Positions 1-64,000 of a stretch of 64,000 nucleotides of DNA are shown here, one piece after another. Numbering within the stretch: position 1 is the stretch's first letter; each line of letters starts with the position of its first letter. A program made the translations under genes and the position numbers. The notes under the pieces were generated by a model. It searched no databases, had not been told where the DNA came from, and saw only the letters and a list, made by a program, of their open reading frames with translations. Source of the DNA: Longitalea luteola (GTDB lineage: Bacteria; Bacteroidota; Bacteroidia; Chitinophagales; Chitinophagaceae); assembly GCF_017356035.1 (NCBI RefSeq), contig NZ_JAFIQX010000014.1, positions 1 to 64,000 of the forward strand. Reading direction: 5' to 3'.

Positions 1-195
1 CTTGAAAGTTATTCAAGTGCTGTTGCTTCCAAACTTTCAAAGATCTTTAATATCGTATGTTATCTTTCCTTTACCTCTCTGTCTCTCTCCTAACGTATTA
101 CCTAACCTGTTTTCTTTGTGCTCTCATCCCCCTCTTTTCCCTCATCCGCTCTTTCTCTCTCCTCTTCTTCGCTGCCCCGTTTTTGATTGGGGTTG

Positions 196-226
196 CAAAG
201 GTAAGAGTTTCTTTCAATCTGCCAAA
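196..226 (-). promoter_or_regulatory. Tandem promoter copy 1 (leftward)
   Basis: On the minus strand a TTTG (226-223) lies 19 nt before TACCTTTG (203-196), which matches the Bacteroidota -33/-7 consensus TTTG-N19-TAnnTTTG. The -7 box runs into CAACCCC, like the tRNA-Gln promoter in this window. An A/T-rich block lies directly upstream. It points off the left edge. Confidence 0.7.
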
Positions 227-324
227 TCTTTTTTCGATTTTTTTTAAGAGCTAATCTTCAGTGAATCATCTCCTTATCCTCTCTTTTCTTCTCTTTTTCG
301 CTGCCCCTTTTTTGATTGGGGTTG

Positions 325-355
325 CAAAGGTAAGAGTTTCTTTTATTTCACCAAA
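325..355 (-). promoter_or_regulatory. Tandem promoter copy 2 (leftward)
   Basis: Second copy of the same module: TTTG (355-352), 19-nt spacer, TACCTTTG (332-325). Roughly 70 bases around it are nearly identical to copy 1, so the module was duplicated. The spacing between copies is about 129 bp. Confidence 0.7.
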
Positions 356-450
356 TCTTTTTTCATTTTTTCTAAGAACTTTTTCCCTGTTTCGTCTGCT
401 ACTCTCTTTCTTTCTTCACTTCTTCACTCGCCCGTTTTCGATTGGGGGTG

Positions 451-480
451 CAAAGGTAGGCGGATTTTCTTCTCCACAAA
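451..480 (-). promoter_or_regulatory. Tandem promoter copy 3 (leftward)
   Basis: Third, more diverged copy: TTTG (480-477), 18-nt spacer, TACCTTTG (458-451), followed by CACCCCC on the minus strand. It lies about 126 bp from copy 2. Three evenly spaced strong promoters suggest a heavily transcribed unit to the left, for example an rRNA operon (inference). Confidence 0.65.
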
Positions 481-499
481 ATCTATTTTGCTTTTTTTA

Positions 500-763
500 G
501 TGTTTTTTTCGAGAAAAATGGTCCCCCGCGGAAATACGGCTCTACACCAGGGCGACTTTGGCTTTAATCCGCCGGCCCCCGGCCCTGCTGCCAGCGCCCT
601 CCCATCGGCTTCCCTGCCTCATGGCAGACTCATGGCATATTCTTCCCACCCTTGTCCACGTTTCTCCCTGATAATATGTCGGCTAAGTGTTGTCAATGAT
701 GAAACGTGAAACGGCAAACGCAAAAACGGCAAACGTGAAACGGCGACTCTTTCAAGGAATCAA
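500..763. other. Gene-less stretch with one heptamer tract
   Basis: I see no convincing gene here. The 73-codon frame at 488-709 has no recognisable features. The only structure is the heptamer tract at 701-743. Confidence 0.5.
701..743. repeat. Heptamer tract, GAAACGG/CAAACGT words
   Basis: Six consecutive units with core AAACG; five are 7 bp and one is 8 bp. It lies just downstream of the truncated minus-strand fragment ending at 764. Confidence 0.75.
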
Positions 764-1431
764 CTATTGGATCAATGTTACATCAAAAGTAATAGCACCT
801 ACCGGCTGGGGCACCAGCGTAGTATTTACAAAGCCGATCGTGATCGTATTGGAACTGCTCATATAGCTGTAGGCTATGGCAAGTCCCGAAGGCAATGCAC
901 TACGTGGATTGATCATTACCGAGTTTTGTGTGGCTGCTCCGCTTATGGTTGCAGTTACCTGCCGTGTTGTTCCGGCGGCAATACCGGAATTGTCATTTAC
1001 ACTAAAGCTGGTCTTGATCATGTTGTTCAACACGGTTCCTGCATTGCCTAATTTATAGGTTCCGGTCACATCGAGGGTTGCTGCAGGGGCAGTAGTACCC
1101 ACCCCTACCCTGCCTGCACTGATAATTCGCATTCGTTCATTGCCGGCGGCAATACCGCCGGTGAAAAAGATCAGGCTTTTTGCGGGAGCCGTGTTGCCAA
1201 CAATGAACTCCTGGCCGGCGCTGAACAGGTAACCATTATTAGGACCGCTCAAAATATTATTGGCGCTGTTGTAGCCGCCTCCGTTGATGCCGAGGTTCAC
1301 ATAGTTGGTGTTCTCGGTGCCATTATCGGCTGTAGCTACAATATCGGTACTGGCCTGTCCCTGTCCGGACTCGTTCTGGATATTGAACTGCAGGTAGCCG
1401 TGAGCATGAACCGTACATGTTGAAAAACTAC
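764..1431 (-). pseudogene. Truncated tail-fibre-like/surface protein, C-terminal fragment
   Basis: The open frame runs from a stop near 1431 to TAG at 766-764, but has no ATG in its first 40 codons. The only early start is a GTG at 1300. The translation contains FNIQNESGQGQAS, DIVATADNG and YVNLGING, then VGVGTTAPAATLDVTGT, a segment common in phage tail-fibre and large Bacteroidota surface proteins just before the C-terminal region. It ends in TFDVTLIQ. I read it as the last 220 or so residues of a longer protein whose 5' part was lost at a junction near 1400-1430. It could still be expressed from GTG, but that would remove part of the conserved segment. Family assignment comes from recalled motif similarity only. 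Confidence 0.55.
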
Positions 1432-2187
1432 ACCTCTAACGGTAAAGGACGGGTTGCTGTTTGTTCAACAGGGCGTGATATATATTATATGAGCTGCCAT
1501 GCGTTTTTATGCAGGTCAACTTTAATCACCAAAATGATAAGATCGGCTAAGAACCGATGCGCCGCAACAGATTATTTTGCCGTTCACATGCTTTCAATAC
1601 CGATATGCGACGGATTAGTATAGAAGTCTTTACACAACTACATGTGATCAACAACGTTACCTGACGATCAACCCGCCTTGAATGTTCATATATTTTCCCT
1701 GACAATCGCATTGTTTATTGAAAAAAATGTCTTACTTATGTAGTACATAATTGTATTGACCAATCAAACCTTATCATGAAAAACTGTACCCTTATCACAC
1801 TGCCATATGAGAACTCTGCCTGGCCAGGCAGAGCTATTGCCCCGCTGCATACTGCCAACAGCAATCCTGCTTATGCAATTGCTTATCCCCCTTTCACCAG
1901 TAACATACCGGATATTGCAGCAGTGCCTTTCCCAATGGCATGTGTAACGCCATAGCAAGGTTTGTATACTGACCCCGTTGTATGGGGGCGCCCTACTATG
2001 GCCACAGGCCATTCCGTACCTATTCCCTACACTAGTATAGCCCGTCGTTTTTACTGTAGTCAGCAAACCCTGTTTGCTGAACCGTACACCTATTTGCCTG
2101 CCGGCACCCGGTTGTTGCAGGTAACGGGCACCGGCATGTCATAAAACACCTTATTCTTTTAACCATTAAAATTAAACATTAAACACC
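1432..2187. other. Long intergenic stretch with one interrupted frame
   Basis: No RNA gene or confident CDS is visible. The only notable item is the interrupted frame at 1776-2144, entered separately. The 50 bases before 2188 are A/T-rich, typical of a Bacteroidota translation start without Shine-Dalgarno. Confidence 0.5.
1776..2144 (+). pseudogene. Possible broken short gene with an internal TAG
   Basis: From ATG 1776 a frame runs 59 codons to TAG (1953-1955), then continues in the same frame for 62 more codons to TAA at 2144. The product (starting MKNCTLITLPYENSAW) is rich in Pro, Tyr and small residues and matches no family I know. The minus strand is also open over much of the interval (2066-1764), so this may be chance. 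If real, it is a small gene broken by a nonsense codon. Confidence 0.2.
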
Positions 2188-5070
2188 ATGAGCAAACGAC
2201 GACTACTAACTGGTTTATTGCTTATCCTATTATTCCAGCTCGATGTCACTGGCCAGCAGGCAGACAATTACAGTGGCTATTTTGCTGAAGCCTACCGATC
2301 GTATCCGAATATACCGCAGGGTATGCTGGAAGCCGTAGCCTGGTCGGCATCACGTATGTATAATATGCAGCCCACTACATATGGCGATGGCGATGAAGTG
2401 GAGATGCCATTGCGCTATGGCATATTCGGATTGATTGAAGACGGGAAGGGTTATTTCAGGAACAACCTCACTGCGGTAACTGCGCTAAGCGGAATTACGG
2501 TTGAACAATTCAAAAAGGATGTGCGCCTGCAGATCCTGGCAGTGGCCAGGTTCCTGAGCCGCGAAGCGGAAAAACAAAACCTGGGCGCCCGCCCCACAGC
2601 TGAACGCTTTGTGCATGTGCTGGAAAAACTGGCTGAGATCCCGGAAGATGGAACCTCCGTTAACAAATATGCACATTCGCTGTACACGTATGACGTATAT
2701 GATCATCTGCAAAGGGGTTTTGTTTCTCCCCGCGTAAAGCTGTTGCCGCGTTATATACAGCTCGACAAGATCTATGCACCGCAGACCTTGCGCACCCTGC
2801 GCGCCCCTGGTGTACAGGTGAATTATTTACATGACAAAATAAAGGCCCATGGTACTGTTTTACCCATCAATACAACACCTGCCGACCACAGCAATGCCAC
2901 AACAGAAAGTGTTACCGATATCGCAGCTGTACAAAGCACCGATTATCCGCCGGCTTTATGGGACCAGGCGAACACCGGCAATTTTACCGTAGGCCGGGGC
3001 GGGGTTGTGCCCACTAATATAACCATACATACCACGCAAGGCAGTTATGCGGGTACTATTTCCTGGTTTAATAATGCGTCGGCAAAAGTGTCGGCCCACT
3101 ATGTGATCCGTTCTTCAGACGGACAGATCACGCAGATGGTATTGGAGAAAGACCGGGCCTGGCATGTTTACAATAACAACTCCTATACATTCGGTATTGA
3201 ACACGAAGGTTTTGTTGACCAGGGAACCACCTGGTACACCAATGCCATGTATAATAGTTCGGCAGCGCTTGTGCGGGATATTTGTGCCGACTGGAATATC
3301 GATCGCACCAAATGCTTTCGCGGACCTGCATCTGCAGGCGTAGTGGTGCTGCCCCGGGAAGTACGTATCAAGGGCCATCAACACTATCCTGATAACAACC
3401 ATACCGATCCGGGCAGATACTGGGATTGGGTAAAATATGCTAACCTGATCAATCCGCCAACCGCAGTTACCGTGGCCTCCTTTGCAGTGAAAGATCAAAG
3501 CACCGGACTGGCCATTGCCAGTGCTGCGGTGGCCATCACCAAACCCGATGGCACTACTGCCAGCGCAACTACCAATGCCAGTGGTCAACTGGTATATGGA
3601 CTCGACAGTGGCCGCTACAGTTTTACGTTCTCGAAAACAGGGTATAAAAGCCTGGCTACCTTTTTCATCGGCGGCCCCAATGACAGTGTGTATGCCGATA
3701 TCAACCTGGATGTGGCCAGTACGGCAAGAATAGCTACTAACACGGCTCCTCTACTTTCTGCCAATAACAACCAGATGGTGCTTACCGGTTATGTGCGCGA
3801 TGCAGATATGAACAGCGCCCTGGCAGGCGTACAGGTGCAGGCAGGCAATTATAGTGCTATCACCAATGCCAACGGCTTCTTTACGATAACCCTTCCGGCC
3901 GGTGCTGTTGCCCCCGGCAGTGTACCACCTACTATCTCTATTCAATCAACCAAAGCCGGCTATCTTAACAACAGCATTCAGCATTTGTATGTGATCCCTG
4001 ATACCTATGAAATGCAGATCGCATTAACGTCAACGGCTTCGCCGCGCGCCCCGCGACTGCGTAACCTGGGCGACCAGCTTATTCGCCGCCATGGCTTGTT
4101 CGACAAAACACCGGCAGAACAACTGGAGTTCATTAGTGATCATTCGCCAACGGCTGTTACTGCCCGCCAGCAATCAACGGTTAGCACTGCAGCCCTGCTG
4201 GCTGCCGTACCCACGGTGATCCGCGTAGCTACCAGCTGCGCCTGTGTGAGCTGCGCCAATCCAAGGGTACAGGTCATGAGCCTGGAATCGTATGTACAAA
4301 CCGGTGTGGATGATGAATGGGTCAGCAGTTGGAATGCCGCTGCCCTGCAAGCCGGCACCGTGGCTTACCGCTCCCGCGGCGCCTGGTTTGTGCAACATCC
4401 GGTCGCCAGCAATTATGATCTCTCAGCCGCTGCCTGCCACCAGACCTGGCAAACCGATCGGGCAGCAAGCGTAAAAAATGCAGCCATCGCTACAGCAGGT
4501 ATTGTACTTATTAAAAACGGCGCTATTTATAAAGCAGAATACTGCGCTGAAACCAACAACTCCGGCTGCGGAGATGGTTACAGTGGCACCGGCACCGATT
4601 ATCCCTGTATCGCCGACAGCCGGTGTGCGGGCAGAACCAAAAACGGCCATGGCCGCGGCATGTGCCAGTGGGGCTCCAGCTTCTGGGGCACCGATCAAAC
4701 CTATAGCTGGATCCTGAATCATTATTATAATCCGGACAGTGCTACGATTCAAACCACTGCAACAACTATAGCTGCCAGCAACAGCGATAGCAAAATAACC
4801 GACGATGGCAGTCTGAAAATAGCACCCAACCCAACCAGCGGCAGCACTATCACCATAGAATATACGCTGGCAGATGTATCACAACCGGCCAGCATTGTAG
4901 TCACCGACAACTTCGGCAAATCTGCCCGGCAGCGCAATGTGGTATTGCAGCCGGGATTGAACCGGCTTAGCATTGGCACCAGTGGGTTGAAGGCGGGGAT
5001 CTATAATGTCACGGTTCGACTGGCTGCTTCCGGTAAAACGGTGAGTAAGAAGTTACTAATTGTGAAATAA
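2188..5070 (+). CDS. T9SS-secreted N-acetylmuramoyl-L-alanine amidase / SpoIID fusion
   Basis: 960 residues. Signal peptide 1-22, then an uncharacterised region to about 250. Next is an Amidase_2 domain, about 270-415: IHTT with H281, GIEHEG in the middle, and GH397 with D407 in TDPG. The ten-residue gap between H397 and D407 equals that between the AmpD zinc ligands. Two carboxypeptidase-regulatory-like beta domains follow (about 430-510 and 535-620), then a SpoIID domain (about 670-840) with GVDDEW, where E710 falls at the position of the catalytic Glu, and a GHGRGMCQWG block. Residues 876-960 form a T9SS type A sorting domain (APNPTSGS at its start, KKLLIVK at the end). Amidase_2 removes stem peptides from MurNAc; SpoIID enzymes cleave the resulting naked glycan. 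Having both on one secreted chain suggests sequential digestion of external peptidoglycan (inference). The last 1.57 kb is nearly identical to the end of the next gene. Confidence 0.88.
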   Translation: MSKRRLLTGLLLILLFQLDVTGQQADNYSGYFAEAYRSYPNIPQGMLEAVAWSASRMYNMQPTTYGDGDEVEMPLRYGIFGLIEDGKGYFRNNLTAVTALSGITVEQFKKDVRLQILAVARFLSREAEKQNLGARPTAERFVHVLEKLAEIPEDGTSVNKYAHSLYTYDVYDHLQRGFVSPRVKLLPRYIQLDKIYAPQTLRTLRAPGVQVNYLHDKIKAHGTVLPINTTPADHSNATTESVTDIAAVQSTDYPPALWDQANTGNFTVGRGGVVPTNITIHTTQGSYAGTISWFNNASAKVSAHYVIRSSDGQITQMVLEKDRAWHVYNNNSYTFGIEHEGFVDQGTTWYTNAMYNSSAALVRDICADWNIDRTKCFRGPASAGVVVLPREVRIKGHQHYPDNNHTDPGRYWDWVKYANLINPPTAVTVASFAVKDQSTGLAIASAAVAITKPDGTTASATTNASGQLVYGLDSGRYSFTFSKTGYKSLATFFIGGPNDSVYADINLDVASTARIATNTAPLLSANNNQMVLTGYVRDADMNSALAGVQVQAGNYSAITNANGFFTITLPAGAVAPGSVPPTISIQSTKAGYLNNSIQHLYVIPDTYEMQIALTSTASPRAPRLRNLGDQLIRRHGLFDKTPAEQLEFISDHSPTAVTARQQSTVSTAALLAAVPTVIRVATSCACVSCANPRVQVMSLESYVQTGVDDEWVSSWNAAALQAGTVAYRSRGAWFVQHPVASNYDLSAAACHQTWQTDRAASVKNAAIATAGIVLIKNGAIYKAEYCAETNNSGCGDGYSGTGTDYPCIADSRCAGRTKNGHGRGMCQWGSSFWGTDQTYSWILNHYYNPDSATIQTTATTIAASNSDSKITDDGSLKIAPNPTSGSTITIEYTLADVSQPASIVVTDNFGKSARQRNVVLQPGLNRLSIGTSGLKAGIYNVTVRLAASGKTVSKKLLIVK
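3463..5037 (+). repeat. 1.57 kb long direct repeat, copy 1
   Basis: This region matches 6601-8175 at a constant offset of 3138. By eye I count about 14 differences, most of them synonymous. It encodes two carboxypeptidase-regulatory domains, a SpoIID domain and most of the T9SS tail. Confidence 0.95.
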
Positions 5071-5075
5071 ACAAA

Positions 5076-5211
5076 GACCTGCAAGGTACACCTCAGTGGC
5101 CTGCAAATTCAGACGGCAAGGGTGTACCTGACAGGTCGCATAAAAACGAACGGCCTGTCAGGTGGGCTCAACTCACTCGCATTTCAAGATGCTGCCGTCC
5201 ACCTTACAGGT
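5076..5211. repeat. Two imperfect inverted repeats in the spacer
   Basis: GACCTGCAAGGTACACC (5076-5092) pairs with GGTGTACCTGACAGGTC (5121-5137), 15 of 17 positions. A second pair, CCTGTCAGGTGGG (5154-5166) and CCACCTTACAGG (5199-5210), is related in sequence. ACCTGTCAGGT-type palindromes recur between genes in many Bacteroidota, so this looks like a REP-like element rather than a terminator; there is no T-run. Confidence 0.5.
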
Positions 5212-5235
5212 CTTACCAAGATTAAACATTATACT

Positions 5236-8208
5236 ATGAATAAAACACGACGATTTCTTATAGGAACACTGGTGGCTTTGTTGTTCTCGCCGGTAGCGGC
5301 GCAACAGCGGCCGGGTGCTACCAACATTACGTTTGTTGTAAAAGATCAAAATACGGGGTTTGCCATACCCGGGGCAGTGGTGCAGGTTACAGCGCCCAAT
5401 GGCAGCAGCAGTACATTAACAGCAGCAGCCAATGGTAAACTGGTATTCACGGCAGTAAACGGCAAGTACGACTTTTCTATAACGGCCAATGGTTACAAGT
5501 CATTAGCCACTTATTTTTCATCAGGTGAAGTGACCAATATTGAAGCCCGCGTCAACCTGGAGCCAGCTGACAATAATGCGCGCCTGGAGCAACCATCGCT
5601 TCGCGCCGAGCTAAACCAGACCATTATTAGCGGCTATGTAAGAGATGAAACGGATAACAGTCCGCTCGCCGGCGTGCAGGTAAACAGCGGCAGCGCTTCA
5701 GCTGTGACAAACAGCAAGGGTTATTTCTCCTTAGCGGTTCCGACTTCGCCAGCATCGATTACGCCAAACGCTGCACCTGCAAAAACAGCGATCAGTTTTA
5801 CCAGGAACGGTTATGCGCCTTACACGGCGCAGCGTTATGCCATCCCGGACTCCTATACAATGAAAGTGGCGCTATCACCGCTTAGCTCCGCCCGGGTGCA
5901 ACAAAGAATGGCCACCCAACAGCCCATCGGTGAAACGGATAAACAGGTGCATGGCCTGTTCGACAGAACCGCTGCTGAAGAGCAACAGCGGTATGCGCCT
6001 TCCTCAACACCACAGGCCCGGGTAGAAGCTGTGCTGGCCGCTGCGGTGCCGGGCAGTATTCGCGTGGGCATCAGCTGTAACTGTACTTCCTGCAGTTCGG
6101 TTGAAGTAATGACGCTGGAAGAATATGCGCAGTCAGGCCTGGATGATGAATGGATCGCCAGCTGGGGCGCCGCCTCCTTACAAGCCGGTGCCGTTGCCTA
6201 CCGTACTTATGGCGCCTGGTATGCGTTACATCCTGTAGCCAGCAGCTATGATATTGCTGCTACCACCTGTAACCAGGTTTGGCAGTCGGACAGGTATACC
6301 AGCTGTATCAATGCCGCCAAAGCAACAGCCGGCATTGTGCTGGTAAAGAATGGCGCAATTTTCAGATCGGAATATTCAGCAGAGAACAACAACTCCGGCT
6401 GTGGCAATGGATATAGTGGTACCGGTTCAACCTGGCCCTGCATTTCGGATGCCCGCTGTGCCGGTTATGCCAAGAATGGTCATGGCCGTGGCATGTGTCA
6501 ATGGGGTTCAAGCCGGTGGGCCAGTGACAAAACCTATACCTGGATCCTAAACCATTACTACAATCCAGGCAGTGTGTTTATTCAATTGCCACCGAGCCCG
6601 GCCGTTACCGTTGCCTCCTTTGCAGTGAAAGATCAAAGCACCGGACTGGCCATTGCCAGTGCTGCGGTGGCCATCACCAAACCCGATGGCACTACTGCCA
6701 GCGCAACTACCAATGCCAGTGGTCAACTGGTATATGGACTCGACAGTGGCCGCTACAGTTTTACGTTCTCGAAAACAGGGTATAAAAGCCTGGCTACCTT
6801 TTTCATCGGCGGCCCCAATGATAGTGTGTATGCCGATATCAACCTGGATGTGGCCAGTACGGCAAGAATAGCTACTAACACGGCTCCTCTACTTTCTGCC
6901 AATAACAACCAGATGGTGCTTACCGGTTATGTGCGCGATGCAGATATGAACAGCGCCCTGGCAGGCGTACAGGTGCAGGCAGGCAATTATAGTGCTATCA
7001 CCAATGCCAACGGCTTCTTTACGATAACCCTTCCGGCCGGTGCTGTTGCCCCCGGCAGTGTACCACCTACTATCTCTATTCAATCAACCAAAGCCGGCTA
7101 TCTTAACAACAGCATTCAGCATTTGTATGTGATCCCTGATACCTATGAAATGCAGATCGCATTAACGTCAACGGCTTCGCCCCGCGCCCCGCGACTGCGT
7201 AACCTGGGCGACCAGCTTATTCGCCGCCATGGCTTGTTCGACAAAACGCCGGCAGAACAACTGGAGTTCATTAGTGATCATTCGCCAACGGCTGTTACTG
7301 CCCGCCAGCAATCAACGGTTAGCACTGCAGCCCTGCTGGCTGCCGTACCCACGGTGATCCGCGTAGCTACCAGCTGCGCCTGTGTGAGCTGCGCCAATCC
7401 AAGGGTACAGGTCATGAGCCTGGAATCGTATGTACAAACCGGTGTGGATGATGAATGGGTCAGCAGTTGGAATGCCGCTGCCCTGCAAGCTGGCACCGTG
7501 GCTTACCGCTCCCGCGGCGCCTGGTTTGTGCAACATCCGGTCGCCAGCAATTATGATCTCTCAGCCGCTGCCTGTCACCAGACCTGGCAAACCGATCGGG
7601 CAGCAAGCGTAAAAAATGCAGCCATCGCTACAGCAGGTATTGTACTTATTAAAAACGGCGCAATTTATAAAGCAGAATACTGCGCTGAAACCAACAACTC
7701 CGGCTGTGGAGATGGTTACAGTGGCACCGGCACCGATTATCCCTGTATCGCCGACAGCCGGTGCGTGGGCAGAACCAAAAATGGCCATGGCCGCGGCATG
7801 TGCCAGTGGGGCTCCAGCTTCTGGGGCACCGATCAAACCTATAGCTGGATCCTGAACCATTATTATAATCCGGACAGTGCTACGATTCAAACCACTACAA
7901 CAACTATAGCTGCCAGCAACAGTGATAGCAAAATAACCGACGATGGCAGTCTGAAAATAGCACCCAACCCAACCAGCGGCAGCACTATCACCATAGAATA
8001 TACGCTGGCAGATGTATCACAACCGGCCAGCATTGTAGTCACCGACAACTTCGGCAAATCTGCCCGGCAGCGCAATGTGGTATTGCAGCCGGGATTGAAC
8101 CGGCTTAGCATTGGTACCAGTGGGTTGAAGGCGGGGATCTATAATGTCACGGTTCGACTGGCAGCTTCCGGTAAGAGTACAAGTAAGAAGTTGTTAGTGG
8201 TGAAATAG
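5236..8208 (+). CDS. T9SS-secreted protein with two SpoIID modules
   Basis: The start is ATG 5236, where a signal peptide begins (MNKTRRFLIGTLVALLF, ending at AAQQ); the frame also opens upstream at 5122, but that part reads through a REP-like palindrome. 990 residues. Module A (about 30-455) and module B (about 456-870) each hold two carboxypeptidase-regulatory-like beta domains followed by a SpoIID domain. Candidate catalytic Glu residues are E305 (GLDDEW) and E740 (GVDDEW). Both modules keep the Cys-rich NNSGCG segment and the GHGRGMCQWGSS block. A T9SS sorting domain ends the protein. Unlike its neighbour it has no amidase, so it would depend on one to supply denuded glycan (inference from SpoIID biochemistry). 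Modules A and B are clearly diverged, whereas module B is about 99% identical at DNA level to the upstream gene, which points to recent duplication or gene conversion. Confidence 0.87.
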   Translation: MNKTRRFLIGTLVALLFSPVAAQQRPGATNITFVVKDQNTGFAIPGAVVQVTAPNGSSSTLTAAANGKLVFTAVNGKYDFSITANGYKSLATYFSSGEVTNIEARVNLEPADNNARLEQPSLRAELNQTIISGYVRDETDNSPLAGVQVNSGSASAVTNSKGYFSLAVPTSPASITPNAAPAKTAISFTRNGYAPYTAQRYAIPDSYTMKVALSPLSSARVQQRMATQQPIGETDKQVHGLFDRTAAEEQQRYAPSSTPQARVEAVLAAAVPGSIRVGISCNCTSCSSVEVMTLEEYAQSGLDDEWIASWGAASLQAGAVAYRTYGAWYALHPVASSYDIAATTCNQVWQSDRYTSCINAAKATAGIVLVKNGAIFRSEYSAENNNSGCGNGYSGTGSTWPCISDARCAGYAKNGHGRGMCQWGSSRWASDKTYTWILNHYYNPGSVFIQLPPSPAVTVASFAVKDQSTGLAIASAAVAITKPDGTTASATTNASGQLVYGLDSGRYSFTFSKTGYKSLATFFIGGPNDSVYADINLDVASTARIATNTAPLLSANNNQMVLTGYVRDADMNSALAGVQVQAGNYSAITNANGFFTITLPAGAVAPGSVPPTISIQSTKAGYLNNSIQHLYVIPDTYEMQIALTSTASPRAPRLRNLGDQLIRRHGLFDKTPAEQLEFISDHSPTAVTARQQSTVSTAALLAAVPTVIRVATSCACVSCANPRVQVMSLESYVQTGVDDEWVSSWNAAALQAGTVAYRSRGAWFVQHPVASNYDLSAAACHQTWQTDRAASVKNAAIATAGIVLIKNGAIYKAEYCAETNNSGCGDGYSGTGTDYPCIADSRCVGRTKNGHGRGMCQWGSSFWGTDQTYSWILNHYYNPDSATIQTTTTTIAASNSDSKITDDGSLKIAPNPTSGSTITIEYTLADVSQPASIVVTDNFGKSARQRNVVLQPGLNRLSIGTSGLKAGIYNVTVRLAASGKSTSKKLLVVK
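6601..8175 (+). repeat. 1.57 kb long direct repeat, copy 2
   Basis: Partner of 3463-5037. The left boundary falls in the linker before module B (VTVASFAVKD) and the right boundary a few codons before the stop. This placement is what recombination between tandem paralogues would give. Confidence 0.95.
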
Positions 8209-8265
8209 CTAGTGGCTAGTAGCAAGTGGCGAGTGAGTATTCCCTACTCGCTACTCACCACTCGC
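8209..8265. repeat. Heptamer tract CTAGTGG/CGAGTGA with inverted arm
   Basis: Starts on the base after the TAG stop at 8208. Four 7-bp units in one sense, an 8-bp centre, then three 7-bp units in inverse sense (TACTCGC/CACTCGC). The arms pair and may end transcription. Confidence 0.8.
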
Positions 8266-8313
8266 CACCCGGTTATAATTAAAGAAATCATTTCTTAAAA
8301 TAAAACAATCTAT

Positions 8314-8868
8314 ATGAAAAAGCACTCATTAAAGAACATCTCATTAGCTATGCTGTTCGGTATGACGACGTTTTTGTCGTGCAACAAAAATGAAAAGGCT
8401 GCCACAGAAGCGCAGGATCAGGAAACCGCACAAACACCGATCCCTGACCCGGAAGCTGGTACCGAATCTACAGCAGTTGCTGCCCGGGTGGCGTCACCGG
8501 TTCCCGGGTATACAGTCACTTACCCGTTTGGCGTGAAAAATCCAAACTATGCAGCAGGTTATCACACGGGCGATGATTATGCGGCGCCTACCGGTGCCAA
8601 GGTAGTGGCGGTGCTCGATGGCACCATTGCCTGGTCGAACAATAACGGCGGCGCCTATGGCCGGTGGATCGGGCTGCGCGCCACGAATGGCCGCGATTAT
8701 GTGTATTGCCATTTATCGGTGCGTTCGGTGAGCACCGGAACGAAAGTGGTTGCGGGGCAAAAAATAGGTGAAGTAGGCGCTACCGGCAATGTTACCGGTC
8801 CACACCTTCATTTTGAAGACCGGCCCAAAGGCGGCGGTTATGGACAGGTGAGGAAACCTACTTGGTGA
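8314..8868 (+). CDS. M23 family peptidoglycan endopeptidase lipoprotein
   Basis: 184 residues. A lipoprotein signal ends in the lipobox FLSC, with C23 as the lipidated residue. A Glu/Ala/Thr/Pro-rich linker covers about 24-62. The M23 (LytM) domain covers about 64-184 with all expected residues: H84 and D88 in HTGDDYAAP, H133 in YCHLS, and H164/H166 in GPHLHFE. M23 enzymes cut cross-bridges or stem peptides in peptidoglycan. The protein is short, a minimal catalytic domain on a lipid anchor. It follows the two SpoIID genes in the same direction with a 105 bp gap, so it fits a shared role in cell-wall digestion, although a hairpin-forming heptamer tract separates them. Its stop codon lies inside another heptamer tract (8864-8891). 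Confidence 0.9.
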   Translation: MKKHSLKNISLAMLFGMTTFLSCNKNEKAATEAQDQETAQTPIPDPEAGTESTAVAARVASPVPGYTVTYPFGVKNPNYAAGYHTGDDYAAPTGAKVVAVLDGTIAWSNNNGGAYGRWIGLRATNGRDYVYCHLSVRSVSTGTKVVAGQKIGEVGATGNVTGPHLHFEDRPKGGGYGQVRKPTW

Positions 8869-8891
8869 ATGGTCAATAGCCAATGGTCAAT
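8864..8891. repeat. Heptamer tract GGTCAAT/AGCCAAT
   Basis: Four 7-bp units. The TGA stop of the M23 gene (8866-8868) lies inside the first unit. Confidence 0.7.
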
Positions 8892-8979
8892 AATTCACTG
8901 ACCAGATACCACCTGCCGGTTTGCAAACATCAAACTTAGCAATCAAAATCAGAACTGAGAAAATACGGGCTCCGCTATT

Positions 8980-8993
8980 CCCCCTTCAGGGGG
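8980..8993. repeat. Short GC hairpin
   Basis: CCCCC (8980-8984) and GGGGG (8989-8993) pair around a TTCA loop, followed by TCAGGGGGC. It lies in the 270 bp gap between the M23 gene and the sialidase. There is no T-run, so I do not call it a terminator. Confidence 0.45.
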
Positions 8994-9080
8994 TCAGGGG
9001 GCAAACAACCGCTATAAGGGATTCACCAGTGCTCTTTTAACCGGTTTGTTTCATCCAAAAACCAGTGTTCTCTTTTTATG

Positions 9081-9113
9081 GTGTGTCCCGGCATCACCTT
9101 CTGCCGGGCACAC
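9081..9113 (+). promoter_or_regulatory. Hairpin in the sialidase leader
   Basis: GTGTGTCCCGGCA (9081-9093) pairs with TGCCGGGCACAC (9102-9113) around an 8-nt loop, ending 28 nt before the sialidase ATG. It may be a terminator of upstream transcription or an mRNA leader structure; the following T-tract is weak. Confidence 0.45.
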
Positions 9114-9141
9114 TTTCATTGTAAACATTAAAACCTGACAA

Positions 9142-10386
9142 ATGAAACAAACGAAATCCCCGCGCAACACAGGCTACCCAATGCGTGGCCTGTTCGCCAT
9201 GATCACCGTGATCACCTTATCAGTCACTGCCTGCAAAAAAGCGGGTACAGACAAACCGGCCGAGCTCGATAATGAACGGGTTCCGGAAACGGAAGCTACT
9301 CAAACCCATACTTACACAAAGATCTTCGATGGCGGAACAGACGGCTATCATTCTTTCCGCATTCCGTCTATCGTTCGTACCAATGCCAACACCCTCATCG
9401 CTTTTGTGGAGGGCCGCATGAGCATGAATAAAGACCATGGTAACATCAATGTGGAATATAAACGATCTACCAATAATGGTTCCACCTGGTCGGCCATGAT
9501 GGAAGTGGTAGGTGCAGGCCAGGGTACCTGGGGTAACCCAACGGCGGTGGTTGACCGCAATACCGGCCGCATCTGGGTATTTATGAACTGGAACGCGGCC
9601 AATAAAAATATCGGCGGTACCGACGGCTATGAAAAGATCGATACCTGGGGCGACCGCAAGGTATATTATTCTTACAGCGACGACGATGGCCTCACATTTT
9701 CAACACCGACCGATATGACGAGCACCCTGCTGCCACCCAATTATACCTGGGATGCCATAGGACCGGGCGTAGGTATTCAAACCAGCAATGGCACTCTGGT
9801 AATACCGGCCCAGGGCAGAAATATTTACAGCACCGATCATGGCGCCACCTGGCGTTATAAACTGATACCCGGCGGTACCAGCGAAGGCGCCATTGTTGAA
9901 CTGATGGACGGCCGGCTGATGCGCAACGATCGCGCTACCACCTCCGTTTGGAACACGGCCAAAAGGCGCTGGGTATCGAGGGGAACCATTGCCGGCAGCT
10001 TCAGCACATTTGCACCGGATGATGTATTGCTCGATCCTGCCTGCCAGGGCTCTATCGTTCGTTACACCGGCGAACCGGACCGCATTATGGTATTGAATTC
10101 AGCCAGCACAGAGACCCGCTGTAAAATGCGCGTGCGTATCAGTTATGATGGCGGCGTAACCTGGCCTATCAGCCGTAAGATCTATGACTGGTTAACAGAC
10201 AGCGAAGCGTTTGCCCAGGGCAAAGGCGGTTACAGCAGTATGGTAAAAACAGCCGACTATACCATTGGCGCCCTTATTGAGATCAATGAGAACACCGGCG
10301 ACAGCGAGAACAGTCATCGCTCCATCGAGTTCCATAAGTTCAATCTTCCCTGGATGACAAGTGGGGCTGTTGAGCCAATACCTTAA
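9142..10386 (+). CDS. Exo-alpha-sialidase (neuraminidase), lipoprotein
   Basis: 414 residues. The signal ends in a probable lipobox SVTAC (C31). The six-bladed sialidase fold is shown by the FRIP motif (residues 72-75, whose Arg is the first of the substrate-binding Arg triad) and by Asp-box repeats STNNGSTW, SDDDGLTF, STDHGATW and SYDGGVTW. Sialidases of this type (GH33) release terminal sialic acid from glycans. The near C-terminal segment GGYSSM supplies the usual catalytic Tyr region. No sialic acid catabolism or transport gene lies nearby, so it may serve decoration stripping next to the cell-wall hydrolases, or the SusC/SusD system 3 kb downstream (both inference). Enzyme class is confident; substrate specificity (sialic acid or a related sugar) is not proven. 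Confidence 0.88.
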   Translation: MKQTKSPRNTGYPMRGLFAMITVITLSVTACKKAGTDKPAELDNERVPETEATQTHTYTKIFDGGTDGYHSFRIPSIVRTNANTLIAFVEGRMSMNKDHGNINVEYKRSTNNGSTWSAMMEVVGAGQGTWGNPTAVVDRNTGRIWVFMNWNAANKNIGGTDGYEKIDTWGDRKVYYSYSDDDGLTFSTPTDMTSTLLPPNYTWDAIGPGVGIQTSNGTLVIPAQGRNIYSTDHGATWRYKLIPGGTSEGAIVELMDGRLMRNDRATTSVWNTAKRRWVSRGTIAGSFSTFAPDDVLLDPACQGSIVRYTGEPDRIMVLNSASTETRCKMRVRISYDGGVTWPISRKIYDWLTDSEAFAQGKGGYSSMVKTADYTIGALIEINENTGDSENSHRSIEFHKFNLPWMTSGAVEPIP

Positions 10387-10417
10387 AAGTTATAAGTTAT
10401 AAGTTCTAAGTTTTAAG
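10383..10417. repeat. Heptamer tract TTATAAG/TTCTAAG
   Basis: Five 7-bp units; the TAA stop of the sialidase (10384-10386) is inside the first. It runs directly into the terminator stem at 10415. Confidence 0.75.
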
Positions 10418-10453
10418 GTCGTTGAATGTCCCTTCCCGATATTCAACGACCTT
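10415..10453. terminator. Bidirectional terminator between convergent genes
   Basis: AAGGTCGTTGAAT (10415-10427) pairs perfectly with ATTCAACGACCTT (10441-10453). It lies between the sialidase (plus) and the histidine kinase (minus) and can serve both. Confidence 0.8.
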
Positions 10454-10464
10454 TTCTTTGACAT

Positions 10465-12420
10465 TTAAATCAGCGGAATTTGCACTTGCAACCGGCAGCC
10501 GCCCATGGGCTTTGAATCAATGGTGAGGGTGCCACCCAGTGTTTCAGCGCGGTTGAGAATGTTTAGCAGACCAATACCTTTGGTTTGCTTTTTAGTATCG
10601 AATCCTTTTCCATTATCTTCTATAGACAACGAGAGGCGGTTACCCTGCTGTTCAATCGCGATCCTTACATAACTAGCCTCTGCGTAGCGCATGATATTAT
10701 TGGTTTGCTCCTGGATAATACGATACAACATCAGCTGTTTATCCTGCGACAGCTCTTCTTCCAGGGACGGATCGCATTGAAAATCTACTGTTAAAGGCCG
10801 TACCAGCTGCATGTTCTTGATGATGTCTTCTACGGGGTCTATGAGCCCCACCTCATTTACAATAGATGAATTCAGTGATTTGGAGATCTTCCTGATCTCC
10901 TGGATGGCCATATCGATGTACTGCGTGGTTTTATCTATCAGGTATTCCTGGTCGTCGGCATTGCCCCTGGCGGCAGTCAACATAATCATGGCCGATGACA
11001 GGATCTGGTTCACGTTATCATGCAACTCCTTTGAGATCTCATTGCGTTCATATTCCTGGCCGGTGATCATGGCCTGGTTGATGCGCAGGCGTTCTTTTTC
11101 TTTTTGCAGCGCCAGCTCTTCCTCTAGTTTCCTTTTTTCTGTAAGGTCCTGGATGGCGCCGATCGCGCGCACGGCATTTCCATCTTTGTAAATGATGTAG
11201 GCTTTATCAGACACATATATGTATTTACCGTCGGCACAACGGAACCGGTATTCTATGTGCCAGTAACTTTTACGGGCCAGTAGTACGGCATTGATCTGCT
11301 GCATTACGCCCTGACGGTCTTCCGCATGGATCTTATCCAGCAACCAGTACAGGTCGTTTTCCATATCGTTCTGCGTATAGCCGGTCAACTGGCTGAAAGG
11401 TTCACTGCGGTAAATGGTTCCTGTGGTAATATTCCAGTCCCAGATATAATCGGAAGTTGCCTTGGTTGTATAATAGAACCGTTCGTTGATCGTATTGATC
11501 TCCTCTGTAGCCTTTTTCTCGAACGACTGGAACATACATTCATGGTCAGACAGGCGCGACTGGGCTTCGCGGCAGGCCGTGATATCATTGAAGGTACATG
11601 CAACCAGTCCGGGCACCGAATCATTGAACTCCTCCAGCAAACAGGTACTTACCGATAACCAGGTAAGGATGCCCGAGGCATTGGTAAAGCCCATGATACT
11701 CTTGTTAAAGATGGCGCCCGTTTTCAGGGTGATAATGCCCGGATAGTCCTCTACAGGCATGGGAGAACCATCTTCATAATAGGCGCGGCCGCCTACATCG
11801 ATCAGGTTTTTTCCGATGATCTGATCATGGGTGAAACCTGTGATCTCACAGGCTTTATTATTGGCGGAAATGATCGTTCCCAGCTCACCATGTAATAACA
11901 GCACGCCTTCCTCCAGGGAATTGAACAGGGTTTTATACATGGCATCGGGCCGGATGACCTTTTTACCTTGCATGACCGCCTGCAGATCGCGTAGGATGAT
12001 CACCACATCGAGCAGGTATTGCGTACCTGGAAATTTGTGGGTGTAACATGAAATGCGGTAAGTTTTGTCATCGGGGGTCGACACAAAAATATCTTCTACC
12101 TGTTCATCCAGAGCGATAGCCCTTTGCAGTTGATTTTGCACTTCTATATGACCAGGAAACAGCTGATTCAGGAAATCGACTATATTCTTTTTAGCAGGTC
12201 GTCTTGATTGCTTGAACCAGAGTTCTTCGGCCATCACGTTCCAGTGCAGTAAATTCAAATGCCGGTCGGTTATGAACACGGCGTCCTGGCAATCGTTCAG
12301 AATAGCTTCCAGCCAGGGTGACATCTCTCGGTAATTAGTTGTAAATGACGGGTACATAGGGTATCTCAGTAAAATGTTAGGGTCACGGATCTTCATTGCA
12401 CACATCCCAAATTGTGCCAA
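10465..12420 (-). CDS. Orphan cytoplasmic PAS-domain sensor histidine kinase (NarL/DesK-type)
   Basis: 651 residues with no membrane segment. Three PAS-type domains are seen at about 35-150, 165-285 and 315-430; the third carries the PAS_3 pattern (WNITTGTIYRS, FRCADGKYIYVSDKAYI) with a PAC tail IGAIQDLTEKRKLEEE. The dimerisation/phosphoacceptor helix is of HisKA_3 type: RNEISKELHDNVNQIL, with H467 as phosphoacceptor. The C-terminal HATPase_c has SIEDNGKGF and GIGLLNILNRAE. Such kinases usually partner a LuxR-type response regulator; none is adjacent, so it is an orphan. The input is unknown but would be intracellular. The start at 12420 gives MAQFGMCAMKIRDPN; starts at MKIRDPN or MYPSFTT are also possible and would not affect any domain. 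Confidence 0.85.
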   Translation of the reverse strand: MAQFGMCAMKIRDPNILLRYPMYPSFTTNYREMSPWLEAILNDCQDAVFITDRHLNLLHWNVMAEELWFKQSRRPAKKNIVDFLNQLFPGHIEVQNQLQRAIALDEQVEDIFVSTPDDKTYRISCYTHKFPGTQYLLDVVIILRDLQAVMQGKKVIRPDAMYKTLFNSLEEGVLLLHGELGTIISANNKACEITGFTHDQIIGKNLIDVGGRAYYEDGSPMPVEDYPGIITLKTGAIFNKSIMGFTNASGILTWLSVSTCLLEEFNDSVPGLVACTFNDITACREAQSRLSDHECMFQSFEKKATEEINTINERFYYTTKATSDYIWDWNITTGTIYRSEPFSQLTGYTQNDMENDLYWLLDKIHAEDRQGVMQQINAVLLARKSYWHIEYRFRCADGKYIYVSDKAYIIYKDGNAVRAIGAIQDLTEKRKLEEELALQKEKERLRINQAMITGQEYERNEISKELHDNVNQILSSAMIMLTAARGNADDQEYLIDKTTQYIDMAIQEIRKISKSLNSSIVNEVGLIDPVEDIIKNMQLVRPLTVDFQCDPSLEEELSQDKQLMLYRIIQEQTNNIMRYAEASYVRIAIEQQGNRLSLSIEDNGKGFDTKKQTKGIGLLNILNRAETLGGTLTIDSKPMGGCRLQVQIPLI

Positions 12421-12672
12421 TCATATAAACACTTTACTTTCAATGCGAATACAAATCAGGCACGGGACATTCATTCCCACAAATAGAAAAACGTTCCCAT
12501 ACATTAGTATCTTATACGCAGGCGATGTTTGTGCATAAATATTTGTTTCTTAGACAATTAAATAGTTCTACCTAGTACGATATAAATAAATTCCGAAGCT
12601 TGTAGACGAATGAAAAGCTATGTGCTGATTTGCTGATGTGCTGATGTGCTGATGTGCTAATGAAAATGCCGA
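12421..12672. other. Intergenic, no gene
   Basis: A/T-rich spacer upstream of the kinase. The only structure is the octamer tract at 12623-12662, just past the end of the GNAT gene. Confidence 0.6.
12623..12662. repeat. Octamer tract TGCTGATG/TGCTAATG
   Basis: Five perfect 8-bp units, ending in TGCTAATGAAAATG. Same family as 25049-25088, 58072-58103 and 61379-61410, which end in a similar AAT-GAAAT tail. Confidence 0.85.
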
Positions 12673-13242
12673 CTAAAGATTCGACAAGCGTTCCCATTCT
12701 TCTTTCAGCATGGAATACACATACAGATCAACAAACTGGTTGTTCACGAACTCACCCTGCCTGATAATGCCTTCGCGTTTAAAGCCCAGCCTTTCGGGAA
12801 TGGCCTGGCTTTTTACATTGGCCGTAGCGGCCCTGATCTCAATGCGGTTTAATTTGAGGCGGGCAAATCCCTCATCGATAATGACCTTACAGCAGCGGGT
12901 GATAATACCTTTTCCCGTAAAATCCTGAGCAAGCCAGTAACCAATAGAAGCGTTCTTGTTGTTGTGATCGATATTATACAAGCCTATCCGCCCGATCATG
13001 ACATGTTTCTGCAGGATCACAAAACCCATTTCTACATTACCGGCATATCGCTGTTTGGAGCTGTTGATGTATTTCCTGAAATCCTCTACCGTGCGCAGGT
13101 GATCAACCCAGGGAAGCCACTCCCGCAAATACTGCCGGTTATCTTTCACCAGTTGGCATAAGGTCTCTGCATGATGGTAATCGATCAATTCCATAACAAT
13201 TGTATCATCTACCCTTATTTTAGCCCCCAACCTCAACAACAT
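12673..13242 (-). CDS. GNAT N-acetyltransferase, RimJ/RimL type
   Basis: 189 residues, the usual length of the RimL branch. Visible marks are LREWLPWVD near residue 40-48 (typical of RimL-like proteins), the strand IGRIGLYNID, the acetyl-CoA binding loop QDFTGKGIITR, and the C-terminal ERLGFKREGIIR. RimJ/RimL enzymes acetylate the N-terminal amine of ribosomal proteins, but relatives act on antibiotics and small molecules, so the substrate is open. An alternative start sits 11 codons in (V12 region) but the first Met gives a good N-terminus. Flanked on both sides by repeat tracts and by unrelated genes. Confidence 0.85.
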   Translation of the reverse strand: MLLRLGAKIRVDDTIVMELIDYHHAETLCQLVKDNRQYLREWLPWVDHLRTVEDFRKYINSSKQRYAGNVEMGFVILQKHVMIGRIGLYNIDHNNKNASIGYWLAQDFTGKGIITRCCKVIIDEGFARLKLNRIEIRAATANVKSQAIPERLGFKREGIIRQGEFVNNQFVDLYVYSMLKEEWERLSNL

Positions 13243-13602
13243 ACACTTGAATTTTCAGATTTCGAGATTTTGAGATTTTGAGATTTAATCGTTTTGAATT
13301 TACGGATAATTGGAGATCTGGAAGCAGGAAAATTAAAAAATCAGGAAATCCCGAAATCAGCAATCAGAAATCAAAAATTGAACGTGGTTCATTTCAGTAA
13401 ACAACTCGTCAAGAACCATTAACACATTTACGGGTCTTCCATATAAATTCGTACTTGATGAGAAGCATCAATTTTCTCCTGCTCTGATAACTACATGGTA
13501 AGCCTGGTTCGGTACCCTATTCGATCGCATAAATGACTCGGGCAACCGAAAACACCCGCCGTAGCAAATAATACTGGTCAGCACAACCAAAACATCCATA
13601 AC
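13243..13602. other. Intergenic region between GNAT gene and susC
   Basis: 360 bp with no gene. It contains an octamer tract (13256-13287) and inverse-sense copies to about 13380. I do not find a good TTTG-N19-TAnnTTTG promoter for susC, nor an ECF sigma/anti-sigma pair. Confidence 0.55.
13256..13380. repeat. GAGATTTT octamer family with inverted arm
   Basis: Four 8-bp units CAGATTTC/GAGATTTT (13256-13287), then, about 55 bp on, inverse-sense words such as GAAATCCCGAAATCAG. Same family as 26675-26783, 43862-44035 and 54495-54755. Confidence 0.75.
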
Positions 13603-16600
13603 ATGCATCCAAGACTGCTATGTATCATCGCATTTATTGCAGCATTGTTCATTCATTCCGGTACGCGGGCACAAAGCAAACTGGTGAAGGGAAAAGTGCA
13701 GGATGAGGACGGAAGTCCTTTGCCCAAAGCATCGGTACTGGTGAAAGGCGCATCAGCCGGCACCAGCAGCGGTGATGACGGCACTTTTGCACTCACCGTT
13801 CCGGCCAATGCCACGCTGGTCATCAGCGCCATTGGATATACCAAAACGGAAGTAAAGACGGCTGCACAGGACTTCATTACAGTTACCCTGAAGCCCGACA
13901 ACCACTCCCTCAACGAAGTGGTGGTTACTGCCCTCGGTGTAAAACGGGAGAAAAGGAACCTCACCTTCAGCTCGCAGGAAATTAAAGCAGACGAGCTCGT
14001 ACGCGCCAAAGAATCGAATGTGCTCAATGCCATGACGGGTAAAGTAGCCGGCGTACAGATCACCAGCTCTTCCGGGACCCCCGGCTCCTCGAGCCGGATT
14101 GTAGTGCGTGGTGTAACTTCCATCATTGGCAACAATGAAGCGCTCATCGTGGTGGATGGCATTCCCATTAACAATTCAGAAACGGGCGCCGTGAACAGCG
14201 GACCGGGCAGTAACCGGTTGATCGATCTCGATCCGGCCATCATAGAAAGTCTCAATGTATTGAAAGGAGCCTCCGCCACCGCCCTGTACGGATCGGCAGG
14301 CGCCAGAGGCGTTGTGATGATCACCACTAAAAGTGGCGCGGCCGGTAAAAAACCGGCGATCACCATTTCGCAGGACCTCTCTTTCGAAAACGGCATCTTT
14401 CCTGAGATACAAAACAAGTATGCCCAGGGCGACCGTGTTGATATGGGCGGCGGTGTGATCCTCGACAATGTATACTATGATGGGGAAACCAATAAAGCCA
14501 GCAGTTCCTGGGGGCCCCTGATGGATACGCTACGGGTGAATGGCCAGCCCGTACAGAAAAGGAACCAACTGAAAGATTTCTTTCAGACCGGTGTTACTTC
14601 CAACAGCACTATCAGTTTTTCCGGTTCAAACGGAGCAGGCTCCAGTTATTTTGCTTCCTACTCTTATTTAGATCAGAAAGGAATAGTGCCCACCACCTGG
14701 CTGAAAAGACATACGGTGTTCAGCAAGTTCACTACCAAACTTACCGAAAAGCTAACCGGAACCTTTCAATTCAATTATGCCAACAGCCGCACCAACCGTA
14801 TGCCTGAAGGTTATATTTTGGAGAGCCCTATCTGGACTATTTACTCTGCGCCGATTTCCTGGAATCCCCTGCCTTATCTCAATCCCGATGGCACGCAACG
14901 CGTTTTCCGGTTCTCCCGCAACAATCCATACTGGGTGCTGGATAATATTTATACGCGGGGCACGGTGAACCGCTTTATCCCGGTGATCACTTTACATTAT
15001 GCACCGTTCAGTTGGCTGAGCATCACCGAAAGAATGGGCCTGGACACTTACAATGAACAGGTGAAATATTATGAAGCCCGCGGCTCGGCAGCCAACCAGA
15101 ATGGCGTGGTGGTCGACCGGGTGAACACCTTCCGCCAATACAACCATGACCTCATTATTGACGCGCATAAACAATTCAATAAATTCAATGTACAGCTGCT
15201 GTTGGGAAACAATGTGTTCTCTACTTATTCGCAAAATGTGGAAGGCCGGGGCGTAGGCTTGTCCATTACAGGCGGTTATGATAACGTGGCCAATGCTTCT
15301 ACCCAAACCTACAGTGAAAAACATTACCTCACCCGTAAGACCGGTTTCTATTCGCAGGTCAATATTGAATACAACCACCTCCTGAATCTGGCATTGACAG
15401 GGCGATACGATGGCAGTTCGGTGCTGGCCAAAGGAAACAACTTCTACCCATATGGATCCGTTGCCGCCGGATTTATCTTCTCTGAACTGTTGAGCCCGAA
15501 ATTATCCAGCATTATCAACTTCGGCAAACTACGTGTTTCCTATGCTACCGTGGGCAATGACAATGTAAATGCCTATGCGCTCACAACCCCTTATCTCAGT
15601 GTAAGCTCCACCAATAGCAATGCTATTGGCGGCATCTCTTTTCCTTTCCAGGAACAGAACGGTTTCCTGCTGAATAATGTATTGGGAAATCCTCTATTGA
15701 AAAACGAACTGGTTCGCGAATTTGAGGCAGGTATCGAATTGAAGGCCTTCGGCAATCGCATTGGCGCGGAGGTCTCATGGTTCAATAAAAAAGTAACGGA
15801 CGGACTAATACCCGTCACCATTTCGCCTTCTACCGGCTATAACCAAACGACCATCAATACGGCCCGCATGCAAACCAAGGGCATCGAGATCCTGTTAAAT
15901 GCCAATCCAGTGAAGGCGGGTAAGTTCAACTGGGACCTGGTTCTCAGTTTTACCAAACTCAACAACAAAGTGCTGGCCTTGCGCGAAGACCTTACCAGTG
16001 TAAGCGTTGGATTCACGCAGGCCATTGTTGGGGAGCCCTACGGTGTCAAGTTCGGCACCCGCTTTGCCCGCGACAGCGCCACCGGTCAACTGTTGATCAA
16101 TGCGAGCGGATTGCCCTTCGCCGATACCAGGCAGGGTATCCTGGGCAATATTACACCCGACTGGCTGGCCGGTATTACGAACAATCTCAGTTACGGCCCC
16201 TTCAGCCTCAGTTTCTTTTTTGATATAAAGAAAGGCGGGGTTACCGAAAATAACGTTGATGGCTATGGTTATTTCTATGGCACGCCCAAAGTAACGGAAG
16301 ACCGCGATGTTCGGGTGGTGGAAGGCATCAGCATCGTGGATAATAAACCGAACACCGTGCCCGTGAAAGGACAGGATTACTGGCGGCAGTTATCAGGCGT
16401 GCTGGAATCGGTTATCCAGGATGCAACTTATATTAAACTCCGCAATGTGAGCATTGGCTATGTGCTGCCAGGCAGACTGATCGAGAAAACGCCGCTCAAA
16501 TCGGCTTCACTGACTCTTACGGGCAGAAACTTGTGGATACACAGTCCGCACTTTACCGGTGGCGATCCGGAGACCAACTCATTCGGTTCTTCGAACGGAT

Positions 16601-16671
16601 CGCTGGGGATGTACTCCTTCTCAACCCCAACGGCCCGGTCATTCAATATCAGTTTGAAAGTTGGTTTGTAA
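13603..16671 (+). CDS. SusC/RagA-family TonB-dependent outer membrane transporter
   Basis: 1022 residues. Signal peptide 1-23 (ends GTRAQS). A carboxypeptidase-regulatory-like domain at about 27-112 is followed by NEVVVTALG, a typical SusC junction, then the plug domain (about 120-235; VDGIPINN, LKGASATALYGSAGARGV) and a 22-strand barrel to the C-terminal SLKVGL. With SusD it forms an energised outer membrane uptake complex for oligosaccharides or peptides. No glycoside hydrolase, protease or inner membrane transporter is adjacent, so the substrate cannot be read from context. The sialidase 3 kb upstream is a weak candidate partner. The susD gene follows after 32 bp in the same operon. Length is within the usual 950-1100 range. 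Confidence 0.93.
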   Translation: MHPRLLCIIAFIAALFIHSGTRAQSKLVKGKVQDEDGSPLPKASVLVKGASAGTSSGDDGTFALTVPANATLVISAIGYTKTEVKTAAQDFITVTLKPDNHSLNEVVVTALGVKREKRNLTFSSQEIKADELVRAKESNVLNAMTGKVAGVQITSSSGTPGSSSRIVVRGVTSIIGNNEALIVVDGIPINNSETGAVNSGPGSNRLIDLDPAIIESLNVLKGASATALYGSAGARGVVMITTKSGAAGKKPAITISQDLSFENGIFPEIQNKYAQGDRVDMGGGVILDNVYYDGETNKASSSWGPLMDTLRVNGQPVQKRNQLKDFFQTGVTSNSTISFSGSNGAGSSYFASYSYLDQKGIVPTTWLKRHTVFSKFTTKLTEKLTGTFQFNYANSRTNRMPEGYILESPIWTIYSAPISWNPLPYLNPDGTQRVFRFSRNNPYWVLDNIYTRGTVNRFIPVITLHYAPFSWLSITERMGLDTYNEQVKYYEARGSAANQNGVVVDRVNTFRQYNHDLIIDAHKQFNKFNVQLLLGNNVFSTYSQNVEGRGVGLSITGGYDNVANASTQTYSEKHYLTRKTGFYSQVNIEYNHLLNLALTGRYDGSSVLAKGNNFYPYGSVAAGFIFSELLSPKLSSIINFGKLRVSYATVGNDNVNAYALTTPYLSVSSTNSNAIGGISFPFQEQNGFLLNNVLGNPLLKNELVREFEAGIELKAFGNRIGAEVSWFNKKVTDGLIPVTISPSTGYNQTTINTARMQTKGIEILLNANPVKAGKFNWDLVLSFTKLNNKVLALREDLTSVSVGFTQAIVGEPYGVKFGTRFARDSATGQLLINASGLPFADTRQGILGNITPDWLAGITNNLSYGPFSLSFFFDIKKGGVTENNVDGYGYFYGTPKVTEDRDVRVVEGISIVDNKPNTVPVKGQDYWRQLSGVLESVIQDATYIKLRNVSIGYVLPGRLIEKTPLKSASLTLTGRNLWIHSPHFTGGDPETNSFGSSNGSLGMYSFSTPTARSFNISLKVGL

Positions 16672-16703
16672 CTGTTTTCCTGATCCATTAAAACAAGATC
16701 ATC

Positions 16704-18119
16704 ATGCGCACCAAATCATATCTCCTTTTCACCGCTCTTTGCATGTTGCTAGTAAGCGGATGTAAAAAGTTCATCGATGTTAACAATGATCCCAATAACC
16801 CGCTCACTGTACAGGAAGCATTGATCCTGTCGCCGGTGGAGCTGAACCTCGCTTCTTCTCTTAGTGGGGGCGCCCTTTCACCGGGCCCAGGCATGGGCGC
16901 GATGCTGGTAAACCATTACATGCAGAATATAGCGTTGAACCAACCTGTACCAAACCATGGCACTTACTGGATCTTCAATGTTGACCTGGACGACACCTGG
17001 CGTAATATTTATGTCACCAGCCTCAACAACCTGAAAGTGATGAACGATCAGGCCACTGCGAATGGTAATTTTAATTATGCCGGTATAGCCAAGATCCTGA
17101 GCGCTTTTTGTTTGGGCATTGCTACCGATTACTGGGGTGACATTCCTTACACAGAAGCTTTTAACGGCAGCAATAATCTGCAACCGGCCTACGACTCGCA
17201 GGAAAAGATTTACAAGACCATTCAACAGCTGCTCGATGACGGCATTGCCGATATCAACAAGAACGCCGTTATCAAACCCGGTAAGGACGACTATTTCTAT
17301 AAAGGCAATATGGATAAATGGAAACGGCTGGCATATACCCTGAAGGCGCGCTATTACATACACCTTACGAAAGCCCCGGGCTACACGGCACTGGCACAGG
17401 CCGAACTGGTGTTAACTGCTTTACAGAATGGCATGTTGGATAACAGCGATGATATGAAAATGGTATATCCTGGTGGCGCCGGCGAGGAAAGTCCGTGGTA
17501 TGTTAATACACTGCCGGTATCAACACTGGTATTATCCTCGGCGCTGGTAGATACGCTGGTGATGCGGAACGATCCGCGCCTGCCTTACCTGGTGGCCAAA
17601 GCCAAACAAACCGGTTTATACAATGGCCGGCCCATTGGGTCGATAAATATCAGCGGCAGCCTGAATGTATATTCGTTACCTGGCGAAGCCATTGGCGCAG
17701 CTGGTTCGCCCATCTATGTTTTCAACTATTCGGAAGCGTTGTTCCTGAAGGCCGAGGCCACACTGATCAAATCGGGATTTGCAGCTGCCGGGCCCGTTTA
17801 CCAGGAAGCGATCAGATCGCACATGACCAAACTGGGTGTTGCTGACGCAGCTATAAACAGCTATCTGTCCAGTCGCGGTACCCTTACCGCCGACAATGCA
17901 TTGCAGCGCATCATGGAAGAAAAGAAGATCGCGAACTTTTTATCTATCGAGAATTTCAACGACTGGCGCCGCACCGGATTTCCGCGGCTGACAAAAGTGC
18001 CGAATGCGTTATCGGATATCCCGCGGCGGATGTTGTATCCGCAGGTAGAGCTCACCTCGAACCCGCAGGGCGTGCAATCGGCAAGGATCACCGACCGGGT
18101 TTGGTGGGATGCCCCTTAA
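16704..18119 (+). CDS. SusD/RagB-family outer membrane lipoprotein (SusD-like_2 type)
   Basis: 471 residues. Lipobox LVSGC places the lipidated Cys at about residue 20. The mature start KKFIDVNNDPNNP is characteristic of the SusD-like_2 subgroup. The helical TPR-rich core includes ADYWGDIPYTEAF-like text at about 138-152 and EALFLKAEATLIKSGF near 345. The C-terminal block RRTGFPRL and YPQVELTSNPQ is also typical. It caps the SusC barrel on the cell surface and binds the nutrient before import. It directly follows susC (32 bp gap). The downstream gap holds a heptamer tract with an inverted arm that may end the transcript. Confidence 0.92.
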   Translation: MRTKSYLLFTALCMLLVSGCKKFIDVNNDPNNPLTVQEALILSPVELNLASSLSGGALSPGPGMGAMLVNHYMQNIALNQPVPNHGTYWIFNVDLDDTWRNIYVTSLNNLKVMNDQATANGNFNYAGIAKILSAFCLGIATDYWGDIPYTEAFNGSNNLQPAYDSQEKIYKTIQQLLDDGIADINKNAVIKPGKDDYFYKGNMDKWKRLAYTLKARYYIHLTKAPGYTALAQAELVLTALQNGMLDNSDDMKMVYPGGAGEESPWYVNTLPVSTLVLSSALVDTLVMRNDPRLPYLVAKAKQTGLYNGRPIGSINISGSLNVYSLPGEAIGAAGSPIYVFNYSEALFLKAEATLIKSGFAAAGPVYQEAIRSHMTKLGVADAAINSYLSSRGTLTADNALQRIMEEKKIANFLSIENFNDWRRTGFPRLTKVPNALSDIPRRMLYPQVELTSNPQGVQSARITDRVWWDAP

Positions 18120-18123
18120 TTCA

Positions 18124-18211
18124 GTTACAGGTTACAGGGTACAAGTTACAGGGCTTTAATGGTCGCTCGGGTTGTAAAAAGTTGAGCCCTGCAACCTGGA
18201 ACCTGCAACCG
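18124..18211. repeat. Heptamer tract GTTACAG/GGTACAA with inverted arm
   Basis: Four 7-bp units start 4 nt after the susD stop. After about 40 bp come three units in inverse sense (GCAACCT/GGAACCT). GTTACAGGGCT and AGCCCTGCAACC can pair, giving a possible terminator stem. Confidence 0.75.
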
Positions 18212-18281
18212 TGGGCTATCAATGAACTCCCTTAAATCAACTCTTAAGCTTTATTATCTCTGTTAACTTTTCAACTTTTCT

Positions 18282-18312
18282 TTTGTCGCGATTCGGATAA
18301 ATTTTAAATTTG
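18282..18312 (+). promoter_or_regulatory. tRNA-Gln promoter
   Basis: TTTG (18282-18285), 19-nt spacer, TAAATTTG (18305-18312), followed by CACCC. The tRNA begins 38 nt downstream. This gives an internal reference for the promoter type seen at 196-480. Confidence 0.7.
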
Positions 18313-18350
18313 CACCCACCTTTTCCAAAAGGATGTGTTCTTTTACAGTT

Positions 18351-18421
18351 TGCCCGATAGTATAATGGTAGTACGACAGATTCTGGCTCTGTATGTAGGG
18401 GTTCGAGCCCTCTTCGGGCAA
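18351..18421 (+). tRNA. tRNA-Gln (anticodon CTG)
   Basis: The acceptor stem TGCCCGA (18351-18357) pairs with TCGGGCA (18414-18420), with discriminator A at 18421. The anticodon stem ACAGA/TCTGT holds the 7-nt loop TTCTGGC, so the anticodon is CTG and reads CAG (Gln). The T-arm GGGGTTCGAGCCC is canonical. CCA is not encoded. A terminator follows. Confidence 0.93.
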
Positions 18422-18437
18422 CTTTTTCTTGCATGCC

Positions 18438-18475
18438 AAAAGGCCTTCCGATAACATTGGAAGGCCTTTTCTTTT
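18438..18475 (+). terminator. Terminator after tRNA-Gln
   Basis: AAAAGGCCTTCC (18438-18449) pairs perfectly with GGAAGGCCTTTT (18459-18470), followed by CTTTTT. Confidence 0.9.
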
Positions 18476-18605
18476 TATATACAGGGATGCTTTAATACAT
18501 CAAATTGAGGGTGTGATCGATGCTTAAGGCAGCCTCGTCCCGTTTTACCCCATCATATCGAATGATTTCGTAAGTTGTAGGCTCAAACAATTAAAGGCCG
18601 TCTTT

Positions 18606-19190
18606 TTGAACGAACTGGAACTGATACAACGACTCCGGGAAGGAGATGAACTGGCATTTAAAACATTGGTAGAAAACTATCAGGACCTCGTATTTAATAC
18701 GGCCATTGGCATTGTGCAGAACAGCGAAGATGCCGAGGATGTTGCCCAGGAGGTATTTATCCAGGTTTACCGCTCCATCGATCAGTTCAAGGGGGATGCC
18801 CGGCTGTCGACCTGGATTTACCGCATCACTACCACCAAGGCGTTGGACCACATCCGCAGCCGCAAGCGCAAAAAGCGTTTTGCCTTCATCACCAGCCTGT
18901 TTGGCCCCAATGATGAGTTAATTCATGAACCCGTTGATTTTCAACACCCGGGAGTAGCCCTCGACAGGAAGGAACAGGCCGCATTATTGTTCAAAATGAT
19001 AGACCAACTGCCTGAAAATCAAAAAGTAGCCTTTACTTTACATAAAACGGAGGAATTGAGTTACCAGGAGATCGCCGATGTAATGCAATTGTCGGTGTCT
19101 GCAGTGGAATCGCTGTTGTTCAGGGCCCGGCAAAACCTGCGCAAACTGCTTGAAAAACATTATCAACAGAATAATTCACAAGACAGGTAA
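18606..19190 (+). CDS. ECF RNA polymerase sigma factor
   Basis: 194 residues. Region 2 is clear (DLVFNTAIGIVQNSEDAEDVAQEVF, region 2.2; RLSTWIYRITTTKALDHIR, region 2.4), as is region 4 (LPENQKVAFTLHKTEELSYQEI and the helix-turn-helix VSAVESLLFRARQNLRKLL). No ATG exists near the start; the frame begins with TTG at 18606 (TTG AAC GAA), which I take as the start. It heads a three-gene unit with a single-pass anti-sigma-like protein and a Spy/CpxP-like protein, an arrangement seen for envelope-stress or metal-responsive ECF systems. It is not adjacent to a susC carrying an N-terminal signalling domain, so SusCD control is less likely. Confidence 0.9.
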   Translation: MNELELIQRLREGDELAFKTLVENYQDLVFNTAIGIVQNSEDAEDVAQEVFIQVYRSIDQFKGDARLSTWIYRITTTKALDHIRSRKRKKRFAFITSLFGPNDELIHEPVDFQHPGVALDRKEQAALLFKMIDQLPENQKVAFTLHKTEELSYQEIADVMQLSVSAVESLLFRARQNLRKLLEKHYQQNNSQDR

Positions 19191-19254
19191 GCGTTTCGAA
19201 GGATTTGCGATTTATTAGCGTCAAATGTATAAGTTTACATCGTAAATTAGATAT

Positions 19255-19593
19255 ATGTCAATCGATTCAAATAACGACTCCCGGATAGATGCGGTGCTGA
19301 ACAGCCTGGATGGGATACAGCGGGCCAAAGCGCCTGACTTTATGTATACCCGTCTGAAGGGAAGGATGGAGCAGGAATTTGACCAGGGCGGCCCGCTCGG
19401 CCGTTGGCTTACCCGGCCCGTACTGGCTTTAACGATTGCAGCTGTTATTATCATTGCAAATGCTACCACTGTATTAAAAATGTGGGAACACGAAACTGCG
19501 TCCGGCAGCACTATTGAAGCAGGTCAGCAGGTAGCTGCTGAATACCCGGCAGGTGTGTACCCTGTATACAATGAAAATTCCCTGGAACCATGA
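19255..19593 (+). CDS. Small single-pass membrane protein, probable anti-sigma factor
   Basis: 112 residues. A hydrophilic N-terminal part (about 1-50; DSRIDAVLNSLDGIQRAKAPDFMYTRL) precedes one membrane segment (about 54-75) and a short periplasmic tail rich in small residues. It shows no zinc-binding ZAS motif (HxxxCxxC), so identification rests on position after an ECF sigma gene and topology. The N-terminal AKAPDFMYTRLKGRM pattern recurs in short Bacteroidota anti-sigma-like proteins (recalled). Its TGA overlaps the next start in an ATGA arrangement (19590-19593), so translation is probably coupled. Confidence 0.65.
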   Translation: MSIDSNNDSRIDAVLNSLDGIQRAKAPDFMYTRLKGRMEQEFDQGGPLGRWLTRPVLALTIAAVIIIANATTVLKMWEHETASGSTIEAGQQVAAEYPAGVYPVYNENSLEP

Positions 19594-20087
19594 TGAGGCC
19601 GCCACGACAAAAATGGCTGTTGGTACTTGTAGCGATCTTACTCTTAACCAATATTGCCACGCTTTCTATTTACTGGATAAAAAAACCTGACCGCGATAAT
19701 AGCCGTGAATCCGGTAAAAAAAGAATGGGCCAGTTTATGGTAGACCAGATGAAATTCGATGCTGCCCAGGAAGCTGCCTACTGGAAACTGCGCGATTCTG
19801 TGATGGCTATTCAAAAGCCGGTAATGGATTCGATGCGCAATGCGAAAAAAAGTTTCTTCGACCTGTTGAATCAACCGGATGCTTCAGACTCGATGTTACT
19901 TGAGCGCAGTAATGAAATTGCCGAACTGCAGAAAAAACTCGATATCGTTACATTCCGCCATTTTCAAAAAGTAAGGGCTATCTGCCGCCCCGATCAATTG
20001 CAAAAATTTGATACGGTCATTAAAGAGATCGTCAATCGGATGACACCTTTCCGCAGAAAACAAGGAGACTCTACTTTAAACAAATAA
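19590..20087 (+). CDS. Spy/CpxP-like periplasmic-sensor protein with N-terminal anchor
   Basis: 165 residues. One membrane segment (about 9-29) anchors a helical, charged periplasmic domain. FMVDQMKFDAAQEAAYWKLRDSV, helices rich in Gln, Lys and Glu, and RAICRPDQLQKFDTVI resemble the Spy/CpxP/CnrX fold, in which paired helices sense misfolded protein or metal; the usual LTxxQ motif is present only in degenerate form (RPDQLQKF). With the sigma factor and the anti-sigma candidate it could form a sensor-antisigma-sigma relay as in Cnr-type systems (inference). Start ATG 19590 overlaps the upstream stop. Confidence 0.65.
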   Translation: MMRPPRQKWLLVLVAILLLTNIATLSIYWIKKPDRDNSRESGKKRMGQFMVDQMKFDAAQEAAYWKLRDSVMAIQKPVMDSMRNAKKSFFDLLNQPDASDSMLLERSNEIAELQKKLDIVTFRHFQKVRAICRPDQLQKFDTVIKEIVNRMTPFRRKQGDSTLNK

Positions 20088-20112
20088 TCTTCATTGTTGA
20101 CTTATTAAGCTC

Positions 20113-20237
20113 CTAAGTTATTCAGTTCATAAGTTATTCAGTTCATAAGTTCTCAAGTTCATAAGCTTTTGAGTCAAGATCAATTGCTTAACTGAATAAC
20201 TGAATAACTGGATAACTGAATAACTGAACAACTGGAA
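20113..20237. repeat. Octamer tract ATAAGTTA/TTCAGTTC with inverted arm
   Basis: Seven 8-bp units (20113-20168) are followed after 21 nt by six 8-bp units in inverse sense, AACTGAAT/AACTGGAT (20190-20237). The arms can form a stem of more than 40 bp with mismatches. It sits in the 277 bp gap after the ECF operon. Confidence 0.85.
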
Positions 20238-20364
20238 TACCTAAGGACTAAATCCATTAAGCATTTCTAAGTCCTGCATTGCACGAATCAATTTACCACG
20301 AACAGGGTATTATCTGGTACTCATTTTGGTTGTTACTTTGTTATAACCTGTAACACCAAAATTA

Positions 20365-21051
20365 ATGTTTATGCGATCAACCTTCTTAATTGCCGCTTGC
20401 AGTGGCTTGCTCTCCTATACCAGTCCGGGTCAGGATTGCAACACCTACTACTTTCTTCAAAAAGACAAGACCATTGAAATGACCATCTACGATAAAAAAG
20501 GCGAACCCAATGGCAAGCAGGTGTACACAGTATCCAACGTCAACAACAGCGGCGGCAACACTACGGCCACAGTTAATTCCGAGATGTTCAGCAAAAAAGG
20601 AAAATCGATTGCCAAAGGGCACAGTGAAATTGTTTGCAACAACGGCGTGATGATGGTTGACATGAAAATGCAATTGCCCCAGGCCCAGCAGGAACAATTC
20701 TCGAAGGCAGATGTAAAGGCCGATAAAATTTATATTGAATACCCGGTGAACATGAAAGCAGGCGACAAATTAAAAGATGCCACTTTAGATATGTCGATAG
20801 ACAACTCAGGTATGAAACAGAACGTACATATGGTTACCAGCGACCGTTCGGTAGTGGGTAAGGAAAGTGTAACAACAACGGCGGGTACCTGGGATTGTTT
20901 CAAGATCACGTATAAGAGCAAGATCACTATAAAAACGATGGGCATTGGAATGCCATTTAATATTGAAGGAACAGAATGGTTTGCACCAGGCTTCGGCATT
21001 GTAAAAACGGAGAGCAAACATGGGGGCACAGCCATAACAGCCATCAAATAA
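20365..21051 (+). CDS. Secreted DUF3108-like protein
   Basis: 228 residues from ATG 20365; ATG 20371 (MRSTFLIAACSGLLSY) gives an equally good signal peptide. The rest is all-beta: YFLQKDKTIEMTIYDKKG at the start, then GTWDCFKITYKSKITIKTMG and EGTEWFAPGFGIVKTES at the end. The final segment (wF.pgiGiV+.E) matches the ending of DUF3108/TapB-like beta-barrel proteins of Bacteroidota, thought to bind hydrophobic ligands; no activity is known. A terminator follows at 21078. Monocistronic by spacing. Confidence 0.65.
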   Translation: MFMRSTFLIAACSGLLSYTSPGQDCNTYYFLQKDKTIEMTIYDKKGEPNGKQVYTVSNVNNSGGNTTATVNSEMFSKKGKSIAKGHSEIVCNNGVMMVDMKMQLPQAQQEQFSKADVKADKIYIEYPVNMKAGDKLKDATLDMSIDNSGMKQNVHMVTSDRSVVGKESVTTTAGTWDCFKITYKSKITIKTMGIGMPFNIEGTEWFAPGFGIVKTESKHGGTAITAIK

Positions 21052-21077
21052 GTAATATCCTCAGTACGGAAACCAGG

Positions 21078-21104
21078 GTCCCGCTACAAAGCGGGACTTT
21101 TTTA
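21078..21104 (+). terminator. Terminator of the DUF3108-like gene
   Basis: GTCCCGC (21079-21085 region) pairs with GCGGGAC (21091-21097), followed by seven T residues. Confidence 0.88.
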
Positions 21105-21133
21105 TCCCCCCATCCCGCAATACACAAGCACTA

Positions 21134-21154
21134 ATTGGCAATGGACAATTGACA
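21134..21154. repeat. Heptamer tract ATTGGCA/ATTGACA
   Basis: Three 7-bp units, in inverse sense to the TTGTCTA/TTGCCTA tract at 21254-21317. Confidence 0.6.
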
Positions 21155-21213
21155 AAGTTATATTACAAGCAGACTTACTTCTTTTAGGCTTCGCTAATTT
21201 CCAGTAAAAAACA

Positions 21214-21248
21214 AAGGCAAAAAGCATAGTACTGTTGCTTTTTGCCTT
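21214..21248 (-). terminator. Terminator of the large T9SS gene
   Basis: AAGGCAAAAAGCA (21214-21226) pairs perfectly with TGCTTTTTGCCTT (21236-21248). Read on the minus strand it is followed within a few bases by TTTTTT, so it serves the leftward gene ending at 21357. Confidence 0.75.
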
Positions 21249-21253
21249 GCCTT

Positions 21254-21317
21254 TTGTCTATTGTTTATTGCCTAAGGCCTCTTGCGTTTTTGCCCTTTGT
21301 CTATTGCCTATTGTCAA
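21254..21317. repeat. Heptamer tracts TTGTCTA/TTGCCTA
   Basis: Two groups of three 7-bp units (21254-21274 and 21297-21317). Confidence 0.7.
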
Positions 21318-21356
21318 TTCCCCTTTGGTTCCGGCTCCCATTTAGGGGGTAGGGAG

Positions 21357-24300
21357 TTACTGTTTTACCATTTTCAAATTGTACCTTTTATCCCCATGCT
21401 TGACCTGCACATAGTACAAACCCGCGGGCAACTGTTGTACATTCACTGATTGCCTATTACTGATGATCTGTTTGTGCATCAGTACACCAGCACCGTTATA
21501 GATCATCAGGGTTGCGTTCTGGCCATTATCGGGCAATTGAACTTGCATTGTCGTTTGAACGGGGTTGGCTTGTAAACGCGCCGATGCCTGCTCCCCTGCC
21601 TGCACCGTCACGACTTTAGACCAGGTGTAAACACCATCAATATCCATTTGTTTCAGCCGGTAGAACCATTTCTGTTGTGAGGGAACAGCATCCCTGAAAC
21701 TGTAATGCTGATCACCACTGCTGTTGCCGCTGGCGGCCACACGGCCTACTTCCCGGAAGTTGATACCATCGGGACTTCTTTCAACAATAAAGTTCTTCGT
21801 GTTTGTTTCTATTGATGTTCCCCAGGTGAGTAATATGGCGTCACTCTTTTGGGCGGCATTAAAATACAACCAGGTTACCGGTAACGTGCCTGTGGTCAGA
21901 CTGCCACTCAATACGCTGGTGGTATTATACACCGGCGCTGTTGATCCATTGTATTCAAAAACCTTAAAGTAATATACATCACCTGCTGTTAAACCAGTCA
22001 CAGTAACCTGGTTGCCGGCGCCTGCATATACTACATATTCCCCAATACCTATCTGGGCGCCAGACCCAAAAACACTGTTGGCCGGATAGACACTCAGGTC
22101 GGCAGGCGAAGCCATCACATTGCTGCCTCTTTTTAGTACCACCATCCTGTTGTCGCCATTGCCACTGGTGCAGTTAATGGTCATGCTGTTGGTGGTTGAA
22201 GTAACCATGGCATTACTGGCAGCAATGGTGGGCGCTGCCGCTGTTGCGCCGCTTCTAGCCAGCACACTGCTTGTTAAATAACGCTGCAAAGTACCACTAC
22301 CGTTGTATTCAAAAACAGTCAGATGATAAGTCATGGCGGGCAACAGGTTGGTCACTGTTACAGTATTTCCTGTTCCATTGTACACTACATACTGATCATT
22401 TCCCAGATTGGCGCCACTGCCAAAAGATGCATTGGCGGTGTAATTCGTGGCGCTCGCCGGAGTAAAGCTTACCGCATGGGCAGCGCGCATAACAACGATC
22501 CTACCCGTGCCATTTCCGTTAGTCCATTTGAAAGTGAACCTATTGCCTTCTACGGCTGACATAACAGGGGCTGAAGCAGCTACGGTAGGCACGGTAGCTC
22601 CCGGCACATCGGTTGTCGTAAAACTGATGCTGTTTCCGGGTTGCAGGTAAGCGGGCGCTGAAGACCCATTGTATTCGAATACCGACAAATGATACGTCGT
22701 GTTAGGCGCCAGGTTGGTTACTGTAAAGTTGCCGCTGCCGCTGTTCGACCGATATACCAGGTAATTACCGGTGCTGCCAACCTGTACGGATCCATAGGTG
22801 TTGCTATACCCGGTGTTGGTTGATACAACGTATGGATCAACATCAACCGGCGTACCTGCTTTCATATAAAATACCCGGCTGTTGCCATTGCCTGCCGTAA
22901 ATTGAATGGTAACCTGTGACCCCTGGATACTGCCTGCGCTCACTATACATTGCTGCGTGGGCCAGGTATTGGTGGCTGCATTACCTGTTAAATAAGAAGC
23001 CGTCAAATAATCATTTTCGCCGGCTTCTGACGTATTATATTCAAACACGGCAAAATGATAGCTTGCGCCGATCTCGAGGCCGGTCATATCAAAATAGTGG
23101 GTGTTTCCATCATATACTACGTATTCACCAGGTGCTACTTCTGTTCCCGCACCAAAAACAGTATTGGCTGTGTAGGCCGTACCATCAACCGGTTTATAAG
23201 TTACTGCCATGCTTTTACGGGCAATCACTATTCTTTTTCCGCCATTGCCATTCGTCCATAGGACGCGCATCCTGTCGCCATCTTTTGATTGTTGCTGAAA
23301 AGCGCTGGCCGCCTGCGTAGGTTCCAGCGGAATGGAAAAGCTGATGGTCGCCGGCGTCTTGTTATATACGGGATGATTGGTTCCATTGAATTCGAATATC
23401 CCAACATGATAGGTGAATCCCGCTTTCAGTGCGCTGAGGTTAAAACTGGCGCCATTCATTTGCCCGGCCACTGCATAGTTCCCCGGTGCTACCTGGGTAC
23501 CGGTACCAAAGTTTCCGTTACCACTGTAAATGGTAAGGTCATTTGGAACGGCATTTACGGCGCTTCCTTCTTTTACTACGGCCAGCCGGTAGCTACCGCC
23601 GCCGGGTGTGAAGGAAACCTTGGCGGTTGAACCGGTGATATCCGTCACTTTCAGGTTGGTGGCTATGGTTACAGGCGCCACAGCGGTGCTGCTGCTGCCA
23701 TCTTTTGGCGTATTTAAATAATAAGTATAACCGCTTGTATTTTCATCAAACTCTATCATGCGGAAATAATAAACCGTAGCCGGTTCCAGGTTAGTTACGG
23801 TAATGCCGGTTGCAGAAGAGTTGCTTACTACAAATTCACCGGGCGCTATTTCCTGGCCTGAACCAAAGACCGTGCTGGCTGAATAAGCCGTTCCGTTCAT
23901 AGCTGTTGCCGTAACGGGAAACCCTTTGCGCCCAATGACCAATCGCTTACTGCCATTACCTGCCGAAGAATTGATCGTTAACCGGTTGCCTTCAATAGCG
24001 GAAAACAGCAGGGTTTGTGTTGGTTTCGTGGGTCCGGCATGGGTAGTTACGCTGGTGGTCAAAGCGGGTTTCAAATACATCGGCGTTGCACTGCCATTGT
24101 ATTCGAAAAATGAAAAATGATACGTAGTGTTGGGTTCCAGCCTGGTAACGGTTGTAGCCGCGCCGGAACTTCGGTAAATAGTGTAATTGTCGCCATTAAT
24201 AATATTACCGGTGCCAAATTCACCGGAGCTGTAAGGTGCATAGGCTTTCAGATCAACCGGTTCAGCATTTACAGGCGATGCTTTACGGGCCAAAATAAGC

Positions 24301-24818
24301 CTGCCTGCGCCATTGCCGTTCATCCAGTTCAGTTTTACTGAATTGCCAATTATTTCAGAAACGGTCACATTACTGGTTTGTACATCCGGGGCTGTTACAG
24401 TTGCCTTGCTGCCGGCCAGCGGCACCATCAGGTATCTGGCATTGGCGCCGGTGCCATTGTATTCAAATACCGCCACATAATAAGTAGTACCAGGCTTCAA
24501 TTTTTTTAATGACACGCTTGTCCAGCTGCTTTTTTGCACAACATACTCGCCAGGCGCTGTAAACTCAGTACCGGCCGTTCCAAATTCATCGTTGGCTGTA
24601 TACTCCTTACCATTCTCAGGTAAACCGGTAACCGCACTTCCCTCTTTTACTACCACCAGGTGGGTAGCGCCATTACCCGCATCAAAACTAATGGTCATGC
24701 TGGCGCCATCGATGTTTGCATATCGCAGGTTGCTGGCCGGCACAGTGGGTGTTGTTTGTGCGGCACCTAACACACTTAATAAAACAAATAAAAGCGTACA
24801 AAATGGTCTCATGGTCAA
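21357..24818 (-). CDS. T9SS-secreted protein with eight repeated beta domains
   Basis: 1153 residues. Signal peptide 1-20 (LLSVLGAAQT). Eight consecutive units of about 115 residues follow; each carries GNG-type text, a GxYVVY strand and a closing TYHxxVFEYNG motif (for example VAVFEYNG, FSFFEYNG, VGIFEFNG, LSVFEYNG), which I read as fibronectin type III-like folds. A different module follows (about 985-1075; LTWGTSIETNTKNFIVERS, YRLKQMDIDG), common before T9SS tails, then a type A sorting domain (LQANPVQTTMQVQ to NLKMVKQ). No catalytic residues are visible; an adhesin or structural surface role is the best guess. The repeats are diverged at DNA level, so the array is old. Confidence 0.85.
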   Translation of the reverse strand: MTMRPFCTLLFVLLSVLGAAQTTPTVPASNLRYANIDGASMTISFDAGNGATHLVVVKEGSAVTGLPENGKEYTANDEFGTAGTEFTAPGEYVVQKSSWTSVSLKKLKPGTTYYVAVFEYNGTGANARYLMVPLAGSKATVTAPDVQTSNVTVSEIIGNSVKLNWMNGNGAGRLILARKASPVNAEPVDLKAYAPYSSGEFGTGNIINGDNYTIYRSSGAATTVTRLEPNTTYHFSFFEYNGSATPMYLKPALTTSVTTHAGPTKPTQTLLFSAIEGNRLTINSSAGNGSKRLVIGRKGFPVTATAMNGTAYSASTVFGSGQEIAPGEFVVSNSSATGITVTNLEPATVYYFRMIEFDENTSGYTYYLNTPKDGSSSTAVAPVTIATNLKVTDITGSTAKVSFTPGGGSYRLAVVKEGSAVNAVPNDLTIYSGNGNFGTGTQVAPGNYAVAGQMNGASFNLSALKAGFTYHVGIFEFNGTNHPVYNKTPATISFSIPLEPTQAASAFQQQSKDGDRMRVLWTNGNGGKRIVIARKSMAVTYKPVDGTAYTANTVFGAGTEVAPGEYVVYDGNTHYFDMTGLEIGASYHFAVFEYNTSEAGENDYLTASYLTGNAATNTWPTQQCIVSAGSIQGSQVTIQFTAGNGNSRVFYMKAGTPVDVDPYVVSTNTGYSNTYGSVQVGSTGNYLVYRSNSGSGNFTVTNLAPNTTYHLSVFEYNGSSAPAYLQPGNSISFTTTDVPGATVPTVAASAPVMSAVEGNRFTFKWTNGNGTGRIVVMRAAHAVSFTPASATNYTANASFGSGANLGNDQYVVYNGTGNTVTVTNLLPAMTYHLTVFEYNGSGTLQRYLTSSVLARSGATAAAPTIAASNAMVTSTTNSMTINCTSGNGDNRMVVLKRGSNVMASPADLSVYPANSVFGSGAQIGIGEYVVYAGAGNQVTVTGLTAGDVYYFKVFEYNGSTAPVYNTTSVLSGSLTTGTLPVTWLYFNAAQKSDAILLTWGTSIETNTKNFIVERSPDGINFREVGRVAASGNSSGDQHYSFRDAVPSQQKWFYRLKQMDIDGVYTWSKVVTVQAGEQASARLQANPVQTTMQVQLPDNGQNATLMIYNGAGVLMHKQIISNRQSVNVQQLPAGLYYVQVKHGDKRYNLKMVKQ

Positions 24819-25048
24819 CTAATTATAATAAATGATTGATCGCTCCGGGTGTCGGGGCATTGTAAGAATGAAATGTAATCTGCGCATGATCACTTACAGG
24901 ATCATTGGATTGTTCCGGTGGAATTTATAACCGGTATGCGGCGGCAAATGTAGCAGGTAACGAAAGGCGATCTTCCATCGTCAACATGGAATGCCAAAAC
25001 GGGGATATGAATTGTTGCTAGCAGCGGCTGGAATGCAATGTAATAATC

Positions 25049-25088
25049 TGCTAATACGCTAATGTGCTAATATGCTAATGTGCTAATG
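25049..25088. repeat. Octamer tract TGCTAATA/TGCTAATG
   Basis: Five 8-bp units followed by AAATACACC, the same tail as near 61411. Confidence 0.85.
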
Positions 25089-25107
25089 AAATACACCAAT
25101 ACGCGGA

Positions 25108-25163
25108 GTCAATCGGCAATCGTCAGTCGTCAATCGTCAATCGTTAATCGACAATCGTCAATC
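25108..25163. repeat. Heptamer tract GTCAATC/GGCAATC
   Basis: Eight uninterrupted 7-bp units; only positions 2, 3 and 5 vary. Confidence 0.9.
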
Positions 25164-25166
25164 GAT

Positions 25167-25229
25167 TTAAAACTTAAAACTTTGAACTTATAATTTTGAA
25201 CTTTGAACTTAAAACTTTGAACTTATAAC
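25167..25229. repeat. Heptamer tract TTTGAAC/TTAAAAC
   Basis: Nine uninterrupted 7-bp units. The rfbD stop codon (25225-25223 on the minus strand) lies inside the last unit. Same family as 58253-58294. Confidence 0.9.
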
Positions 25230-26095
25230 AGGTTAATACATTTTTGTAACGATTCTTTCCAATCCGGAATGGTACAGCGAAATGTTTGTTGCAATTTGGT
25301 AGTATCTAATAAGGAGAATGCAGGCCTTTTGGCCGGCGTGGGATATTGTTCGGTAGGAATAGGATTCACAACACAGGGGCTGTCCGTCAACTCTTTTATG
25401 GCAACAGCAAAATCATACCAACTTATGCGGCCCTGGTTGCTGTAGTGATAAATGCCAGACACCCAGTCGGCAGCTGACAATTGACTCCTCGTAATGATAT
25501 GCATAATACAACCGGCCAGGTCAGCAGCATAGGTAGGTGCACCCACCTGGTCGCTTACTACATTGATGGCAGGACGGTCCTGCATCAGCTTCATCATCGT
25601 CTTTACAAAATTCTTTCCAAAGGAGGAATATACCCAGGCGGTCCTTATGATGATGGCCGAAGGATCAGTGGCTACACACAGCTGTTCGCCTTTTAATTTG
25701 GAAGCGCCATACAGGTTCACCGGATCTGTGTGCGCCTCTTCTTTATAGGGCACGGGTGACTGCCCATTGAAAACATAGTCGGTTGAAATATGAATGAAAC
25801 GGGTCTTGTACGTTTTACAGGCTGCTGCCAGAATGCGTGTACCTTCTGCATTTACACTGAAAGCAGCCTCCTGTTCTGATTCAGCTTTATCAACTGCGGT
25901 ATAAGCGGCGCAGTTGATACAATACGCGGGCTTATGTTCAGCAAACAGTTTTTGTACGGCAGCTTCATCATTTACCGGCATATTTTGATGCGTAGTAAAT
26001 ATGAATGTAAAATCAGGAAATGATGCGGCCAATACCCGTAACTCCTGCCCTAGCTGACCGTTGGCGCCGGTGACTACAATAACTGGTTGCGACAT
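25223..26095 (-). CDS. rfbD: dTDP-4-dehydrorhamnose reductase
   Basis: 290 residues, the usual length. Reduces dTDP-4-keto-L-rhamnose to dTDP-L-rhamnose, the last step of the pathway. NADPH-binding GANGQLG at 10-16, STDYVFNG at 104-111, and the YxxxK catalytic pair Y129/K133 in YGASKLKGE. It is the last gene of the leftward nucleotide-sugar operon; rfbC lies 8 bp upstream. The transcript ends in a 7-bp repeat tract instead of an obvious hairpin. Confidence 0.95.
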   Translation of the reverse strand: MSQPVIVVTGANGQLGQELRVLAASFPDFTFIFTTHQNMPVNDEAAVQKLFAEHKPAYCINCAAYTAVDKAESEQEAAFSVNAEGTRILAAACKTYKTRFIHISTDYVFNGQSPVPYKEEAHTDPVNLYGASKLKGEQLCVATDPSAIIIRTAWVYSSFGKNFVKTMMKLMQDRPAINVVSDQVGAPTYAADLAGCIMHIITRSQLSAADWVSGIYHYSNQGRISWYDFAVAIKELTDSPCVVNPIPTEQYPTPAKRPAFSLLDTTKLQQTFRCTIPDWKESLQKCINLL

Positions 26096-26103
26096 ATAAA
26101 AGA

Positions 26104-26664
26104 TTACCCTTTAAACTCAAATGGATTGATACAATTGGCAAACACAGGCAATACCTGGTCTTTATCAGATATGATGGCTTTATCCGCCGGTATTTTCCAG
26201 TCTATTTGTAAGGCCGGATCACTATACAGAATGCCCTGTTCGCTGGCCTTATTATAGAATTCATCGCATTTATACAACACTTCAGCCGTTTCGCTCAATA
26301 CCGAGAAGCCGTGTGCAAAACCGGCCGGAATGTACAATTGCTTTTTATTGGCGGCAGATAATTCAATAGCGAATACTTTTCCAAAAGCAGGCGAACCTTT
26401 CCTGATATCAACTACCACATCGAGGATGGTACCTGCCAGAGCACGCACGAGTTTGGCCTGGGCGTAGGGCGGTGTCTGGTAATGCAATCCCCTGATCACT
26501 CCATACGATGAGCGGGATTGATTATCCTGCACAAACTGATTTTCAATACCTGCGCTTCCGAAAGTCTTTTGATTATATGCTTCGTAAAAAAAACCACGGC
26601 TATCTTCAAATACCATTGGTTCAAAAACCAGTAAACCTGGCAGTCCTGTTTCTATAAAAGGCAC
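26104..26664 (-). CDS. rfbC: dTDP-4-dehydrorhamnose 3,5-epimerase
   Basis: 186 residues. Converts dTDP-4-keto-6-deoxyglucose to dTDP-4-keto-L-rhamnose. The cupin core shows DNQSRSSYGVIRGLHYQ with catalytic H61, KLVRALAGTILDVVVD, the segment YIPAGFAHGF and Y131 as the catalytic tyrosine. It is followed closely by rfbD. Upstream, a 125 bp gap to rfbB is filled by a GAGATTTT octamer tract and its inverse copy, so a stem may form within the operon mRNA. Confidence 0.95.
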   Translation of the reverse strand: MPFIETGLPGLLVFEPMVFEDSRGFFYEAYNQKTFGSAGIENQFVQDNQSRSSYGVIRGLHYQTPPYAQAKLVRALAGTILDVVVDIRKGSPAFGKVFAIELSAANKKQLYIPAGFAHGFSVLSETAEVLYKCDEFYNKASEQGILYSDPALQIDWKIPADKAIISDKDQVLPVFANCINPFEFKG

Positions 26665-26674
26665 TACTTACTTA

Positions 26675-26783
26675 TTTTGAGATTTTGAGATTGTTGGATT
26701 TTGCGATTTGGCGAGTTTGAGATTTACCGGCCTATTCGAAACAAGGAAATCCCGAAATCTCAAAATCCCGAAATCAGAAATTG
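26675..26783. repeat. GAGATTTT octamer family inside the rfb operon
   Basis: Six 8-bp units of TTTTGAGA type (26675-26722), then inverse-sense words (AAATCCCGAAATCTCAAAATC region, 26745-26783). It occupies nearly the whole rfbB-rfbC gap. Confidence 0.8.
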
Positions 26784-26789
26784 CATTAT

Positions 26790-27863
26790 TTATCGCTTGG
26801 CGTATTGCTCTTCATAATAATGCTGGTAATCGCCCGAAGTTACATGTTTTATCCAATCTTCGTTTTGCAGGTACCAGTCAACTGTTTTTTCCAAACCTTC
26901 TTCAAACTGCAGGGAAGGTTTCCAGCCCAGTTCTTTATTCAGTTTTGTGGCATCGATGGCATACCGCAGGTCATGCCCCGGCCTGTCTTTAACATAGGTG
27001 ATCAGTTTGGCAGAAGTTCCTTCCGGCCTGCCCAGTTTGGCATCCATTATTTTACATAACAAATGGACCAGGTCAATATTCTTCCACTCATTGAAACCGC
27101 CGACATTGTATTTATCGCCTGTTTTTCCGCGGTGAAAGATCACATCGATGGCGCGGGCATGATCTTCTACAAACAGCCAATCGCGCACATTTTCGCCTTT
27201 ACCATATACCGGTAATGGTTTATTATTCCGGATATTATTGATCATTAAAGGAATGAGCTTTTCCGGAAAATGATAAGAGCCATAGTTATTGCTGCAATTG
27301 CTCATCACCACCGGCAAACCATAGGTATGGTACCAGGCCATTACAAAATGATCTGATGAAGCCTTGGAGGCTGAGTATGGTGAGCGGGGATCGTACGGGG
27401 TTTCTTCGCGGAAGAATCCTTCTTCGCCCAGGGAACCATATACTTCATCGGTTGAAACGTGATAAAACCGTTTTCCCTCCATTTTCATGGGTGATTTTTC
27501 CCAGTATTTGCGGCAGATATGCAGTAAGGTAGCAGTACCCAACACATTGGTCTTTACAAATGCCAGCGGATCTATGATCGAGCGGTCAACATGGCTTTCA
27601 GCCGCGAGGTGGATCACTGCGTCGAATGCATATTTATCAAACAGGGCCTCGATGCTGGCTGCATCGGTAATATCAGCCCGTTCGAAACGGTAATTGGCAG
27701 CATGCTCTACATCTTTCAGGTTTTCCAGATTGCCGGCATAGGTCAAAGCGTCGGCATTTACGATCAAATAATCGGGATACTTGTTTATGAATAACCGCAC
27801 TACATGCGAACCAATAAAACCGGCTCCACCGGTGATCATGATCTTTTTTGAAAAGGCACTCAT
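26790..27863 (-). CDS. rfbB: dTDP-glucose 4,6-dehydratase
   Basis: 357 residues. Makes dTDP-4-keto-6-deoxy-D-glucose. NAD-binding GGAGFIGSH (12-20), the dehydratase triad T138-D139-E140 in STDEVYG, and Y163/K167 in YSASKASSDH are all present. It precedes rfbC and rfbD in the operon. The first enzyme of the route, glucose-1-phosphate thymidylyltransferase (rfbA), is not in this window. Confidence 0.95.
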   Translation of the reverse strand: MSAFSKKIMITGGAGFIGSHVVRLFINKYPDYLIVNADALTYAGNLENLKDVEHAANYRFERADITDAASIEALFDKYAFDAVIHLAAESHVDRSIIDPLAFVKTNVLGTATLLHICRKYWEKSPMKMEGKRFYHVSTDEVYGSLGEEGFFREETPYDPRSPYSASKASSDHFVMAWYHTYGLPVVMSNCSNNYGSYHFPEKLIPLMINNIRNNKPLPVYGKGENVRDWLFVEDHARAIDVIFHRGKTGDKYNVGGFNEWKNIDLVHLLCKIMDAKLGRPEGTSAKLITYVKDRPGHDLRYAIDATKLNKELGWKPSLQFEEGLEKTVDWYLQNEDWIKHVTSGDYQHYYEEQYAKR

Positions 27864-27941
27864 AGTATATTATTAAACATAATGCAACGCATAACACTGA
27901 AACCAGCGTTATACGTTACCGTAAACGTTTGCTACAGGAAT

Positions 27942-28925
27942 TTATTTCTTCGCCTGGAATTCTTTCGGTTGTTTGAACCATTCATCCTTCGGCAGCGATT
28001 TAAAGTACTCATAGGTGACTTTCAATCCCTCTGCGCGGCTAACTTTCGGCGCCCAGCCCAGCATTTCTTTTGCCCGGGTGATATCGGGCTGCCGTTGTTT
28101 GGGATCGTCAACAGGAAGTGGTTTATGAACTATCTTTTGGGTTGTACCGGTAAGTTTGATGATCTCTTCGGCAAATTCTTTCAGCGATATTTCATCAGGG
28201 TTTCCAATGTTCACCGGCAAATGATAATCGCTGAGCAATAACCGGTAAATACCCTCAATAAGATCATCTACATAACAGAAGCTTCTGGTTTGCGAACCAT
28301 CGCCAAATACGGTGAGGTCTTCACCACGCAATGCCTGGCCAATGAATGCAGGCAGGGCGCGGCCGTCGTTCAACCGCATGCGCGGACCATACGTATTGAA
28401 GATCCGTACAATGCGGGTCTCTACCCCGTGGAAGGTGTGATAAGCCATGGTCATTGCTTCCTGGAAACGTTTGGCTTCATCATATACGCCCCTGGGGCCA
28501 ACCGGGTTTACATTACCCCAGTATTCTTCATTTTGCGGATGTACCAGGGGGTCGCCATAGATCTCTGAAGTAGAAGCCACCAGTATGCGGGCGCCTTTGG
28601 CTTTGGCAAGGCCCAGGCAGTTATGGGTTCCCAATGATCCTACTTTCAAGGTTTGAATAGGGATCTTCAGGTAATCTATCGGACTTGCAGGAGATGCGAA
28701 GTGTAGAATATAATGCAGGTCGCCGGGAACATGAATGAATTTGGATACGTCGTGGTGATAAAATTCAAACTGTTCCAGCTTGAATAAATGTTCAATATTA
28801 CGCAGGTCACCCGTGATGAGGTTATCCATGCCTATTACATGAAAACCTTCTTTTATAAAACGATCGCACAAATGTGAACCAAGAAAACCGGCAGCACCGG
28901 TTATTAGCACTCTTTTTCTTGCCAT
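27942..28925 (-). CDS. UDP-glucuronate decarboxylase (UDP-xylose synthase)-like SDR
   Basis: 327 residues. Extended short-chain dehydrogenase: [14 protein letters not shown] at 10-23, STSEIYGDP with E121, and Y148/K152 in YDEAKRFQE. The segments [22 protein letters not shown] and [14 protein letters not shown] are typical of bacterial UXS enzymes, which turn UDP-glucuronate into UDP-xylose. The UDP-glucose dehydrogenase that makes its substrate is the next gene upstream (13 bp gap), which strongly supports the assignment. An epimerase of the same family is the alternative. Confidence 0.88.
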
Positions 28926-28938
28926 GAATCGGTTAATT

Positions 28939-30273
28939 TTATTTTTGTTTTACACCATTTTCAGGTTCGGCAATAGCGCGGCCCACACTTTCATAATAAA
29001 ATCCTAATTCTTTGATAGCGTCTGTTTCGAAGAGGTTACGGCCATCGAAGATCACTTTATTTCTCAACGCAGTTACGATCTTCAGGAAGTTAGGGGTACG
29101 GAACTCATTCCATTCGGTGGCAATGACCAAGGCATCGGCGCCTTCCAGGCAATCGTACTGGTTCTCGGCATATTCGATCTTAGTACCCAGCAATGCACGT
29201 ACGTTATTGATCGCTTCAGGGTCATACGCACAAACGGTAGCGCCTTCTTTTATCAGTTCATCAATGATATATAAGGCCGGTGCTTCCCTGATGTCGTCGG
29301 TATTGGGCTTGAATGCCAGGCCCCATAAAGCAAACCTTTTTCCTTTCAGATTATTTTTAAAGAACCTTTTGATCTTGGGGATCAGGTGCAGCTTTTGTTT
29401 TTCATTCACGTCCATCACCGCATTCAGGATCTTGAAATCATAATTTACTTCGTTTGATGATTTCACCAGCGCCTGTACGTCTTTGGGAAAACAGCTTCCG
29501 CCATAACCGATGCCGGGGAACAGGAAACGTTTACCAATGCGCTCGTCGCTGCCAATACCCCGGCGCACCATATCCACATCGGCCCCCAGCCGCTCACACA
29601 GCTGGGCTATTTCATTCATAAAGGAGATTTTGGTAGCCAGGAATGAATTGGCGGCATATTTGGTAAGCTCGGCAGAGCGAACATCCATATAAATGATAGG
29701 ATTACCCGAACGAACGAACGGTGCATACAATTCGCCCATCACTTTGCGGGCCCTTTCAGATGAGGCGCCTATAACCACGCGGTCGGGTTTCATGAAATCT
29801 TCCACCGCTACCCCTTCGCGTAAAAACTCGGGATTCGACACAACGTCAAAATCCCCTACGTATGTTTTTGCAACTGCTGCATGTACTTTTTCAGCAGTGC
29901 CTACCGGCACAGTACTTTTATCTACAATAACTTTATAATCGGTCATAAGCTCGCCCAGGTCTTTGGCAACGCCCAAAATATATTTCAGATCGGCGCTTCC
30001 GTCCTCACCGGGGGGTGTTGGTAATGCCAGGAAAATGATCTCGGCGTCTTTGATACCTTCGTATAAGCTGGTGGTAAAGCGCAACCGTTCTTCCTTAAGA
30101 TTACGGATGAACAGTTTTTCAAGCCCTGGTTCGTAGATAGTGATCTGGCCCGATGAAAGTTTTTCCACCTTCGATTTATCAATATCAACGCAGGTAACGT
30201 CGTTACCAGTTTCAGCAAAGCAGGTGCCGGTTACTAATCCAACGTAGCCTGTGCCTACAACAGCGATTTTCAT
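28939..30273 (-). CDS. ugd: UDP-glucose 6-dehydrogenase
   Basis: 444 residues. Oxidises UDP-glucose to UDP-glucuronate with two NAD. The dinucleotide motif [10 protein letters not shown] is at 7-16 and the catalytic C261 lies in [10 protein letters not shown]. The C-terminal part has [18 protein letters not shown] and the UDP-binding FDGRNLF. It sits between the DegT aminotransferase and the UXS-like enzyme, so the operon can convert UDP-glucose to UDP-xylose as well as make dTDP-rhamnose. Confidence 0.95.
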
Positions 30274-30302
30274 TTTAAGGTTGTTTTAATATTTCCTGAA
30301 CA

Positions 30303-31436
30303 TTACTGTTTATTAATAAACTCCAATACCTTACCGGTAATGAATTGGAGCTGTTCCATACTTAATTCGGTATGCATAGGGAGGGATAATACTCGCTCGG
30401 TGAGCCAGTCTGTCGTCTTCAACTCAAACCTTGAACCACCAAAAGCCTCGAACATTTTCTGCCGGTGAGCGGGTACAGGATAATAGATCATGGAAGGAAT
30501 GCCATGATCGGCCAGGAACTGGTGCAGGGCATCGCGGTTTACCCCTTCCAGCAACAAAGTATATTGATGAAATACATGGCTGCTGTAAGGCGCCCTGTAA
30601 GGAACCGTGATCCTGGGATTGCCGGCAAAAGCCTTATCATAAAAATCGGCAGCGCTGCGGCGTGCGGCAATGTATTCATCTAAAAGTGGCAGCTTTACAT
30701 TTAAAATAGCGGCCTGTATGCTATCGAGCCGGCTGTTACAGCCAACGCGTTCATGGTAATATCTTTTTTTCATACCGTGATTGGCCACCATATGCAAAGC
30801 TTCAGCCAGCTTATCATCGTTGGTAAAAATGGCGCCGCCATCACCAAAACAACCCAGGTTCTTGGAAGGAAAGAAAGAAGTGGTACCAATAGTACCCAAT
30901 GTACCCGTTTTTTTGCGGGTGCCATCGCTCAATTGAATATCGCCACCGATTGCCTGCGCATTATCTTCAATTACCGGAATATTGTGCCGGTTGGCGATCT
31001 CGAGTATGGCTTCCATATTCGCAGCATGGCCGTATAAATGAACCGGGATGATCGCTTTCGTTTTAGGTGTAATGGCCTTTTCAATAGCAACCGGATCGAT
31101 ACAATATGTTTTGGGATCAACTTCTACAAAAACAGGTGTCAGGTTCAGCAGGGCAATTACCTCAGTGGTGGCAATGAACGTAAATGAGGGAGTGATCACT
31201 TCATCACCCGGTTTCAGATCCAATGCCATTAAAGCGATCTGTAAGGCATCCGTTCCGTTGGCGCAGGGAATAACATGTTTTACGCCCAGGTACTTACTTA
31301 AGGCAGCAGCAAAGTCCTGCACCGCTTTTCCATGAATGAAAGCGGTACTGTTGATCACTTCCTGAATAGCCGCATCTACTTCAGCTTTTATCTTTGCGTA
31401 TTGCTGCTTTAAATCAACCATTTGAATGGGCTGCAT
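30303..31436 (-). CDS. DegT/DnrJ/EryC1/StrS-family sugar aminotransferase
   Basis: 377 residues from ATG 31436. The frame is open 20 codons further upstream, but a Shine-Dalgarno-like AGGAG 7 nt before this ATG, the promoter at 31466-31497 and family alignment (MVDLKQQYAKIK) fix the start. PLP-binding K192 lies in SFFPSKNLGCFGDGG. D158 in PVIEDNAQAIGG pairs with the pyridine nitrogen. Such enzymes transfer an amino group to a 3- or 4-keto nucleotide sugar. The acceptor here could be the dTDP-4-keto-6-deoxyglucose made by RfbB in the same operon (inference). It is the first gene of the operon. No glycosyltransferase is in the window. Confidence 0.9.
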   Translation of the reverse strand: MQPIQMVDLKQQYAKIKAEVDAAIQEVINSTAFIHGKAVQDFAAALSKYLGVKHVIPCANGTDALQIALMALDLKPGDEVITPSFTFIATTEVIALLNLTPVFVEVDPKTYCIDPVAIEKAITPKTKAIIPVHLYGHAANMEAILEIANRHNIPVIEDNAQAIGGDIQLSDGTRKKTGTLGTIGTTSFFPSKNLGCFGDGGAIFTNDDKLAEALHMVANHGMKKRYYHERVGCNSRLDSIQAAILNVKLPLLDEYIAARRSAADFYDKAFAGNPRITVPYRAPYSSHVFHQYTLLLEGVNRDALHQFLADHGIPSMIYYPVPAHRQKMFEAFGGSRFELKTTDWLTERVLSLPMHTELSMEQLQFITGKVLEFINKQ

Positions 31437-31465
31437 ATCAACTCCTTTTTTTATCGAAATGGGCA

Positions 31466-31497
31466 CAAACGTACTGCAAAAAAATGGTGTTAACAAG
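31466..31497 (-). promoter_or_regulatory. Promoter of the nucleotide-sugar operon
   Basis: Minus strand CTTG (31497-31494), 20-nt spacer, TACGTTTG (31473-31466), then TGCCC. It lies 30 bp before ATG 31436. The leader contains AGGAGTTGAT immediately before the ATG, an unusual Shine-Dalgarno site for this phylum. Confidence 0.6.
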
Positions 31498-31683
31498 CCT
31501 AACCGAAGGCTGGAGGCACTGAAAAGCGGGCACCTGGAACCATATACCGAATTATTGTGGTGTATAATCAGTGCCCATTCTAATGGGATTTTATATGCAT
31601 AACTTCTATAAAACCGCTAATTTGCCCTTTTTGTCTATTCTGGCGATAAAAACGACATTTGTTGGCTGAATTAAATCATTACC

Positions 31684-33066
31684 GTGCACCTGTTTATTTA
31701 TAATATCTTTTTGTTCATATACGCTATTGGCATCCGTATTTCCTCACTCTGGAATCCCAAGGCCCGGTTATGGCTGAATGGGCGCGAGGATATCTGGCTG
31801 AAATTACAGAACATGCTTAACGCAGAAGGCCAAGGGCGGAAGGCCAAAGGCGAAAGGCAGCAAACAGAAGGCGCGCATCAAAACGCCGGGGGCTCTCCCC
31901 CGCCACCAGCCACCAGCCACTCACCGCTGGTCTGGATGCATTGCTCTTCCCTGGGCGAATTCGAGCAGGGCCGGCCGGTGATGGAAGCCATCAAACGGCA
32001 ATATCCAAATGCCAAAGTATTACTCACCTTCTTTTCTCCCAGCGGTTATGAGGTGCGGAAAAAGAACTCCGGGGCCGATTACGTGTTGTACCTGCCAATG
32101 GATTCAAAAGCCAATGCCCGCAGGTTCATTAACCTCGTTCAACCCGACCTGGTGGTATGGATCAAATACGAATACTGGTTCTATTATTTGACCGAATTGA
32201 AGAAAAAACAGATCCCCCTGCTGCTGGTATCGGGCATATTCCGGAAAGACCAGCCTTTCTTCAAATGGTATGGCCGGTTGCACTGGTACATGCTGGAAAG
32301 CTTCGATCACCTGTTTGTACAAACCCAGGCGAGCAAGCAATTATTGGGCACCATCGGTTTTACCAATAACGTTACTATTAGCGGCGATACCCGGTTCGAC
32401 CGGGTGGCGCAAATAGCCGAGCAGTTTCAACCGGTTGACAAGATCGCAGAATTTTGCGGCGACAGCCAGGTCATCGTTGCCGGCAGCACCTGGCCTGAAG
32501 ATGAAGAGGAAATGGATCACTACGCGAACAGCCATCCGGAAATAAAGTTTATCATCGCTCCGCATGAAATAAACGAAGACCACCTGAAAGAAATAGAGAA
32601 GCTGTTCAAACGCAGCGTAAGGTATTCAAAGCTCACTGTTCCCAGCAGTTCACCGGTGCCTATTCCCCGCAACCGCCAACTCAACATTGAACCACCCAAT
32701 ACATTGATCATAGATAATATTGGCATGTTATCTAAACTGTACAAATATGCTACTATTACCTATGTCGGCGGTGGTTTTGGCGACGATGGTGTGCACAATG
32801 TACTGGAAGCAGCGGTATATGGGAAACCGGTGGTATTCGGGCCTGTGTACGATAAATACATTGAAGCTGTTGAACTGGTACAGCAGGGCGGCGCTTTTGT
32901 CATTAATACAGCGCTCGAACTGGAAAAAACATGCGAAGAGTTACTAACGAATGACAGTGCCTGGGAGGCAAGCTGTCAGGCCGCCCGTAATTATGTATAT
33001 AATAATAAAGGCGCCACCGACACGATCATGCATTATATTCAGGAAAAGCGTCTTTTAACCAGCTGA
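31684..33066 (+). CDS. waaA: 3-deoxy-D-manno-octulosonic acid transferase
   Basis: 460 residues from GTG 31684. Transfers Kdo to lipid A at the inner membrane (GT30). Membrane segment about 3-20, then NPKARLWLNGRE. The family block WMHCSSLGEFEQGRP is at 84-98. Later blocks VAGSTWPEDEE, FIIAPHEI and YVGGGFGDDGVHNVLEAAVYGKPVVFGP are intact. Residues 47-80 are an insertion not expected in the family. It is encoded by two heptamer arrays (31827-31861 and 31902-31922) plus a GC hairpin, and reads as a Lys/Gln/Gly then Pro-rich linker between the N-terminal anchor and the catalytic part. The gene is essential in most Gram-negatives, so the insertion is presumably tolerated. Its 3' end overlaps the convergent gene at 33039 by 28 bp. 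Confidence 0.92.
   Translation: MHLFIYNIFLFIYAIGIRISSLWNPKARLWLNGREDIWLKLQNMLNAEGQGRKAKGERQQTEGAHQNAGGSPPPPATSHSPLVWMHCSSLGEFEQGRPVMEAIKRQYPNAKVLLTFFSPSGYEVRKKNSGADYVLYLPMDSKANARRFINLVQPDLVVWIKYEYWFYYLTELKKKQIPLLLVSGIFRKDQPFFKWYGRLHWYMLESFDHLFVQTQASKQLLGTIGFTNNVTISGDTRFDRVAQIAEQFQPVDKIAEFCGDSQVIVAGSTWPEDEEEMDHYANSHPEIKFIIAPHEINEDHLKEIEKLFKRSVRYSKLTVPSSSPVPIPRNRQLNIEPPNTLIIDNIGMLSKLYKYATITYVGGGFGDDGVHNVLEAAVYGKPVVFGPVYDKYIEAVELVQQGGAFVINTALELEKTCEELLTNDSAWEASCQAARNYVYNNKGATDTIMHYIQEKRLLTS
31827..31922. repeat. Heptamer arrays inside waaA
   Basis: Five 7-bp units AGGCCAA/AGGCGAA (31827-31861) and three units GCCACCA/GCCACTC (31902-31922), separated by about 40 bp that includes the palindrome CGGGGG-CTCT-CCCCCG. 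Reading frame is kept throughout. Confidence 0.85.
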
Positions 33067-33842
33067 TAAAAATGGCGGGTGCTTTCTTTGTTTTCATCCC
33101 AACCCAGTTTTACTTTTAATTCTCTTTCGATCCAGTACTGGGCTTCGGGCAGTATGCGAAAACTGTTGATGGTCTTAATACTGCGTTCATACATTACTTC
33201 ATCATTGCGGAAGAGCTCGCTGATAAATACGAAGCGGTCATTAATGCCGATAGCCCTGCGCAGGTCGCGTACCGGCGCATCATTCAGCACGTGGGCCACT
33301 TCCTTCACCTCTTCTTTTAACTTTTCATTAAGGGAGGCCTCTTTTGACGCCATTACTTCGTTCAATTCTTTTACTGCCTGTTGATGGGCAAGTGTGGGAA
33401 TTTCGCGTAAGGGATCAAATTTCCACCCATTCTGCTCAACCTTCTGGGCTTCCTGATGATGGCCGTTATTATTTTTTTCCACAGTGCCGTTATTGCCGTT
33501 CACTGCTGCAACCGGTGTTGGCACTACAACCGGTATTTCCTCCGGAGCTTCCTGTACTTCAACGGGTGGCGTTTCCACTACAACGGGCGAAGGCACTGCC
33601 TTGGGAGGCGTTTGGGTAGTTTTCTCTTCCTTAGTTGGTATATGTCGTTGTTGATAGCTATGACCATTAGCCGCCGGCATCACCACTGCCACTTTGCTGG
33701 AATTTACAGGCCGGTGAGTGGACGTTGACATCTGTACCAATTCTGTTTCAATTAATTGAGTAGTTACTAATAGTTGAAACGGATCGGCATTTTGTGCAAA
33801 TTGTTCATTTAATTTGCCAATAAGTTGTGCTAAACGTTCCAT
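33039..33842 (-). CDS. Conserved hypothetical protein with disordered middle
   Basis: 267 residues, not a family I can name. The N-terminal helix (MERLAQLIGKLNEQFAQNADPFQLLVTTQLIETEL) is followed by a Pro/Val/Thr/Asn-rich disordered segment (about 40-140). A conserved C-terminal helical domain follows (FDPLREIPTLAHQQAVKELNEVM, then RAIGINDRFVFISELFRNDEVMYERSIKTIN), which recurs in Bacteroidota proteins of this layout (recalled). No signal peptide or membrane segment, so cytoplasmic. Convergent with waaA (28 bp overlap) and divergent from tdk; start codons of this gene and tdk lie 93 bp apart. Confidence 0.75.
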   Translation of the reverse strand: MERLAQLIGKLNEQFAQNADPFQLLVTTQLIETELVQMSTSTHRPVNSSKVAVVMPAANGHSYQQRHIPTKEEKTTQTPPKAVPSPVVVETPPVEVQEAPEEIPVVVPTPVAAVNGNNGTVEKNNNGHHQEAQKVEQNGWKFDPLREIPTLAHQQAVKELNEVMASKEASLNEKLKEEVKEVAHVLNDAPVRDLRRAIGINDRFVFISELFRNDEVMYERSIKTINSFRILPEAQYWIERELKVKLGWDENKESTRHFYQLVKRRFS

Positions 33843-33935
33843 AATAAGCGGGTACTTTTTTATGGTTAGAGTTAATTGATTGATGGTTAGAGCTAATTGA
33901 TAAAGTTAACAATTATTGTACCTATTTCCGTTAAC

Positions 33936-34505
33936 ATGTTTATAGAACCTAATATATCGGGTGAACGCCGGGGCAGTATTGAAGTGATTTGCGGGTCTAT
34001 GTTTTCCGGAAAAACGGAAGAATTGATCCGGAGACTAAAACGGGCAAAGATCGCCAACCTGCGGGTAGAAATCTTTAAGCCTAAGATAGATGTGCGCTAT
34101 GATGCGCAGAACATCATCTCACATGATGAAAACGCCATTCTGAGTACACCTATTGATAACTCCCAAACTATATTATTATTGCATGGAGATGCGGATGTAA
34201 TTGGTATTGATGAAGCTCAATTTTTCGATGATCAGTTACCGGATGTTTGTGATCAGCTGGCCCTGAAAGGGATCAGGATCATTGTTGCCGGACTGGATAT
34301 GGATTATACCGGTAAACCATTCGGGCAAATGCCCTTTCTGTTATCCAAAGCCGATTTTATAACGAAGCTGCACGCCATTTGCGTTAAATGCGGCCATATT
34401 GCCAATTATTCGTTTCGTAAAAAAACTGACAAAAGCCAGGTGCTGCTCGGCGAAAAAGATACCTATGAACCCAGGTGCAGGAAGTGTTATTATGAGCGAA
34501 GTTGA
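33936..34505 (+). CDS. tdk: Thymidine kinase (TK1 type)
   Basis: 189 residues from ATG 33936; 13 more codons are open upstream but the family starts near here. Phosphorylates thymidine in nucleotide salvage. P-loop GSMFSGKT (20-27), Walker B-like [10 protein letters not shown], the lasso region, and zinc-binding pairs CVKCG and CRKC. The sequence ends YYERS. It stands alone; the downstream gap contains repeat tracts. Confidence 0.95.
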
Positions 34506-34593
34506 AAAGTTAACAAGTTTATAAAGTTAATAAAGTTGAGAAAGCTGAAAAAGAGGAATGCCGAAGTATAATCGTGAGCTCGAAGAATAAAGA

Positions 34594-34635
34594 ACCATAA
34601 ACCACAAACCATAAACCATAAACCACAAACCATAA
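34594..34635. repeat. Heptamer tract ACCATAA/ACCACAA
   Basis: Six uninterrupted 7-bp units; only position 5 alternates (T or C). It is the inverse sense of the GTTTGTG family at 42053-42087. A looser GTT-based repeat of 8-9 bp lies at 34501-34550. Confidence 0.9.
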
Positions 34636-34679
34636 ACTCTTTCCTAGTAAACCAAAACAACACTTAAAACAAAACCGTC

Positions 34680-35330
34680 TTGAACCATATACTTACCCTT
34701 ATTAAAAAAGATCTCTTGCTTGAAGTGCGGCAGCAATACACTTTCTACGGAATCTTATTGTATGTAGCATCTACCATTTTTGTATTATACCTGGCGATGG
34801 GCCAGCCCGAAGAAAAAGTATGGAATGGCTTGTTCTGGATGATCCAGTTGTTTATTTGTGTGAATGCAGTAGCCAAAAGTTTTCTGCAGGAAAGCCAGGG
34901 CCGCATGCTCTACTTTTATACGGTGGCCGGCGCCCGCGATTTCATGCTCTCGAAATTATTATTTAATGCGGGGTTGATGGTTCTTATGAGTATTGTAAGC
35001 CTGCTGTTATTCCAATTGCTCATGGGTAATCCGTTACAGAATCCCTTCCGGTTCATTGGATTTGTTTGCCTTGGCGGTTGCAGTTTAAGCCTTGTATTCA
35101 CTTTCCTGGCTGCCATAGCGGCACGTGCCCGCCAGGGAGCTGCCCTGATGGCCATCCTGGGTTTTCCGCTGATCATTCCGCAGGTACTGTTGCTCATGCG
35201 CATGTCGAACACAGCCTTCGCCGATGTTATACAGGCCGGCCTGTGGCAGATCATCTTTTTGCTGATCGGGCTCGACGTGCTGGTGATCGCCCTGGCTATC
35301 ATCTTGTTCCCGTTTCTTTGGAAGGATTGA
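34680..35330 (+). CDS. ccmB: Heme exporter protein B (ABC permease subunit)
   Basis: 216 residues, start TTG 34680 (TTG AAC CAT); no ATG is near and the family begins with this LIKKDLLLEVRQQY segment. About six membrane segments are visible. CcmB is the permease partner of CcmA in the cytochrome c maturation system. The segments GMLYFYTVAGARDFMLSKL and FPLIIPQVLLL are family-typical. ccmC and a ccmD-like gene follow in the same direction after 245 bp; ccmA is not in the window. Confidence 0.88.
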   Translation: MNHILTLIKKDLLLEVRQQYTFYGILLYVASTIFVLYLAMGQPEEKVWNGLFWMIQLFICVNAVAKSFLQESQGRMLYFYTVAGARDFMLSKLLFNAGLMVLMSIVSLLLFQLLMGNPLQNPFRFIGFVCLGGCSLSLVFTFLAAIAARARQGAALMAILGFPLIIPQVLLLMRMSNTAFADVIQAGLWQIIFLLIGLDVLVIALAIILFPFLWKD

Positions 35331-35333
35331 GCT

Positions 35334-35408
35334 GTTACCGGTTACCGGTTTGCCGGTTTCCGGGGCTTCAGCGCGGCGAGGCCCGGCACCCGGCGCCTGG
35401 TACCCGGT
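35334..35408. repeat. Heptamer tract GTTACCG with inverted arm
   Basis: Four units of GTTACCG/GTTTCCG (35334-35362, one of 8 bp), then four inverse-sense units GCCCGGC/ACCCGGT (35381-35408). It starts 3 nt after the ccmB stop and can fold into a GC-rich stem. Confidence 0.75.
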
Positions 35409-35491
35409 AACCAATGATTACGATGACCCGACATTCATCCATATAACATTCAGACAGACATAAACAACCTTCTATTTAACTTCTTTTCCCC

Positions 35492-35499
35492 TAATTTTG
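35492..35499 (+). promoter_or_regulatory. Candidate -7 element upstream of ccmC
   Basis: TAATTTTG followed by CCCCACC, 76 bp before the ccmC start. The -33 box is poor, so this is tentative. Confidence 0.4.
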
Positions 35500-35575
35500 C
35501 CCCACCTATTTTGGATCATTGGGTGGTACGATTGCTTTCAGGTACCAATGATCATTCAACAAACTACAGGACTCT

Positions 35576-36262
35576 ATGCGCCAGTACTGGTGGAAAATAC
35601 TAAGCATTGTACTACTGATCTATACCTTTATTGCAGGTCTTTTGATTCCGCTTCCCTATGAAACAGCTTATGCAAGCAGCAACCTGTACGAAAGCATGCG
35701 CAATTTCTTCTTTCATGTGCCCATGTGGTTCAGTCAGCTCGCTTTAATTACTGTTTCCCTGTTTTATTCCATAAAATACTTGCGTAACCCCAATCCTACG
35801 TACGACATTTATGCCACGGAATTTGCCCGCACCGGAACGGTATTGGGTGTGCTGGGGCTCATTACCGGCGCCATTTGGGCACAATATACCTGGGGGGCTG
35901 CCTGGAGCAACGATCCCAAACAGATCGGCGCAGCCATTGCACTGCTGATCTATGTTGCCTATTTTGTATTGCGTAACTCCATGCCTGATATGGATAAAAG
36001 AGGCCGGGTTGCGGCTGTATATAATATTTTCGCATATTTTATTTATATACCGATGATCCTGATCTTACCGCGGCTGACAGAATCACTGCATCCAGGTGGT
36101 AAGGGTTCAGAAGGGAATCCCGGCCTTGGTGGCAGCAGCCTCGATGCAACCATGCGCCTCGTTTTCTGGCCCGGCGTGCTGGGCTGGATCCTTTTATCTA
36201 CCTGGATATCCACCCTCAGGCTGCGCGTTCGATTACTGGAAGAGAAAAAACATTCCGCATAA
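35576..36262 (+). CDS. ccmC: Heme exporter protein C / CcsA-type cytochrome c biogenesis protein
   Basis: 228 residues, six membrane segments. The heme-handling region reads GAIWAQYTWGAAWSNDPKQIGAA, corresponding to the WWD motif of CcmC (WGxxWxxDxR) with S/N replacing some aromatic positions. Periplasmic His is supplied by FFFHVPMWF. It presents heme for cytochrome c maturation. ATG 35576; the ccmD-like gene follows after 8 bp. Confidence 0.88.
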   Translation: MRQYWWKILSIVLLIYTFIAGLLIPLPYETAYASSNLYESMRNFFFHVPMWFSQLALITVSLFYSIKYLRNPNPTYDIYATEFARTGTVLGVLGLITGAIWAQYTWGAAWSNDPKQIGAAIALLIYVAYFVLRNSMPDMDKRGRVAAVYNIFAYFIYIPMILILPRLTESLHPGGKGSEGNPGLGGSSLDATMRLVFWPGVLGWILLSTWISTLRLRVRLLEEKKHSA

Positions 36263-36270
36263 ACTATTGT

Positions 36271-36486
36271 ATGAAGCAACTAATTGTAACCCTGATCGTT
36301 TTATTTGTCCATTTACTGGCGAGTGCCCAGGACTCTGTGACCCATGTTGACCAAACGCGCACCGGTTTATATGCCGGAGGCAAGATCTATGTTGTGCTGG
36401 TTGTTGCGGTAACTATCCTGGTGGGTTTGTTCCTGTATGTGATCCGGCTCGACAGAAAGATTACCAAACTTGAGAAGAACAGCTAG
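36271..36486 (+). CDS. CcmD-like small membrane protein
   Basis: 71 residues: a cleavable signal-like segment (1-20, LLASAQDS), then one membrane helix (about 39-58; YVVLVVAVTILVGLFLYVIRL) and a charged tail DRKITKLEKNS. Position directly after ccmC and the helix-plus-basic-tail layout match CcmD, which helps release holo-CcmE. The sequence family is too short for certainty. Its TAG stop is inside a heptamer tract. Confidence 0.65.
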   Translation: MKQLIVTLIVLFVHLLASAQDSVTHVDQTRTGLYAGGKIYVVLVVAVTILVGLFLYVIRLDRKITKLEKNS

Positions 36487-36510
36487 TGGCCGGTAGTAAG
36501 TAGCGAGCAG
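36483..36510. repeat. Heptamer tract CTAGTGG/CGAGCAG
   Basis: Four 7-bp units starting inside the last codons of the ccmD-like gene. Same family as 8209-8265. Confidence 0.75.
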
Positions 36511-36741
36511 GTTTGCTCGATTTTATCCTGACCACCTGACAATTTTTAACTTTGAAATGAACGCGGTGGAATGAAACGTTAGATGAATTGGTTTGAAGTT
36601 ATAGCGGTAGCGATTTTTTTTTGATTTTAATGAAGTAAATGGATTGGGTGGAGCGGTTGCGGTTGAAGTCTCACAAGCCACTAGCCATTTACCACTAGCT
36701 TGTCATATACTGCTCAATACATAAACAAAAACAGCTTAGTC
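36487..36741. other. Intergenic region before gdhA
   Basis: Two heptamer tracts in opposite sense (36483-36510 and 36675-36702) bracket about 165 bp. Inside it a TAACTTTG at 36547-36554 could be a -7 element for gdhA, with only a weak -33 match. Confidence 0.4.
36675..36702. repeat. Heptamer tract AAGCCAC/TAGCCAT
   Basis: Four 7-bp units, inverse in sense to 36483-36510. Confidence 0.7.
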
Positions 36742-38151
36742 ATGTCAGATTACAGTTTTTTTGGCGCGGTGGAAAAGAGCTTCGATAAAGCCGCGCAATT
36801 TACCGCCTGGGATCCCGGTATCCTGGAACAGATCAAACAGTGCAATGCCGTATACCGCATGCATTTCCCGGTTAAAATTGGCGATAAGATAGAAGTGATC
36901 AAAGCTTATCGCGTACAACACTCCCATCACAAACTGCCCTGTAAGGGTGGTATTCGTTTTGCCCTGTCAGTGAACCTCGATGAGGTAATGGCCCTTGCCG
37001 CCCTCATGACCTACAAATGCGCCATCGTGAATGTGCCGTTTGCCGGCGCCAAAGGAGGTATCACGATCGACCCTAAAAAATATACGCCGTATGAACTGGA
37101 AAAGATCACCCGGCGCTATACGTCAGAATTAATTAAAAAGAATTTCATTGGACCCGGCATCGACGTTCCCGCACCTGACTATGGTACCGGCGAACGGGAA
37201 ATGGCGTGGATCGTTGATACCTATACAAGCATGCGCCCCGGCGAAATAGATGCACTGGGTTGCGTAACCGGAAAACCGGTTACCCAGGGTGGTGTACGCG
37301 GCCGCCGCGAAGCAACCGGACTCGGCGTTTTCTTTGGACTGCGTGAAGTATGTTCCATGAAAGATGTGATGGATAAACTGGGATTACCGGTTGGCGTGGA
37401 AGGCAAACGGGTAGTTGTGCAGGGTTTGGGGAACGTAGGGTACCATACGGCCAAATTCTTTCAGGAACATGGCGCCAGGATCGTTGGCTTAAGCGAATAC
37501 GAAGGCGCTATCTACAACCTAGACGGGCTCGACATCGACAAAGTGGTTGAACACCGCAAAACAAAAGGTTCCATTCTGAATTTCCCCGGCAGCACCAATT
37601 TTACCAAAAATACCGATGCCCTGGAAATGGAATGCGATATCCTGATCCCTGCAGCACTGGAGAACGTGATCAATGGCCAGAATGCACCCAATATAAAAGC
37701 AAAGATCATTGGAGAAGCCGCCAACGGGCCACTCACGCCTGAAGCCGATGAGATCTTCGCCAAAAGGGGCATCCTGGTAGTACCGGATATGTACCTCAAT
37801 GCCGGCGGTGTAACCGTATCATATTTTGAATGGCTGAAGAACCTTAGCCATGTACGTTATGGCCGCATGGAAAAACGCTTTACAGAAAACCTGAACAGCC
37901 ATATACTTGGTCAAATTGAAGAGCTGACCGGCAAGAAAGTAAATGGAAAAGAAAAAGAGCTCATCATGCATGGCCCTGAAGAGGTAGATCTGGTACGCAG
38001 TGGTTTGGAAGAGACCATGATCACCGCCACCCGCGAGATCATGGAAGTGTGGAAAAGCAATCCGCAGATCCCTGATATGCGTACAGCCGCCTACGTGGTA
38101 GCCATCAATAAAGTAGGTACCAGCTATGCCGAGCTGGGCATATTCCCATAG
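36742..38151 (+). CDS. gdhA: Glu/Leu/Phe/Val-type dehydrogenase (glutamate dehydrogenase)
   Basis: 469 residues from ATG 36742; the frame is open 14 codons upstream but those come from the repeat tract. Interconverts glutamate and 2-oxoglutarate plus ammonia. Substrate-domain motifs [25 protein letters not shown] (catalytic Lys) and PAPDYGTG are present, and the NAD(P) domain has [15 protein letters not shown]. Length and the NNP-like [12 protein letters not shown] segment fit glutamate rather than leucine dehydrogenase. It ends in a good terminator. Confidence 0.9.
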
Positions 38152-38176
38152 GCTTGATAAAGAACTATATATTTAT

Positions 38177-38211
38177 ATCCCATCTGGTAATACCAGGTGG
38201 GATGTTTTATT
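38177..38211. terminator. Terminator between gdhA and the DUF2339 gene
   Basis: ATCCCATCTGG (38177-38187) pairs with CCAGGTGGGAT (38193-38203) apart from one wobble, then GTTTTATTT. It can serve both convergent genes. Confidence 0.8.
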
Positions 38212-38267
38212 TAAGACCGCTCGTATCGTTACACTTTGATTAAATCCATATTTTTCAGACACCGCAC

Positions 38268-40610
38268 CTATTCTGCCTTCCGTTTTTCGTCGACCGCAGC
38301 TTCACCAAATAATACATCCTTATACTTATTATACAGGAACGACACTACCAACAATAGCACACCCAACGAAATAAAGGATAATGTTTTGGTTATGGTGCCC
38401 GAACCGGCCAGGTCGTACACGAACAACTTGATCAACGTAACGAGGAACAGACCGATGGCCGCCAGGCGCAGGTGTTTTTGCTTTTTTTGAATGCCCACTA
38501 CGACCAGCATCATGGCATATAGCCCCCACACGATGCTCAGGCCTAATTTATATTGATTACCGGAACCCGAAACAGCTGTCCAGCATAAATATTCAGCACT
38601 AAGAAAAGCCAGGCACACACCATGCACGAGCAGCGGCCAGCCCTTTTGCACCCATGGTTCGGTGACGAATGCTTTAATGGTTCGGGAGCCGGTGTACAAT
38701 GTAAAAGCAGTAATGCCAATGACAACATACCTGATCGCAAATTCGAGCGCACCAAAATAAGTGCCTCCATTTTTAAACCAGGTGTTTGTCAACCCATTTA
38801 AAACACCCAGCGCCTGCGTCACTAACAGGAACATCATCAACCCAATGGCGGCCAGTGCAAAAGTCGCCAGCATTTTACTGCGAAACCATCGCTGGTTAAT
38901 TAACGTACAAACCGTGGTGAATACCATCGAATACAACAACAATACGACAAAGCCGAATGCCGGGATGCCGGTATCGTCCAATACATAAAATGGTTCATAG
39001 GGCGATGCCGTACTGTTCAGCTGCCTGAAATAACCGTTTATCTCGAGATGAAAAATGAAATAACAGGTGATCAATAACAGGGCGGGTAACACATAATTAT
39101 AAAATACGAGATAAATACTGCCTGTCTCCAGGGCCGTTTGATATTTCTTATTTCTGTTATAATAAACAATAATACCCTGGGCAACAGCCACCAGCAAACC
39201 CGTTGCAAACACAATATTTATAAACGAATGAACAGCCAGTTTATCAGGGAAGGTAAAGCGCGCTGCATGATTGAACCAATCGTGCACCAGGCTTAAAAAG
39301 CTCAGCGCAGCCAGCCCTACCCCCAGCCTTTCATAAGCCGGCGCCTGGCGGGTGCGGCCGATCACAAATACCAATACCGCTTCGGCTGTCCATAACAGGG
39401 TAACCCAGTTACCATCCAGCTGCACTGGCACGGCAATGGTACAAAATACGATCACCAATCCCAGGATCAGGTAATACAGCGACCGGTCGGCCAGTTGTAA
39501 CCGCCGGATCAGCTGGCTTACACCCAGATGAATACCCGCATTCAACAGTGTAAAAAGGCCCGCATAATTTGCAGCGGACTCCTGTTTCATCAGCGCATAA
39601 CCAAAACCATAGAAGATAAAGGCATTGCCTAACAGGATCAAAACATCGTGTAACCCGTACTGCTCTCTTTTAATGATCTTGTAACCCAGGAATGTAGCAT
39701 AAAACAGCAGGAAGTAAATGCCCAGGTAGCTCCAGGCGACAACTTTATGCTGACTGTACTCAAAGCTGAAAATGAACCAGCTGATATAAATGATCCAGGT
39801 AAGTGCGAAAGCTGCATAAAACAGGGACTTCCAGTACTTGCGTAATGACACGATCAGGATGCCGCTATTTATAACCGCGATGTACGCAAAGAAGACGGCA
39901 TAGCGGCCGGAGTTATCGCTCAATAAAAATGGAATGGCGTACGCACCTATTTGCGCCAGATGCGCGATGATGACGCGATTGTACATAAATGCCGCATATA
40001 CCGTACCGGCGGTAAACACCAGCATCAGTGCAAAAGCACCGGTCTGCGGCATCAGCTGGTAAAAGCTATATGCTGTATATGTGATAAAATATAACACGGC
40101 CAGTCCACCGCCCATCAGTACACTGCTATAAGCCTCATATTTTTTCTTCAGCCATACAGCTACGCCTATCAGGGCCGCTCCGCACAAATACCCCGCGATC
40201 ACTCTCAACAGCGGGCTCACCATATCATGATCGATGGCGTATTTGGCGCCGATGAAAATACCTATAATGGTCACCAGTATGCCCACCTTGCTGGCAACAT
40301 TCTTTCCAATAAATTCTTCAAACGAGGAGGTAGAACGGGGCGATCTTGTAATGGCAACCTTTCTTTGCGGCGGTGTCGGCGGTTTGGGGGCAGACGGGCG
40401 AGGCGCTTCAATTACTTCTTTTACCTCGATGGTTGTTACTTCAGATTGCTGTTCCGGTTCTACCGGCGAAGTATAGTTTATCGACAGTTTTAAAGCCTGC
40501 AGTTCCTCGATCAATTCAACCAGCTGGGTGCTGATGGCTGTATGCTGATGCGATAATTCCTGAATACGGCGGGTCAGCGCTTCAATTTTCTCATGGATAG
40601 CTTTATCCAT
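38268..40610 (-). CDS. DUF2339 polytopic membrane protein
   Basis: 780 residues. An N-terminal coiled coil (about 1-50; EKIEALTRRIQELSHQHTAI) and a Pro-rich linker precede more than 20 hydrophobic segments. The opening FEEFIGKNVASKVGILVTIIGIFIGAKYAIDHDMVSP is the mark of DUF2339 proteins, whose function is unknown. The interior aromatic and polar residues recur as in that family. No partner genes are evident. Convergent with gdhA. Confidence 0.85.
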   Translation of the reverse strand: MDKAIHEKIEALTRRIQELSHQHTAISTQLVELIEELQALKLSINYTSPVEPEQQSEVTTIEVKEVIEAPRPSAPKPPTPPQRKVAITRSPRSTSSFEEFIGKNVASKVGILVTIIGIFIGAKYAIDHDMVSPLLRVIAGYLCGAALIGVAVWLKKKYEAYSSVLMGGGLAVLYFITYTAYSFYQLMPQTGAFALMLVFTAGTVYAAFMYNRVIIAHLAQIGAYAIPFLLSDNSGRYAVFFAYIAVINSGILIVSLRKYWKSLFYAAFALTWIIYISWFIFSFEYSQHKVVAWSYLGIYFLLFYATFLGYKIIKREQYGLHDVLILLGNAFIFYGFGYALMKQESAANYAGLFTLLNAGIHLGVSQLIRRLQLADRSLYYLILGLVIVFCTIAVPVQLDGNWVTLLWTAEAVLVFVIGRTRQAPAYERLGVGLAALSFLSLVHDWFNHAARFTFPDKLAVHSFINIVFATGLLVAVAQGIIVYYNRNKKYQTALETGSIYLVFYNYVLPALLLITCYFIFHLEINGYFRQLNSTASPYEPFYVLDDTGIPAFGFVVLLLYSMVFTTVCTLINQRWFRSKMLATFALAAIGLMMFLLVTQALGVLNGLTNTWFKNGGTYFGALEFAIRYVVIGITAFTLYTGSRTIKAFVTEPWVQKGWPLLVHGVCLAFLSAEYLCWTAVSGSGNQYKLGLSIVWGLYAMMLVVVGIQKKQKHLRLAAIGLFLVTLIKLFVYDLAGSGTITKTLSFISLGVLLLVVSFLYNKYKDVLFGEAAVDEKRKAE

Positions 40611-40661
40611 AAACGGTTTGTTGGTTGCGCTAAAGAACGCATAAAAACCGTTAATAACAAC

Positions 40662-41102
40662 TTAAATTCCAAACTCAGGCAGGGATTCAAGTAATTGCAG
40701 CTGATTATTTTTCCTAATATATCCAAAACAGACCGACCCATTGGTGATCACCAGGTAAGGAACGGGTACAGCCATGTTATATCGTAATACCTGTTGCAAT
40801 ACATCATCGCTCAGGGGCACTTCCATACCCTTACATTCAACCATGAGCCAGGGTTGATGCTGCTTATCGTATATCAGGATATCGAAACGCTTTTTTAATT
40901 CGCCCAGCCTGATCTCTTTTTCAACGGCTGTCAAGGCAGCCGGATATTTCATTACCTGTAACAAATATTGCAGAAAATTCTGCCGGACCCACTCTTCAGA
41001 AGTCAACCGCAGCCACTGCCGGCGGCATTCATCAAAAATAAATTCTTTCTCTTCTTCTTTTTTCAGGCGGAATGGGAAAGAAGGATACTCAATCCTGATC
41101 AT
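40662..41102 (-). CDS. HsdR N-terminal-like PD-(D/E)XK nuclease-fold protein
   Basis: 146 residues. The core RFDILIYDKQHQPWLMVECKG gives the D...ExK signature of the PD-(D/E)XK nuclease fold (D in FDIL, E-C-K in VECKG), with an upstream Glu in EKEIRLGELKK. It matches the HSDR_N_2 type of domain found alone in Bacteroidota. No methyltransferase, specificity subunit or helicase is adjacent, so it is not a type I restriction system. It stands 50 bp from the DUF2339 gene in the same direction. A nuclease role is inferred from the fold. Confidence 0.8.
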   Translation of the reverse strand: MIRIEYPSFPFRLKKEEEKEFIFDECRRQWLRLTSEEWVRQNFLQYLLQVMKYPAALTAVEKEIRLGELKKRFDILIYDKQHQPWLMVECKGMEVPLSDDVLQQVLRYNMAVPVPYLVITNGSVCFGYIRKNNQLQLLESLPEFGI

Positions 41103-41281
41103 GGCATCAAAACTACAATTTGTTGCTTATAAGGCACTCCAATAAACTACCGGCTTTACTGTTTGTTATTACTAAAAAACAGGGCGTTTTGCCCAAAATA
41201 AACGAAATTTATTGATGAACATAAACCTTTCGCAATCCAACGGCCTGGTGCTTCCCTAGCTTGGATAAATTAAATTATCAG

Positions 41282-42052
41282 ATGAAAACAAAAGAAGAAA
41301 TAGTTAAGAACTGGCTGCCCCGCTATACCGGCGAAACCCTGGATAATTTTGGCGAATACATCCTGCTTACCAACTTCAGCAATTATGTAAAGATGTTTGC
41401 CGAATGGAATAACGTTCCCATTACCGGCGTTGACCGTCCCATGCAATGCGCTACCGCAGAAAATATCACCATTATTAATTTCGGGATGGGTAGTCCCACA
41501 GCTGCTACGGTGATGGACCTGTTAACCGCTATTGAACCGAAGGCAACGCTGTTCCTGGGTAAATGCGGCGGCCTGAAAAAACGCAACAATATCGGCGATC
41601 TTATTTTACCGATCGCAGCCATCCGTGGCGAAGGTACTTCCAACGATTATTTTCCGCCAGAAGTGCCTGCCCTGCCGGCATTCGCCCTGCAAAAGGCGGT
41701 ATCTACCACGATCCGCGATTATGGCATCGACTACTGGACCGGCACCGTATATTCCACCAACCGCCGCGTTTGGGAGCATGACGAACATTTCAAGGAATAC
41801 CTGCAAAAGATCCGTGCTTATGCCATTGATATGGAAACAGCCACTATCTTTTCAGTGGGCTTCTATAATAAAATTCCAACCGGCGCGCTGCTGCTGGTAA
41901 GCGATCAACCCATGGTGCCCGAAGGCGTAAAAACCGAAGAAAGCGACAAAAAGGTCACCGCCAATTTTGTGGAACGGCATGTGCGTATTGGCATCGATTC
42001 GCTGAAACAACTGATCAATGATGGACTAACGGTGCGACATCTTAAGTTTTGA
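41282..42052 (+). CDS. amn: AMP nucleosidase
   Basis: 256 residues from ATG 41282 (a TTG seven codons upstream is also open). Hydrolyses AMP to adenine and ribose 5-phosphate. It belongs to the short Bacteroidota AMP nucleosidases of the PNP/UDP phosphorylase fold: MGSPTAATVMDLL, LFLGKCGGLKK, the substrate segment AIDMETATIFSVGF with catalytic Glu, and LLLVSDQPM. The TGA stop is followed at once by a heptamer tract. Confidence 0.9.
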   Translation: MKTKEEIVKNWLPRYTGETLDNFGEYILLTNFSNYVKMFAEWNNVPITGVDRPMQCATAENITIINFGMGSPTAATVMDLLTAIEPKATLFLGKCGGLKKRNNIGDLILPIAAIRGEGTSNDYFPPEVPALPAFALQKAVSTTIRDYGIDYWTGTVYSTNRRVWEHDEHFKEYLQKIRAYAIDMETATIFSVGFYNKIPTGALLLVSDQPMVPEGVKTEESDKKVTANFVERHVRIGIDSLKQLINDGLTVRHLKF

Positions 42053-42111
42053 GTTTGTGGTTGGTGGTTTGTGGTTTGTGGTTCAATAACTCAATAACTT
42101 AATAACTTAAG
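42053..42111. repeat. Heptamer tract GTTTGTG then octamers AACTTAAT
   Basis: Five 7-bp units (GTTTGTG/GTTGGTG, last GTTCAAT) begin on the base after the amn stop, then three 8-bp units AACTCAAT/AACTTAAT. It shows a direct switch between a 7-bp and an 8-bp family. Confidence 0.85.
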
Positions 42112-42119
42112 ACTTTGAA

Positions 42120-43844
42120 CTAAGGAACTCTATATACAGGATACCTCAGATAATCCGGTTCGAAGTAGGGAGAGTTCCTGTACACAAAATCGAGTTGCGC
42201 CGAGGCGCTTCGGGCAAAAGCGGTATCGCTTGCCCGTTTTATTTCCAGCTGCTTTTTAAGTTCCGGATGTTCGTTGAGGTATAAGGCAGCAATATCTTCA
42301 AATGCATACGCACTGTACCCTTCTTTCCTGCCCAGGATGGCATCAAAATAATTCCAGGCAAAATAAGAATCATCGGCCTGCGGTTCCAGCACCGTCACCA
42401 GGAACCGGTTCGCCTCCTGGTTCAATGGAATATAATAATCTCCCTTCCTGAATTGCATGGCCTGCTTCTTTTTACTCACCACAACATCCGTATTCAGGTG
42501 ATGCATTTCATACTGCCGGGGAAGGGTCTTGTAATCTTCAATACGATATACCTCCACTTCTATACTTGTATCTTTTGACAAAGGTGTCATTTGCACCTTA
42601 TTGATCTTCAGCAGATCGATCACCTTCCACCAGCCTTGCGGCACAATGTAGGCATTGGGCTTTTCAATGGTAGTTCTGGCTGTATAAAAATTGTAATAGG
42701 GCAATTGCTTTTCATACGGTTTGGTTCTGTCATAATACAGCCGCGGCCAACCAGACACTTCGCTGTTCTTATAACCGGCCTCATACCCTTTAAATAAGAC
42801 CTGCTCCCGGCGGGTAGTATCCAGTTTCCAGCTCACCGGGAAACTGTTTGCCGTACGATCCTTTTCTCTCGCCTGCAGCCGCAACTGTTTTATTGCAGCA
42901 CTGTTCGCAGCCGTAAACTCAATGAACGATTGCATCAGCGCGTAAGTGGCTTTTACCCTTTGCTCATAAGGTTTCAGCATATGCGTTTCGGGCACAAAAG
43001 CAAAACTGTGCCATAAGGTGGCATAACCACTGCTGTAACGCGGGCCATCGAAGTAAGCGGTTAAACCAGCATCCGGCGTCTTACCGGCAAAATCAACATA
43101 GGGCACCAGGTCATAACCCTTTCCCTTCATCAATTGGTACAGACCCGGTTCAAACCGGGTATGTAAATATTCGCCCATTTCGCCGCCCATTTTTGAATGC
43201 TGGGTGGCCAGCAGCGTCATCACGTGCTGATAGTCGGCCCCGTTGCTCACATGGTTATCGATAAACACATCGGGATCGCACAGGTGAAAAATGGCAGCAA
43301 AGGAGCGGGCTTCCCTGGAATCACATTTGATAAAGTCGCGGTTAAGATCGAGGTTTTGCGAATTACCGCGGGAGCCAAAGGCGGCCGGCCCGTTTTGATC
43401 GACGCGGTACCAGGGGCTGCGGTTCAAACAGCCGCCAATATTGTACACCGGGATGATGGCCAGCACCACATTGGCGGGCAGCTTTACTTTGTTGGCGGCA
43501 ATATCCCGAACCAGCAGCATGCTGGCGTCAATGCCATCCGGTTCGCCGGGGTGAATGCCGTTATTAATAAGAATGATCCGTTTATTTTTCCGGCGCAGGC
43601 TGCCCATGTCGAAATCACCGTCGGTTGACACCACTACCAGGTGCAGCGGAAAACCGGCATCTGTAGGCCCCATCGTAAGCATTTTTACGGAAGCCGAGCG
43701 GCTGTCCATCATTTTCCACCAGCTGATGATCTCGTGGTAAGTGGGCGTTTCTTTGCCCTGCGATTGTTCGAATTTGGTGAGTATCGACTGGCTGAAGAGA
43801 AAAACGGGTAAACCAAGTAGCAGGAATACAGGTAATATTCTCAT
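42120..43844 (-). CDS. M14-family zinc carboxypeptidase-like secreted protein
   Basis: 574 residues from ATG 43844, where a signal peptide begins (MRILPVFLLLGLPVFLFSQ). The frame extends 27 codons upstream, but that part is translated GAGATTTT repeat. Zinc motif H98xxE101 lies in NNGIHPGEPDG; a third ligand may be the His in FIDNHVSNGADY, and the catalytic Glu may lie in FVPETHML. It is a periplasmic or secreted carboxypeptidase-like enzyme, preferring peptides or peptidoglycan peptides (unknown). No T9SS tail is visible. Confidence 0.85.
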   Translation of the reverse strand: MRILPVFLLLGLPVFLFSQSILTKFEQSQGKETPTYHEIISWWKMMDSRSASVKMLTMGPTDAGFPLHLVVVSTDGDFDMGSLRRKNKRIILINNGIHPGEPDGIDASMLLVRDIAANKVKLPANVVLAIIPVYNIGGCLNRSPWYRVDQNGPAAFGSRGNSQNLDLNRDFIKCDSREARSFAAIFHLCDPDVFIDNHVSNGADYQHVMTLLATQHSKMGGEMGEYLHTRFEPGLYQLMKGKGYDLVPYVDFAGKTPDAGLTAYFDGPRYSSGYATLWHSFAFVPETHMLKPYEQRVKATYALMQSFIEFTAANSAAIKQLRLQAREKDRTANSFPVSWKLDTTRREQVLFKGYEAGYKNSEVSGWPRLYYDRTKPYEKQLPYYNFYTARTTIEKPNAYIVPQGWWKVIDLLKINKVQMTPLSKDTSIEVEVYRIEDYKTLPRQYEMHHLNTDVVVSKKKQAMQFRKGDYYIPLNQEANRFLVTVLEPQADDSYFAWNYFDAILGRKEGYSAYAFEDIAALYLNEHPELKKQLEIKRASDTAFARSASAQLDFVYRNSPYFEPDYLRYPVYRVP

Positions 43845-43861
43845 AGTGTGACTGTTGGGGG

Positions 43862-44035
43862 CTGATTTTTGATTTCTGATTTCGGGATTTTGAGATTTCG
43901 AGATTTTCCTGTCTGCAACATGCACTAAAGACCGGGCACCTCTCCGACCTCAGACTTCCGATCTCTGACTTCTGATTTCTGATTTCGAGATTTTGAGATT
44001 TCGAGATTTTGAGATTTCGAGATTTCCCATGTGCA
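43862..44035. repeat. GAGATTTT octamer tracts upstream of the M14 gene
   Basis: 8-bp units at 43862-43909 and again at 43986-44033 (CGAGATTT/TGAGATTT). Between them lie heptamers CCGACCT/CTGACTT (43944-43985), so the two families abut in phase. Confidence 0.85.
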
Positions 44036-44045
44036 ACATTCCTCT

Positions 44046-44150
44046 CCAACTTCCGACCTCGGACTTCCGACCTCTGACTTACGACTTCTGACCTCGGATT
44101 TCCGACCTCCGACTTCCGACCTCGGACCTCCGACCTCGGACTTCCGACCT
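44046..44150. repeat. Heptamer array CCGACCT/CGGACTT, fifteen units
   Basis: Fifteen uninterrupted 7-bp units; GAC at positions 3-5 (once GAT, once AAC) is nearly constant while positions 1-2 and 6 vary. It is the longest perfect-phase array in the window, and its inverse word GTCAGAA recurs in the sucB linker. Confidence 0.92.
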
Positions 44151-44171
44151 CGACCTCCGGAAATAAAAAAA

Positions 44172-44191
44172 CCTCCCGCGCGAACGGGAGG
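44172..44191 (-). terminator. rpsT terminator
   Basis: CCTCCCG (44172-44178) pairs with CGGGAGG (44185-44191); on the minus strand it is followed by TTTTTTTATTT. Confidence 0.88.
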
Positions 44192-44273
44192 AAAAAACAA
44201 AAAAAATAATATTATTCGAGATAACTGGAATTCGCCATACCGCCTCTATGCAGAGACATGAAAGCCAACTACC

Positions 44274-44531
44274 TTATTTCGCAAGGGTATTGATCTTTTT
44301 AGCCAGCTTGCTTTTCAGGTTAGCGGCTTTATTCTTATGGATAATACCTCTTTTAGCTAATTTATCGATCATAGAAGCTACTTCAGGGAATTCTTTGGTA
44401 GCCTCGGTGCCAGTCTTGATTGCTTTCAGATCACGGATGGCATTACGGGTAGTTTTACCGTAATACTTGTTTCTTTCACGTCTTTTAGCAGCTTGACGCA
44501 CGTCTTTTTTGGTAGCTTTATGATTTGCCAT
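44274..44531 (-). CDS. rpsT: 30S ribosomal protein S20
   Basis: 85 residues from ATG 44531 (MANHKATKKDVRQAAKRRERN). The frame is open 17 codons upstream but the family start and the promoter rule this out. Highly basic helical protein binding 16S rRNA. The sequence KGIIHKNKAANLKSKLAKK is typical. Monocistronic, with its own promoter and terminator. Confidence 0.96.
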   Translation of the reverse strand: MANHKATKKDVRQAAKRRERNKYYGKTTRNAIRDLKAIKTGTEATKEFPEVASMIDKLAKRGIIHKNKAANLKSKLAKKINTLAK

Positions 44532-44570
44532 TTCGTTCCAAAGTTTAGTTCCGAATAATTTTCGGGGATG

Positions 44571-44601
44571 CAAAGGTAACAATTTGCACCATAAAAAGAA
44601 A
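44571..44601 (-). promoter_or_regulatory. rpsT promoter
   Basis: TACCTTTG (44578-44571 on the minus strand) followed by CATCCCC, the same -7 box as the three leftward promoters at the left edge. The -33 box is TTTC, one base off. Confidence 0.6.
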
Positions 44602-44919
44602 AATAAAACGGTAAAAATCTTGACTGCCTATCATTTTTCGTGAAACACAGCCGGTTAGCTTAAACAAGCCGGCAGTTGCAATGCGCAGTTTGTTGCTGCC
44701 AACTGCCAATGGCCAACCGAGCAGTGGCAAGGTTGTAAATTTTCAGGAACTTTCCAAGGCAAAACATCCGCCCCTTGCAGGTTTTAGCGGCCTACCACCT
44801 TTTATAGCGTCAAAAAACACAAATTCAGATAATTTGGCTTCCGTTCCTACCTTTTTTGACCGATATTTGTACCCCGATTTTAAATAACTCAATACACTTT
44901 AAGTTTCAATTGCATCCTC
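44602..44919. other. Divergent intergenic region rpsT-sucA
   Basis: About 320 bp without a gene or repeat tract. Short direct matches to GGCAAC words are not organised. A poor -7 candidate GATATTTG (44862-44869) may serve sucA. Confidence 0.4.
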
Positions 44920-47676
44920 ATGAAGGATTTTTCGTATATCACCAGTTCCCACCCGGCCTTTATTGAAAACCTGTATCAGGATTTCTTACGAGACCCAAAC
45001 AGTGTTGATCCCGACCTTAAAAAATTTTTTGAAGGATTTGACTTTGCCGTGGGACAAGGCAAAAACGGGACAAACGGTACAGCAGTAGCAGGTGAAACAA
45101 CCGGCGCTACCGGCGAAAGTTTCGACTGGAAAAAAGAAGTAGGCGCCTACCGCCTTATTCTGGGCTACCGCAACAAAGGCCACCTGATCGCTAAAACCAA
45201 CCCTATTCGTCCGCGTAAAGACCGGGGCGCCAATTTAGACCTCGGGTTCTTTGGTTTTACCGAAGCTGATCTCGACAAAACTTTCAATGCAGGCAATATG
45301 ATCGGGCTGGGCACTACTACCCTGCGCAACATTTTGCAACACCTGCAAAAGATCTACGCATCCCACGTAGGTATCGAGTTCAAATACATCAGCGATCAAA
45401 AGAAAGTAGACTGGCTTACCAACGAAATGGAGCGGAACTTCACCAGGCCATTAGCCATCAACAAGAAAAAACGCATCCTGGAAAAACTGAACCAGGGCGT
45501 CATCTTCGAAAAGTTCCTCCACACAAAATATATAGGTCAAAAACGTTTCTCACTGGAAGGTGGTGAAACTACCATTGCCGCCCTGGATGAGATCATTACA
45601 ACTGCCGCCAATAACGACGTACAGGAAGTTGTGATCGGGATGGCCCACCGCGGCCGCCTCAACGTACTGGCCAACATCATGGGCAAGACCTATGAGCAGA
45701 TCTTCAGTGAATTTGAAGGCACTGCCAAACTTGACCAAACCATGGGCAGCGGCGACGTAAAATACCACATGGGCTATGGCAGCGAAGTGCAAACAGCCGA
45801 TGGTAAGACCATTCACCTGAAGCTGATGCCCAACCCATCGCACCTGGAAGCCGTTGACCCCGTAGTGGTTGGCTTTGCCCGGGCAAAAGCCGATGTATTA
45901 TACAAAAGCGAATTCGATAAAATATTACCTATTCTGATCCATGGCGACGCATCTGTTGCCGGACAGGGTGTTGTATACGAAGTGCTGCAAATGAGCGACC
46001 TCGACGGTTACTATACCGGCGGCACCATTCACTTTGTGATCAATAACCAGATCGGTTTCACTACCGACTTTGAAGACGCCCGCAGCTCCGATTACTGTAC
46101 TTCACTGGCCGCCATGATCCAGGCGCCGGTATTACACGTAAACGGCGATGATGCAGAAGCAGTAGTTAAATGCGTTGAAATAGCTACCCGTTACCGCCAG
46201 GAATTCAATTCAGACGTGTTCATCGACATGGTTTGTTACCGCCGTCACGGACACAACGAAGGCGATGATCCGAAATTCACCCAGCCGCAGCTGTATTCAC
46301 TGATCGATAAACACGCCAACCCGCGTGAAGTGTATACCAACTATCTGCTGGAAAATGGCGAATCGGATGCCAAGGAACTGGCCAAGGAAATGGAAAAGAA
46401 ATTCTGGGCCGACCTGCAGGAACGCCTCGATGAAATAAAGCAGAATCCCCTGCCTTACCATTACCAACAGCCTGAGCTGGACTGGAAGAGCCTGCGCAAA
46501 GCCACCGAAGACGACTTTGATAAATCTCCCACTACTGCCATCGATGAAGCCAGCTTCAAAAAAGTATTCGAAGCCCTCATGAAATGGCCTGCCGATTTCA
46601 AACCATTGAAAAAGGTAGAAAAGATCATCCAGGACAAAGTAAAACTATTCAACGACGAAGGCAAGATCGACTGGGCAACCGGTGAACTGCTGGCTTACGG
46701 CAGCCTGCTGCTGGAGGGTAAGGATGTGCGGATGAGTGGACAGGATGTACGCCGCGGCACCTTCTCACACCGCCATGCTGTACTGCGCGACGAAAATACC
46801 GACAAAGCGTACAGCAGGTTGAGCCAGATCCCCGATGCCAAAGGCGAATTCAGAATATACAACTCTTTACTGAGCGAGTATGGCGTACTGGGTTTTGAAT
46901 ACGGTTACGCCCTGGCCAACCCCAATGCCCTGGTATTGTGGGAAGCCCAGTTCGGTGATTTCTGTAACGGCGCGCAAACCATGATCGACCAGTTCATTTC
47001 GGCCGGTGAGCAAAAATGGAACCGCATGAACGGCGTTACCATGTTATTGCCCCACGGTTATGAAGGACAGGGTCCCGAGCACAGCAGCGCCCGGATGGAA
47101 CGCTTCTTACAAATGTGCGCCGAACAAAATATGGTGATCACGAATATCACCACGGCCGCCAACTTCTTCCACGCCCTGCGCCGTCAGCTGGCATGGCCTT
47201 TCCGCAAACCATTGGTCAACTTCTCGCCCAAAGCCAACCTGCGTCATGCCGGTACTTATTCGCCCAAACAGGAATTTTTAAGCGGCGGATTCAAAGAAGT
47301 GATCGATGATACTTATACAGACGATGCTTCCCGCGTTCGGAAAGTATTGTTCTGCAGCGGCAAAGTGTATTTCGACCTCGCAGAACGCCAGCAAAAAGAA
47401 AACAAGAAAGATACCGCCATTGTACGGGTCGAACAGTTATATCCCTTACCTGTTAAACAACTGGAAGAACTGTATCGCAAATACAGCAAAGCCACCTGGT
47501 TCTGGGTACAGGAAGAGCCGCTGAACATGGGCGCCGCCTCCTACCTGCAAATGAACCTGAAGAGCATTAACTATGGTGTTATCAGCCGCCAACCCAGCGC
47601 TGCTACCGCTACCGGTTATGCCAAGGTACATGCCCAGGAACAGGCAGAGATCATTGATACGGCATTTTCAATATAA
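44920..47676 (+). CDS. sucA: 2-oxoglutarate dehydrogenase E1 component
   Basis: 918 residues. Thiamine diphosphate-dependent decarboxylation of 2-oxoglutarate in the TCA cycle. The N-terminal SSHPAFIENLYQDFLRDPNSVD is the E2-binding segment. TPP and substrate blocks are GMAHRGRLNVLANIMGK, HGDASVAGQGVVYE, VINNQIGFTTD and NGDDAEAVVKC. The transketolase-like C-terminal part has LPHGYEGQGPEHSSAR. sucB follows after 107 bp, separated by a short heptamer tract. E3 (lpd) is elsewhere. Confidence 0.96.
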   Translation: MKDFSYITSSHPAFIENLYQDFLRDPNSVDPDLKKFFEGFDFAVGQGKNGTNGTAVAGETTGATGESFDWKKEVGAYRLILGYRNKGHLIAKTNPIRPRKDRGANLDLGFFGFTEADLDKTFNAGNMIGLGTTTLRNILQHLQKIYASHVGIEFKYISDQKKVDWLTNEMERNFTRPLAINKKKRILEKLNQGVIFEKFLHTKYIGQKRFSLEGGETTIAALDEIITTAANNDVQEVVIGMAHRGRLNVLANIMGKTYEQIFSEFEGTAKLDQTMGSGDVKYHMGYGSEVQTADGKTIHLKLMPNPSHLEAVDPVVVGFARAKADVLYKSEFDKILPILIHGDASVAGQGVVYEVLQMSDLDGYYTGGTIHFVINNQIGFTTDFEDARSSDYCTSLAAMIQAPVLHVNGDDAEAVVKCVEIATRYRQEFNSDVFIDMVCYRRHGHNEGDDPKFTQPQLYSLIDKHANPREVYTNYLLENGESDAKELAKEMEKKFWADLQERLDEIKQNPLPYHYQQPELDWKSLRKATEDDFDKSPTTAIDEASFKKVFEALMKWPADFKPLKKVEKIIQDKVKLFNDEGKIDWATGELLAYGSLLLEGKDVRMSGQDVRRGTFSHRHAVLRDENTDKAYSRLSQIPDAKGEFRIYNSLLSEYGVLGFEYGYALANPNALVLWEAQFGDFCNGAQTMIDQFISAGEQKWNRMNGVTMLLPHGYEGQGPEHSSARMERFLQMCAEQNMVITNITTAANFFHALRRQLAWPFRKPLVNFSPKANLRHAGTYSPKQEFLSGGFKEVIDDTYTDDASRVRKVLFCSGKVYFDLAERQQKENKKDTAIVRVEQLYPLPVKQLEELYRKYSKATWFWVQEEPLNMGAASYLQMNLKSINYGVISRQPSAATATGYAKVHAQEQAEIIDTAFSI

Positions 47677-47738
47677 ACAGAGGGAAGAAGATCAGGCAGC
47701 ATAAGATGAGTTATTAATTTCAAATGTGGTGAGCTATT

Positions 47739-47759
47739 GACCATTCACCATTCACCATT
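47739..47759. repeat. Short heptamer tract CACCATT
   Basis: Three 7-bp units (GACCATT/CACCATT) in the sucA-sucB gap. Confidence 0.6.
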
Positions 47760-47783
47760 GACGATAAATAAGAAACGTTTTTT

Positions 47784-49034
47784 ATGATAGATATAAAAGT
47801 TCCGACAGTTGGAGAATCCATTAGCGAGGTTACTTTATTAAAATGGGTAAAGAACAGTGGAGATTATGTTGAACGTGATGAAGTGATCGCTGAGCTGGAA
47901 AGCGAAAAAGCCACCTTTGAAGTAAATGCCGAAAAAGCGGGGGTTCTGAAACAATCAGCCCAGGAAGGCGATACCCTTCAAATTGGCGACGTGCTGGCTA
48001 CTATTGATGAAACAGCAGCCAAACCGGAAAAGAAAGCAGATTCCAACGGAACACCGGCGAAGGAAACGAAGTCAGAAGCCGGAGGTCAGAAGTCAGAAAC
48101 TCCTGCTACGCAGACGTCTCAGGCGCCTGTAACAGCTGTATCGAACGATCTGAAAGCTACGCCTGTTGCAGCTGCCATCATAGCCGATAAAAAAGTAGAC
48201 CCCAAATCAGTTACCCCCAGCGGATTCAGCGGTAAGATCGTAAAGAACGATGTACTGGCCGCCCTCTCAAATCCCGGCAAAGTAACCGGCGGCAAACCGC
48301 TGTTCAGCCGTGATGAAAGAAGGGAAAAAATGAGCCAGCTGCGCAAAACCATCAGCCGCCGCCTGGTTGAAGCCAAGAATACAACGGCCATGCTCACTAC
48401 CTTTAATGAGGCAGACATGAGCCGCATCATGGAGATCCGCAGCAAGTTCAAAGACAAGTTCAAGGAAGCGCATGGGGTAAACCTCGGCTTCATGAGCTTT
48501 TTTGCCAAAGCCTGCGCCATTGCCTTACAGGAATGGCCTGCGGTAAACGCCTATATCGATGGCGACCAGCTGGTTTACCACGACTACGCTGATATCTCTG
48601 TAGCTGTATCTACACCCCGCGGTTTAACCGTTCCGGTGATCCGCAATGTGGAAAGCCTCAGCATGGCTGAAATAGAAAAGAAAGTGATAGAGCTGGCTAC
48701 AAAAGCAAGGGATAACAAATTATCGATGGATGAATTAACCGGTGGCACTTTCACGATCACCAATGGTGGTGTGTTCGGATCATTGATGAGCACGCCCATC
48801 ATTAACCTGCCGCAAAGCGCCATCCTCGGTATGCACAAGATCCAGGAACGTCCGATGGCCATTAACGGACAGGTAGTGATTAAACCCATGATGTACCTGG
48901 CTTTAAGTTATGACCACCGGATCATTGATGGCCGCGAGTCAGTAAGCTTCCTGGTACGGGTGAAAGAATTACTGGAAAATCCGGAGCTGTTGTTGTTCGG
49001 AAAAGATCCGGTTAAAACATTACTGGAATTATAA
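47784..49034 (+). CDS. sucB: Dihydrolipoyllysine succinyltransferase (E2 of 2-oxoglutarate dehydrogenase)
   Basis: 416 residues. Lipoyl domain 1-76 with K42 in ESEKATFEV; linker about 77-124; peripheral subunit-binding domain about 125-162 ([19 protein letters not shown]); catalytic domain 185-416 with [18 protein letters not shown] and the active-site [11 protein letters not shown]. Transfers the succinyl group to CoA. The linker residues 93-106 are encoded by four heptamer units GTCAGAA/GCCGGAG (48071-48098), the inverse of the array at 44046-44150. Since E2 linkers tolerate length change, this is a plausible landing site. Follows sucA in an operon. Confidence 0.95.
48071..48098. repeat. 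Heptamer array inside the sucB linker
   Basis: Four 7-bp units GTCAGAA/GCCGGAG in coding sequence between the lipoyl and subunit-binding domains. Confidence 0.8.
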
Positions 49035-49054
49035 AAGAGACTTTAATAAATCGA

Positions 49055-49088
49055 AATGCCCTGTTAGCCAGCCGGCTGATGGGGCATT
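49055..49088 (+). terminator. Probable sucB terminator
   Basis: AATGCCC (49055-49061) pairs with GGGCATT (49082-49088), extended inward by GTTAGCC/GGCTGAT; a short CTTGTTT follows. It ends just 10 nt before the next ATG, so it might also affect that gene's translation. Confidence 0.6.
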
Positions 49089-49098
49089 CTTGTTTCGC

Positions 49099-50325
49099 AT
49101 GAAATACTTCTCCCATTTAAACACGGCAGTGCAATTGCTGCAACAGTACAACGGCAGTTTACCGTTCGGGAGTTTTATCAAACAGTTCTTCAGCCAGCAT
49201 AAAAAATACGGCTCCAAAGACCGGAAGAATATTTCACAATTATGCTATGCTTTTTTCCGCCTCGGAAAAGCGCTGCCAACACTGCCGGCGGAAGAACGGA
49301 TACTCACCGGTCTGTTTTTATGCAGCGCTGAACCTAATGAATTGCTGCAGCACCTGAAACCGGATTGGGATTCGCAGACGCATTTGTCGTTAGCGGATAA
49401 ATGGCGACTGATCAGCGACACAGATGCGGCAGCTGGCTTGCTGGCAGTATTTCCCTGGAAAGATGAATTGAGTGCAAACATGGATCATACATCCTTTTGC
49501 GCTTCCTTCTTCACCCAACCCGATCTTTTCCTCCGCCTGCGACCCCGCCATGAGGCTGCCGTGAAAAGCAAACTGCAACAGGCAGGCGTCCCCTTCCGCG
49601 AGGTCAGCAGGCATTGCCTTGCCCTGCCGAATGCTTCTAAAATAGATACTGTTATTGGCACTGATCGGGAAGCAGTGATCCAGGATCACAGCTCGCAACG
49701 CATTGGGGAGCTGATGGAATTCATTCGCAATTCCGCCTTCGCCAAAGCTTCTGCCTCCGATGGTTCTCCTCCCGCAGATGCTATGGCCAATAAGCCGCTC
49801 CGGGTATGGGATGCCTGTGCAGCTAGTGGTGGAAAATCAATCCTCGCCACTGATATCTTCAGGCGCATCGACCTCACGGTCTCCGATGTAAGACAATCCA
49901 TTCTTGTTAATCTTGAAAAACGGTTTGCGGCCGCAGGGATCAGGAACTATCATTCTTTCATAGGCGATCTCTCAACCACAACTTATGACGATCAGGAACC
50001 GGGTTTCGACATGATCATCACCGATGTGCCCTGCAGCGGTTCCGGCACCTGGAGCCGAACACCGGAACAACTGTATTATTTCGACCCGAAAAAAATTGAC
50101 CGCTACAGCGCCCTGCAAAAAAAGATCATCGCACATGCCATTCCCGCCCTGAAACCAGGCGGCTTTCTGTTGTATTGTACCTGTTCGGTATTTAAAAAAG
50201 AAAATGAGGAAGTGGTGCAATTCATCGAGGAGCAGCTTTCCCTGCAATTGCTGCAATCGACGTTGTTCACCGGTTATGAGCAAAAAGCGGATACGCTGTT
50301 TGGGGCCGTGTTCCAAAAAAAATAA
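49099..50325 (+). CDS. RsmB/NOP-family RNA 5-methylcytosine methyltransferase
   Basis: 408 residues from ATG 49099 (TTG 49090 is possible). An N-terminal NusB-like helical part (1-70) precedes the Rossmann methyltransferase (about 180-408). Motif I is VWDACAASGGKSI; motif IV is DVPCSGSGTW with C312; motif VI is YCTCSVFKKENEEVV with C362, the expected nucleophile. It probably methylates rRNA or tRNA cytosine. Residues 211-232 (around AFAKASASDGSP) are extra relative to the family, which passes straight from GELM to RVWD. The inserted DNA (49729-49794) includes CTTCGCCAAAGCTT, resembling a dispersed element known from other genomes (recalled). It converges with the subtilase gene; ends are 5 bp apart. 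Confidence 0.88.
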   Translation: MKYFSHLNTAVQLLQQYNGSLPFGSFIKQFFSQHKKYGSKDRKNISQLCYAFFRLGKALPTLPAEERILTGLFLCSAEPNELLQHLKPDWDSQTHLSLADKWRLISDTDAAAGLLAVFPWKDELSANMDHTSFCASFFTQPDLFLRLRPRHEAAVKSKLQQAGVPFREVSRHCLALPNASKIDTVIGTDREAVIQDHSSQRIGELMEFIRNSAFAKASASDGSPPADAMANKPLRVWDACAASGGKSILATDIFRRIDLTVSDVRQSILVNLEKRFAAAGIRNYHSFIGDLSTTTYDDQEPGFDMIITDVPCSGSGTWSRTPEQLYYFDPKKIDRYSALQKKIIAHAIPALKPGGFLLYCTCSVFKKENEEVVQFIEEQLSLQLLQSTLFTGYEQKADTLFGAVFQKK

Positions 50326-50330
50326 AGCGG

Positions 50331-52301
50331 TTATTTTTTCAACACTTTGCGGCTGTAGATCCGTTTGCTGTTGTTATACAAAACAACTTCATAAATGCCA
50401 GGGCTCCAGCCCGGGACCATTACTGTTGTGCTGAAATAACCTGCTGGTTTGGCCGTTTTTTTAGCATAAACAATGCGCCCCCTCATATCAGTTATCTGTA
50501 AACCCATGTTATTGATCACCTCGGGCGTGTTCACCACTACGGTTAATTGCTGATCGAAGGGACTTGGCAACGCCATCAACGTGTTATCGGGGAAACAAAC
50601 CGAATGGATCGGCTGTTGCAGGTTGGCTATTTCAAGAACCGTATCTACAGAACGCATGGCCTGCAATACCCGGTATTGAATGGGCCCGCCGGCTGCTTTT
50701 ATCGTATCGCGGTATGTATAACTGTTGGCTTTAAACGATAATGAAGTGGAAGCAGTCTGACCAATGGTCATAAAACCGGTTTCTCCGGGTAATTTTCGTT
50801 GGATGGTATACAGCGAGCTGGTATCGTCCTTGCTGTTCCAGTTCACCGACACAATACAATTATCAAAGGCGGTACCGGCGCTTGCATATTGTTTGGTAAG
50901 TATGGCAACGGCCTTTTTCATATCAGGGATACCATACCCATACTGAAACTCGGGATTTGCTGATTTGCTGCCGCTTTTTTGCAGCGCATCCATGATCTGC
51001 ATACTGCTAAGCTCGGGAAACACCTGCCACAGGCAGGCTGTGAGACCCGCCATATTTGGACATGCATACGATGTGCCTGTGCCCGCAACAGGCTGCCAGT
51101 TCTGCGGATGTGCTACATAGGCATTCACACCTACAGCAACGACATTTGGTTTTAATACCCCTGCACCATTCGGTCCCCAGCTGCTGGAATAGCCAATATT
51201 TCCATTAATGTCTACAGACCCCACGGTGAGCACATTTTCAGCGTCAGCAGGCACAGCCACGTATTTCAGGTCAGATGCCTCGCCGCCGGAATTACCGGCC
51301 GCTACCACGACCAGTATTCCTTTTTTTGCAGCCAGATTGGCCCCCAGCGTGATCATCGCCGTCTTACCGTCGCGTTGGGCATGGGAGTAATTAAAAATGG
51401 CATTGTCAAAAACGTTATATCCTAATGAAGAGGAGATCATGTCAACGCCAACACTGTCGGCAAACTCAGCAGCCACTACCCAATTCTGCTCTTCTACCGG
51501 GTATTCCGTAGCTACATCTTCCGTGCGTAATAACCAGTAGCTGGCGTGCGGTGCGGTGCCCACCAAAACACCCGGCCGGTTAGCAGCCAAAAGCGAAAAA
51601 ACATTGGCGCCATGCGAATTATCTTCGTTTACACTGGCTTCGTTCTTTACGTAATCCCAGGTACCCAGGATCCGTCCCTGTAACCGTACACTGTCGAATG
51701 CCGGGTTGCTAAGGTAGTTCTGAAAACCTGCATCCAATACGGCAATGGTTACGCCGCGACCGGTAAAACCCAGTTGATGCAGCCAGTCGCCATTATGGAT
51801 ATGGATCTGGTTGTACATCTGGCCATAGTCGATGGCGGCAGTACCTGTTCGGCCGCTTACCTGGTTCATCGAAGCCGGCAATGTAACTGTTTCACTGGCC
51901 AGCGTAGCCGAAACACTACTATTGCCGGTGGCCATTCTGGGTGCAATGCCGTTCGACTTCTTTACAAATGGAAATGCATTGATCCGGGCAAGTGCACCGG
52001 CATCAGTGGTTTTGATCAAAACCTGGTTCAACCATTTCGACACATTTATTATGGTAACATTGGGAATGCTGCGGATACTATCAAGATATGCGGTACTGAC
52101 TGGCAGATCGGTTGAATCGTAGCTGATCTTGTACCTGGTACGGCGGGCCATTGATTTTGCCGACAGGTAAGCTGCCGGATCTGATAATGTATAGGCAGCG
52201 CCTTTTTTATCAGTGAACTGAACAATGTAACGGGAGAATTGAGCTTGCGTATAACCGGTAGCAGCAGTTAACAGTGCCAGCAGCGTAGCTAGTCTTTTCA
52301 T
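50331..52301 (-). CDS. S8 subtilisin-like protease with T9SS tail
   Basis: 656 residues. Signal peptide 1-20 (TGYTQAQ). The catalytic triad is D190 (VAVLDAGF), H230 (NSHGANVF) and S411 (GTGTSYACPNMAG); oxyanion N337 is in AAGNSGG. A beta domain follows, then a T9SS type A sorting region (about 575-656; LPSPFDQQLTVVV to YSRKVLKK). It is secreted or surface-bound and degrades proteins outside the cell. The lipoprotein gene at 52353 precedes it in the same direction (51 bp gap), so the two may be co-transcribed. Confidence 0.92.
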   Translation of the reverse strand: MKRLATLLALLTAATGYTQAQFSRYIVQFTDKKGAAYTLSDPAAYLSAKSMARRTRYKISYDSTDLPVSTAYLDSIRSIPNVTIINVSKWLNQVLIKTTDAGALARINAFPFVKKSNGIAPRMATGNSSVSATLASETVTLPASMNQVSGRTGTAAIDYGQMYNQIHIHNGDWLHQLGFTGRGVTIAVLDAGFQNYLSNPAFDSVRLQGRILGTWDYVKNEASVNEDNSHGANVFSLLAANRPGVLVGTAPHASYWLLRTEDVATEYPVEEQNWVVAAEFADSVGVDMISSSLGYNVFDNAIFNYSHAQRDGKTAMITLGANLAAKKGILVVVAAGNSGGEASDLKYVAVPADAENVLTVGSVDINGNIGYSSSWGPNGAGVLKPNVVAVGVNAYVAHPQNWQPVAGTGTSYACPNMAGLTACLWQVFPELSSMQIMDALQKSGSKSANPEFQYGYGIPDMKKAVAILTKQYASAGTAFDNCIVSVNWNSKDDTSSLYTIQRKLPGETGFMTIGQTASTSLSFKANSYTYRDTIKAAGGPIQYRVLQAMRSVDTVLEIANLQQPIHSVCFPDNTLMALPSPFDQQLTVVVNTPEVINNMGLQITDMRGRIVYAKKTAKPAGYFSTTVMVPGWSPGIYEVVLYNNSKRIYSRKVLKK

Positions 52302-52352
52302 GGCAGGTTATTGTTAATGGTAGATAGCCTTCGGTTTAACCGATCATAGCGA

Positions 52353-53126
52353 CTAGTTATGATCGACAATGGTCATTTTCAAACCAAACCCCTGCTTGTA
52401 TGCTGCGGAGGTAGTGGTAGGCGGTTGGTATTCCCAGATCTCAACTTCTTTATATACCAGTCCAATATTCTTTGCATATTTTTCAACCCAGTAAGTTTTG
52501 GAAGCAGGGATGCCCGTTTCCAACGGCAGGTTGGTTGAATCAGCGATCTGCACAACGGTAATTGTGCTATCGTAATTTTTATTACCGAATTGTGCGGCTA
52601 CACCTACATCCTGGTAAGTATAATCCCAGGTTTGAATATCTTCATCATTGCTGAACTCGAACAATTCACCATAAGGATTGCTGGGGATATAGCCATTACC
52701 CCGCCAGCTAAAACCGTCTTTTACGGGTATGGCCAGTTTGATGTACCTGAAATTGCCTTCCTTCACTTCTATCTTTTGTTGGCCGGGAATTACTTGGTAA
52801 GTGAGTACGGCGTTCCAGTCAGCTTCGTGCCCACTGGCCGTATCGCGCAGGTAGCGCACTACGCGCCAGCCGGCGCGGCCCAGGTTATCAGTGGCAGGTC
52901 CTTCCACAGTATCTTTGGCAAAGTAGGTTACCGTTGTATCTTTTTGTCCGAAATTAACGAACCGCGTAGAGTCAAGGAGGTAGATCACATATTTACCCGT
53001 TTGCATGGGTAAAAAAGCTTCCACGGGATCCGAAACAATATCATCGGTTTTCTTTTCGCATCCGCTTAACTGGATACCTAAAAAAACGACTCCGGCAGTA
53101 ATTGCAGTTAAAAAACATTTCTTCAT
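52353..53126 (-). CDS. Hypothetical lipoprotein
   Basis: 257 residues. Lipobox QLSGC places the lipidated Cys at about 23. The mature part is beta-rich (AFLPMQTGKYVIYLLDSTRFVNFG; YVEKYAKNIGLVYKEVEIWEYQPP), a layout common in Bacteroidota lipoproteins of unknown role. No catalytic motif is seen. An 8-bp palindrome (52342-52349 with 52357-52364) surrounds its stop codon. It lies directly upstream of the T9SS subtilase gene. Confidence 0.75.
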   Translation of the reverse strand: MKKCFLTAITAGVVFLGIQLSGCEKKTDDIVSDPVEAFLPMQTGKYVIYLLDSTRFVNFGQKDTTVTYFAKDTVEGPATDNLGRAGWRVVRYLRDTASGHEADWNAVLTYQVIPGQQKIEVKEGNFRYIKLAIPVKDGFSWRGNGYIPSNPYGELFEFSNDEDIQTWDYTYQDVGVAAQFGNKNYDSTITVVQIADSTNLPLETGIPASKTYWVEKYAKNIGLVYKEVEIWEYQPPTTTSAAYKQGFGLKMTIVDHN

Positions 53127-53200
53127 ACAACAGTTTGTAAAACAGCTACTTTGTTACAGGACAACCATGGGGATTATTAAGTTGCAGCCACAAATTAAAA

Positions 53201-53228
53201 AACCATCCCGACTAAAGCCGGGATGGTT
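53201..53228 (-). terminator. mnmA terminator
   Basis: AACCATCCCG (53201-53210) pairs with CGGGATGGTT (53219-53228); on the minus strand it is followed by TTTTTAATTT. Confidence 0.85.
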
Positions 53229-53263
53229 GTAACGTTGATTCACATCTATTTATTGCCTGAAAA

Positions 53264-54367
53264 TCAGGCTAATTGTCCGCGTTGGATGACGCCGCCGCCG
53301 ATCACATCATCGCCTTCATAGAACACTGCGCTCTGGCCGGGCGCAATGCCTTTGGCATAATGGGAGAACTGTACCCGCACGCCGTTTTCATGGTTGTACA
53401 GGCTGGCCAACGCTCCTTTGTCTTTATAGCGGATTTTTGTAATAGCCTCTGTTCCATCCGTAATACCATCGTACTTGATCCAGTTGATCTTACTTACGAG
53501 CATATCCTGTCGGTTCAAATCATCTTCTTCGCCCAGCATCACCGTATTGGTTTCGGGAATGATATTGGTAACATATACAGGTTTACCAAATGTAATATCC
53601 AGGCCTTTGCGCTGGCCAATGGTATAGAAAGGATAGCCTTTATGTTTTCCTAACACTTTACCGCTCTTATCTACAAAATTGCCACCCAATACTTTTTCTT
53701 CGAGTCCGTCTACCCTTCTTTTCAAAAAACCGCGGTAGTCGTTGTCGGGCACGAAGCAGATCTCATAACTCTCGCTTTTCTTTGCCAGTTCCGGATAACC
53801 GTAATCGAGTGCCATCTGGCGGATGGCCGTTTTATGATAAGTGCCCAAAGGCAGCAGGGTGCGGCTCAGCAGGTCTTGCTGCAGGCCCCACAAGACATAA
53901 CTCTGGTCCTTGGTTTCATCTACTCCTTTGCTGATATAATACCGGCCATTGTCGTGCTGGTGCACATTGGCATAATGACCAGTGGCAATATAGTCGCATC
54001 CCAGGGCATCGGCCCGCTTCAGCAGAGCCCGCCACTTAATATGGGTGTTGCACATCACGCAGGGGTTGGGTGTACGGCCAGCCAGGTATTCATCTACAAA
54101 ATTCTCGATCACAAAATCGCCGAACTCATCGCGGATGTCCAGAATATAATGCGGAAACCCGTGCTGCACGGCAGCCATACGGGCATCGTTGAAAGAATCG
54201 ATATTACAACAGCCGGTTTCTTTTTTGCCGCCGCCACTGGAAGCATAATCCCATGTTTTCATGGTAATGCCTACCACTTCATAGCCCTGATCATTGAGCA
54301 TCAGGGCGGTAACGGTACTGTCGATACCGCCACTCATTGCCACCAAAACTTTTCCTTTACGGCTCAT
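53264..54367 (-). CDS. mnmA: tRNA-specific 2-thiouridylase
   Basis: 367 residues. Catalyses 2-thiolation of U34 in tRNA Lys, Glu and Gln. The PP-loop is MSGGIDSTV (11-19). Catalytic C103 lies in NPCVMCN and the persulfide C204 in YEICFVPDNDYRGFL; both Cys are present. The C-terminal beta-barrel ends in GQSAVFYEGDDVIGGG. A clear promoter and terminator make it monocistronic. Confidence 0.95.
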   Translation of the reverse strand: MSRKGKVLVAMSGGIDSTVTALMLNDQGYEVVGITMKTWDYASSGGGKKETGCCNIDSFNDARMAAVQHGFPHYILDIRDEFGDFVIENFVDEYLAGRTPNPCVMCNTHIKWRALLKRADALGCDYIATGHYANVHQHDNGRYYISKGVDETKDQSYVLWGLQQDLLSRTLLPLGTYHKTAIRQMALDYGYPELAKKSESYEICFVPDNDYRGFLKRRVDGLEEKVLGGNFVDKSGKVLGKHKGYPFYTIGQRKGLDITFGKPVYVTNIIPETNTVMLGEEDDLNRQDMLVSKINWIKYDGITDGTEAITKIRYKDKGALASLYNHENGVRVQFSHYAKGIAPGQSAVFYEGDDVIGGGVIQRGQLA

Positions 54368-54388
54368 ATCCTAAAAAAATTAAGCTTG

Positions 54389-54396
54389 CAAATATA
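54389..54396 (-). promoter_or_regulatory. mnmA promoter -7 element
   Basis: TATATTTG on the minus strand followed by CAAGC, 22 bp before the ATG. The -33 box is weak. Confidence 0.55.
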
Positions 54397-54805
54397 CGAT
54401 TAATGGCCGAAAGGGGGAATTACCCACCTGGCGACGCTGACAAGCTGAATAACACAAAAAGGGGGTAATGGTTCAAGGAGGCGGAAGGCTGAAGGTGATT
54501 TCTGATTTCGAGATTTCGAGATTTTGAGATTTTGAGATTTTGAGATTTTGAGATTTTATTTCTCGGCAACAGTTTAATTATTTGGGTATATCCCGAGTGC
54601 TCAAAAGCCAAACCAAAAAGGATTTCTGATTTCGAGATTTCGAGATTTTGAGATTTACTTTCGGCAGCAGTTTAATTATTATCGAAAACTCCGAAATCTC
54701 AAAATCCTTAAATCAGAAATTTCGAAATCAGAAATCTCGAAATCCCTAAATCCCCGAATTCTTGTCTTATCTTCCATAACTTAACAACAAAACGTTACAG
54801 TCTTT
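54397..54805. other. Divergent intergenic region mnmA-M14
   Basis: About 400 bp without a gene. Bases 54495-54755 are GAGATTTT-family repeats, leaving little room for a promoter of the 54806 gene; none stands out. Confidence 0.55.
54495..54755. repeat. GAGATTTT octamer family, large inverted array
   Basis: Forward blocks at about 54497-54559 and 54621-54657, then a long inverse block at 54689-54755 (words such as CCGAAATCTCAAAATCC). Forward and inverse blocks can pair over tens of bases. A 25-30 bp segment around CGGCAACAGTTTAATTATT is also repeated between the forward blocks. Confidence 0.88.
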
Positions 54806-57394
54806 ATGAGAAAGCCTGATCCCTGCAATCGTGTAATAACGATCGTAGCCTGTTTATTTTGTATCATTCAATCCTCCCCTGCCCAGGACCTCAGCTATTA
54901 CCTTCCCGACAGCGTTACCTATAATTCGGCCATCCCCAAACCAAAAGACATTATTTACCACGAACCCGGTGAATGGCATGTTACCCATGACCGGCTGGTG
55001 AACTATATGTATGCAGTTGCAGCAGCCGCACCTGACCGCATCAAACTCGAACGGATGGGCTTTACGTATGAAAACCGTCCGCAGGTATTGCTGATCATCA
55101 CTTCCCCGCAAAATCACCAACGCCTGGAATCCATCCGCGAACAACATGTTCAGCTCAGCGATCCACAGCGATCGGCCGGCCTGCCCATCGACAACATGCC
55201 GATCGTAGTGTACATTGGCCATTCCATTCACGGTAATGAATCGAGCGGCGCCAATGCCGCCCTGGTAAGCGCTTATTACCTGGCTGCAGCACAGGGCAAA
55301 CAAATAGACGAGCTGTTGCAAAACACCGTCATTTTATTTGATCCTTCTTACAACCCGGATGGGTTGCAACGCTTTTCTACCTGGGTAAACCAGCATAAAA
55401 GCAAGAACCTGGTAACCGACCCGGATAGCCGCGAATTCAATGAAGTGTGGCCCGGCGGCCGGTTCAACCATTACTGGTTCGACCTCAACCGCGACTGGCT
55501 GCCACTGGTACATGTTGAAAGCCGGAACCGGTTGGAATGGTTCCATAAATGGAAACCCAATATTTTAACCGACCATCATGAACAGGGCAGCAATGCCACT
55601 TTCTTTTTTCAACCCGGCGTACCCTCACGCGTAAATCCTTTAACGCCGGCTGCCAACCAGGAGCTCACGGGTAAACTCGGCGCTTACCATGCGGCTTTTC
55701 TCGATCGCATCGGCTCCCTGTATTTCACCAAAGAGAGTTACGATGACTTCTATTACGGTAAGGGCTCAACGTATCCGGATATCAATGGCGCCATTGGCAT
55801 TTTGTTCGAACAGGCTTCTTCGCGCGGGCATGCACAGGAAACAGAACACGGTGTGCTGCGATTCCCGTTCACCATTAAGAACCAGTTCACCACTACCCTT
55901 TCCACCCTTGAAGGCGCCAGGGCCCTACGCAAAGAATTTCTCACCTACCAAAGAGATTTTTACAAGAATGCCCTGGTTGATGCCGCCAACACTGCAATAA
56001 AAGGGTATGTATTCGGCAGTGGCCGAGACCGAAGCAAAACCGCTTTGTTCATCGACATGCTGCGCCGCCAGCAGATCGATGTATTTGAACTGAATGCTGC
56101 CATGCAGGCAGATGGGTTCAACTTTGAAAAAGGAAATGCCTTTGTGGTGCCTGCCAACCAAACCCAGTACCGCGTGATCAGGGCCATATTTGATAAAACA
56201 CTCAATTATAAAGACAGTCTGTTTTACGACATTACCGCCTGGACCCTACCCCTGGCCTTTGGCCTACCCTATGCCGAATTGAATGCCGCCCGCTTCAATA
56301 CATCCCTGCTGGGTGCGAAAGTCGACAAGGCCGCTCCCGTAACCGGAACCGTGGCCGGCGGCAGAAGCAGTTATGCGTACCTGTTTGAATGGGATGAATA
56401 TTACGCGCCACGCGCATTGTACGCACTTCAGGCAGCGGGCATTAATACCCGGACAGCATCTGCCCCCTTCGAAATTGCGGTTCATAATGGCAGCCGGTCC
56501 TTCAACTACGGCGCCATTTTCATCCCGGTAAAAACGCAAACCGTCGATGCTGAAAAATTATACCAGCAAATAAAAACGGCCGCCGAACAAAATGGCATCA
56601 CTGTATACGCCATCAATACCGGCAGCGCCACCAGCGGCAGCGACCTTGGCAGCCACAAAATGCGGCCGGTACCCAAACCATCCATTGCCTTACTTACCGG
56701 CACTGGCGTAAATGCTACCGATGCGGGCGAGATCTGGTTTTTGCTCGACCAACATTTCAACATTCCTTCGACGCACCTGGAAGTACCAGTCTTTAACCGG
56801 ACCGACCTGAGCAAATACAACACGCTCATTATGGTAGGCGGCACTTACAATACGCTCGACAAAGAAAAACTGCGCTCCTGGATACAGGCCGGCGGCACTT
56901 TCATTGTTACGGAAGAAGCCGTACAATGGGCTGTACAAAACGGATTCACGAATGTGACCTTCAAAAAAGCAAAAGAGGACAGCGCCAAACAGATACCCTA
57001 TATAGAACGCGAAAACCGGCTGGGCGCGCAAAGAATGAATGGGGCTATCTTCAGGGCCATCGCCGATCTCAGTCATCCGCTGGCTTACGGTTATAACTAT
57101 CCGTACGTTGATCTTTTCAAAGCCAACGCCGTTTACCCTGAGCGGAACAAAAATCCTTACTCGAACCCGCTCGTGTATGGCGACAAGCCCCTGCAAAGTG
57201 GTTTTGTAACCAAAGAAAATTATAATGCAATAAAGAACTCTGCTGCGGTGCTCGTAAATACGCTCGGCAATGGCCGCGTGATCTCCATTGCCGACAATCC
57301 GAATTTCAGGGCATTCTGGCTGGGTGGCACCAAGCTGTTCCTAAACGCGATCTTCTTTGGAAGATTGATCGAAGCAGGCTCAGGAAGAAATTAG
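54806..57394 (+). CDS. Large M14-family zinc carboxypeptidase-like protein
   Basis: 862 residues. Signal peptide 1-26 (CIIQSSPAQD). M14 domain about 55-370: H142xxE145 in GHSIHGNESSGANA, FDPSYNPDGLQRF, FDLNRDWLP, the third zinc His in TDHHEQGSNATFFF, and a catalytic Glu candidate in GILFEQASSRGH. The remaining 490 residues include a glutamine amidotransferase-like or Rossmann-type segment near 640-720 (NTLIMVGGTYNTLDKEKLRSW). This long architecture is common in Bacteroidota. It acts in the periplasm or outside; substrate unknown. Its TAG stop starts an octamer tract. Confidence 0.87.
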   Translation: MRKPDPCNRVITIVACLFCIIQSSPAQDLSYYLPDSVTYNSAIPKPKDIIYHEPGEWHVTHDRLVNYMYAVAAAAPDRIKLERMGFTYENRPQVLLIITSPQNHQRLESIREQHVQLSDPQRSAGLPIDNMPIVVYIGHSIHGNESSGANAALVSAYYLAAAQGKQIDELLQNTVILFDPSYNPDGLQRFSTWVNQHKSKNLVTDPDSREFNEVWPGGRFNHYWFDLNRDWLPLVHVESRNRLEWFHKWKPNILTDHHEQGSNATFFFQPGVPSRVNPLTPAANQELTGKLGAYHAAFLDRIGSLYFTKESYDDFYYGKGSTYPDINGAIGILFEQASSRGHAQETEHGVLRFPFTIKNQFTTTLSTLEGARALRKEFLTYQRDFYKNALVDAANTAIKGYVFGSGRDRSKTALFIDMLRRQQIDVFELNAAMQADGFNFEKGNAFVVPANQTQYRVIRAIFDKTLNYKDSLFYDITAWTLPLAFGLPYAELNAARFNTSLLGAKVDKAAPVTGTVAGGRSSYAYLFEWDEYYAPRALYALQAAGINTRTASAPFEIAVHNGSRSFNYGAIFIPVKTQTVDAEKLYQQIKTAAEQNGITVYAINTGSATSGSDLGSHKMRPVPKPSIALLTGTGVNATDAGEIWFLLDQHFNIPSTHLEVPVFNRTDLSKYNTLIMVGGTYNTLDKEKLRSWIQAGGTFIVTEEAVQWAVQNGFTNVTFKKAKEDSAKQIPYIERENRLGAQRMNGAIFRAIADLSHPLAYGYNYPYVDLFKANAVYPERNKNPYSNPLVYGDKPLQSGFVTKENYNAIKNSAAVLVNTLGNGRVISIADNPNFRAFWLGGTKLFLNAIFFGRLIEAGSGRN

Positions 57395-57548
57395 TTGATG
57401 TGTTAATTTGATAATGTGATAATTAAATACAGCGCTAGAACTCAAAGGCACATACAGTACCTGCTACACATTAACGAATAGTCATGGTTATTCACACTGT
57501 ATTCCATTATCGAATTCTCGAATTATCACATTATTACATTAGCATATT
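57393..57548. repeat. Octamer tract TGATAATG with inverted arm
   Basis: Four 8-bp units (57393-57424; TGTTAATT/TGATAATG) start inside the stop codon of the M14 gene. Five inverse-sense units (57509-57548; ATCACATT/ATTACATT) lie 85 bp on, so a stem-loop is possible. Confidence 0.8.
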
Positions 57549-57604
57549 ATTCTTTAATTTGCCGGACAAAACAATATTTAAGTACGACGCTAAATTTATT
57601 AAGT

Positions 57605-58054
57605 ATGATTAAGTTACAAGTAATCGGCAACCTGGGTAAGGATTGTGTTACCAACAATGTGAATGGGAAAACGGTAATGAATTTTACGGTAGCACACACA
57701 GAAAGGTTTCGTGATGCCCAGGGTAACCAGAAGGACAAGACCATTTGGGTGGACTGTGCTTACTGGAGTGACCGTACCGGCATTGCGCCTTACCTGCGCA
57801 AAGGCACCCAGGTATATGTAGAAGGAAATCCCGAAATAAGAACTTTTACTAAACAAGATGGTACATATGGCGCTTCGCTTACCCTGCGTGTGGTATCAAT
57901 ACAATTATTAGGTGGTCGTCCTGAGGGCGGCACTGGTGGCGGAGATTACAGCGGCGGCAGCAATCAGTATTCAGCGCCCGCACAAAGATCAAGTGCGCCC
58001 ACATCTTCGGGCGGTAGCGGCTTCAATGAGCCCGTTGACGATCTGCCATTTTAG
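57605..58054 (+). CDS. ssb: Single-stranded DNA-binding protein
   Basis: 149 residues. OB-fold about 1-107 (MIKLQVIGNLGKDC, IWVDCAYWSDR, YVEGNPEIR), a Gly/Ser-rich linker, and the acidic protein-interaction tail ending DDLPF. This is the usual Bacteroidota SSB layout. A terminator follows after an octamer tract. Confidence 0.95.
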   Translation: MIKLQVIGNLGKDCVTNNVNGKTVMNFTVAHTERFRDAQGNQKDKTIWVDCAYWSDRTGIAPYLRKGTQVYVEGNPEIRTFTKQDGTYGASLTLRVVSIQLLGGRPEGGTGGGDYSGGSNQYSAPAQRSSAPTSSGGSGFNEPVDDLPF

Positions 58055-58071
58055 CCAAGATGCCAATACAC

Positions 58072-58103
58072 TGATTAGCTGATGTGCTGATTAGCTAATG
58101 TGC
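58072..58103. repeat. Octamer tract TGATTAGC/TGATGTGC
   Basis: Four 8-bp units ending TAACGAAATGCA; same family and tail as 12623, 25049 and 61379. Confidence 0.85.
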
Positions 58104-58146
58104 TAACGAAATGCAGTTCCGATAATAATGAATATAATGAAAAGAG

Positions 58147-58181
58147 GCCGGCAACATCGTAATGAGGTTGCCGGCTTTTTT
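58147..58181 (+). terminator. ssb terminator
   Basis: GCCGGCAAC (58147-58155) pairs perfectly with GTTGCCGGC (58167-58175), then TTTTTTC. Confidence 0.92.
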
Positions 58182-58211
58182 CTTGTAACGTTGAACCACG
58201 TTCGCATCTGT

Positions 58212-58246
58212 GTAACCGGTAACTGGCAACTGTGAACAGTGAACTA
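58212..58246. repeat. Heptamer tract GTAACCG/GCAACTG
   Basis: Five 7-bp units, same family as 62609-62657. Confidence 0.8.
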
Positions 58247-58247
58247 C

Positions 58248-59588
58248 TTACTTAGTACTTTGAACTTTGAACTGTGAACTTTGAACTGTGAACTTCTTCT
58301 CATACTCCTTCACCAATCTTTCGATCTCCGCCTTACTCACCGGCTTCCGCTGATCATCGATATCAATTACATGCAAATAGCCCTTGTTGCCGGCCGTTGC
58401 ACTAAAAGCACTCACGAGGTTAAACTGTTCGCTCACCAGCAGTCGGCCATTCGATGTATTCCATAATTCTTTTGCACACAAACAGCCCATGGTAGGCGTT
58501 AACGGATACCAGGGTTTGTTTTTGAAATATTCCGGATCGATTGTAGTACCATGCGCGATGATGGAGTTGCGGCCAATTTTTCCCGCATAAAATGCTTCCG
58601 TAACCGAGCTTACATTCCGCATCGATGGCGGCAGCAATTGCAGGTAAGACCACAACGCATCATAGTTGGGAGTGTACACAACACTATCGCCGGCATGAAA
58701 ATAGGTTGTCCATTTTCTTTCATAGGGCATTACCAGTTGCAGGTTGGGCGTAGGGCCAATCAGTTTATTGTAAGTGACCGCAGTGCCCTGTATACTGTAC
58801 ACACCTTGCGGCGTGTTGCCATCGGGAATGAAATAGGGCATGCCGGAAGCGGAGCGGGCCAGTTGCTCGAACATCATCAGCCGGCCATCAGCATGCCGCA
58901 TAAAACGACCATCTGCATTTTGCACAATGGCCAGTCCGGCATAATCGCGGTTATGGCGTTGAAACGAGTAAATGACTTTTTTCTTCACTACCTGCTGGTG
59001 GCCGAACAATTCGATGAGGTCTTTGATGGCAGGCGCTGTAAAACGAGTGTAGGTGCTTATGTATTTATCCAATTCAACCAGTACCGGAATGTTGGCATAA
59101 CCGGGAAACTGCTCCCTGATCCTTCTGCGGATATTGGCGGTATTAACGCCTGATGAATCGTACCGGAGGCTGTATGCTGCAGCCATGGCAAACAGGAAAG
59201 GATTCGTTTCCTTCGCCAGCAGTAATTGAATGCTTTGAATATATTGATCGGGGTACATGCCATACACGGTTTCGAGCATGGCGCGTTTGGTATCATAGAG
59301 CAGCGCATCGTAATGAACAAACAGCTGCGTAATGCCCATCTGGGTGGTGTCATTATCGAGCATGAACTGAACAATGGCCCGGCAGGCAGCTTCATATTTA
59401 TATTCGGTATTACTGTCGAGCGGCGCTAAAAACGCTTTGCCTATTACATTCTCGCGCAGGTCTTTTAACAATAACTGCCGCTTTTTATATAGGACAAAAT
59501 CACTATAAATATCTTCCCGGCGCGGCTGCGCTTCTATATGATATTGTAAAAAAACAGCTAAACAAAGAAGTACGGCCTTAACCTTCAT
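58248..59588 (-). CDS. Secreted L,D-transpeptidase-like (YkuD-like) protein
   Basis: 446 residues. Signal peptide 1-20 (YHIEAQP). The N-terminal half is helical and unrecognised. The C-terminal half has the L,D-transpeptidase pattern GNTPQGVYSIQG (usually TPxGxf.i), H346 in IIAHGTTI, and TMGCLCAK with C369, matching the H...(S/T)xGC signature; the gap between His and Cys is longer than usual. Such enzymes make 3-3 cross-links or attach proteins in peptidoglycan. I call it moderately confident since the SHGCIR core is altered to TMGCLC. The last 15 or so residues (KFTVQSSQFKVQSTK) are encoded by a heptamer tract that has replaced or extended the natural end. Confidence 0.6.
   Translation of the reverse strand: MKVKAVLLCLAVFLQYHIEAQPRREDIYSDFVLYKKRQLLLKDLRENVIGKAFLAPLDSNTEYKYEAACRAIVQFMLDNDTTQMGITQLFVHYDALLYDTKRAMLETVYGMYPDQYIQSIQLLLAKETNPFLFAMAAAYSLRYDSSGVNTANIRRRIREQFPGYANIPVLVELDKYISTYTRFTAPAIKDLIELFGHQQVVKKKVIYSFQRHNRDYAGLAIVQNADGRFMRHADGRLMMFEQLARSASGMPYFIPDGNTPQGVYSIQGTAVTYNKLIGPTPNLQLVMPYERKWTTYFHAGDSVVYTPNYDALWSYLQLLPPSMRNVSSVTEAFYAGKIGRNSIIAHGTTIDPEYFKNKPWYPLTPTMGCLCAKELWNTSNGRLLVSEQFNLVSAFSATAGNKGYLHVIDIDDQRKPVSKAEIERLVKEYEKKFTVQSSQFKVQSTK
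58253..58294. repeat. Heptamer tract TTGAACT/GTGAACT inside the 3' end of a gene
   Basis: Six 7-bp units (first TAGTACT). They are translated on the minus strand as the final residues of the L,D-transpeptidase-like protein. Same family as 25167-25229. Confidence 0.88.
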
Positions 59589-59787
59589 AATTGTAAATAT
59601 ACTTTACCGGCTGAAAAAAAATCTTTAATTATCTGTAACTTCAGGCACCTTTTCGCAGCGCATCGATATTACTGGCGGGTACTCAGCAAGAAACGTGCAG
59701 TTATCAAATTTTTAATGTAAGCCCCAAAATTTGTTTGTGGTTTGGTTTTTGTAAAAACAGCCAAACGCTGAACGCCCGCCCTGCAAT

Positions 59788-59803
59788 CCCGGCTAAAGCC
59801 GGG
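59788..59803. repeat. Short palindrome CCCGGCT-AA-AGCCGGG
   Basis: Seven-bp perfect stem with a 2-nt loop. The core resembles the mnmA terminator stem (CCCGACTAAAGCCGGG) but has no T-run. Confidence 0.5.
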
Positions 59804-59845
59804 CAAAGCCCTGTAATTTTTAACTGGCAACCGGTACTGCTCAGC

Positions 59846-59878
59846 AGGTGTGCCATACTTTGAAAGTGTGGCACACCT
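59846..59878. repeat. REP-like palindrome of 33 bp
   Basis: AGGTGTGCCA (59846-59855) pairs with TGGCACACCT (59869-59878), and the inner ACTT/AAGT extends the stem to about 15 bp with one wobble. It lies between divergent genes, so it is not a terminator of either. Similar AGGTGTGCCACACTT palindromes recur in Bacteroidota genomes (recalled). Confidence 0.6.
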
Positions 59879-59956
59879 TTCAGCTGAAACCCTGAAAACC
59901 GGTAAACCGAACCTGTAAGCTGAAATTAATAACGTATTAACTTGTCAACCTTAACC

Positions 59957-61372
59957 ATGAATATGTCTAAAGATTACGCATCAACCCGCCGCAAATTTTT
60001 AAAGCAGTTAACAGCCTCCGCTGCAATGCTGTCTGCAGGTTCCTTTGCTTCTGTAGCCAAAGCCAACGAAGAAACTTTGGAAGAACGCATCATTCGTTAT
60101 GAGAAACCTATTGGCCCCAATGATGCCATTCGCATAGGCATTATAGGCACCGGCATCATGGGACACCAGGATCTGCAAACAGCCCTTAAAGTGCCAGGCG
60201 TTGAACTGGCCGGCGCCTGCGATCTGTACACGGGCCGGCTCGAACGGATGAAAGAATTATATGGCAGTTCATTATTCACTACCCAGGATTACCGGGAATT
60301 ACTCAATAAAAAAGACATCGATGCCGTGATCATTGCTACCAGCGATCACTGGCATGCACGTATTGCTACCGAAGCCTTTCGCAAGAACAAACACGTGTAT
60401 TGCGAAAAACCTATGGTGCATAAGATCTGGGAAGGATTACCATTGATCGGCGCCCAGCGGTTGAGCAAAAAAGTGATGCAGGTGGGCAGCCAAAGGGTAA
60501 GCAGCATTGCTTATATTAAAGCAAAGGAATTATACAAAGCCGGTGAGATCGGCGCGCTCAACTGTGTAGAAGCCACCTACGACCGGCAAAGCGCCATCGG
60601 CGCCTGGGAATACACCATGCCAACGGATGCCAGTCCGCAAACGGTAGACTGGCGGCGCTATTTGAGCGGCATGCCGCAGGTAGCGTTCGATCCCAAAAAA
60701 TTCTTCTGGTGGCGCAACTACAAAGCATTCGGCACCGGTATGGCAGGCGACCTGTTCGTGCATTTGCTGTCGGGCGTTCATATGATCACCGATTCCAATG
60801 GCCCTACCCGCATTGTATCGAGCGGACAGTTATCTTACTGGAAAGATGGCCGCGACGTACCGGATGTAATGACGGCCATTATGGATTATCCGGCCACCAA
60901 GGCCCATCCGGCTTTCCAGCTTATGTTGCGGGTGAATTTTATCAGCGGTGGCGGTAATAAAAGTTTGATCAGGCTGTATGGTACAGAAGGCATGATCGAA
61001 CTGGAGGGCAATGGCTTTACAGTAACGCACAGCCTGTTACCAAAAGCGCCGGGTATTGGCGGTTATGATTCGCTGAATACGTATCCCATGGCGATGCAGG
61101 AAGAACTGAAGAAACAATACAACGAGCGCTGGACAAAGGACGACCATAAACGACCTGAAAAGGCGCCGGTAAAATATAAAGTGCATGATGGTTATAGTGA
61201 TCACCTCGATCATTTCACGAATTTCTTCGATGCCATCCGCAATGGCACTATGGCCAATGAGGGACCTGAATTCGCCTTCCGGGCGGCCGCACCCTGCCTG
61301 GCTGCCAATGACAGCTATTACCAGAAAAGGGTCATTCACTGGGATCCGGTGAATATGAAGCTGAAAGCATAA
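59957..61372 (+). CDS. Tat-exported Gfo/Idh/MocA-family oxidoreductase
   Basis: 471 residues from ATG 59957; ATG 59963 or TTG 59942 are possible. Twin-arginine signal STRRKFLKQLTASAAML, ending near SVAKA, so it is exported folded with its NAD(P) cofactor. The Rossmann motif is IGIIGTGIMGHQDL, followed by DAVIIATSDHWHARIATEAF and YCEKPMVHKIWEG, the usual EKP dyad. The C-terminal alpha/beta domain is complete. Members oxidise or reduce sugars, inositols and glycosidic bonds; Tat-exported ones in Bacteroidota are usually tied to glycan breakdown. Substrate unknown. Confidence 0.9.
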   Translation: MNMSKDYASTRRKFLKQLTASAAMLSAGSFASVAKANEETLEERIIRYEKPIGPNDAIRIGIIGTGIMGHQDLQTALKVPGVELAGACDLYTGRLERMKELYGSSLFTTQDYRELLNKKDIDAVIIATSDHWHARIATEAFRKNKHVYCEKPMVHKIWEGLPLIGAQRLSKKVMQVGSQRVSSIAYIKAKELYKAGEIGALNCVEATYDRQSAIGAWEYTMPTDASPQTVDWRRYLSGMPQVAFDPKKFFWWRNYKAFGTGMAGDLFVHLLSGVHMITDSNGPTRIVSSGQLSYWKDGRDVPDVMTAIMDYPATKAHPAFQLMLRVNFISGGGNKSLIRLYGTEGMIELEGNGFTVTHSLLPKAPGIGGYDSLNTYPMAMQEELKKQYNERWTKDDHKRPEKAPVKYKVHDGYSDHLDHFTNFFDAIRNGTMANEGPEFAFRAAAPCLAANDSYYQKRVIHWDPVNMKLKA

Positions 61373-61378
61373 TTAAAT

Positions 61379-61410
61379 TAGCTAATGAGCTAATGTGCTG
61401 ATTAGCTAAT
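61379..61410. repeat. Octamer tract TAGCTAAT/GTGCTGAT
   Basis: Four 8-bp units, 6 nt after the stop of the Gfo/Idh/MocA gene, ending GGAAATACAC as at 25089. Confidence 0.85.
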
Positions 61411-61432
61411 GGAAATACACTTTCAATAACAA

Positions 61433-61472
61433 AACCCCTGCCCCAATGGGATGTTATGGCAGGGGTTTTTAT
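61433..61472 (+). terminator. Terminator of the Gfo/Idh/MocA gene
   Basis: AACCCCTGCC (61433-61442) pairs with GGCAGGGGTT (61458-61467), then TTTATTT. Confidence 0.88.
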
Positions 61473-61532
61473 TTGGGCTGCAGTAAACTGAAAACTACAA
61501 CCGGAAACGGTGAACTTTTGTTTCTTTGCACC

Positions 61533-62612
61533 ATGTCAGAAATAATATACTCGTACCAACAGTTATTCGATTTCACGAACCAGGTATTTCAGCAGATGGG
61601 CTGCCCGGCAGAACAGGCTGGGCTGGCCACCGAAGTGCTGCTGAGCGCCGACCTGCGGGGCATTGATTCCCATGGCGTTGCCCGCCTCAGCGGTTATGTT
61701 CGCCTGTGGGAAGCCAAACGGGTGAATGCCCAACCGGTTATCAGAATTATTCATGAGACCCCATCAACTGCAGTAGTCGATGGCGATAGCGGACTGGGCC
61801 TTGTTGTGGCTCCCTTCGCCATGCAGGTAGCCATAGAAAAAGCGAAAAAAGCAGGCACCGGCTGGGTAAGTGTGCAAAACAGTAATCATTTTGGCATAGC
61901 CGGCTATCACGCTATGATGGCGCTGGAATATGAGATGATCGGGATGGCCATGACCAATGCCAGTCCATTGGTAGCGCCCACCTTTTCAACGGAAAGGCTG
62001 CTTGGCACCAACCCCATTTGCGTAAGTATACCGGCCGGCGAAGAACCCGCATTTGTTGCTGACCTCGCAACTACTACAGCGGCAAATGGCAAACTCGAGA
62101 TCTTACAACGAAAGAACCTGGAAGCGCCGCTGGGCTGGATCCAGGATAAAGAAGGTCACCCAAGCACCAATGCACATGAGCTGAAGACCGGCGGCGCGCT
62201 GCTGCCCCTGGGTGGCGACCGCGAGCATGGCAGCCACAAAGGTTATGCGCTGGGCGCAGTGGTTGATATTTTCTCAGCCGTATTGAGCGGCGCCAACTAT
62301 GGCCCCTGGGTTCCCCCGTTTCCAGCCTATGTGCCTATGCCAACCGGTATGCCCGGCAAAGGCATTGGCCATTTCTTTGGCGCTATGCGGGTAGACGCCT
62401 TCCGCCCCGCCGATGAATTCAAAGAACATATGGATAACTGGATCAGGCGTTTCCGCAGCGCCAAACCGGTGAACGGCGAAGCAAAAGTGCTTATTCCCGG
62501 CGATCCCGAGCGCGAGATGGAAGCGGTAAGAAGAAAGGAAGGCATTCCATTACTGGATGCCGTAGCAACTGATCTTAAAGCTCTGGGAGAACGGTTTGGT
62601 ATTAAGTTGTAA
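61533..62612 (+). CDS. Ldh-family (malate/L-lactate/ureidoglycolate) NAD(P) dehydrogenase
   Basis: 359 residues from ATG 61533; the frame is open upstream through the terminator but the family starts here (MSEIIYSYQQLFDF). Landmarks are SADLRGIDSHGVARLSGY, VVDGDSGLG, VQNSNHFGIAGYHAM with the catalytic His, ATTTAANGKLE and HKGYALGAVVDIFS. This family reduces 2-oxo acids such as oxaloacetate, or acts on ureidoglycolate and related acids. A TTTCTTTG just before the ATG is close to the -7 consensus, so the mRNA could be nearly leaderless. The stop lies inside a heptamer tract. Confidence 0.9.
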   Translation: MSEIIYSYQQLFDFTNQVFQQMGCPAEQAGLATEVLLSADLRGIDSHGVARLSGYVRLWEAKRVNAQPVIRIIHETPSTAVVDGDSGLGLVVAPFAMQVAIEKAKKAGTGWVSVQNSNHFGIAGYHAMMALEYEMIGMAMTNASPLVAPTFSTERLLGTNPICVSIPAGEEPAFVADLATTTAANGKLEILQRKNLEAPLGWIQDKEGHPSTNAHELKTGGALLPLGGDREHGSHKGYALGAVVDIFSAVLSGANYGPWVPPFPAYVPMPTGMPGKGIGHFFGAMRVDAFRPADEFKEHMDNWIRRFRSAKPVNGEAKVLIPGDPEREMEAVRRKEGIPLLDAVATDLKALGERFGIKL

Positions 62613-62657
62613 CCTGTAACACTGAACTGGCAACCGGAAACCAGCAACTGGTAACTG
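62609..62657. repeat. Heptamer tract GTAACCT/GCAACTG, seven units
   Basis: Seven uninterrupted 7-bp units; the first contains the TAA stop (62610-62612). AAC at positions 3-5 is nearly constant (one AAA variant aside). Confidence 0.9.
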
Positions 62658-62666
62658 TTTGCACCT

Positions 62667-62674
62667 TATCTTTG
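62667..62674 (+). promoter_or_regulatory. Promoter -7 element of the aspartate kinase gene
   Basis: TATCTTTG followed by CAGCCC, 23 bp before the ATG. The -33 position falls inside the heptamer tract and shows no clear TTTG. Confidence 0.5.
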
Positions 62675-62697
62675 CAGCCCTAAATAAATATTCCCAG

Positions 62698-64000
62698 ATG
62701 AAAATCATGAAGTTTGGCGGCACCTCGGTAGGCAAACCCGATCGGATGCACCAGGTAGCGCAACTGATAACCAAAGACAACAGTGAGCCACGTATTGTAG
62801 TATTGAGCGCATTAAGCGGTACAACCAATGCACTGGTAGCTATCGGCGAAGCCATGGCAGCCGGCAATCGTGACCAGGCCAAAGAACTGATCGACAAGTT
62901 AGAAGCCCATTACCAGTCTTTCATCAAGGAACTGGTTAAGACCGATAAGGCATATGCCAAGGCGAAGAGCATTGTATCTGAACATTTCGAATTCCTGAAC
63001 ATCATATTGAAGATATCATTCAGCGAAGCCCTTAGCAAAGATATTCTCGCGCAGGGAGAGTTGCTGTCTACCAAATTATTCAGCGTTTACCTCGATGAAA
63101 AAGGCATAGATCATATGCTGCTGCCGGCGCTTGAATTCATGACCATCGACGCACAGGATGAACCGCAGCTGAGCACCATCAAGGTGAAGCTGGGCCGCAT
63201 CCTGCAGGAAAACAGCAAAAAACAATTGTTCATTACACAAGGCTATATCTGTCGCAATGCGCGTGGCGAGGTTGATAACCTGAAACGTGGGGGCAGTGAC
63301 TATACGGCTTCACTGATAGCTGCAGCAGTGAATGGTTCAGTTTGCGAGATCTGGACCGACATCGACGGCATGCACAACAACGATCCCCGTATCGTTAAAA
63401 AAACAGTGCCTGTTGAACAGTTGAGCTTTGAAGAAGCAGCCGAGCTGGCTTATTTTGGCGCCAAGATCTTACACCCTACCTGTATCTGGCCTGCGCAGCA
63501 ACAAAAGGTTCCGGTAAAACTGCTGAACACCATGCAGCCTGAAGCGCTGGGAACTACCATTACCCAGGAAGCCGGTTCTGTTGGCGTGAAAGCCGTAGCG
63601 GCCAAAGACGGTATCATCATTGTGAATATCAAGAGCAGCCGCATGCTGTTGGCATATGGTTTCCTCAGAAAGATCTTTGAGGTGTTTGAAAAATACCGTA
63701 CGTCTATCGATATGATCACTACTTCTGAAGTAGCGGTATCGGTAACTATCGATCATGGCGCTAACTTAACTTCCATCGTAAAAGAACTGGAACCATTCGG
63801 CACCATCACTACAGAAGACAATCACACCATCATTTCTGTAGTTGGTAATGAAATTGCACAGACGCAGGATATCCTGAGCAAATTGTTTGAAGCCTTAAAA
63901 CCAATACCAGTGCGTATGGTAAGTTATGGCGGCAGCAAACACAACGTGTCAATGCTCGTTCCTTCTTCTTACAAGACCCAAACCCTGCAACTGCTGAATA
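62698..64000 (+). CDS. lysC: Aspartate kinase (partial, runs off the right edge)
   Basis: 434 complete codons are visible from ATG 62698 with no stop. Phosphorylates aspartate, the first step to lysine, threonine and methionine. The signature KFGGTSVG is at 5-12; SALSGTTNALVAI, FITQGYICRNARGEVDNLKRGGSDYTASL and EIWTDIDGMHNNDPR follow. The C-terminal part has two ACT domains (about 305-434; VNIKSSRMLLAYGFLRKIFEVF and ISVVGNEIAQTQDILSKLF), which usually bind feedback inhibitors. The gene is nearly complete for a monofunctional enzyme of about 440 residues; a fused homoserine dehydrogenase domain cannot be excluded. Confidence 0.94.
   Translation, partial: MKIMKFGGTSVGKPDRMHQVAQLITKDNSEPRIVVLSALSGTTNALVAIGEAMAAGNRDQAKELIDKLEAHYQSFIKELVKTDKAYAKAKSIVSEHFEFLNIILKISFSEALSKDILAQGELLSTKLFSVYLDEKGIDHMLLPALEFMTIDAQDEPQLSTIKVKLGRILQENSKKQLFITQGYICRNARGEVDNLKRGGSDYTASLIAAAVNGSVCEIWTDIDGMHNNDPRIVKKTVPVEQLSFEEAAELAYFGAKILHPTCIWPAQQQKVPVKLLNTMQPEALGTTITQEAGSVGVKAVAAKDGIIIVNIKSSRMLLAYGFLRKIFEVFEKYRTSIDMITTSEVAVSVTIDHGANLTSIVKELEPFGTITTEDNHTIISVVGNEIAQTQDILSKLFEALKPIPVRMVSYGGSKHNVSMLVPSSYKTQTLQLLN

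Follow-up and report, generated by a model that had tools for sequence, protein, structure and literature searches.

Tandem arrays of 7- and 8-bp words between genes of Chitinophagaceae as possible arms of REP-like dispersed hairpins

REP, BIME, and REPIN elements are located behind genes and are rare between divergent genes. A REP is defined by a GTAG or GTGG foot and a short stem of 7-20 nt (PMC6006769; here and below, statements about cited papers refer to their accessible text). Heptamer arrays have been noted in few bacterial groups, without an accepted cause. Intergenic heptamers are known from Xanthomonas (GGGAATC) and Nostoc (GGGGAYT), where one G-rich word was studied with a focus on quadruplexes (PMC4692102). 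TAACTGA repeats occur in Beggiatoaceae, cyanobacteria, and five Bacteroidetes; in the main genome of that study they lie mostly just before start codons, with a single indirect repeat (PMC4679880). At a single locus, within the group I intron of Nostoc trnL, the P6b stem is built of 7-nt repeats (TDNGATT or NNTGAGT), to which units were added on one or both sides and in which the word was swapped in several lineages (PMC4476775). Template switching, in which one arm serves as the template for the other, has been proposed to create stems and to maintain their perfect pairing (PMC8794818). Among the papers listed by a literature search, which covered few subscription journals, none linked such arrays to Niastella or Chitinophaga.

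The window, i.e., the whole 64,000-nt stretch analyzed, comes from a Niastella-like bacterium and carries many tracts in strict 7- or 8-bp phase (Table 1). Where the first-pass annotation counted about thirty, 26 intergenic tracts were detected (period 7 or 8, score ≥11). The tracts are real across the span 701..62657 given there, but both of its ends are weak: 700-742 has a TRF score of 35, and 62625-62657 reaches only 7.8 with our own detector. The period is mixed within some tracts. In the window, identity at lag 7 was 0.313 in intergenic vs 0.247 in coding DNA, and at lag 8 it was 0.309 vs 0.242. An autocorrelation analysis on a larger scale, 464 kb comprising the window and 400 kb of contigs C11 and C22, with genes called by a simple in-house caller, showed an excess at both lags (z 24 at lag 7 and 14 at lag 8), with harmonics at lags 14 and 21 and weaker ones at 16 and 28. 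The z values are over-dispersed because the remaining lags above 3 scatter from about -5.5 to +5. At score ≥13, intergenic DNA of this sample held 51 tracts of period 7, 34 of period 8, one of period 9, and none of periods 4-6 or 10-11. Five shuffle controls gave 0.0 tracts, and coding DNA gave 0.4 tracts of period 7 after scaling to equal bases. The 51 tracts have the unit of exactly 7 bp and the intergenic position of heptameric STRRs, but period 8 is common too.

Table 1. Tracts of the window, with positions counted from its first base
Position	Tract	Strand	Context and relatives
8209..8271	7-mer hairpin CTAGTGG../..CCACTCG	+	behind stop at 8208; 8209-8275 folds at z -4.45
10387..10417	7-mer array AAGTTAT	+	from first base after stop; without inverted partner
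12620..12662	8-mer array ATGTGCTG (CATTAGCA family)	+	G001 ortholog without array
13251..13378	8-mer hairpin ATTTYGAG / AAATCAG, AAATCCCG		flanked by divergent genes; also seen by eye in G001, G002, G004, G008, absent in G003, G005
18124..18210	7-mer hairpin GTTACAG / CCTGCAA	+	behind SusD-like gene, before tRNA-Gln; N. caeni and OAS944 have other words here; an equally good fold in 17 of 200 shuffles
20103..20250	8-mer hairpin AGTTATTC / TAACTGAA	+	folds at z -6.22; absent in G001 and, by eye, G007
21133..21319	7-mer arrays AATTGAC, TTGCCTA		
25037..25093	8-mer array GTGCTAAT		
25108..25164	7-mer array GTCAATC, 8 units		
25167..25229	7-mer array TTTGAAC	-	reaches stop of rmlD (25223-26095, - strand)
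26674..26775	8-mer hairpin ATTTTGAG / GAAATCCC	-	between rmlB and rmlC; 26667-26789 folds at z -3.45; also in G002, G004, G008; 32 nt instead of 123 in G003, G005, G009
34593..34637	7-mer array AACCATA, unpaired	+	related arrays in G001, G004
35334..35407	7-mer hairpin GTTACCG / CCCGGCA	+	z -3.59; several species carry related arrays or hairpins
42053..42083	7-mer array GTTTGTG	+	from first base after stop, convergent genes; of eight relatives, other words in five, nothing in two, G008 not comparable
42083..42110	8-mer array TCAATAAC		
43863..44159	cluster of 7-mer CTGATTT, 8-mer GATTTCGA, 7-mer CTCCGAC (16.7 units)		
47736..47765	7-mer array ATTSACC (CCATTSA family)	+	
54504..54752	8-mer arrays GATTTYGA and inverted AAATCTCG		
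57398..57550	8-mer hairpin GATAATGT / ATTATCGA		
58071..58106	8-mer array CTGATTAG (CATTAGCA family)		
58212..58295	7-mer arrays GTAACCG and ACTTTGA	-	GTAACCG in gap, 3 nt from stop; ACTTTGA within 3' end of ORF 58248-59588
61376..61411	8-mer array AATTAGCT	+	3 nt behind a stop

The shared period with differing words, which the first-pass annotation stressed, is borne out. Its further view that the words are unrelated between tracts does not hold, since words recur as families across the genome. Word pairs at distance 0 or 1 number 209 among heptamer tracts vs 56 with shuffled words, and 189 vs 10 among octamer tracts. By single linkage, which is prone to chaining, 39 octamer tracts fall into three families, and two networks take in 58 of the 69 heptamer tracts. 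A common process had been proposed instead of copying of one element; the words, however, are copied. In this genome, two-unit matches to GATTTYGA number 142 (overlaps counted; reversed control 0) and those to GTCAATC 13 (reversed control 0); CCATTSA gives 402 (overlaps counted) vs 18 in its control, and Chitinophaga solisilvae has dispersed hairpins (below). Each of these three types of word occurs at many genomic places, as the words of heptameric STRRs and SSRs do. The proposed likeness to cyanobacterial heptameric repeats stands, and such repeats are also found in Xanthomonas (PMC4692102) and Beggiatoaceae (PMC4679880). The fixed core of 3-4 bases ascribed to each tract is no more than chance: variable columns averaged 3.77 vs 3.93 expected (combined p 0.98) in the 30 of 108 arrays that had at least 5 units and at least 3 extra alleles.

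One spacing with many words might mean that the arrays bind a protein, each subunit of which covers 7-8 nt of RNA or DNA; PMC4679880 discusses the binding of one CspB to each heptamer. However, periods are mixed within some tracts, and the words differ so widely in sequence and composition that a sequence-specific protein is unlikely. We give this explanation very little credence. Duplex stability was also considered as the setter of unit length and rejected. In this genome, 8-mer and 7-mer tracts differ in G+C (0.30 vs 0.42) at similar energies per unit (-9.57 vs -9.35), but only three octamer families were seen, G064, a genome of another genus, has no such difference (G+C 0.36 vs 0.37), and AT-rich 7-mers and GC-rich 8-mers are found elsewhere.

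Two properties of the tracts were overlooked by the first-pass annotation, namely their pairing into hairpins and their siting at stops. A reverse-complement array was present in the same gap for 44 of 90 tracts, whereas a complement-only control gave 6 of 90 and a comparison with other gaps 7 of 90; the 90 are those of 108 tracts with score ≥12 and sufficient flank, and for 46 of them no partner passed the threshold. Roughly half of the tracts are therefore hairpin arms, and their make-up is like that of the P6b stem of Nostoc (PMC4476775). In 34 arm pairs of Niastella, some sharing an arm, identity was 0.808 in register and 0.800 when shifted by one unit, and none of the pairs beat shuffled unit order at 5%. 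The arms there share a word, not a unit order, and a recent arm copy is therefore not seen in Niastella. At one Niastella site with six sequences, covariation was not favorable (term +1.11).

Siting was assessed in gaps with a called gene on both sides. Tract starts lie within 10 nt of a stop in 15 of 75 codirectional cases (expected 4.0) and 12 of 22 convergent cases (expected 3.9), and tract density is 0.48 per kb in divergent gaps vs 1.76 and 2.23 in other gaps. Stop-side siting and scarcity between divergent genes are as in the heptamers of Xanthomonas and Nostoc, which also share the 7-bp unit, the intergenic position, and an inverted arrangement (PMC4692102). Heptamer arrays with similar siting are thus already known from these two genera. 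In contrast to the accessible account of them, the arrays here use a large set of words and include octamers, their units are degenerate, roughly half of them form hairpin arms, and they are gained or lost quickly. Stops in all three frames were rejected as a function, the triplets having frequencies of 0.082 sense, 0.072 antisense, and 0.075 shuffled. All frames are stopped within 30 nt in 29% of 55 flush arrays vs 8% of 542 other gaps, which we regard as a side effect, the period not being a multiple of 3.

Siting at stops would also fit intrinsic transcription terminators that have grown. At five other Chitinophaga loci, the site behind rmlD carries terminator-like hairpins by eye (an unscored visual comparison, as in Table 1), and in locus L051 a terminator-like stem lies inside 7-mer arms. 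However, of 19 hairpins on the sense strand, only 4 have at least six T in the next 12 nt, one hairpin lies within the rml gene cluster, and an Rfam search of the window at gathering score returned tRNA only. Moreover, in the 161 of 297 gaps that measure 80-350 nt, folding is weaker for convergent gaps that contain tracts (mean z -1.58, n=10) than for those that do not (-3.61, n=14). An origin from terminators is hence quite improbable in our judgment.

In C. solisilvae, the arrays are the outer arms, in 7-bp units, of a dispersed hairpin family with hundreds of copies. A three-unit word has at least 852 matches (control 0), and a facing arm was present at all 23 distinct places among 30 loci, although three hairpins are irregular (L237, L253, and L258). 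Starts lie within 10 nt of a stop in 41 of 75 cases (expected 7.8), in stretches chosen around known copies. Covariation of the stem was scored in 15 aligned copies, namely 13 of the 23 distinct hairpins and two of the three seen in L069; of the others, three are the irregular ones and seven belong to a second alignment that is unscored. Both sides had changed in 20 of 50 pairs, and cells with two-sided change numbered 70 vs 18.5 in shuffles. Nearest copies differed by 39 one-sided and 38 two-sided changes (mutual neighbors counted twice). The dispersed, extragenic, high-copy hairpin that characterizes REPs and REPINs is therefore present in C. solisilvae, and in Niastella by word family only. 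Likewise, the coordinated double stem changes of template-switch palindromes are seen in C. solisilvae and were unseen at the one Niastella site. The first-pass annotation would have counted it against itself if the tracts were copies of a few fixed-length mobile sequences. This is roughly the case in C. solisilvae, but not in Niastella, whose tracts differ in length and in their inner parts.

A model that may account for these observations, and in which we place about even confidence, is that the tracts are REP-like dispersed hairpins with tandem-repeat arms, shaped by unit slippage, arm copying, and spread to the 3' ends of genes. Each tract would be one of two arms, or a single arm, of an element that settles directly behind a stop codon, one arm being a tandem array of a single 7- or 8-bp word. 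Arrays would change via whole-unit slippage, so that the period is kept while the word drifts; in support, nearby units resemble each other more than they do after shuffling of their order (z 7.8 at a distance of one unit and 6.4 at a distance of two). That both arms keep one word, oppositely oriented, is most likely due to copying between them during replication, by template switching or hairpin repair. Such upkeep is suggested here by covariation in one species, and in PMC8794818 by the histories of RNA genes. Elements and words would spread to further gaps, in line with the copy numbers, and may be retained behind genes, where they are least harmful. At the ends of transcripts, the hairpin may have a role like that proposed for REPs. 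Several results weigh against the model: the tracts without a partner, the unshared unit order and unfavorable covariation in Niastella, the one-sided changes that equal the two-sided ones in number between nearest C. solisilvae copies, the three irregular hairpins of that species, and the better folding of convergent gaps that lack tracts. Like REP, BIME, and REPIN elements, these are dispersed high-copy hairpins behind genes; unlike them, the arms are tandem 7- or 8-mers and longer, and no RAYT follows them.

Could slippage suffice? The tracts would then be plain simple-sequence repeats made by polymerase slippage, with a step as long as the DNA segment that the enzyme grips; this would give 7-mers, and here 8-mers, at any site where selection tolerates them, with hairpins and word sharing as by-products. 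Neighboring units are indeed locally alike, the idea is in print (Mrazek 2007, as cited in PMC4679880 and PMC4692102), and period 7 prevails in Sphingobacterium loci (17 tracts of period 7, one of period 8, and six of period 9). However, slippage alone would not place the same words at hundreds of sites, nor would it yield inverted partners at 44 of 90 tracts vs 6, or covarying stems. We consider it somewhat unlikely as the whole explanation.

Alternatively, the hairpins could be RAYT/IS200-type elements moved in trans by a single-copy Y1 transposase of subclass 1.2, an assignment based on our own reading of the tyrosine motif (classes of PMC6006769). In eight of nine Niastella genomes (all ten except G006), a GTSAATG/CCATTSA-type hairpin lies in the gap before the Y1 gene, also in the array-poor G003 and G005, with the second arm interrupted in G008. 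PMC6006769 lists subclass 1.2 for Cyanobacteria and Bacteroidetes; heptamer arrays occur in both groups. Against this, C. solisilvae, whose genome completeness is not stated, gave no Y1_Tnp match, and G012 has at least 229 CCATTSA dimers but only a 24.6-bit match. The 230-nt flanks of Y1 genes at nine loci of other genera held no 7- or 8-bp arrays (29 of 30 loci tried, 20 without a gene call, and 9 readable). The Niastella gene scores only 23.1 and 22.2 bits with REP_Tyr_transpos vs a cut-off of 80, so that neither this search nor that of C. solisilvae revealed a cognate RAYT. Y1, the sole transposase family searched, does not follow the arrays, and this origin seems improbable. Y1 copy number was rejected as a driver, with 1-3 matches in all ten genomes of the genus, but this is a weak test because RAYT genes are single copy.

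A broader and rather doubtful proposal is that these arrays represent a kind of mobile DNA that passes on a 7-8 bp word plus its period instead of a fixed sequence. It would seed behind stops, copy its own inverted arm, let its word drift, and move via replication without a dedicated transposase. Two periods, word sets that differ between genera, fast turnover, and the covarying hairpins of C. solisilvae make it possible to test whether a mobile enzyme, slippage, or arm copying is the cause. Part of the intergenic divergence within these genera may stem from turnover of arrays, a point of relevance to annotation, to the prediction of terminators, and to comparisons of strains.

Array turnover between related species, by gain, loss, and word change, is fast. 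Between sister species with a median protein identity of 92.5%, the word was kept in 13 of 64 occupied orthologous gaps. Different words occupied the gap in both species in six cases; about four are expected (an estimate by hand), and no hot spot is therefore claimed. TAACTGA repeats are likewise heptamer arrays of patchy occurrence, long in some Bacteroidetes and missing in close kin (PMC4679880); the octamer TAACTGAA found here is one base longer. A plasmid search with one 30-base array as the query gave two weak Pseudomonas matches. The sister genome G001 has 25 tracts of period 7, 12 of period 8, two each of periods 9 and 11, and one of period 12. G064, with other words, has 32, 12, and two tracts of periods 7, 8, and 9, respectively. 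There, 23 of 55 tracts have inverted partners (control 4), and 16 of 50 start within 10 nt of a stop (expected 2.8).

The pattern of 7- and 8-bp arrays is real, strong and replicated. The shared period that the first-pass annotation had proposed for the tandem arrays (tracts) of intergenic DNA is upheld by autocorrelation. Identity at lags 7 and 8 is strongly elevated in intergenic DNA, and not in coding DNA, both in the window and in 464 kb of its genome (the window plus 400 kb of contigs C11 and C22). When the 464 kb were scanned with a tract detector, period 7 accounted for 51 tracts, period 8 for 34 and period 9 for one; periods 4-6, 10 and 11 had zero. No tract of period 7 or 8 arose in any of five dinucleotide shuffles. 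A lower detector threshold yielded 108 tracts in the same sample, and by extrapolation the whole genome would hold a total of ~1,700. The window is on contig C5 of this genome, which measures 7.30 Mb. Judged by one protein, the closest named relatives are Niastella caeni, at 84% identity, and Niastella sp. OAS944, at 81%.

The words of different tracts had also been described as unrelated. This description does not hold, because word pairs at distance 0 or 1 exceed shuffled-word counts among heptamers (209 vs 56) and octamers (189 vs 10) alike. By single linkage, 39 octamer tracts fell into three families (CATTAGCA, ATTTYGAG and TAACTGAA), and 58 of 69 heptamer tracts fell into two networks that chain unlike words. 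Two-unit matches to GATTTYGA numbered 142 in the window's genome vs 0 for the reversed control; 73 were present in the sister species G001 and 0 to 11 in each of eight other genus genomes. The corresponding count for CCATTSA was 402 vs 18 in the control. G001 had 269 CCATTSA dimers, but its reversed control was raised too (60). Among 147 family genomes, 63, including the window's own, contain such dimers, and genera with high counts are scattered among the matches listed. A three-unit CCATTSA pattern was found in 10 of 395 phylum genomes; in one genus, the control equals or exceeds the count in both genomes with matches of either kind (G164 and G169). Some members of the CATTAGCA family have an inner module (see the table).

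Tracts are sited unevenly relative to genes: divergent gaps hold 0.48 per kb, codirectional gaps 1.76 and convergent gaps 2.23. Of 75 codirectional tracts, 15 start no more than 10 nt from the stop, where 4.0 were expected; of 22 convergent tracts, 12 lie that close to a stop (expected 3.9). In some cases the array starts at the first base after the stop codon. For 14 such flush arrays, agreement of the three stop bases with the unit is 0.79, 0.57 and 0.50. Because several coding bases preceding the stop also match at ~0.5, the tie between the array word and the stop codon itself is weak.

Many arrays face a reverse-complement array in the same gap. When the best reverse-complement match was sought in the rest of the gap (score of at least 12), a partner was found for 44 of 90 tracts, vs 6 of 90 in a complement-only control and 7 of 90 when other gaps were searched. 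By gap type, the fractions were 31/67 (codirectional), 6/15 (convergent) and 7/8 (divergent). Five window hairpins folded with z of -1.4 to -6.2, and 17 of 200 shuffles folded as well as the one at 18120-18215. Two window array stretches without a partner folded no better than chance. The mean folding z was -2.14 for gaps with tracts (n=47) vs -1.30 for tract-free gaps (n=114). However, convergent gaps showed the opposite trend (-1.58 with tracts, n=10; -3.61 without, n=14).

The clearest case of arrays as hairpin arms is Chitinophaga solisilvae, which has 852 matches to the three-unit word TTACGAATTACGAATTGCGAA with one mismatch allowed (control 0). The first 30 fetched loci represented 23 distinct places, all on one contig, and every one of the 23 had a facing arm within 260 nt (two mismatches allowed). 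An alignment of 13 of these hairpins and two from locus L069 showed pairing in 98.3% of cells, with 20 of 50 stem pairs changed on both sides. Cells with two-sided changes numbered 70, vs 18.5 in shuffles and a maximum of 11 in slid controls. Between nearest copies, two-sided (38) and one-sided (39) changes were equal in number. A stretch total of 321 kb, chosen around listed matches, yielded 30 hairpins, of which 15 lay in convergent gaps, 14 in codirectional gaps and 1 in a divergent gap; 28 of them were 103-142 nt long. In 12 of the 15 convergent cases, no more than 16 nt separated the hairpin from each stop. By eye, one hairpin (L298) has octamers nested within heptamer arms, and the site behind rmlD has terminator-like hairpins in five other Chitinophaga loci. 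A longer pattern of the TTACGAATTACGAATTGCGAA word family matched in 7 of 195 sampled family genomes.

The pattern recurs with different words in 140 kb of G064, a 7.29-Mb single contig from another genus. Its tracts (32, 12 and 2 at periods 7, 8 and 9) lie at stops in 16 of 50 cases (expected 2.8) and have inverted partners in 23 of 55 (control 4). Three family genomes sampled alongside it (G134, G037 and G030) had few tracts. Nineteen Sphingobacterium loci gave 17, 1 and 6 tracts at these periods, many of the heptamers coming from a single S. allocomposti locus (L098), which has a several-kb stretch dense in heptamers such as GATAGCA and TACTCAC.

How stable are the arrays between species? 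Comparison with G001 (297 reciprocal best genes, median protein identity 92.5%) gave 274 orthologous gaps, of which 30 had a tract only here, 15 only in G001, 19 in both and 210 in neither. The 19 shared gaps had the same word in 13 cases and a different word in 6. Gaps with a tract only here were a median of 61 nt longer than their counterparts, and those with a tract only in G001 were 19 nt shorter here (median). Among the alignments listed, several show by eye clean insertions directly 3' of the stop, and some G001 gaps scored as empty carry weaker forms of the array. Absence in one species can also reflect loss rather than lack of insertion. At 42053-42117, five of eight relatives had other words, two had nothing and G008 was not comparable. 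The rmlB-rmlC gap (Pfam names) holds an octamer hairpin in the window's genome, G002, G004 and G008; in G003, G005 and G009, 32 nt replace 123 nt. G003 had zero tracts in a sample of 80 kb and one in a sample of 36 kb.

Unit order was compared with shuffled order in 63 arrays of both sister genomes. Units one apart (z 7.8) and two apart (z 6.4) resembled each other more than after shuffling, an effect that faded by four. Exactly identical units were enriched at distance two and not at one. We read this pattern as local slippage in steps of one or two units. In 34 Niastella hairpin pairs, the two arms share a word. Because their unit order differs, the arms were either not recently copied or scrambled afterwards.

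Are the arrays moved by an enzyme? The search for one covered the Y1_Tnp family. Niastella has one strong Y1_Tnp gene. It is similar to IS200 TnpA, with two orthologs scoring 54.8 and 58.9 bits (cut-off 55), and neither of these orthologs resembles RAYT. A heptamer hairpin lies in the gap upstream in 8 of 9 genomes read, with the second arm interrupted in one. However, Y1_Tnp had no match in C. solisilvae, a genome whose completeness is not stated, which speaks against this enzyme as the general mover. From its one tyrosine motif, YIEKQEEHH, the Niastella gene looks like a member of subclass 1.2 of PMC6006769 (motif YIKNQKEHH), whose low-copy genes occur in Cyanobacteria and Bacteroidetes. By eye, Y1 genes of other family members (L273, L281 and L285) are flanked by non-tandem palindromes resembling ordinary REPs.

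Thus far, the mechanism behind the arrays is only partly shown. Earlier papers describe similarly sited heptamers in Xanthomonas and Nostoc (PMC4692102), TAACTGA arrays with Bacteroidetes among the hosts (PMC4679880), trnL intron stems built of heptamers (PMC4476775), template switching as a proposed maker of perfect stems (PMC8794818) and a survey of tandem repeats (PMC4060949). Among the papers listed by literature searches, none links such repeats to Niastella or Chitinophaga, and none of the papers seen was found to combine octamers and many words with hairpin arms, siting at stop codons and rapid turnover.

Other repeats were also observed. In a 283-gap intergenic sample of the genome, as many as 8 gaps contain 10-mers of a CCTGCCTGCCGGCAGGCAGG-type palindrome, and 9 contain AAGAACCAAA, a further dispersed repeat.

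Coordinates of individual repeats and of the candidate transposase gene
Feature	Location	Remarks
CATTAGCA copies with inner module	C22:115372, 132722, 158083; C11:193203 (sample coordinates)	CCCGCAAAGCGGGACAGGTTGTG in 3 of the 4 copies listed for the window's genome
Y1/IS200-like gene	G000:C39:257240-257668 (L289:2741-3169)	single copy, 142 aa
Tandem repeat of 129 bp	window 149-498	about 2.4-2.7 copies; differs from 7/8 arrays
Tandem duplication of 21 bp (3 x 7)	window 33862-33901	conserved gap; single copy in N. caeni and OAS944
Nonamer arrays AGGGTTTAG and AACTTTCTC	L108:3003-3610 (a Sphingobacterium)	third period
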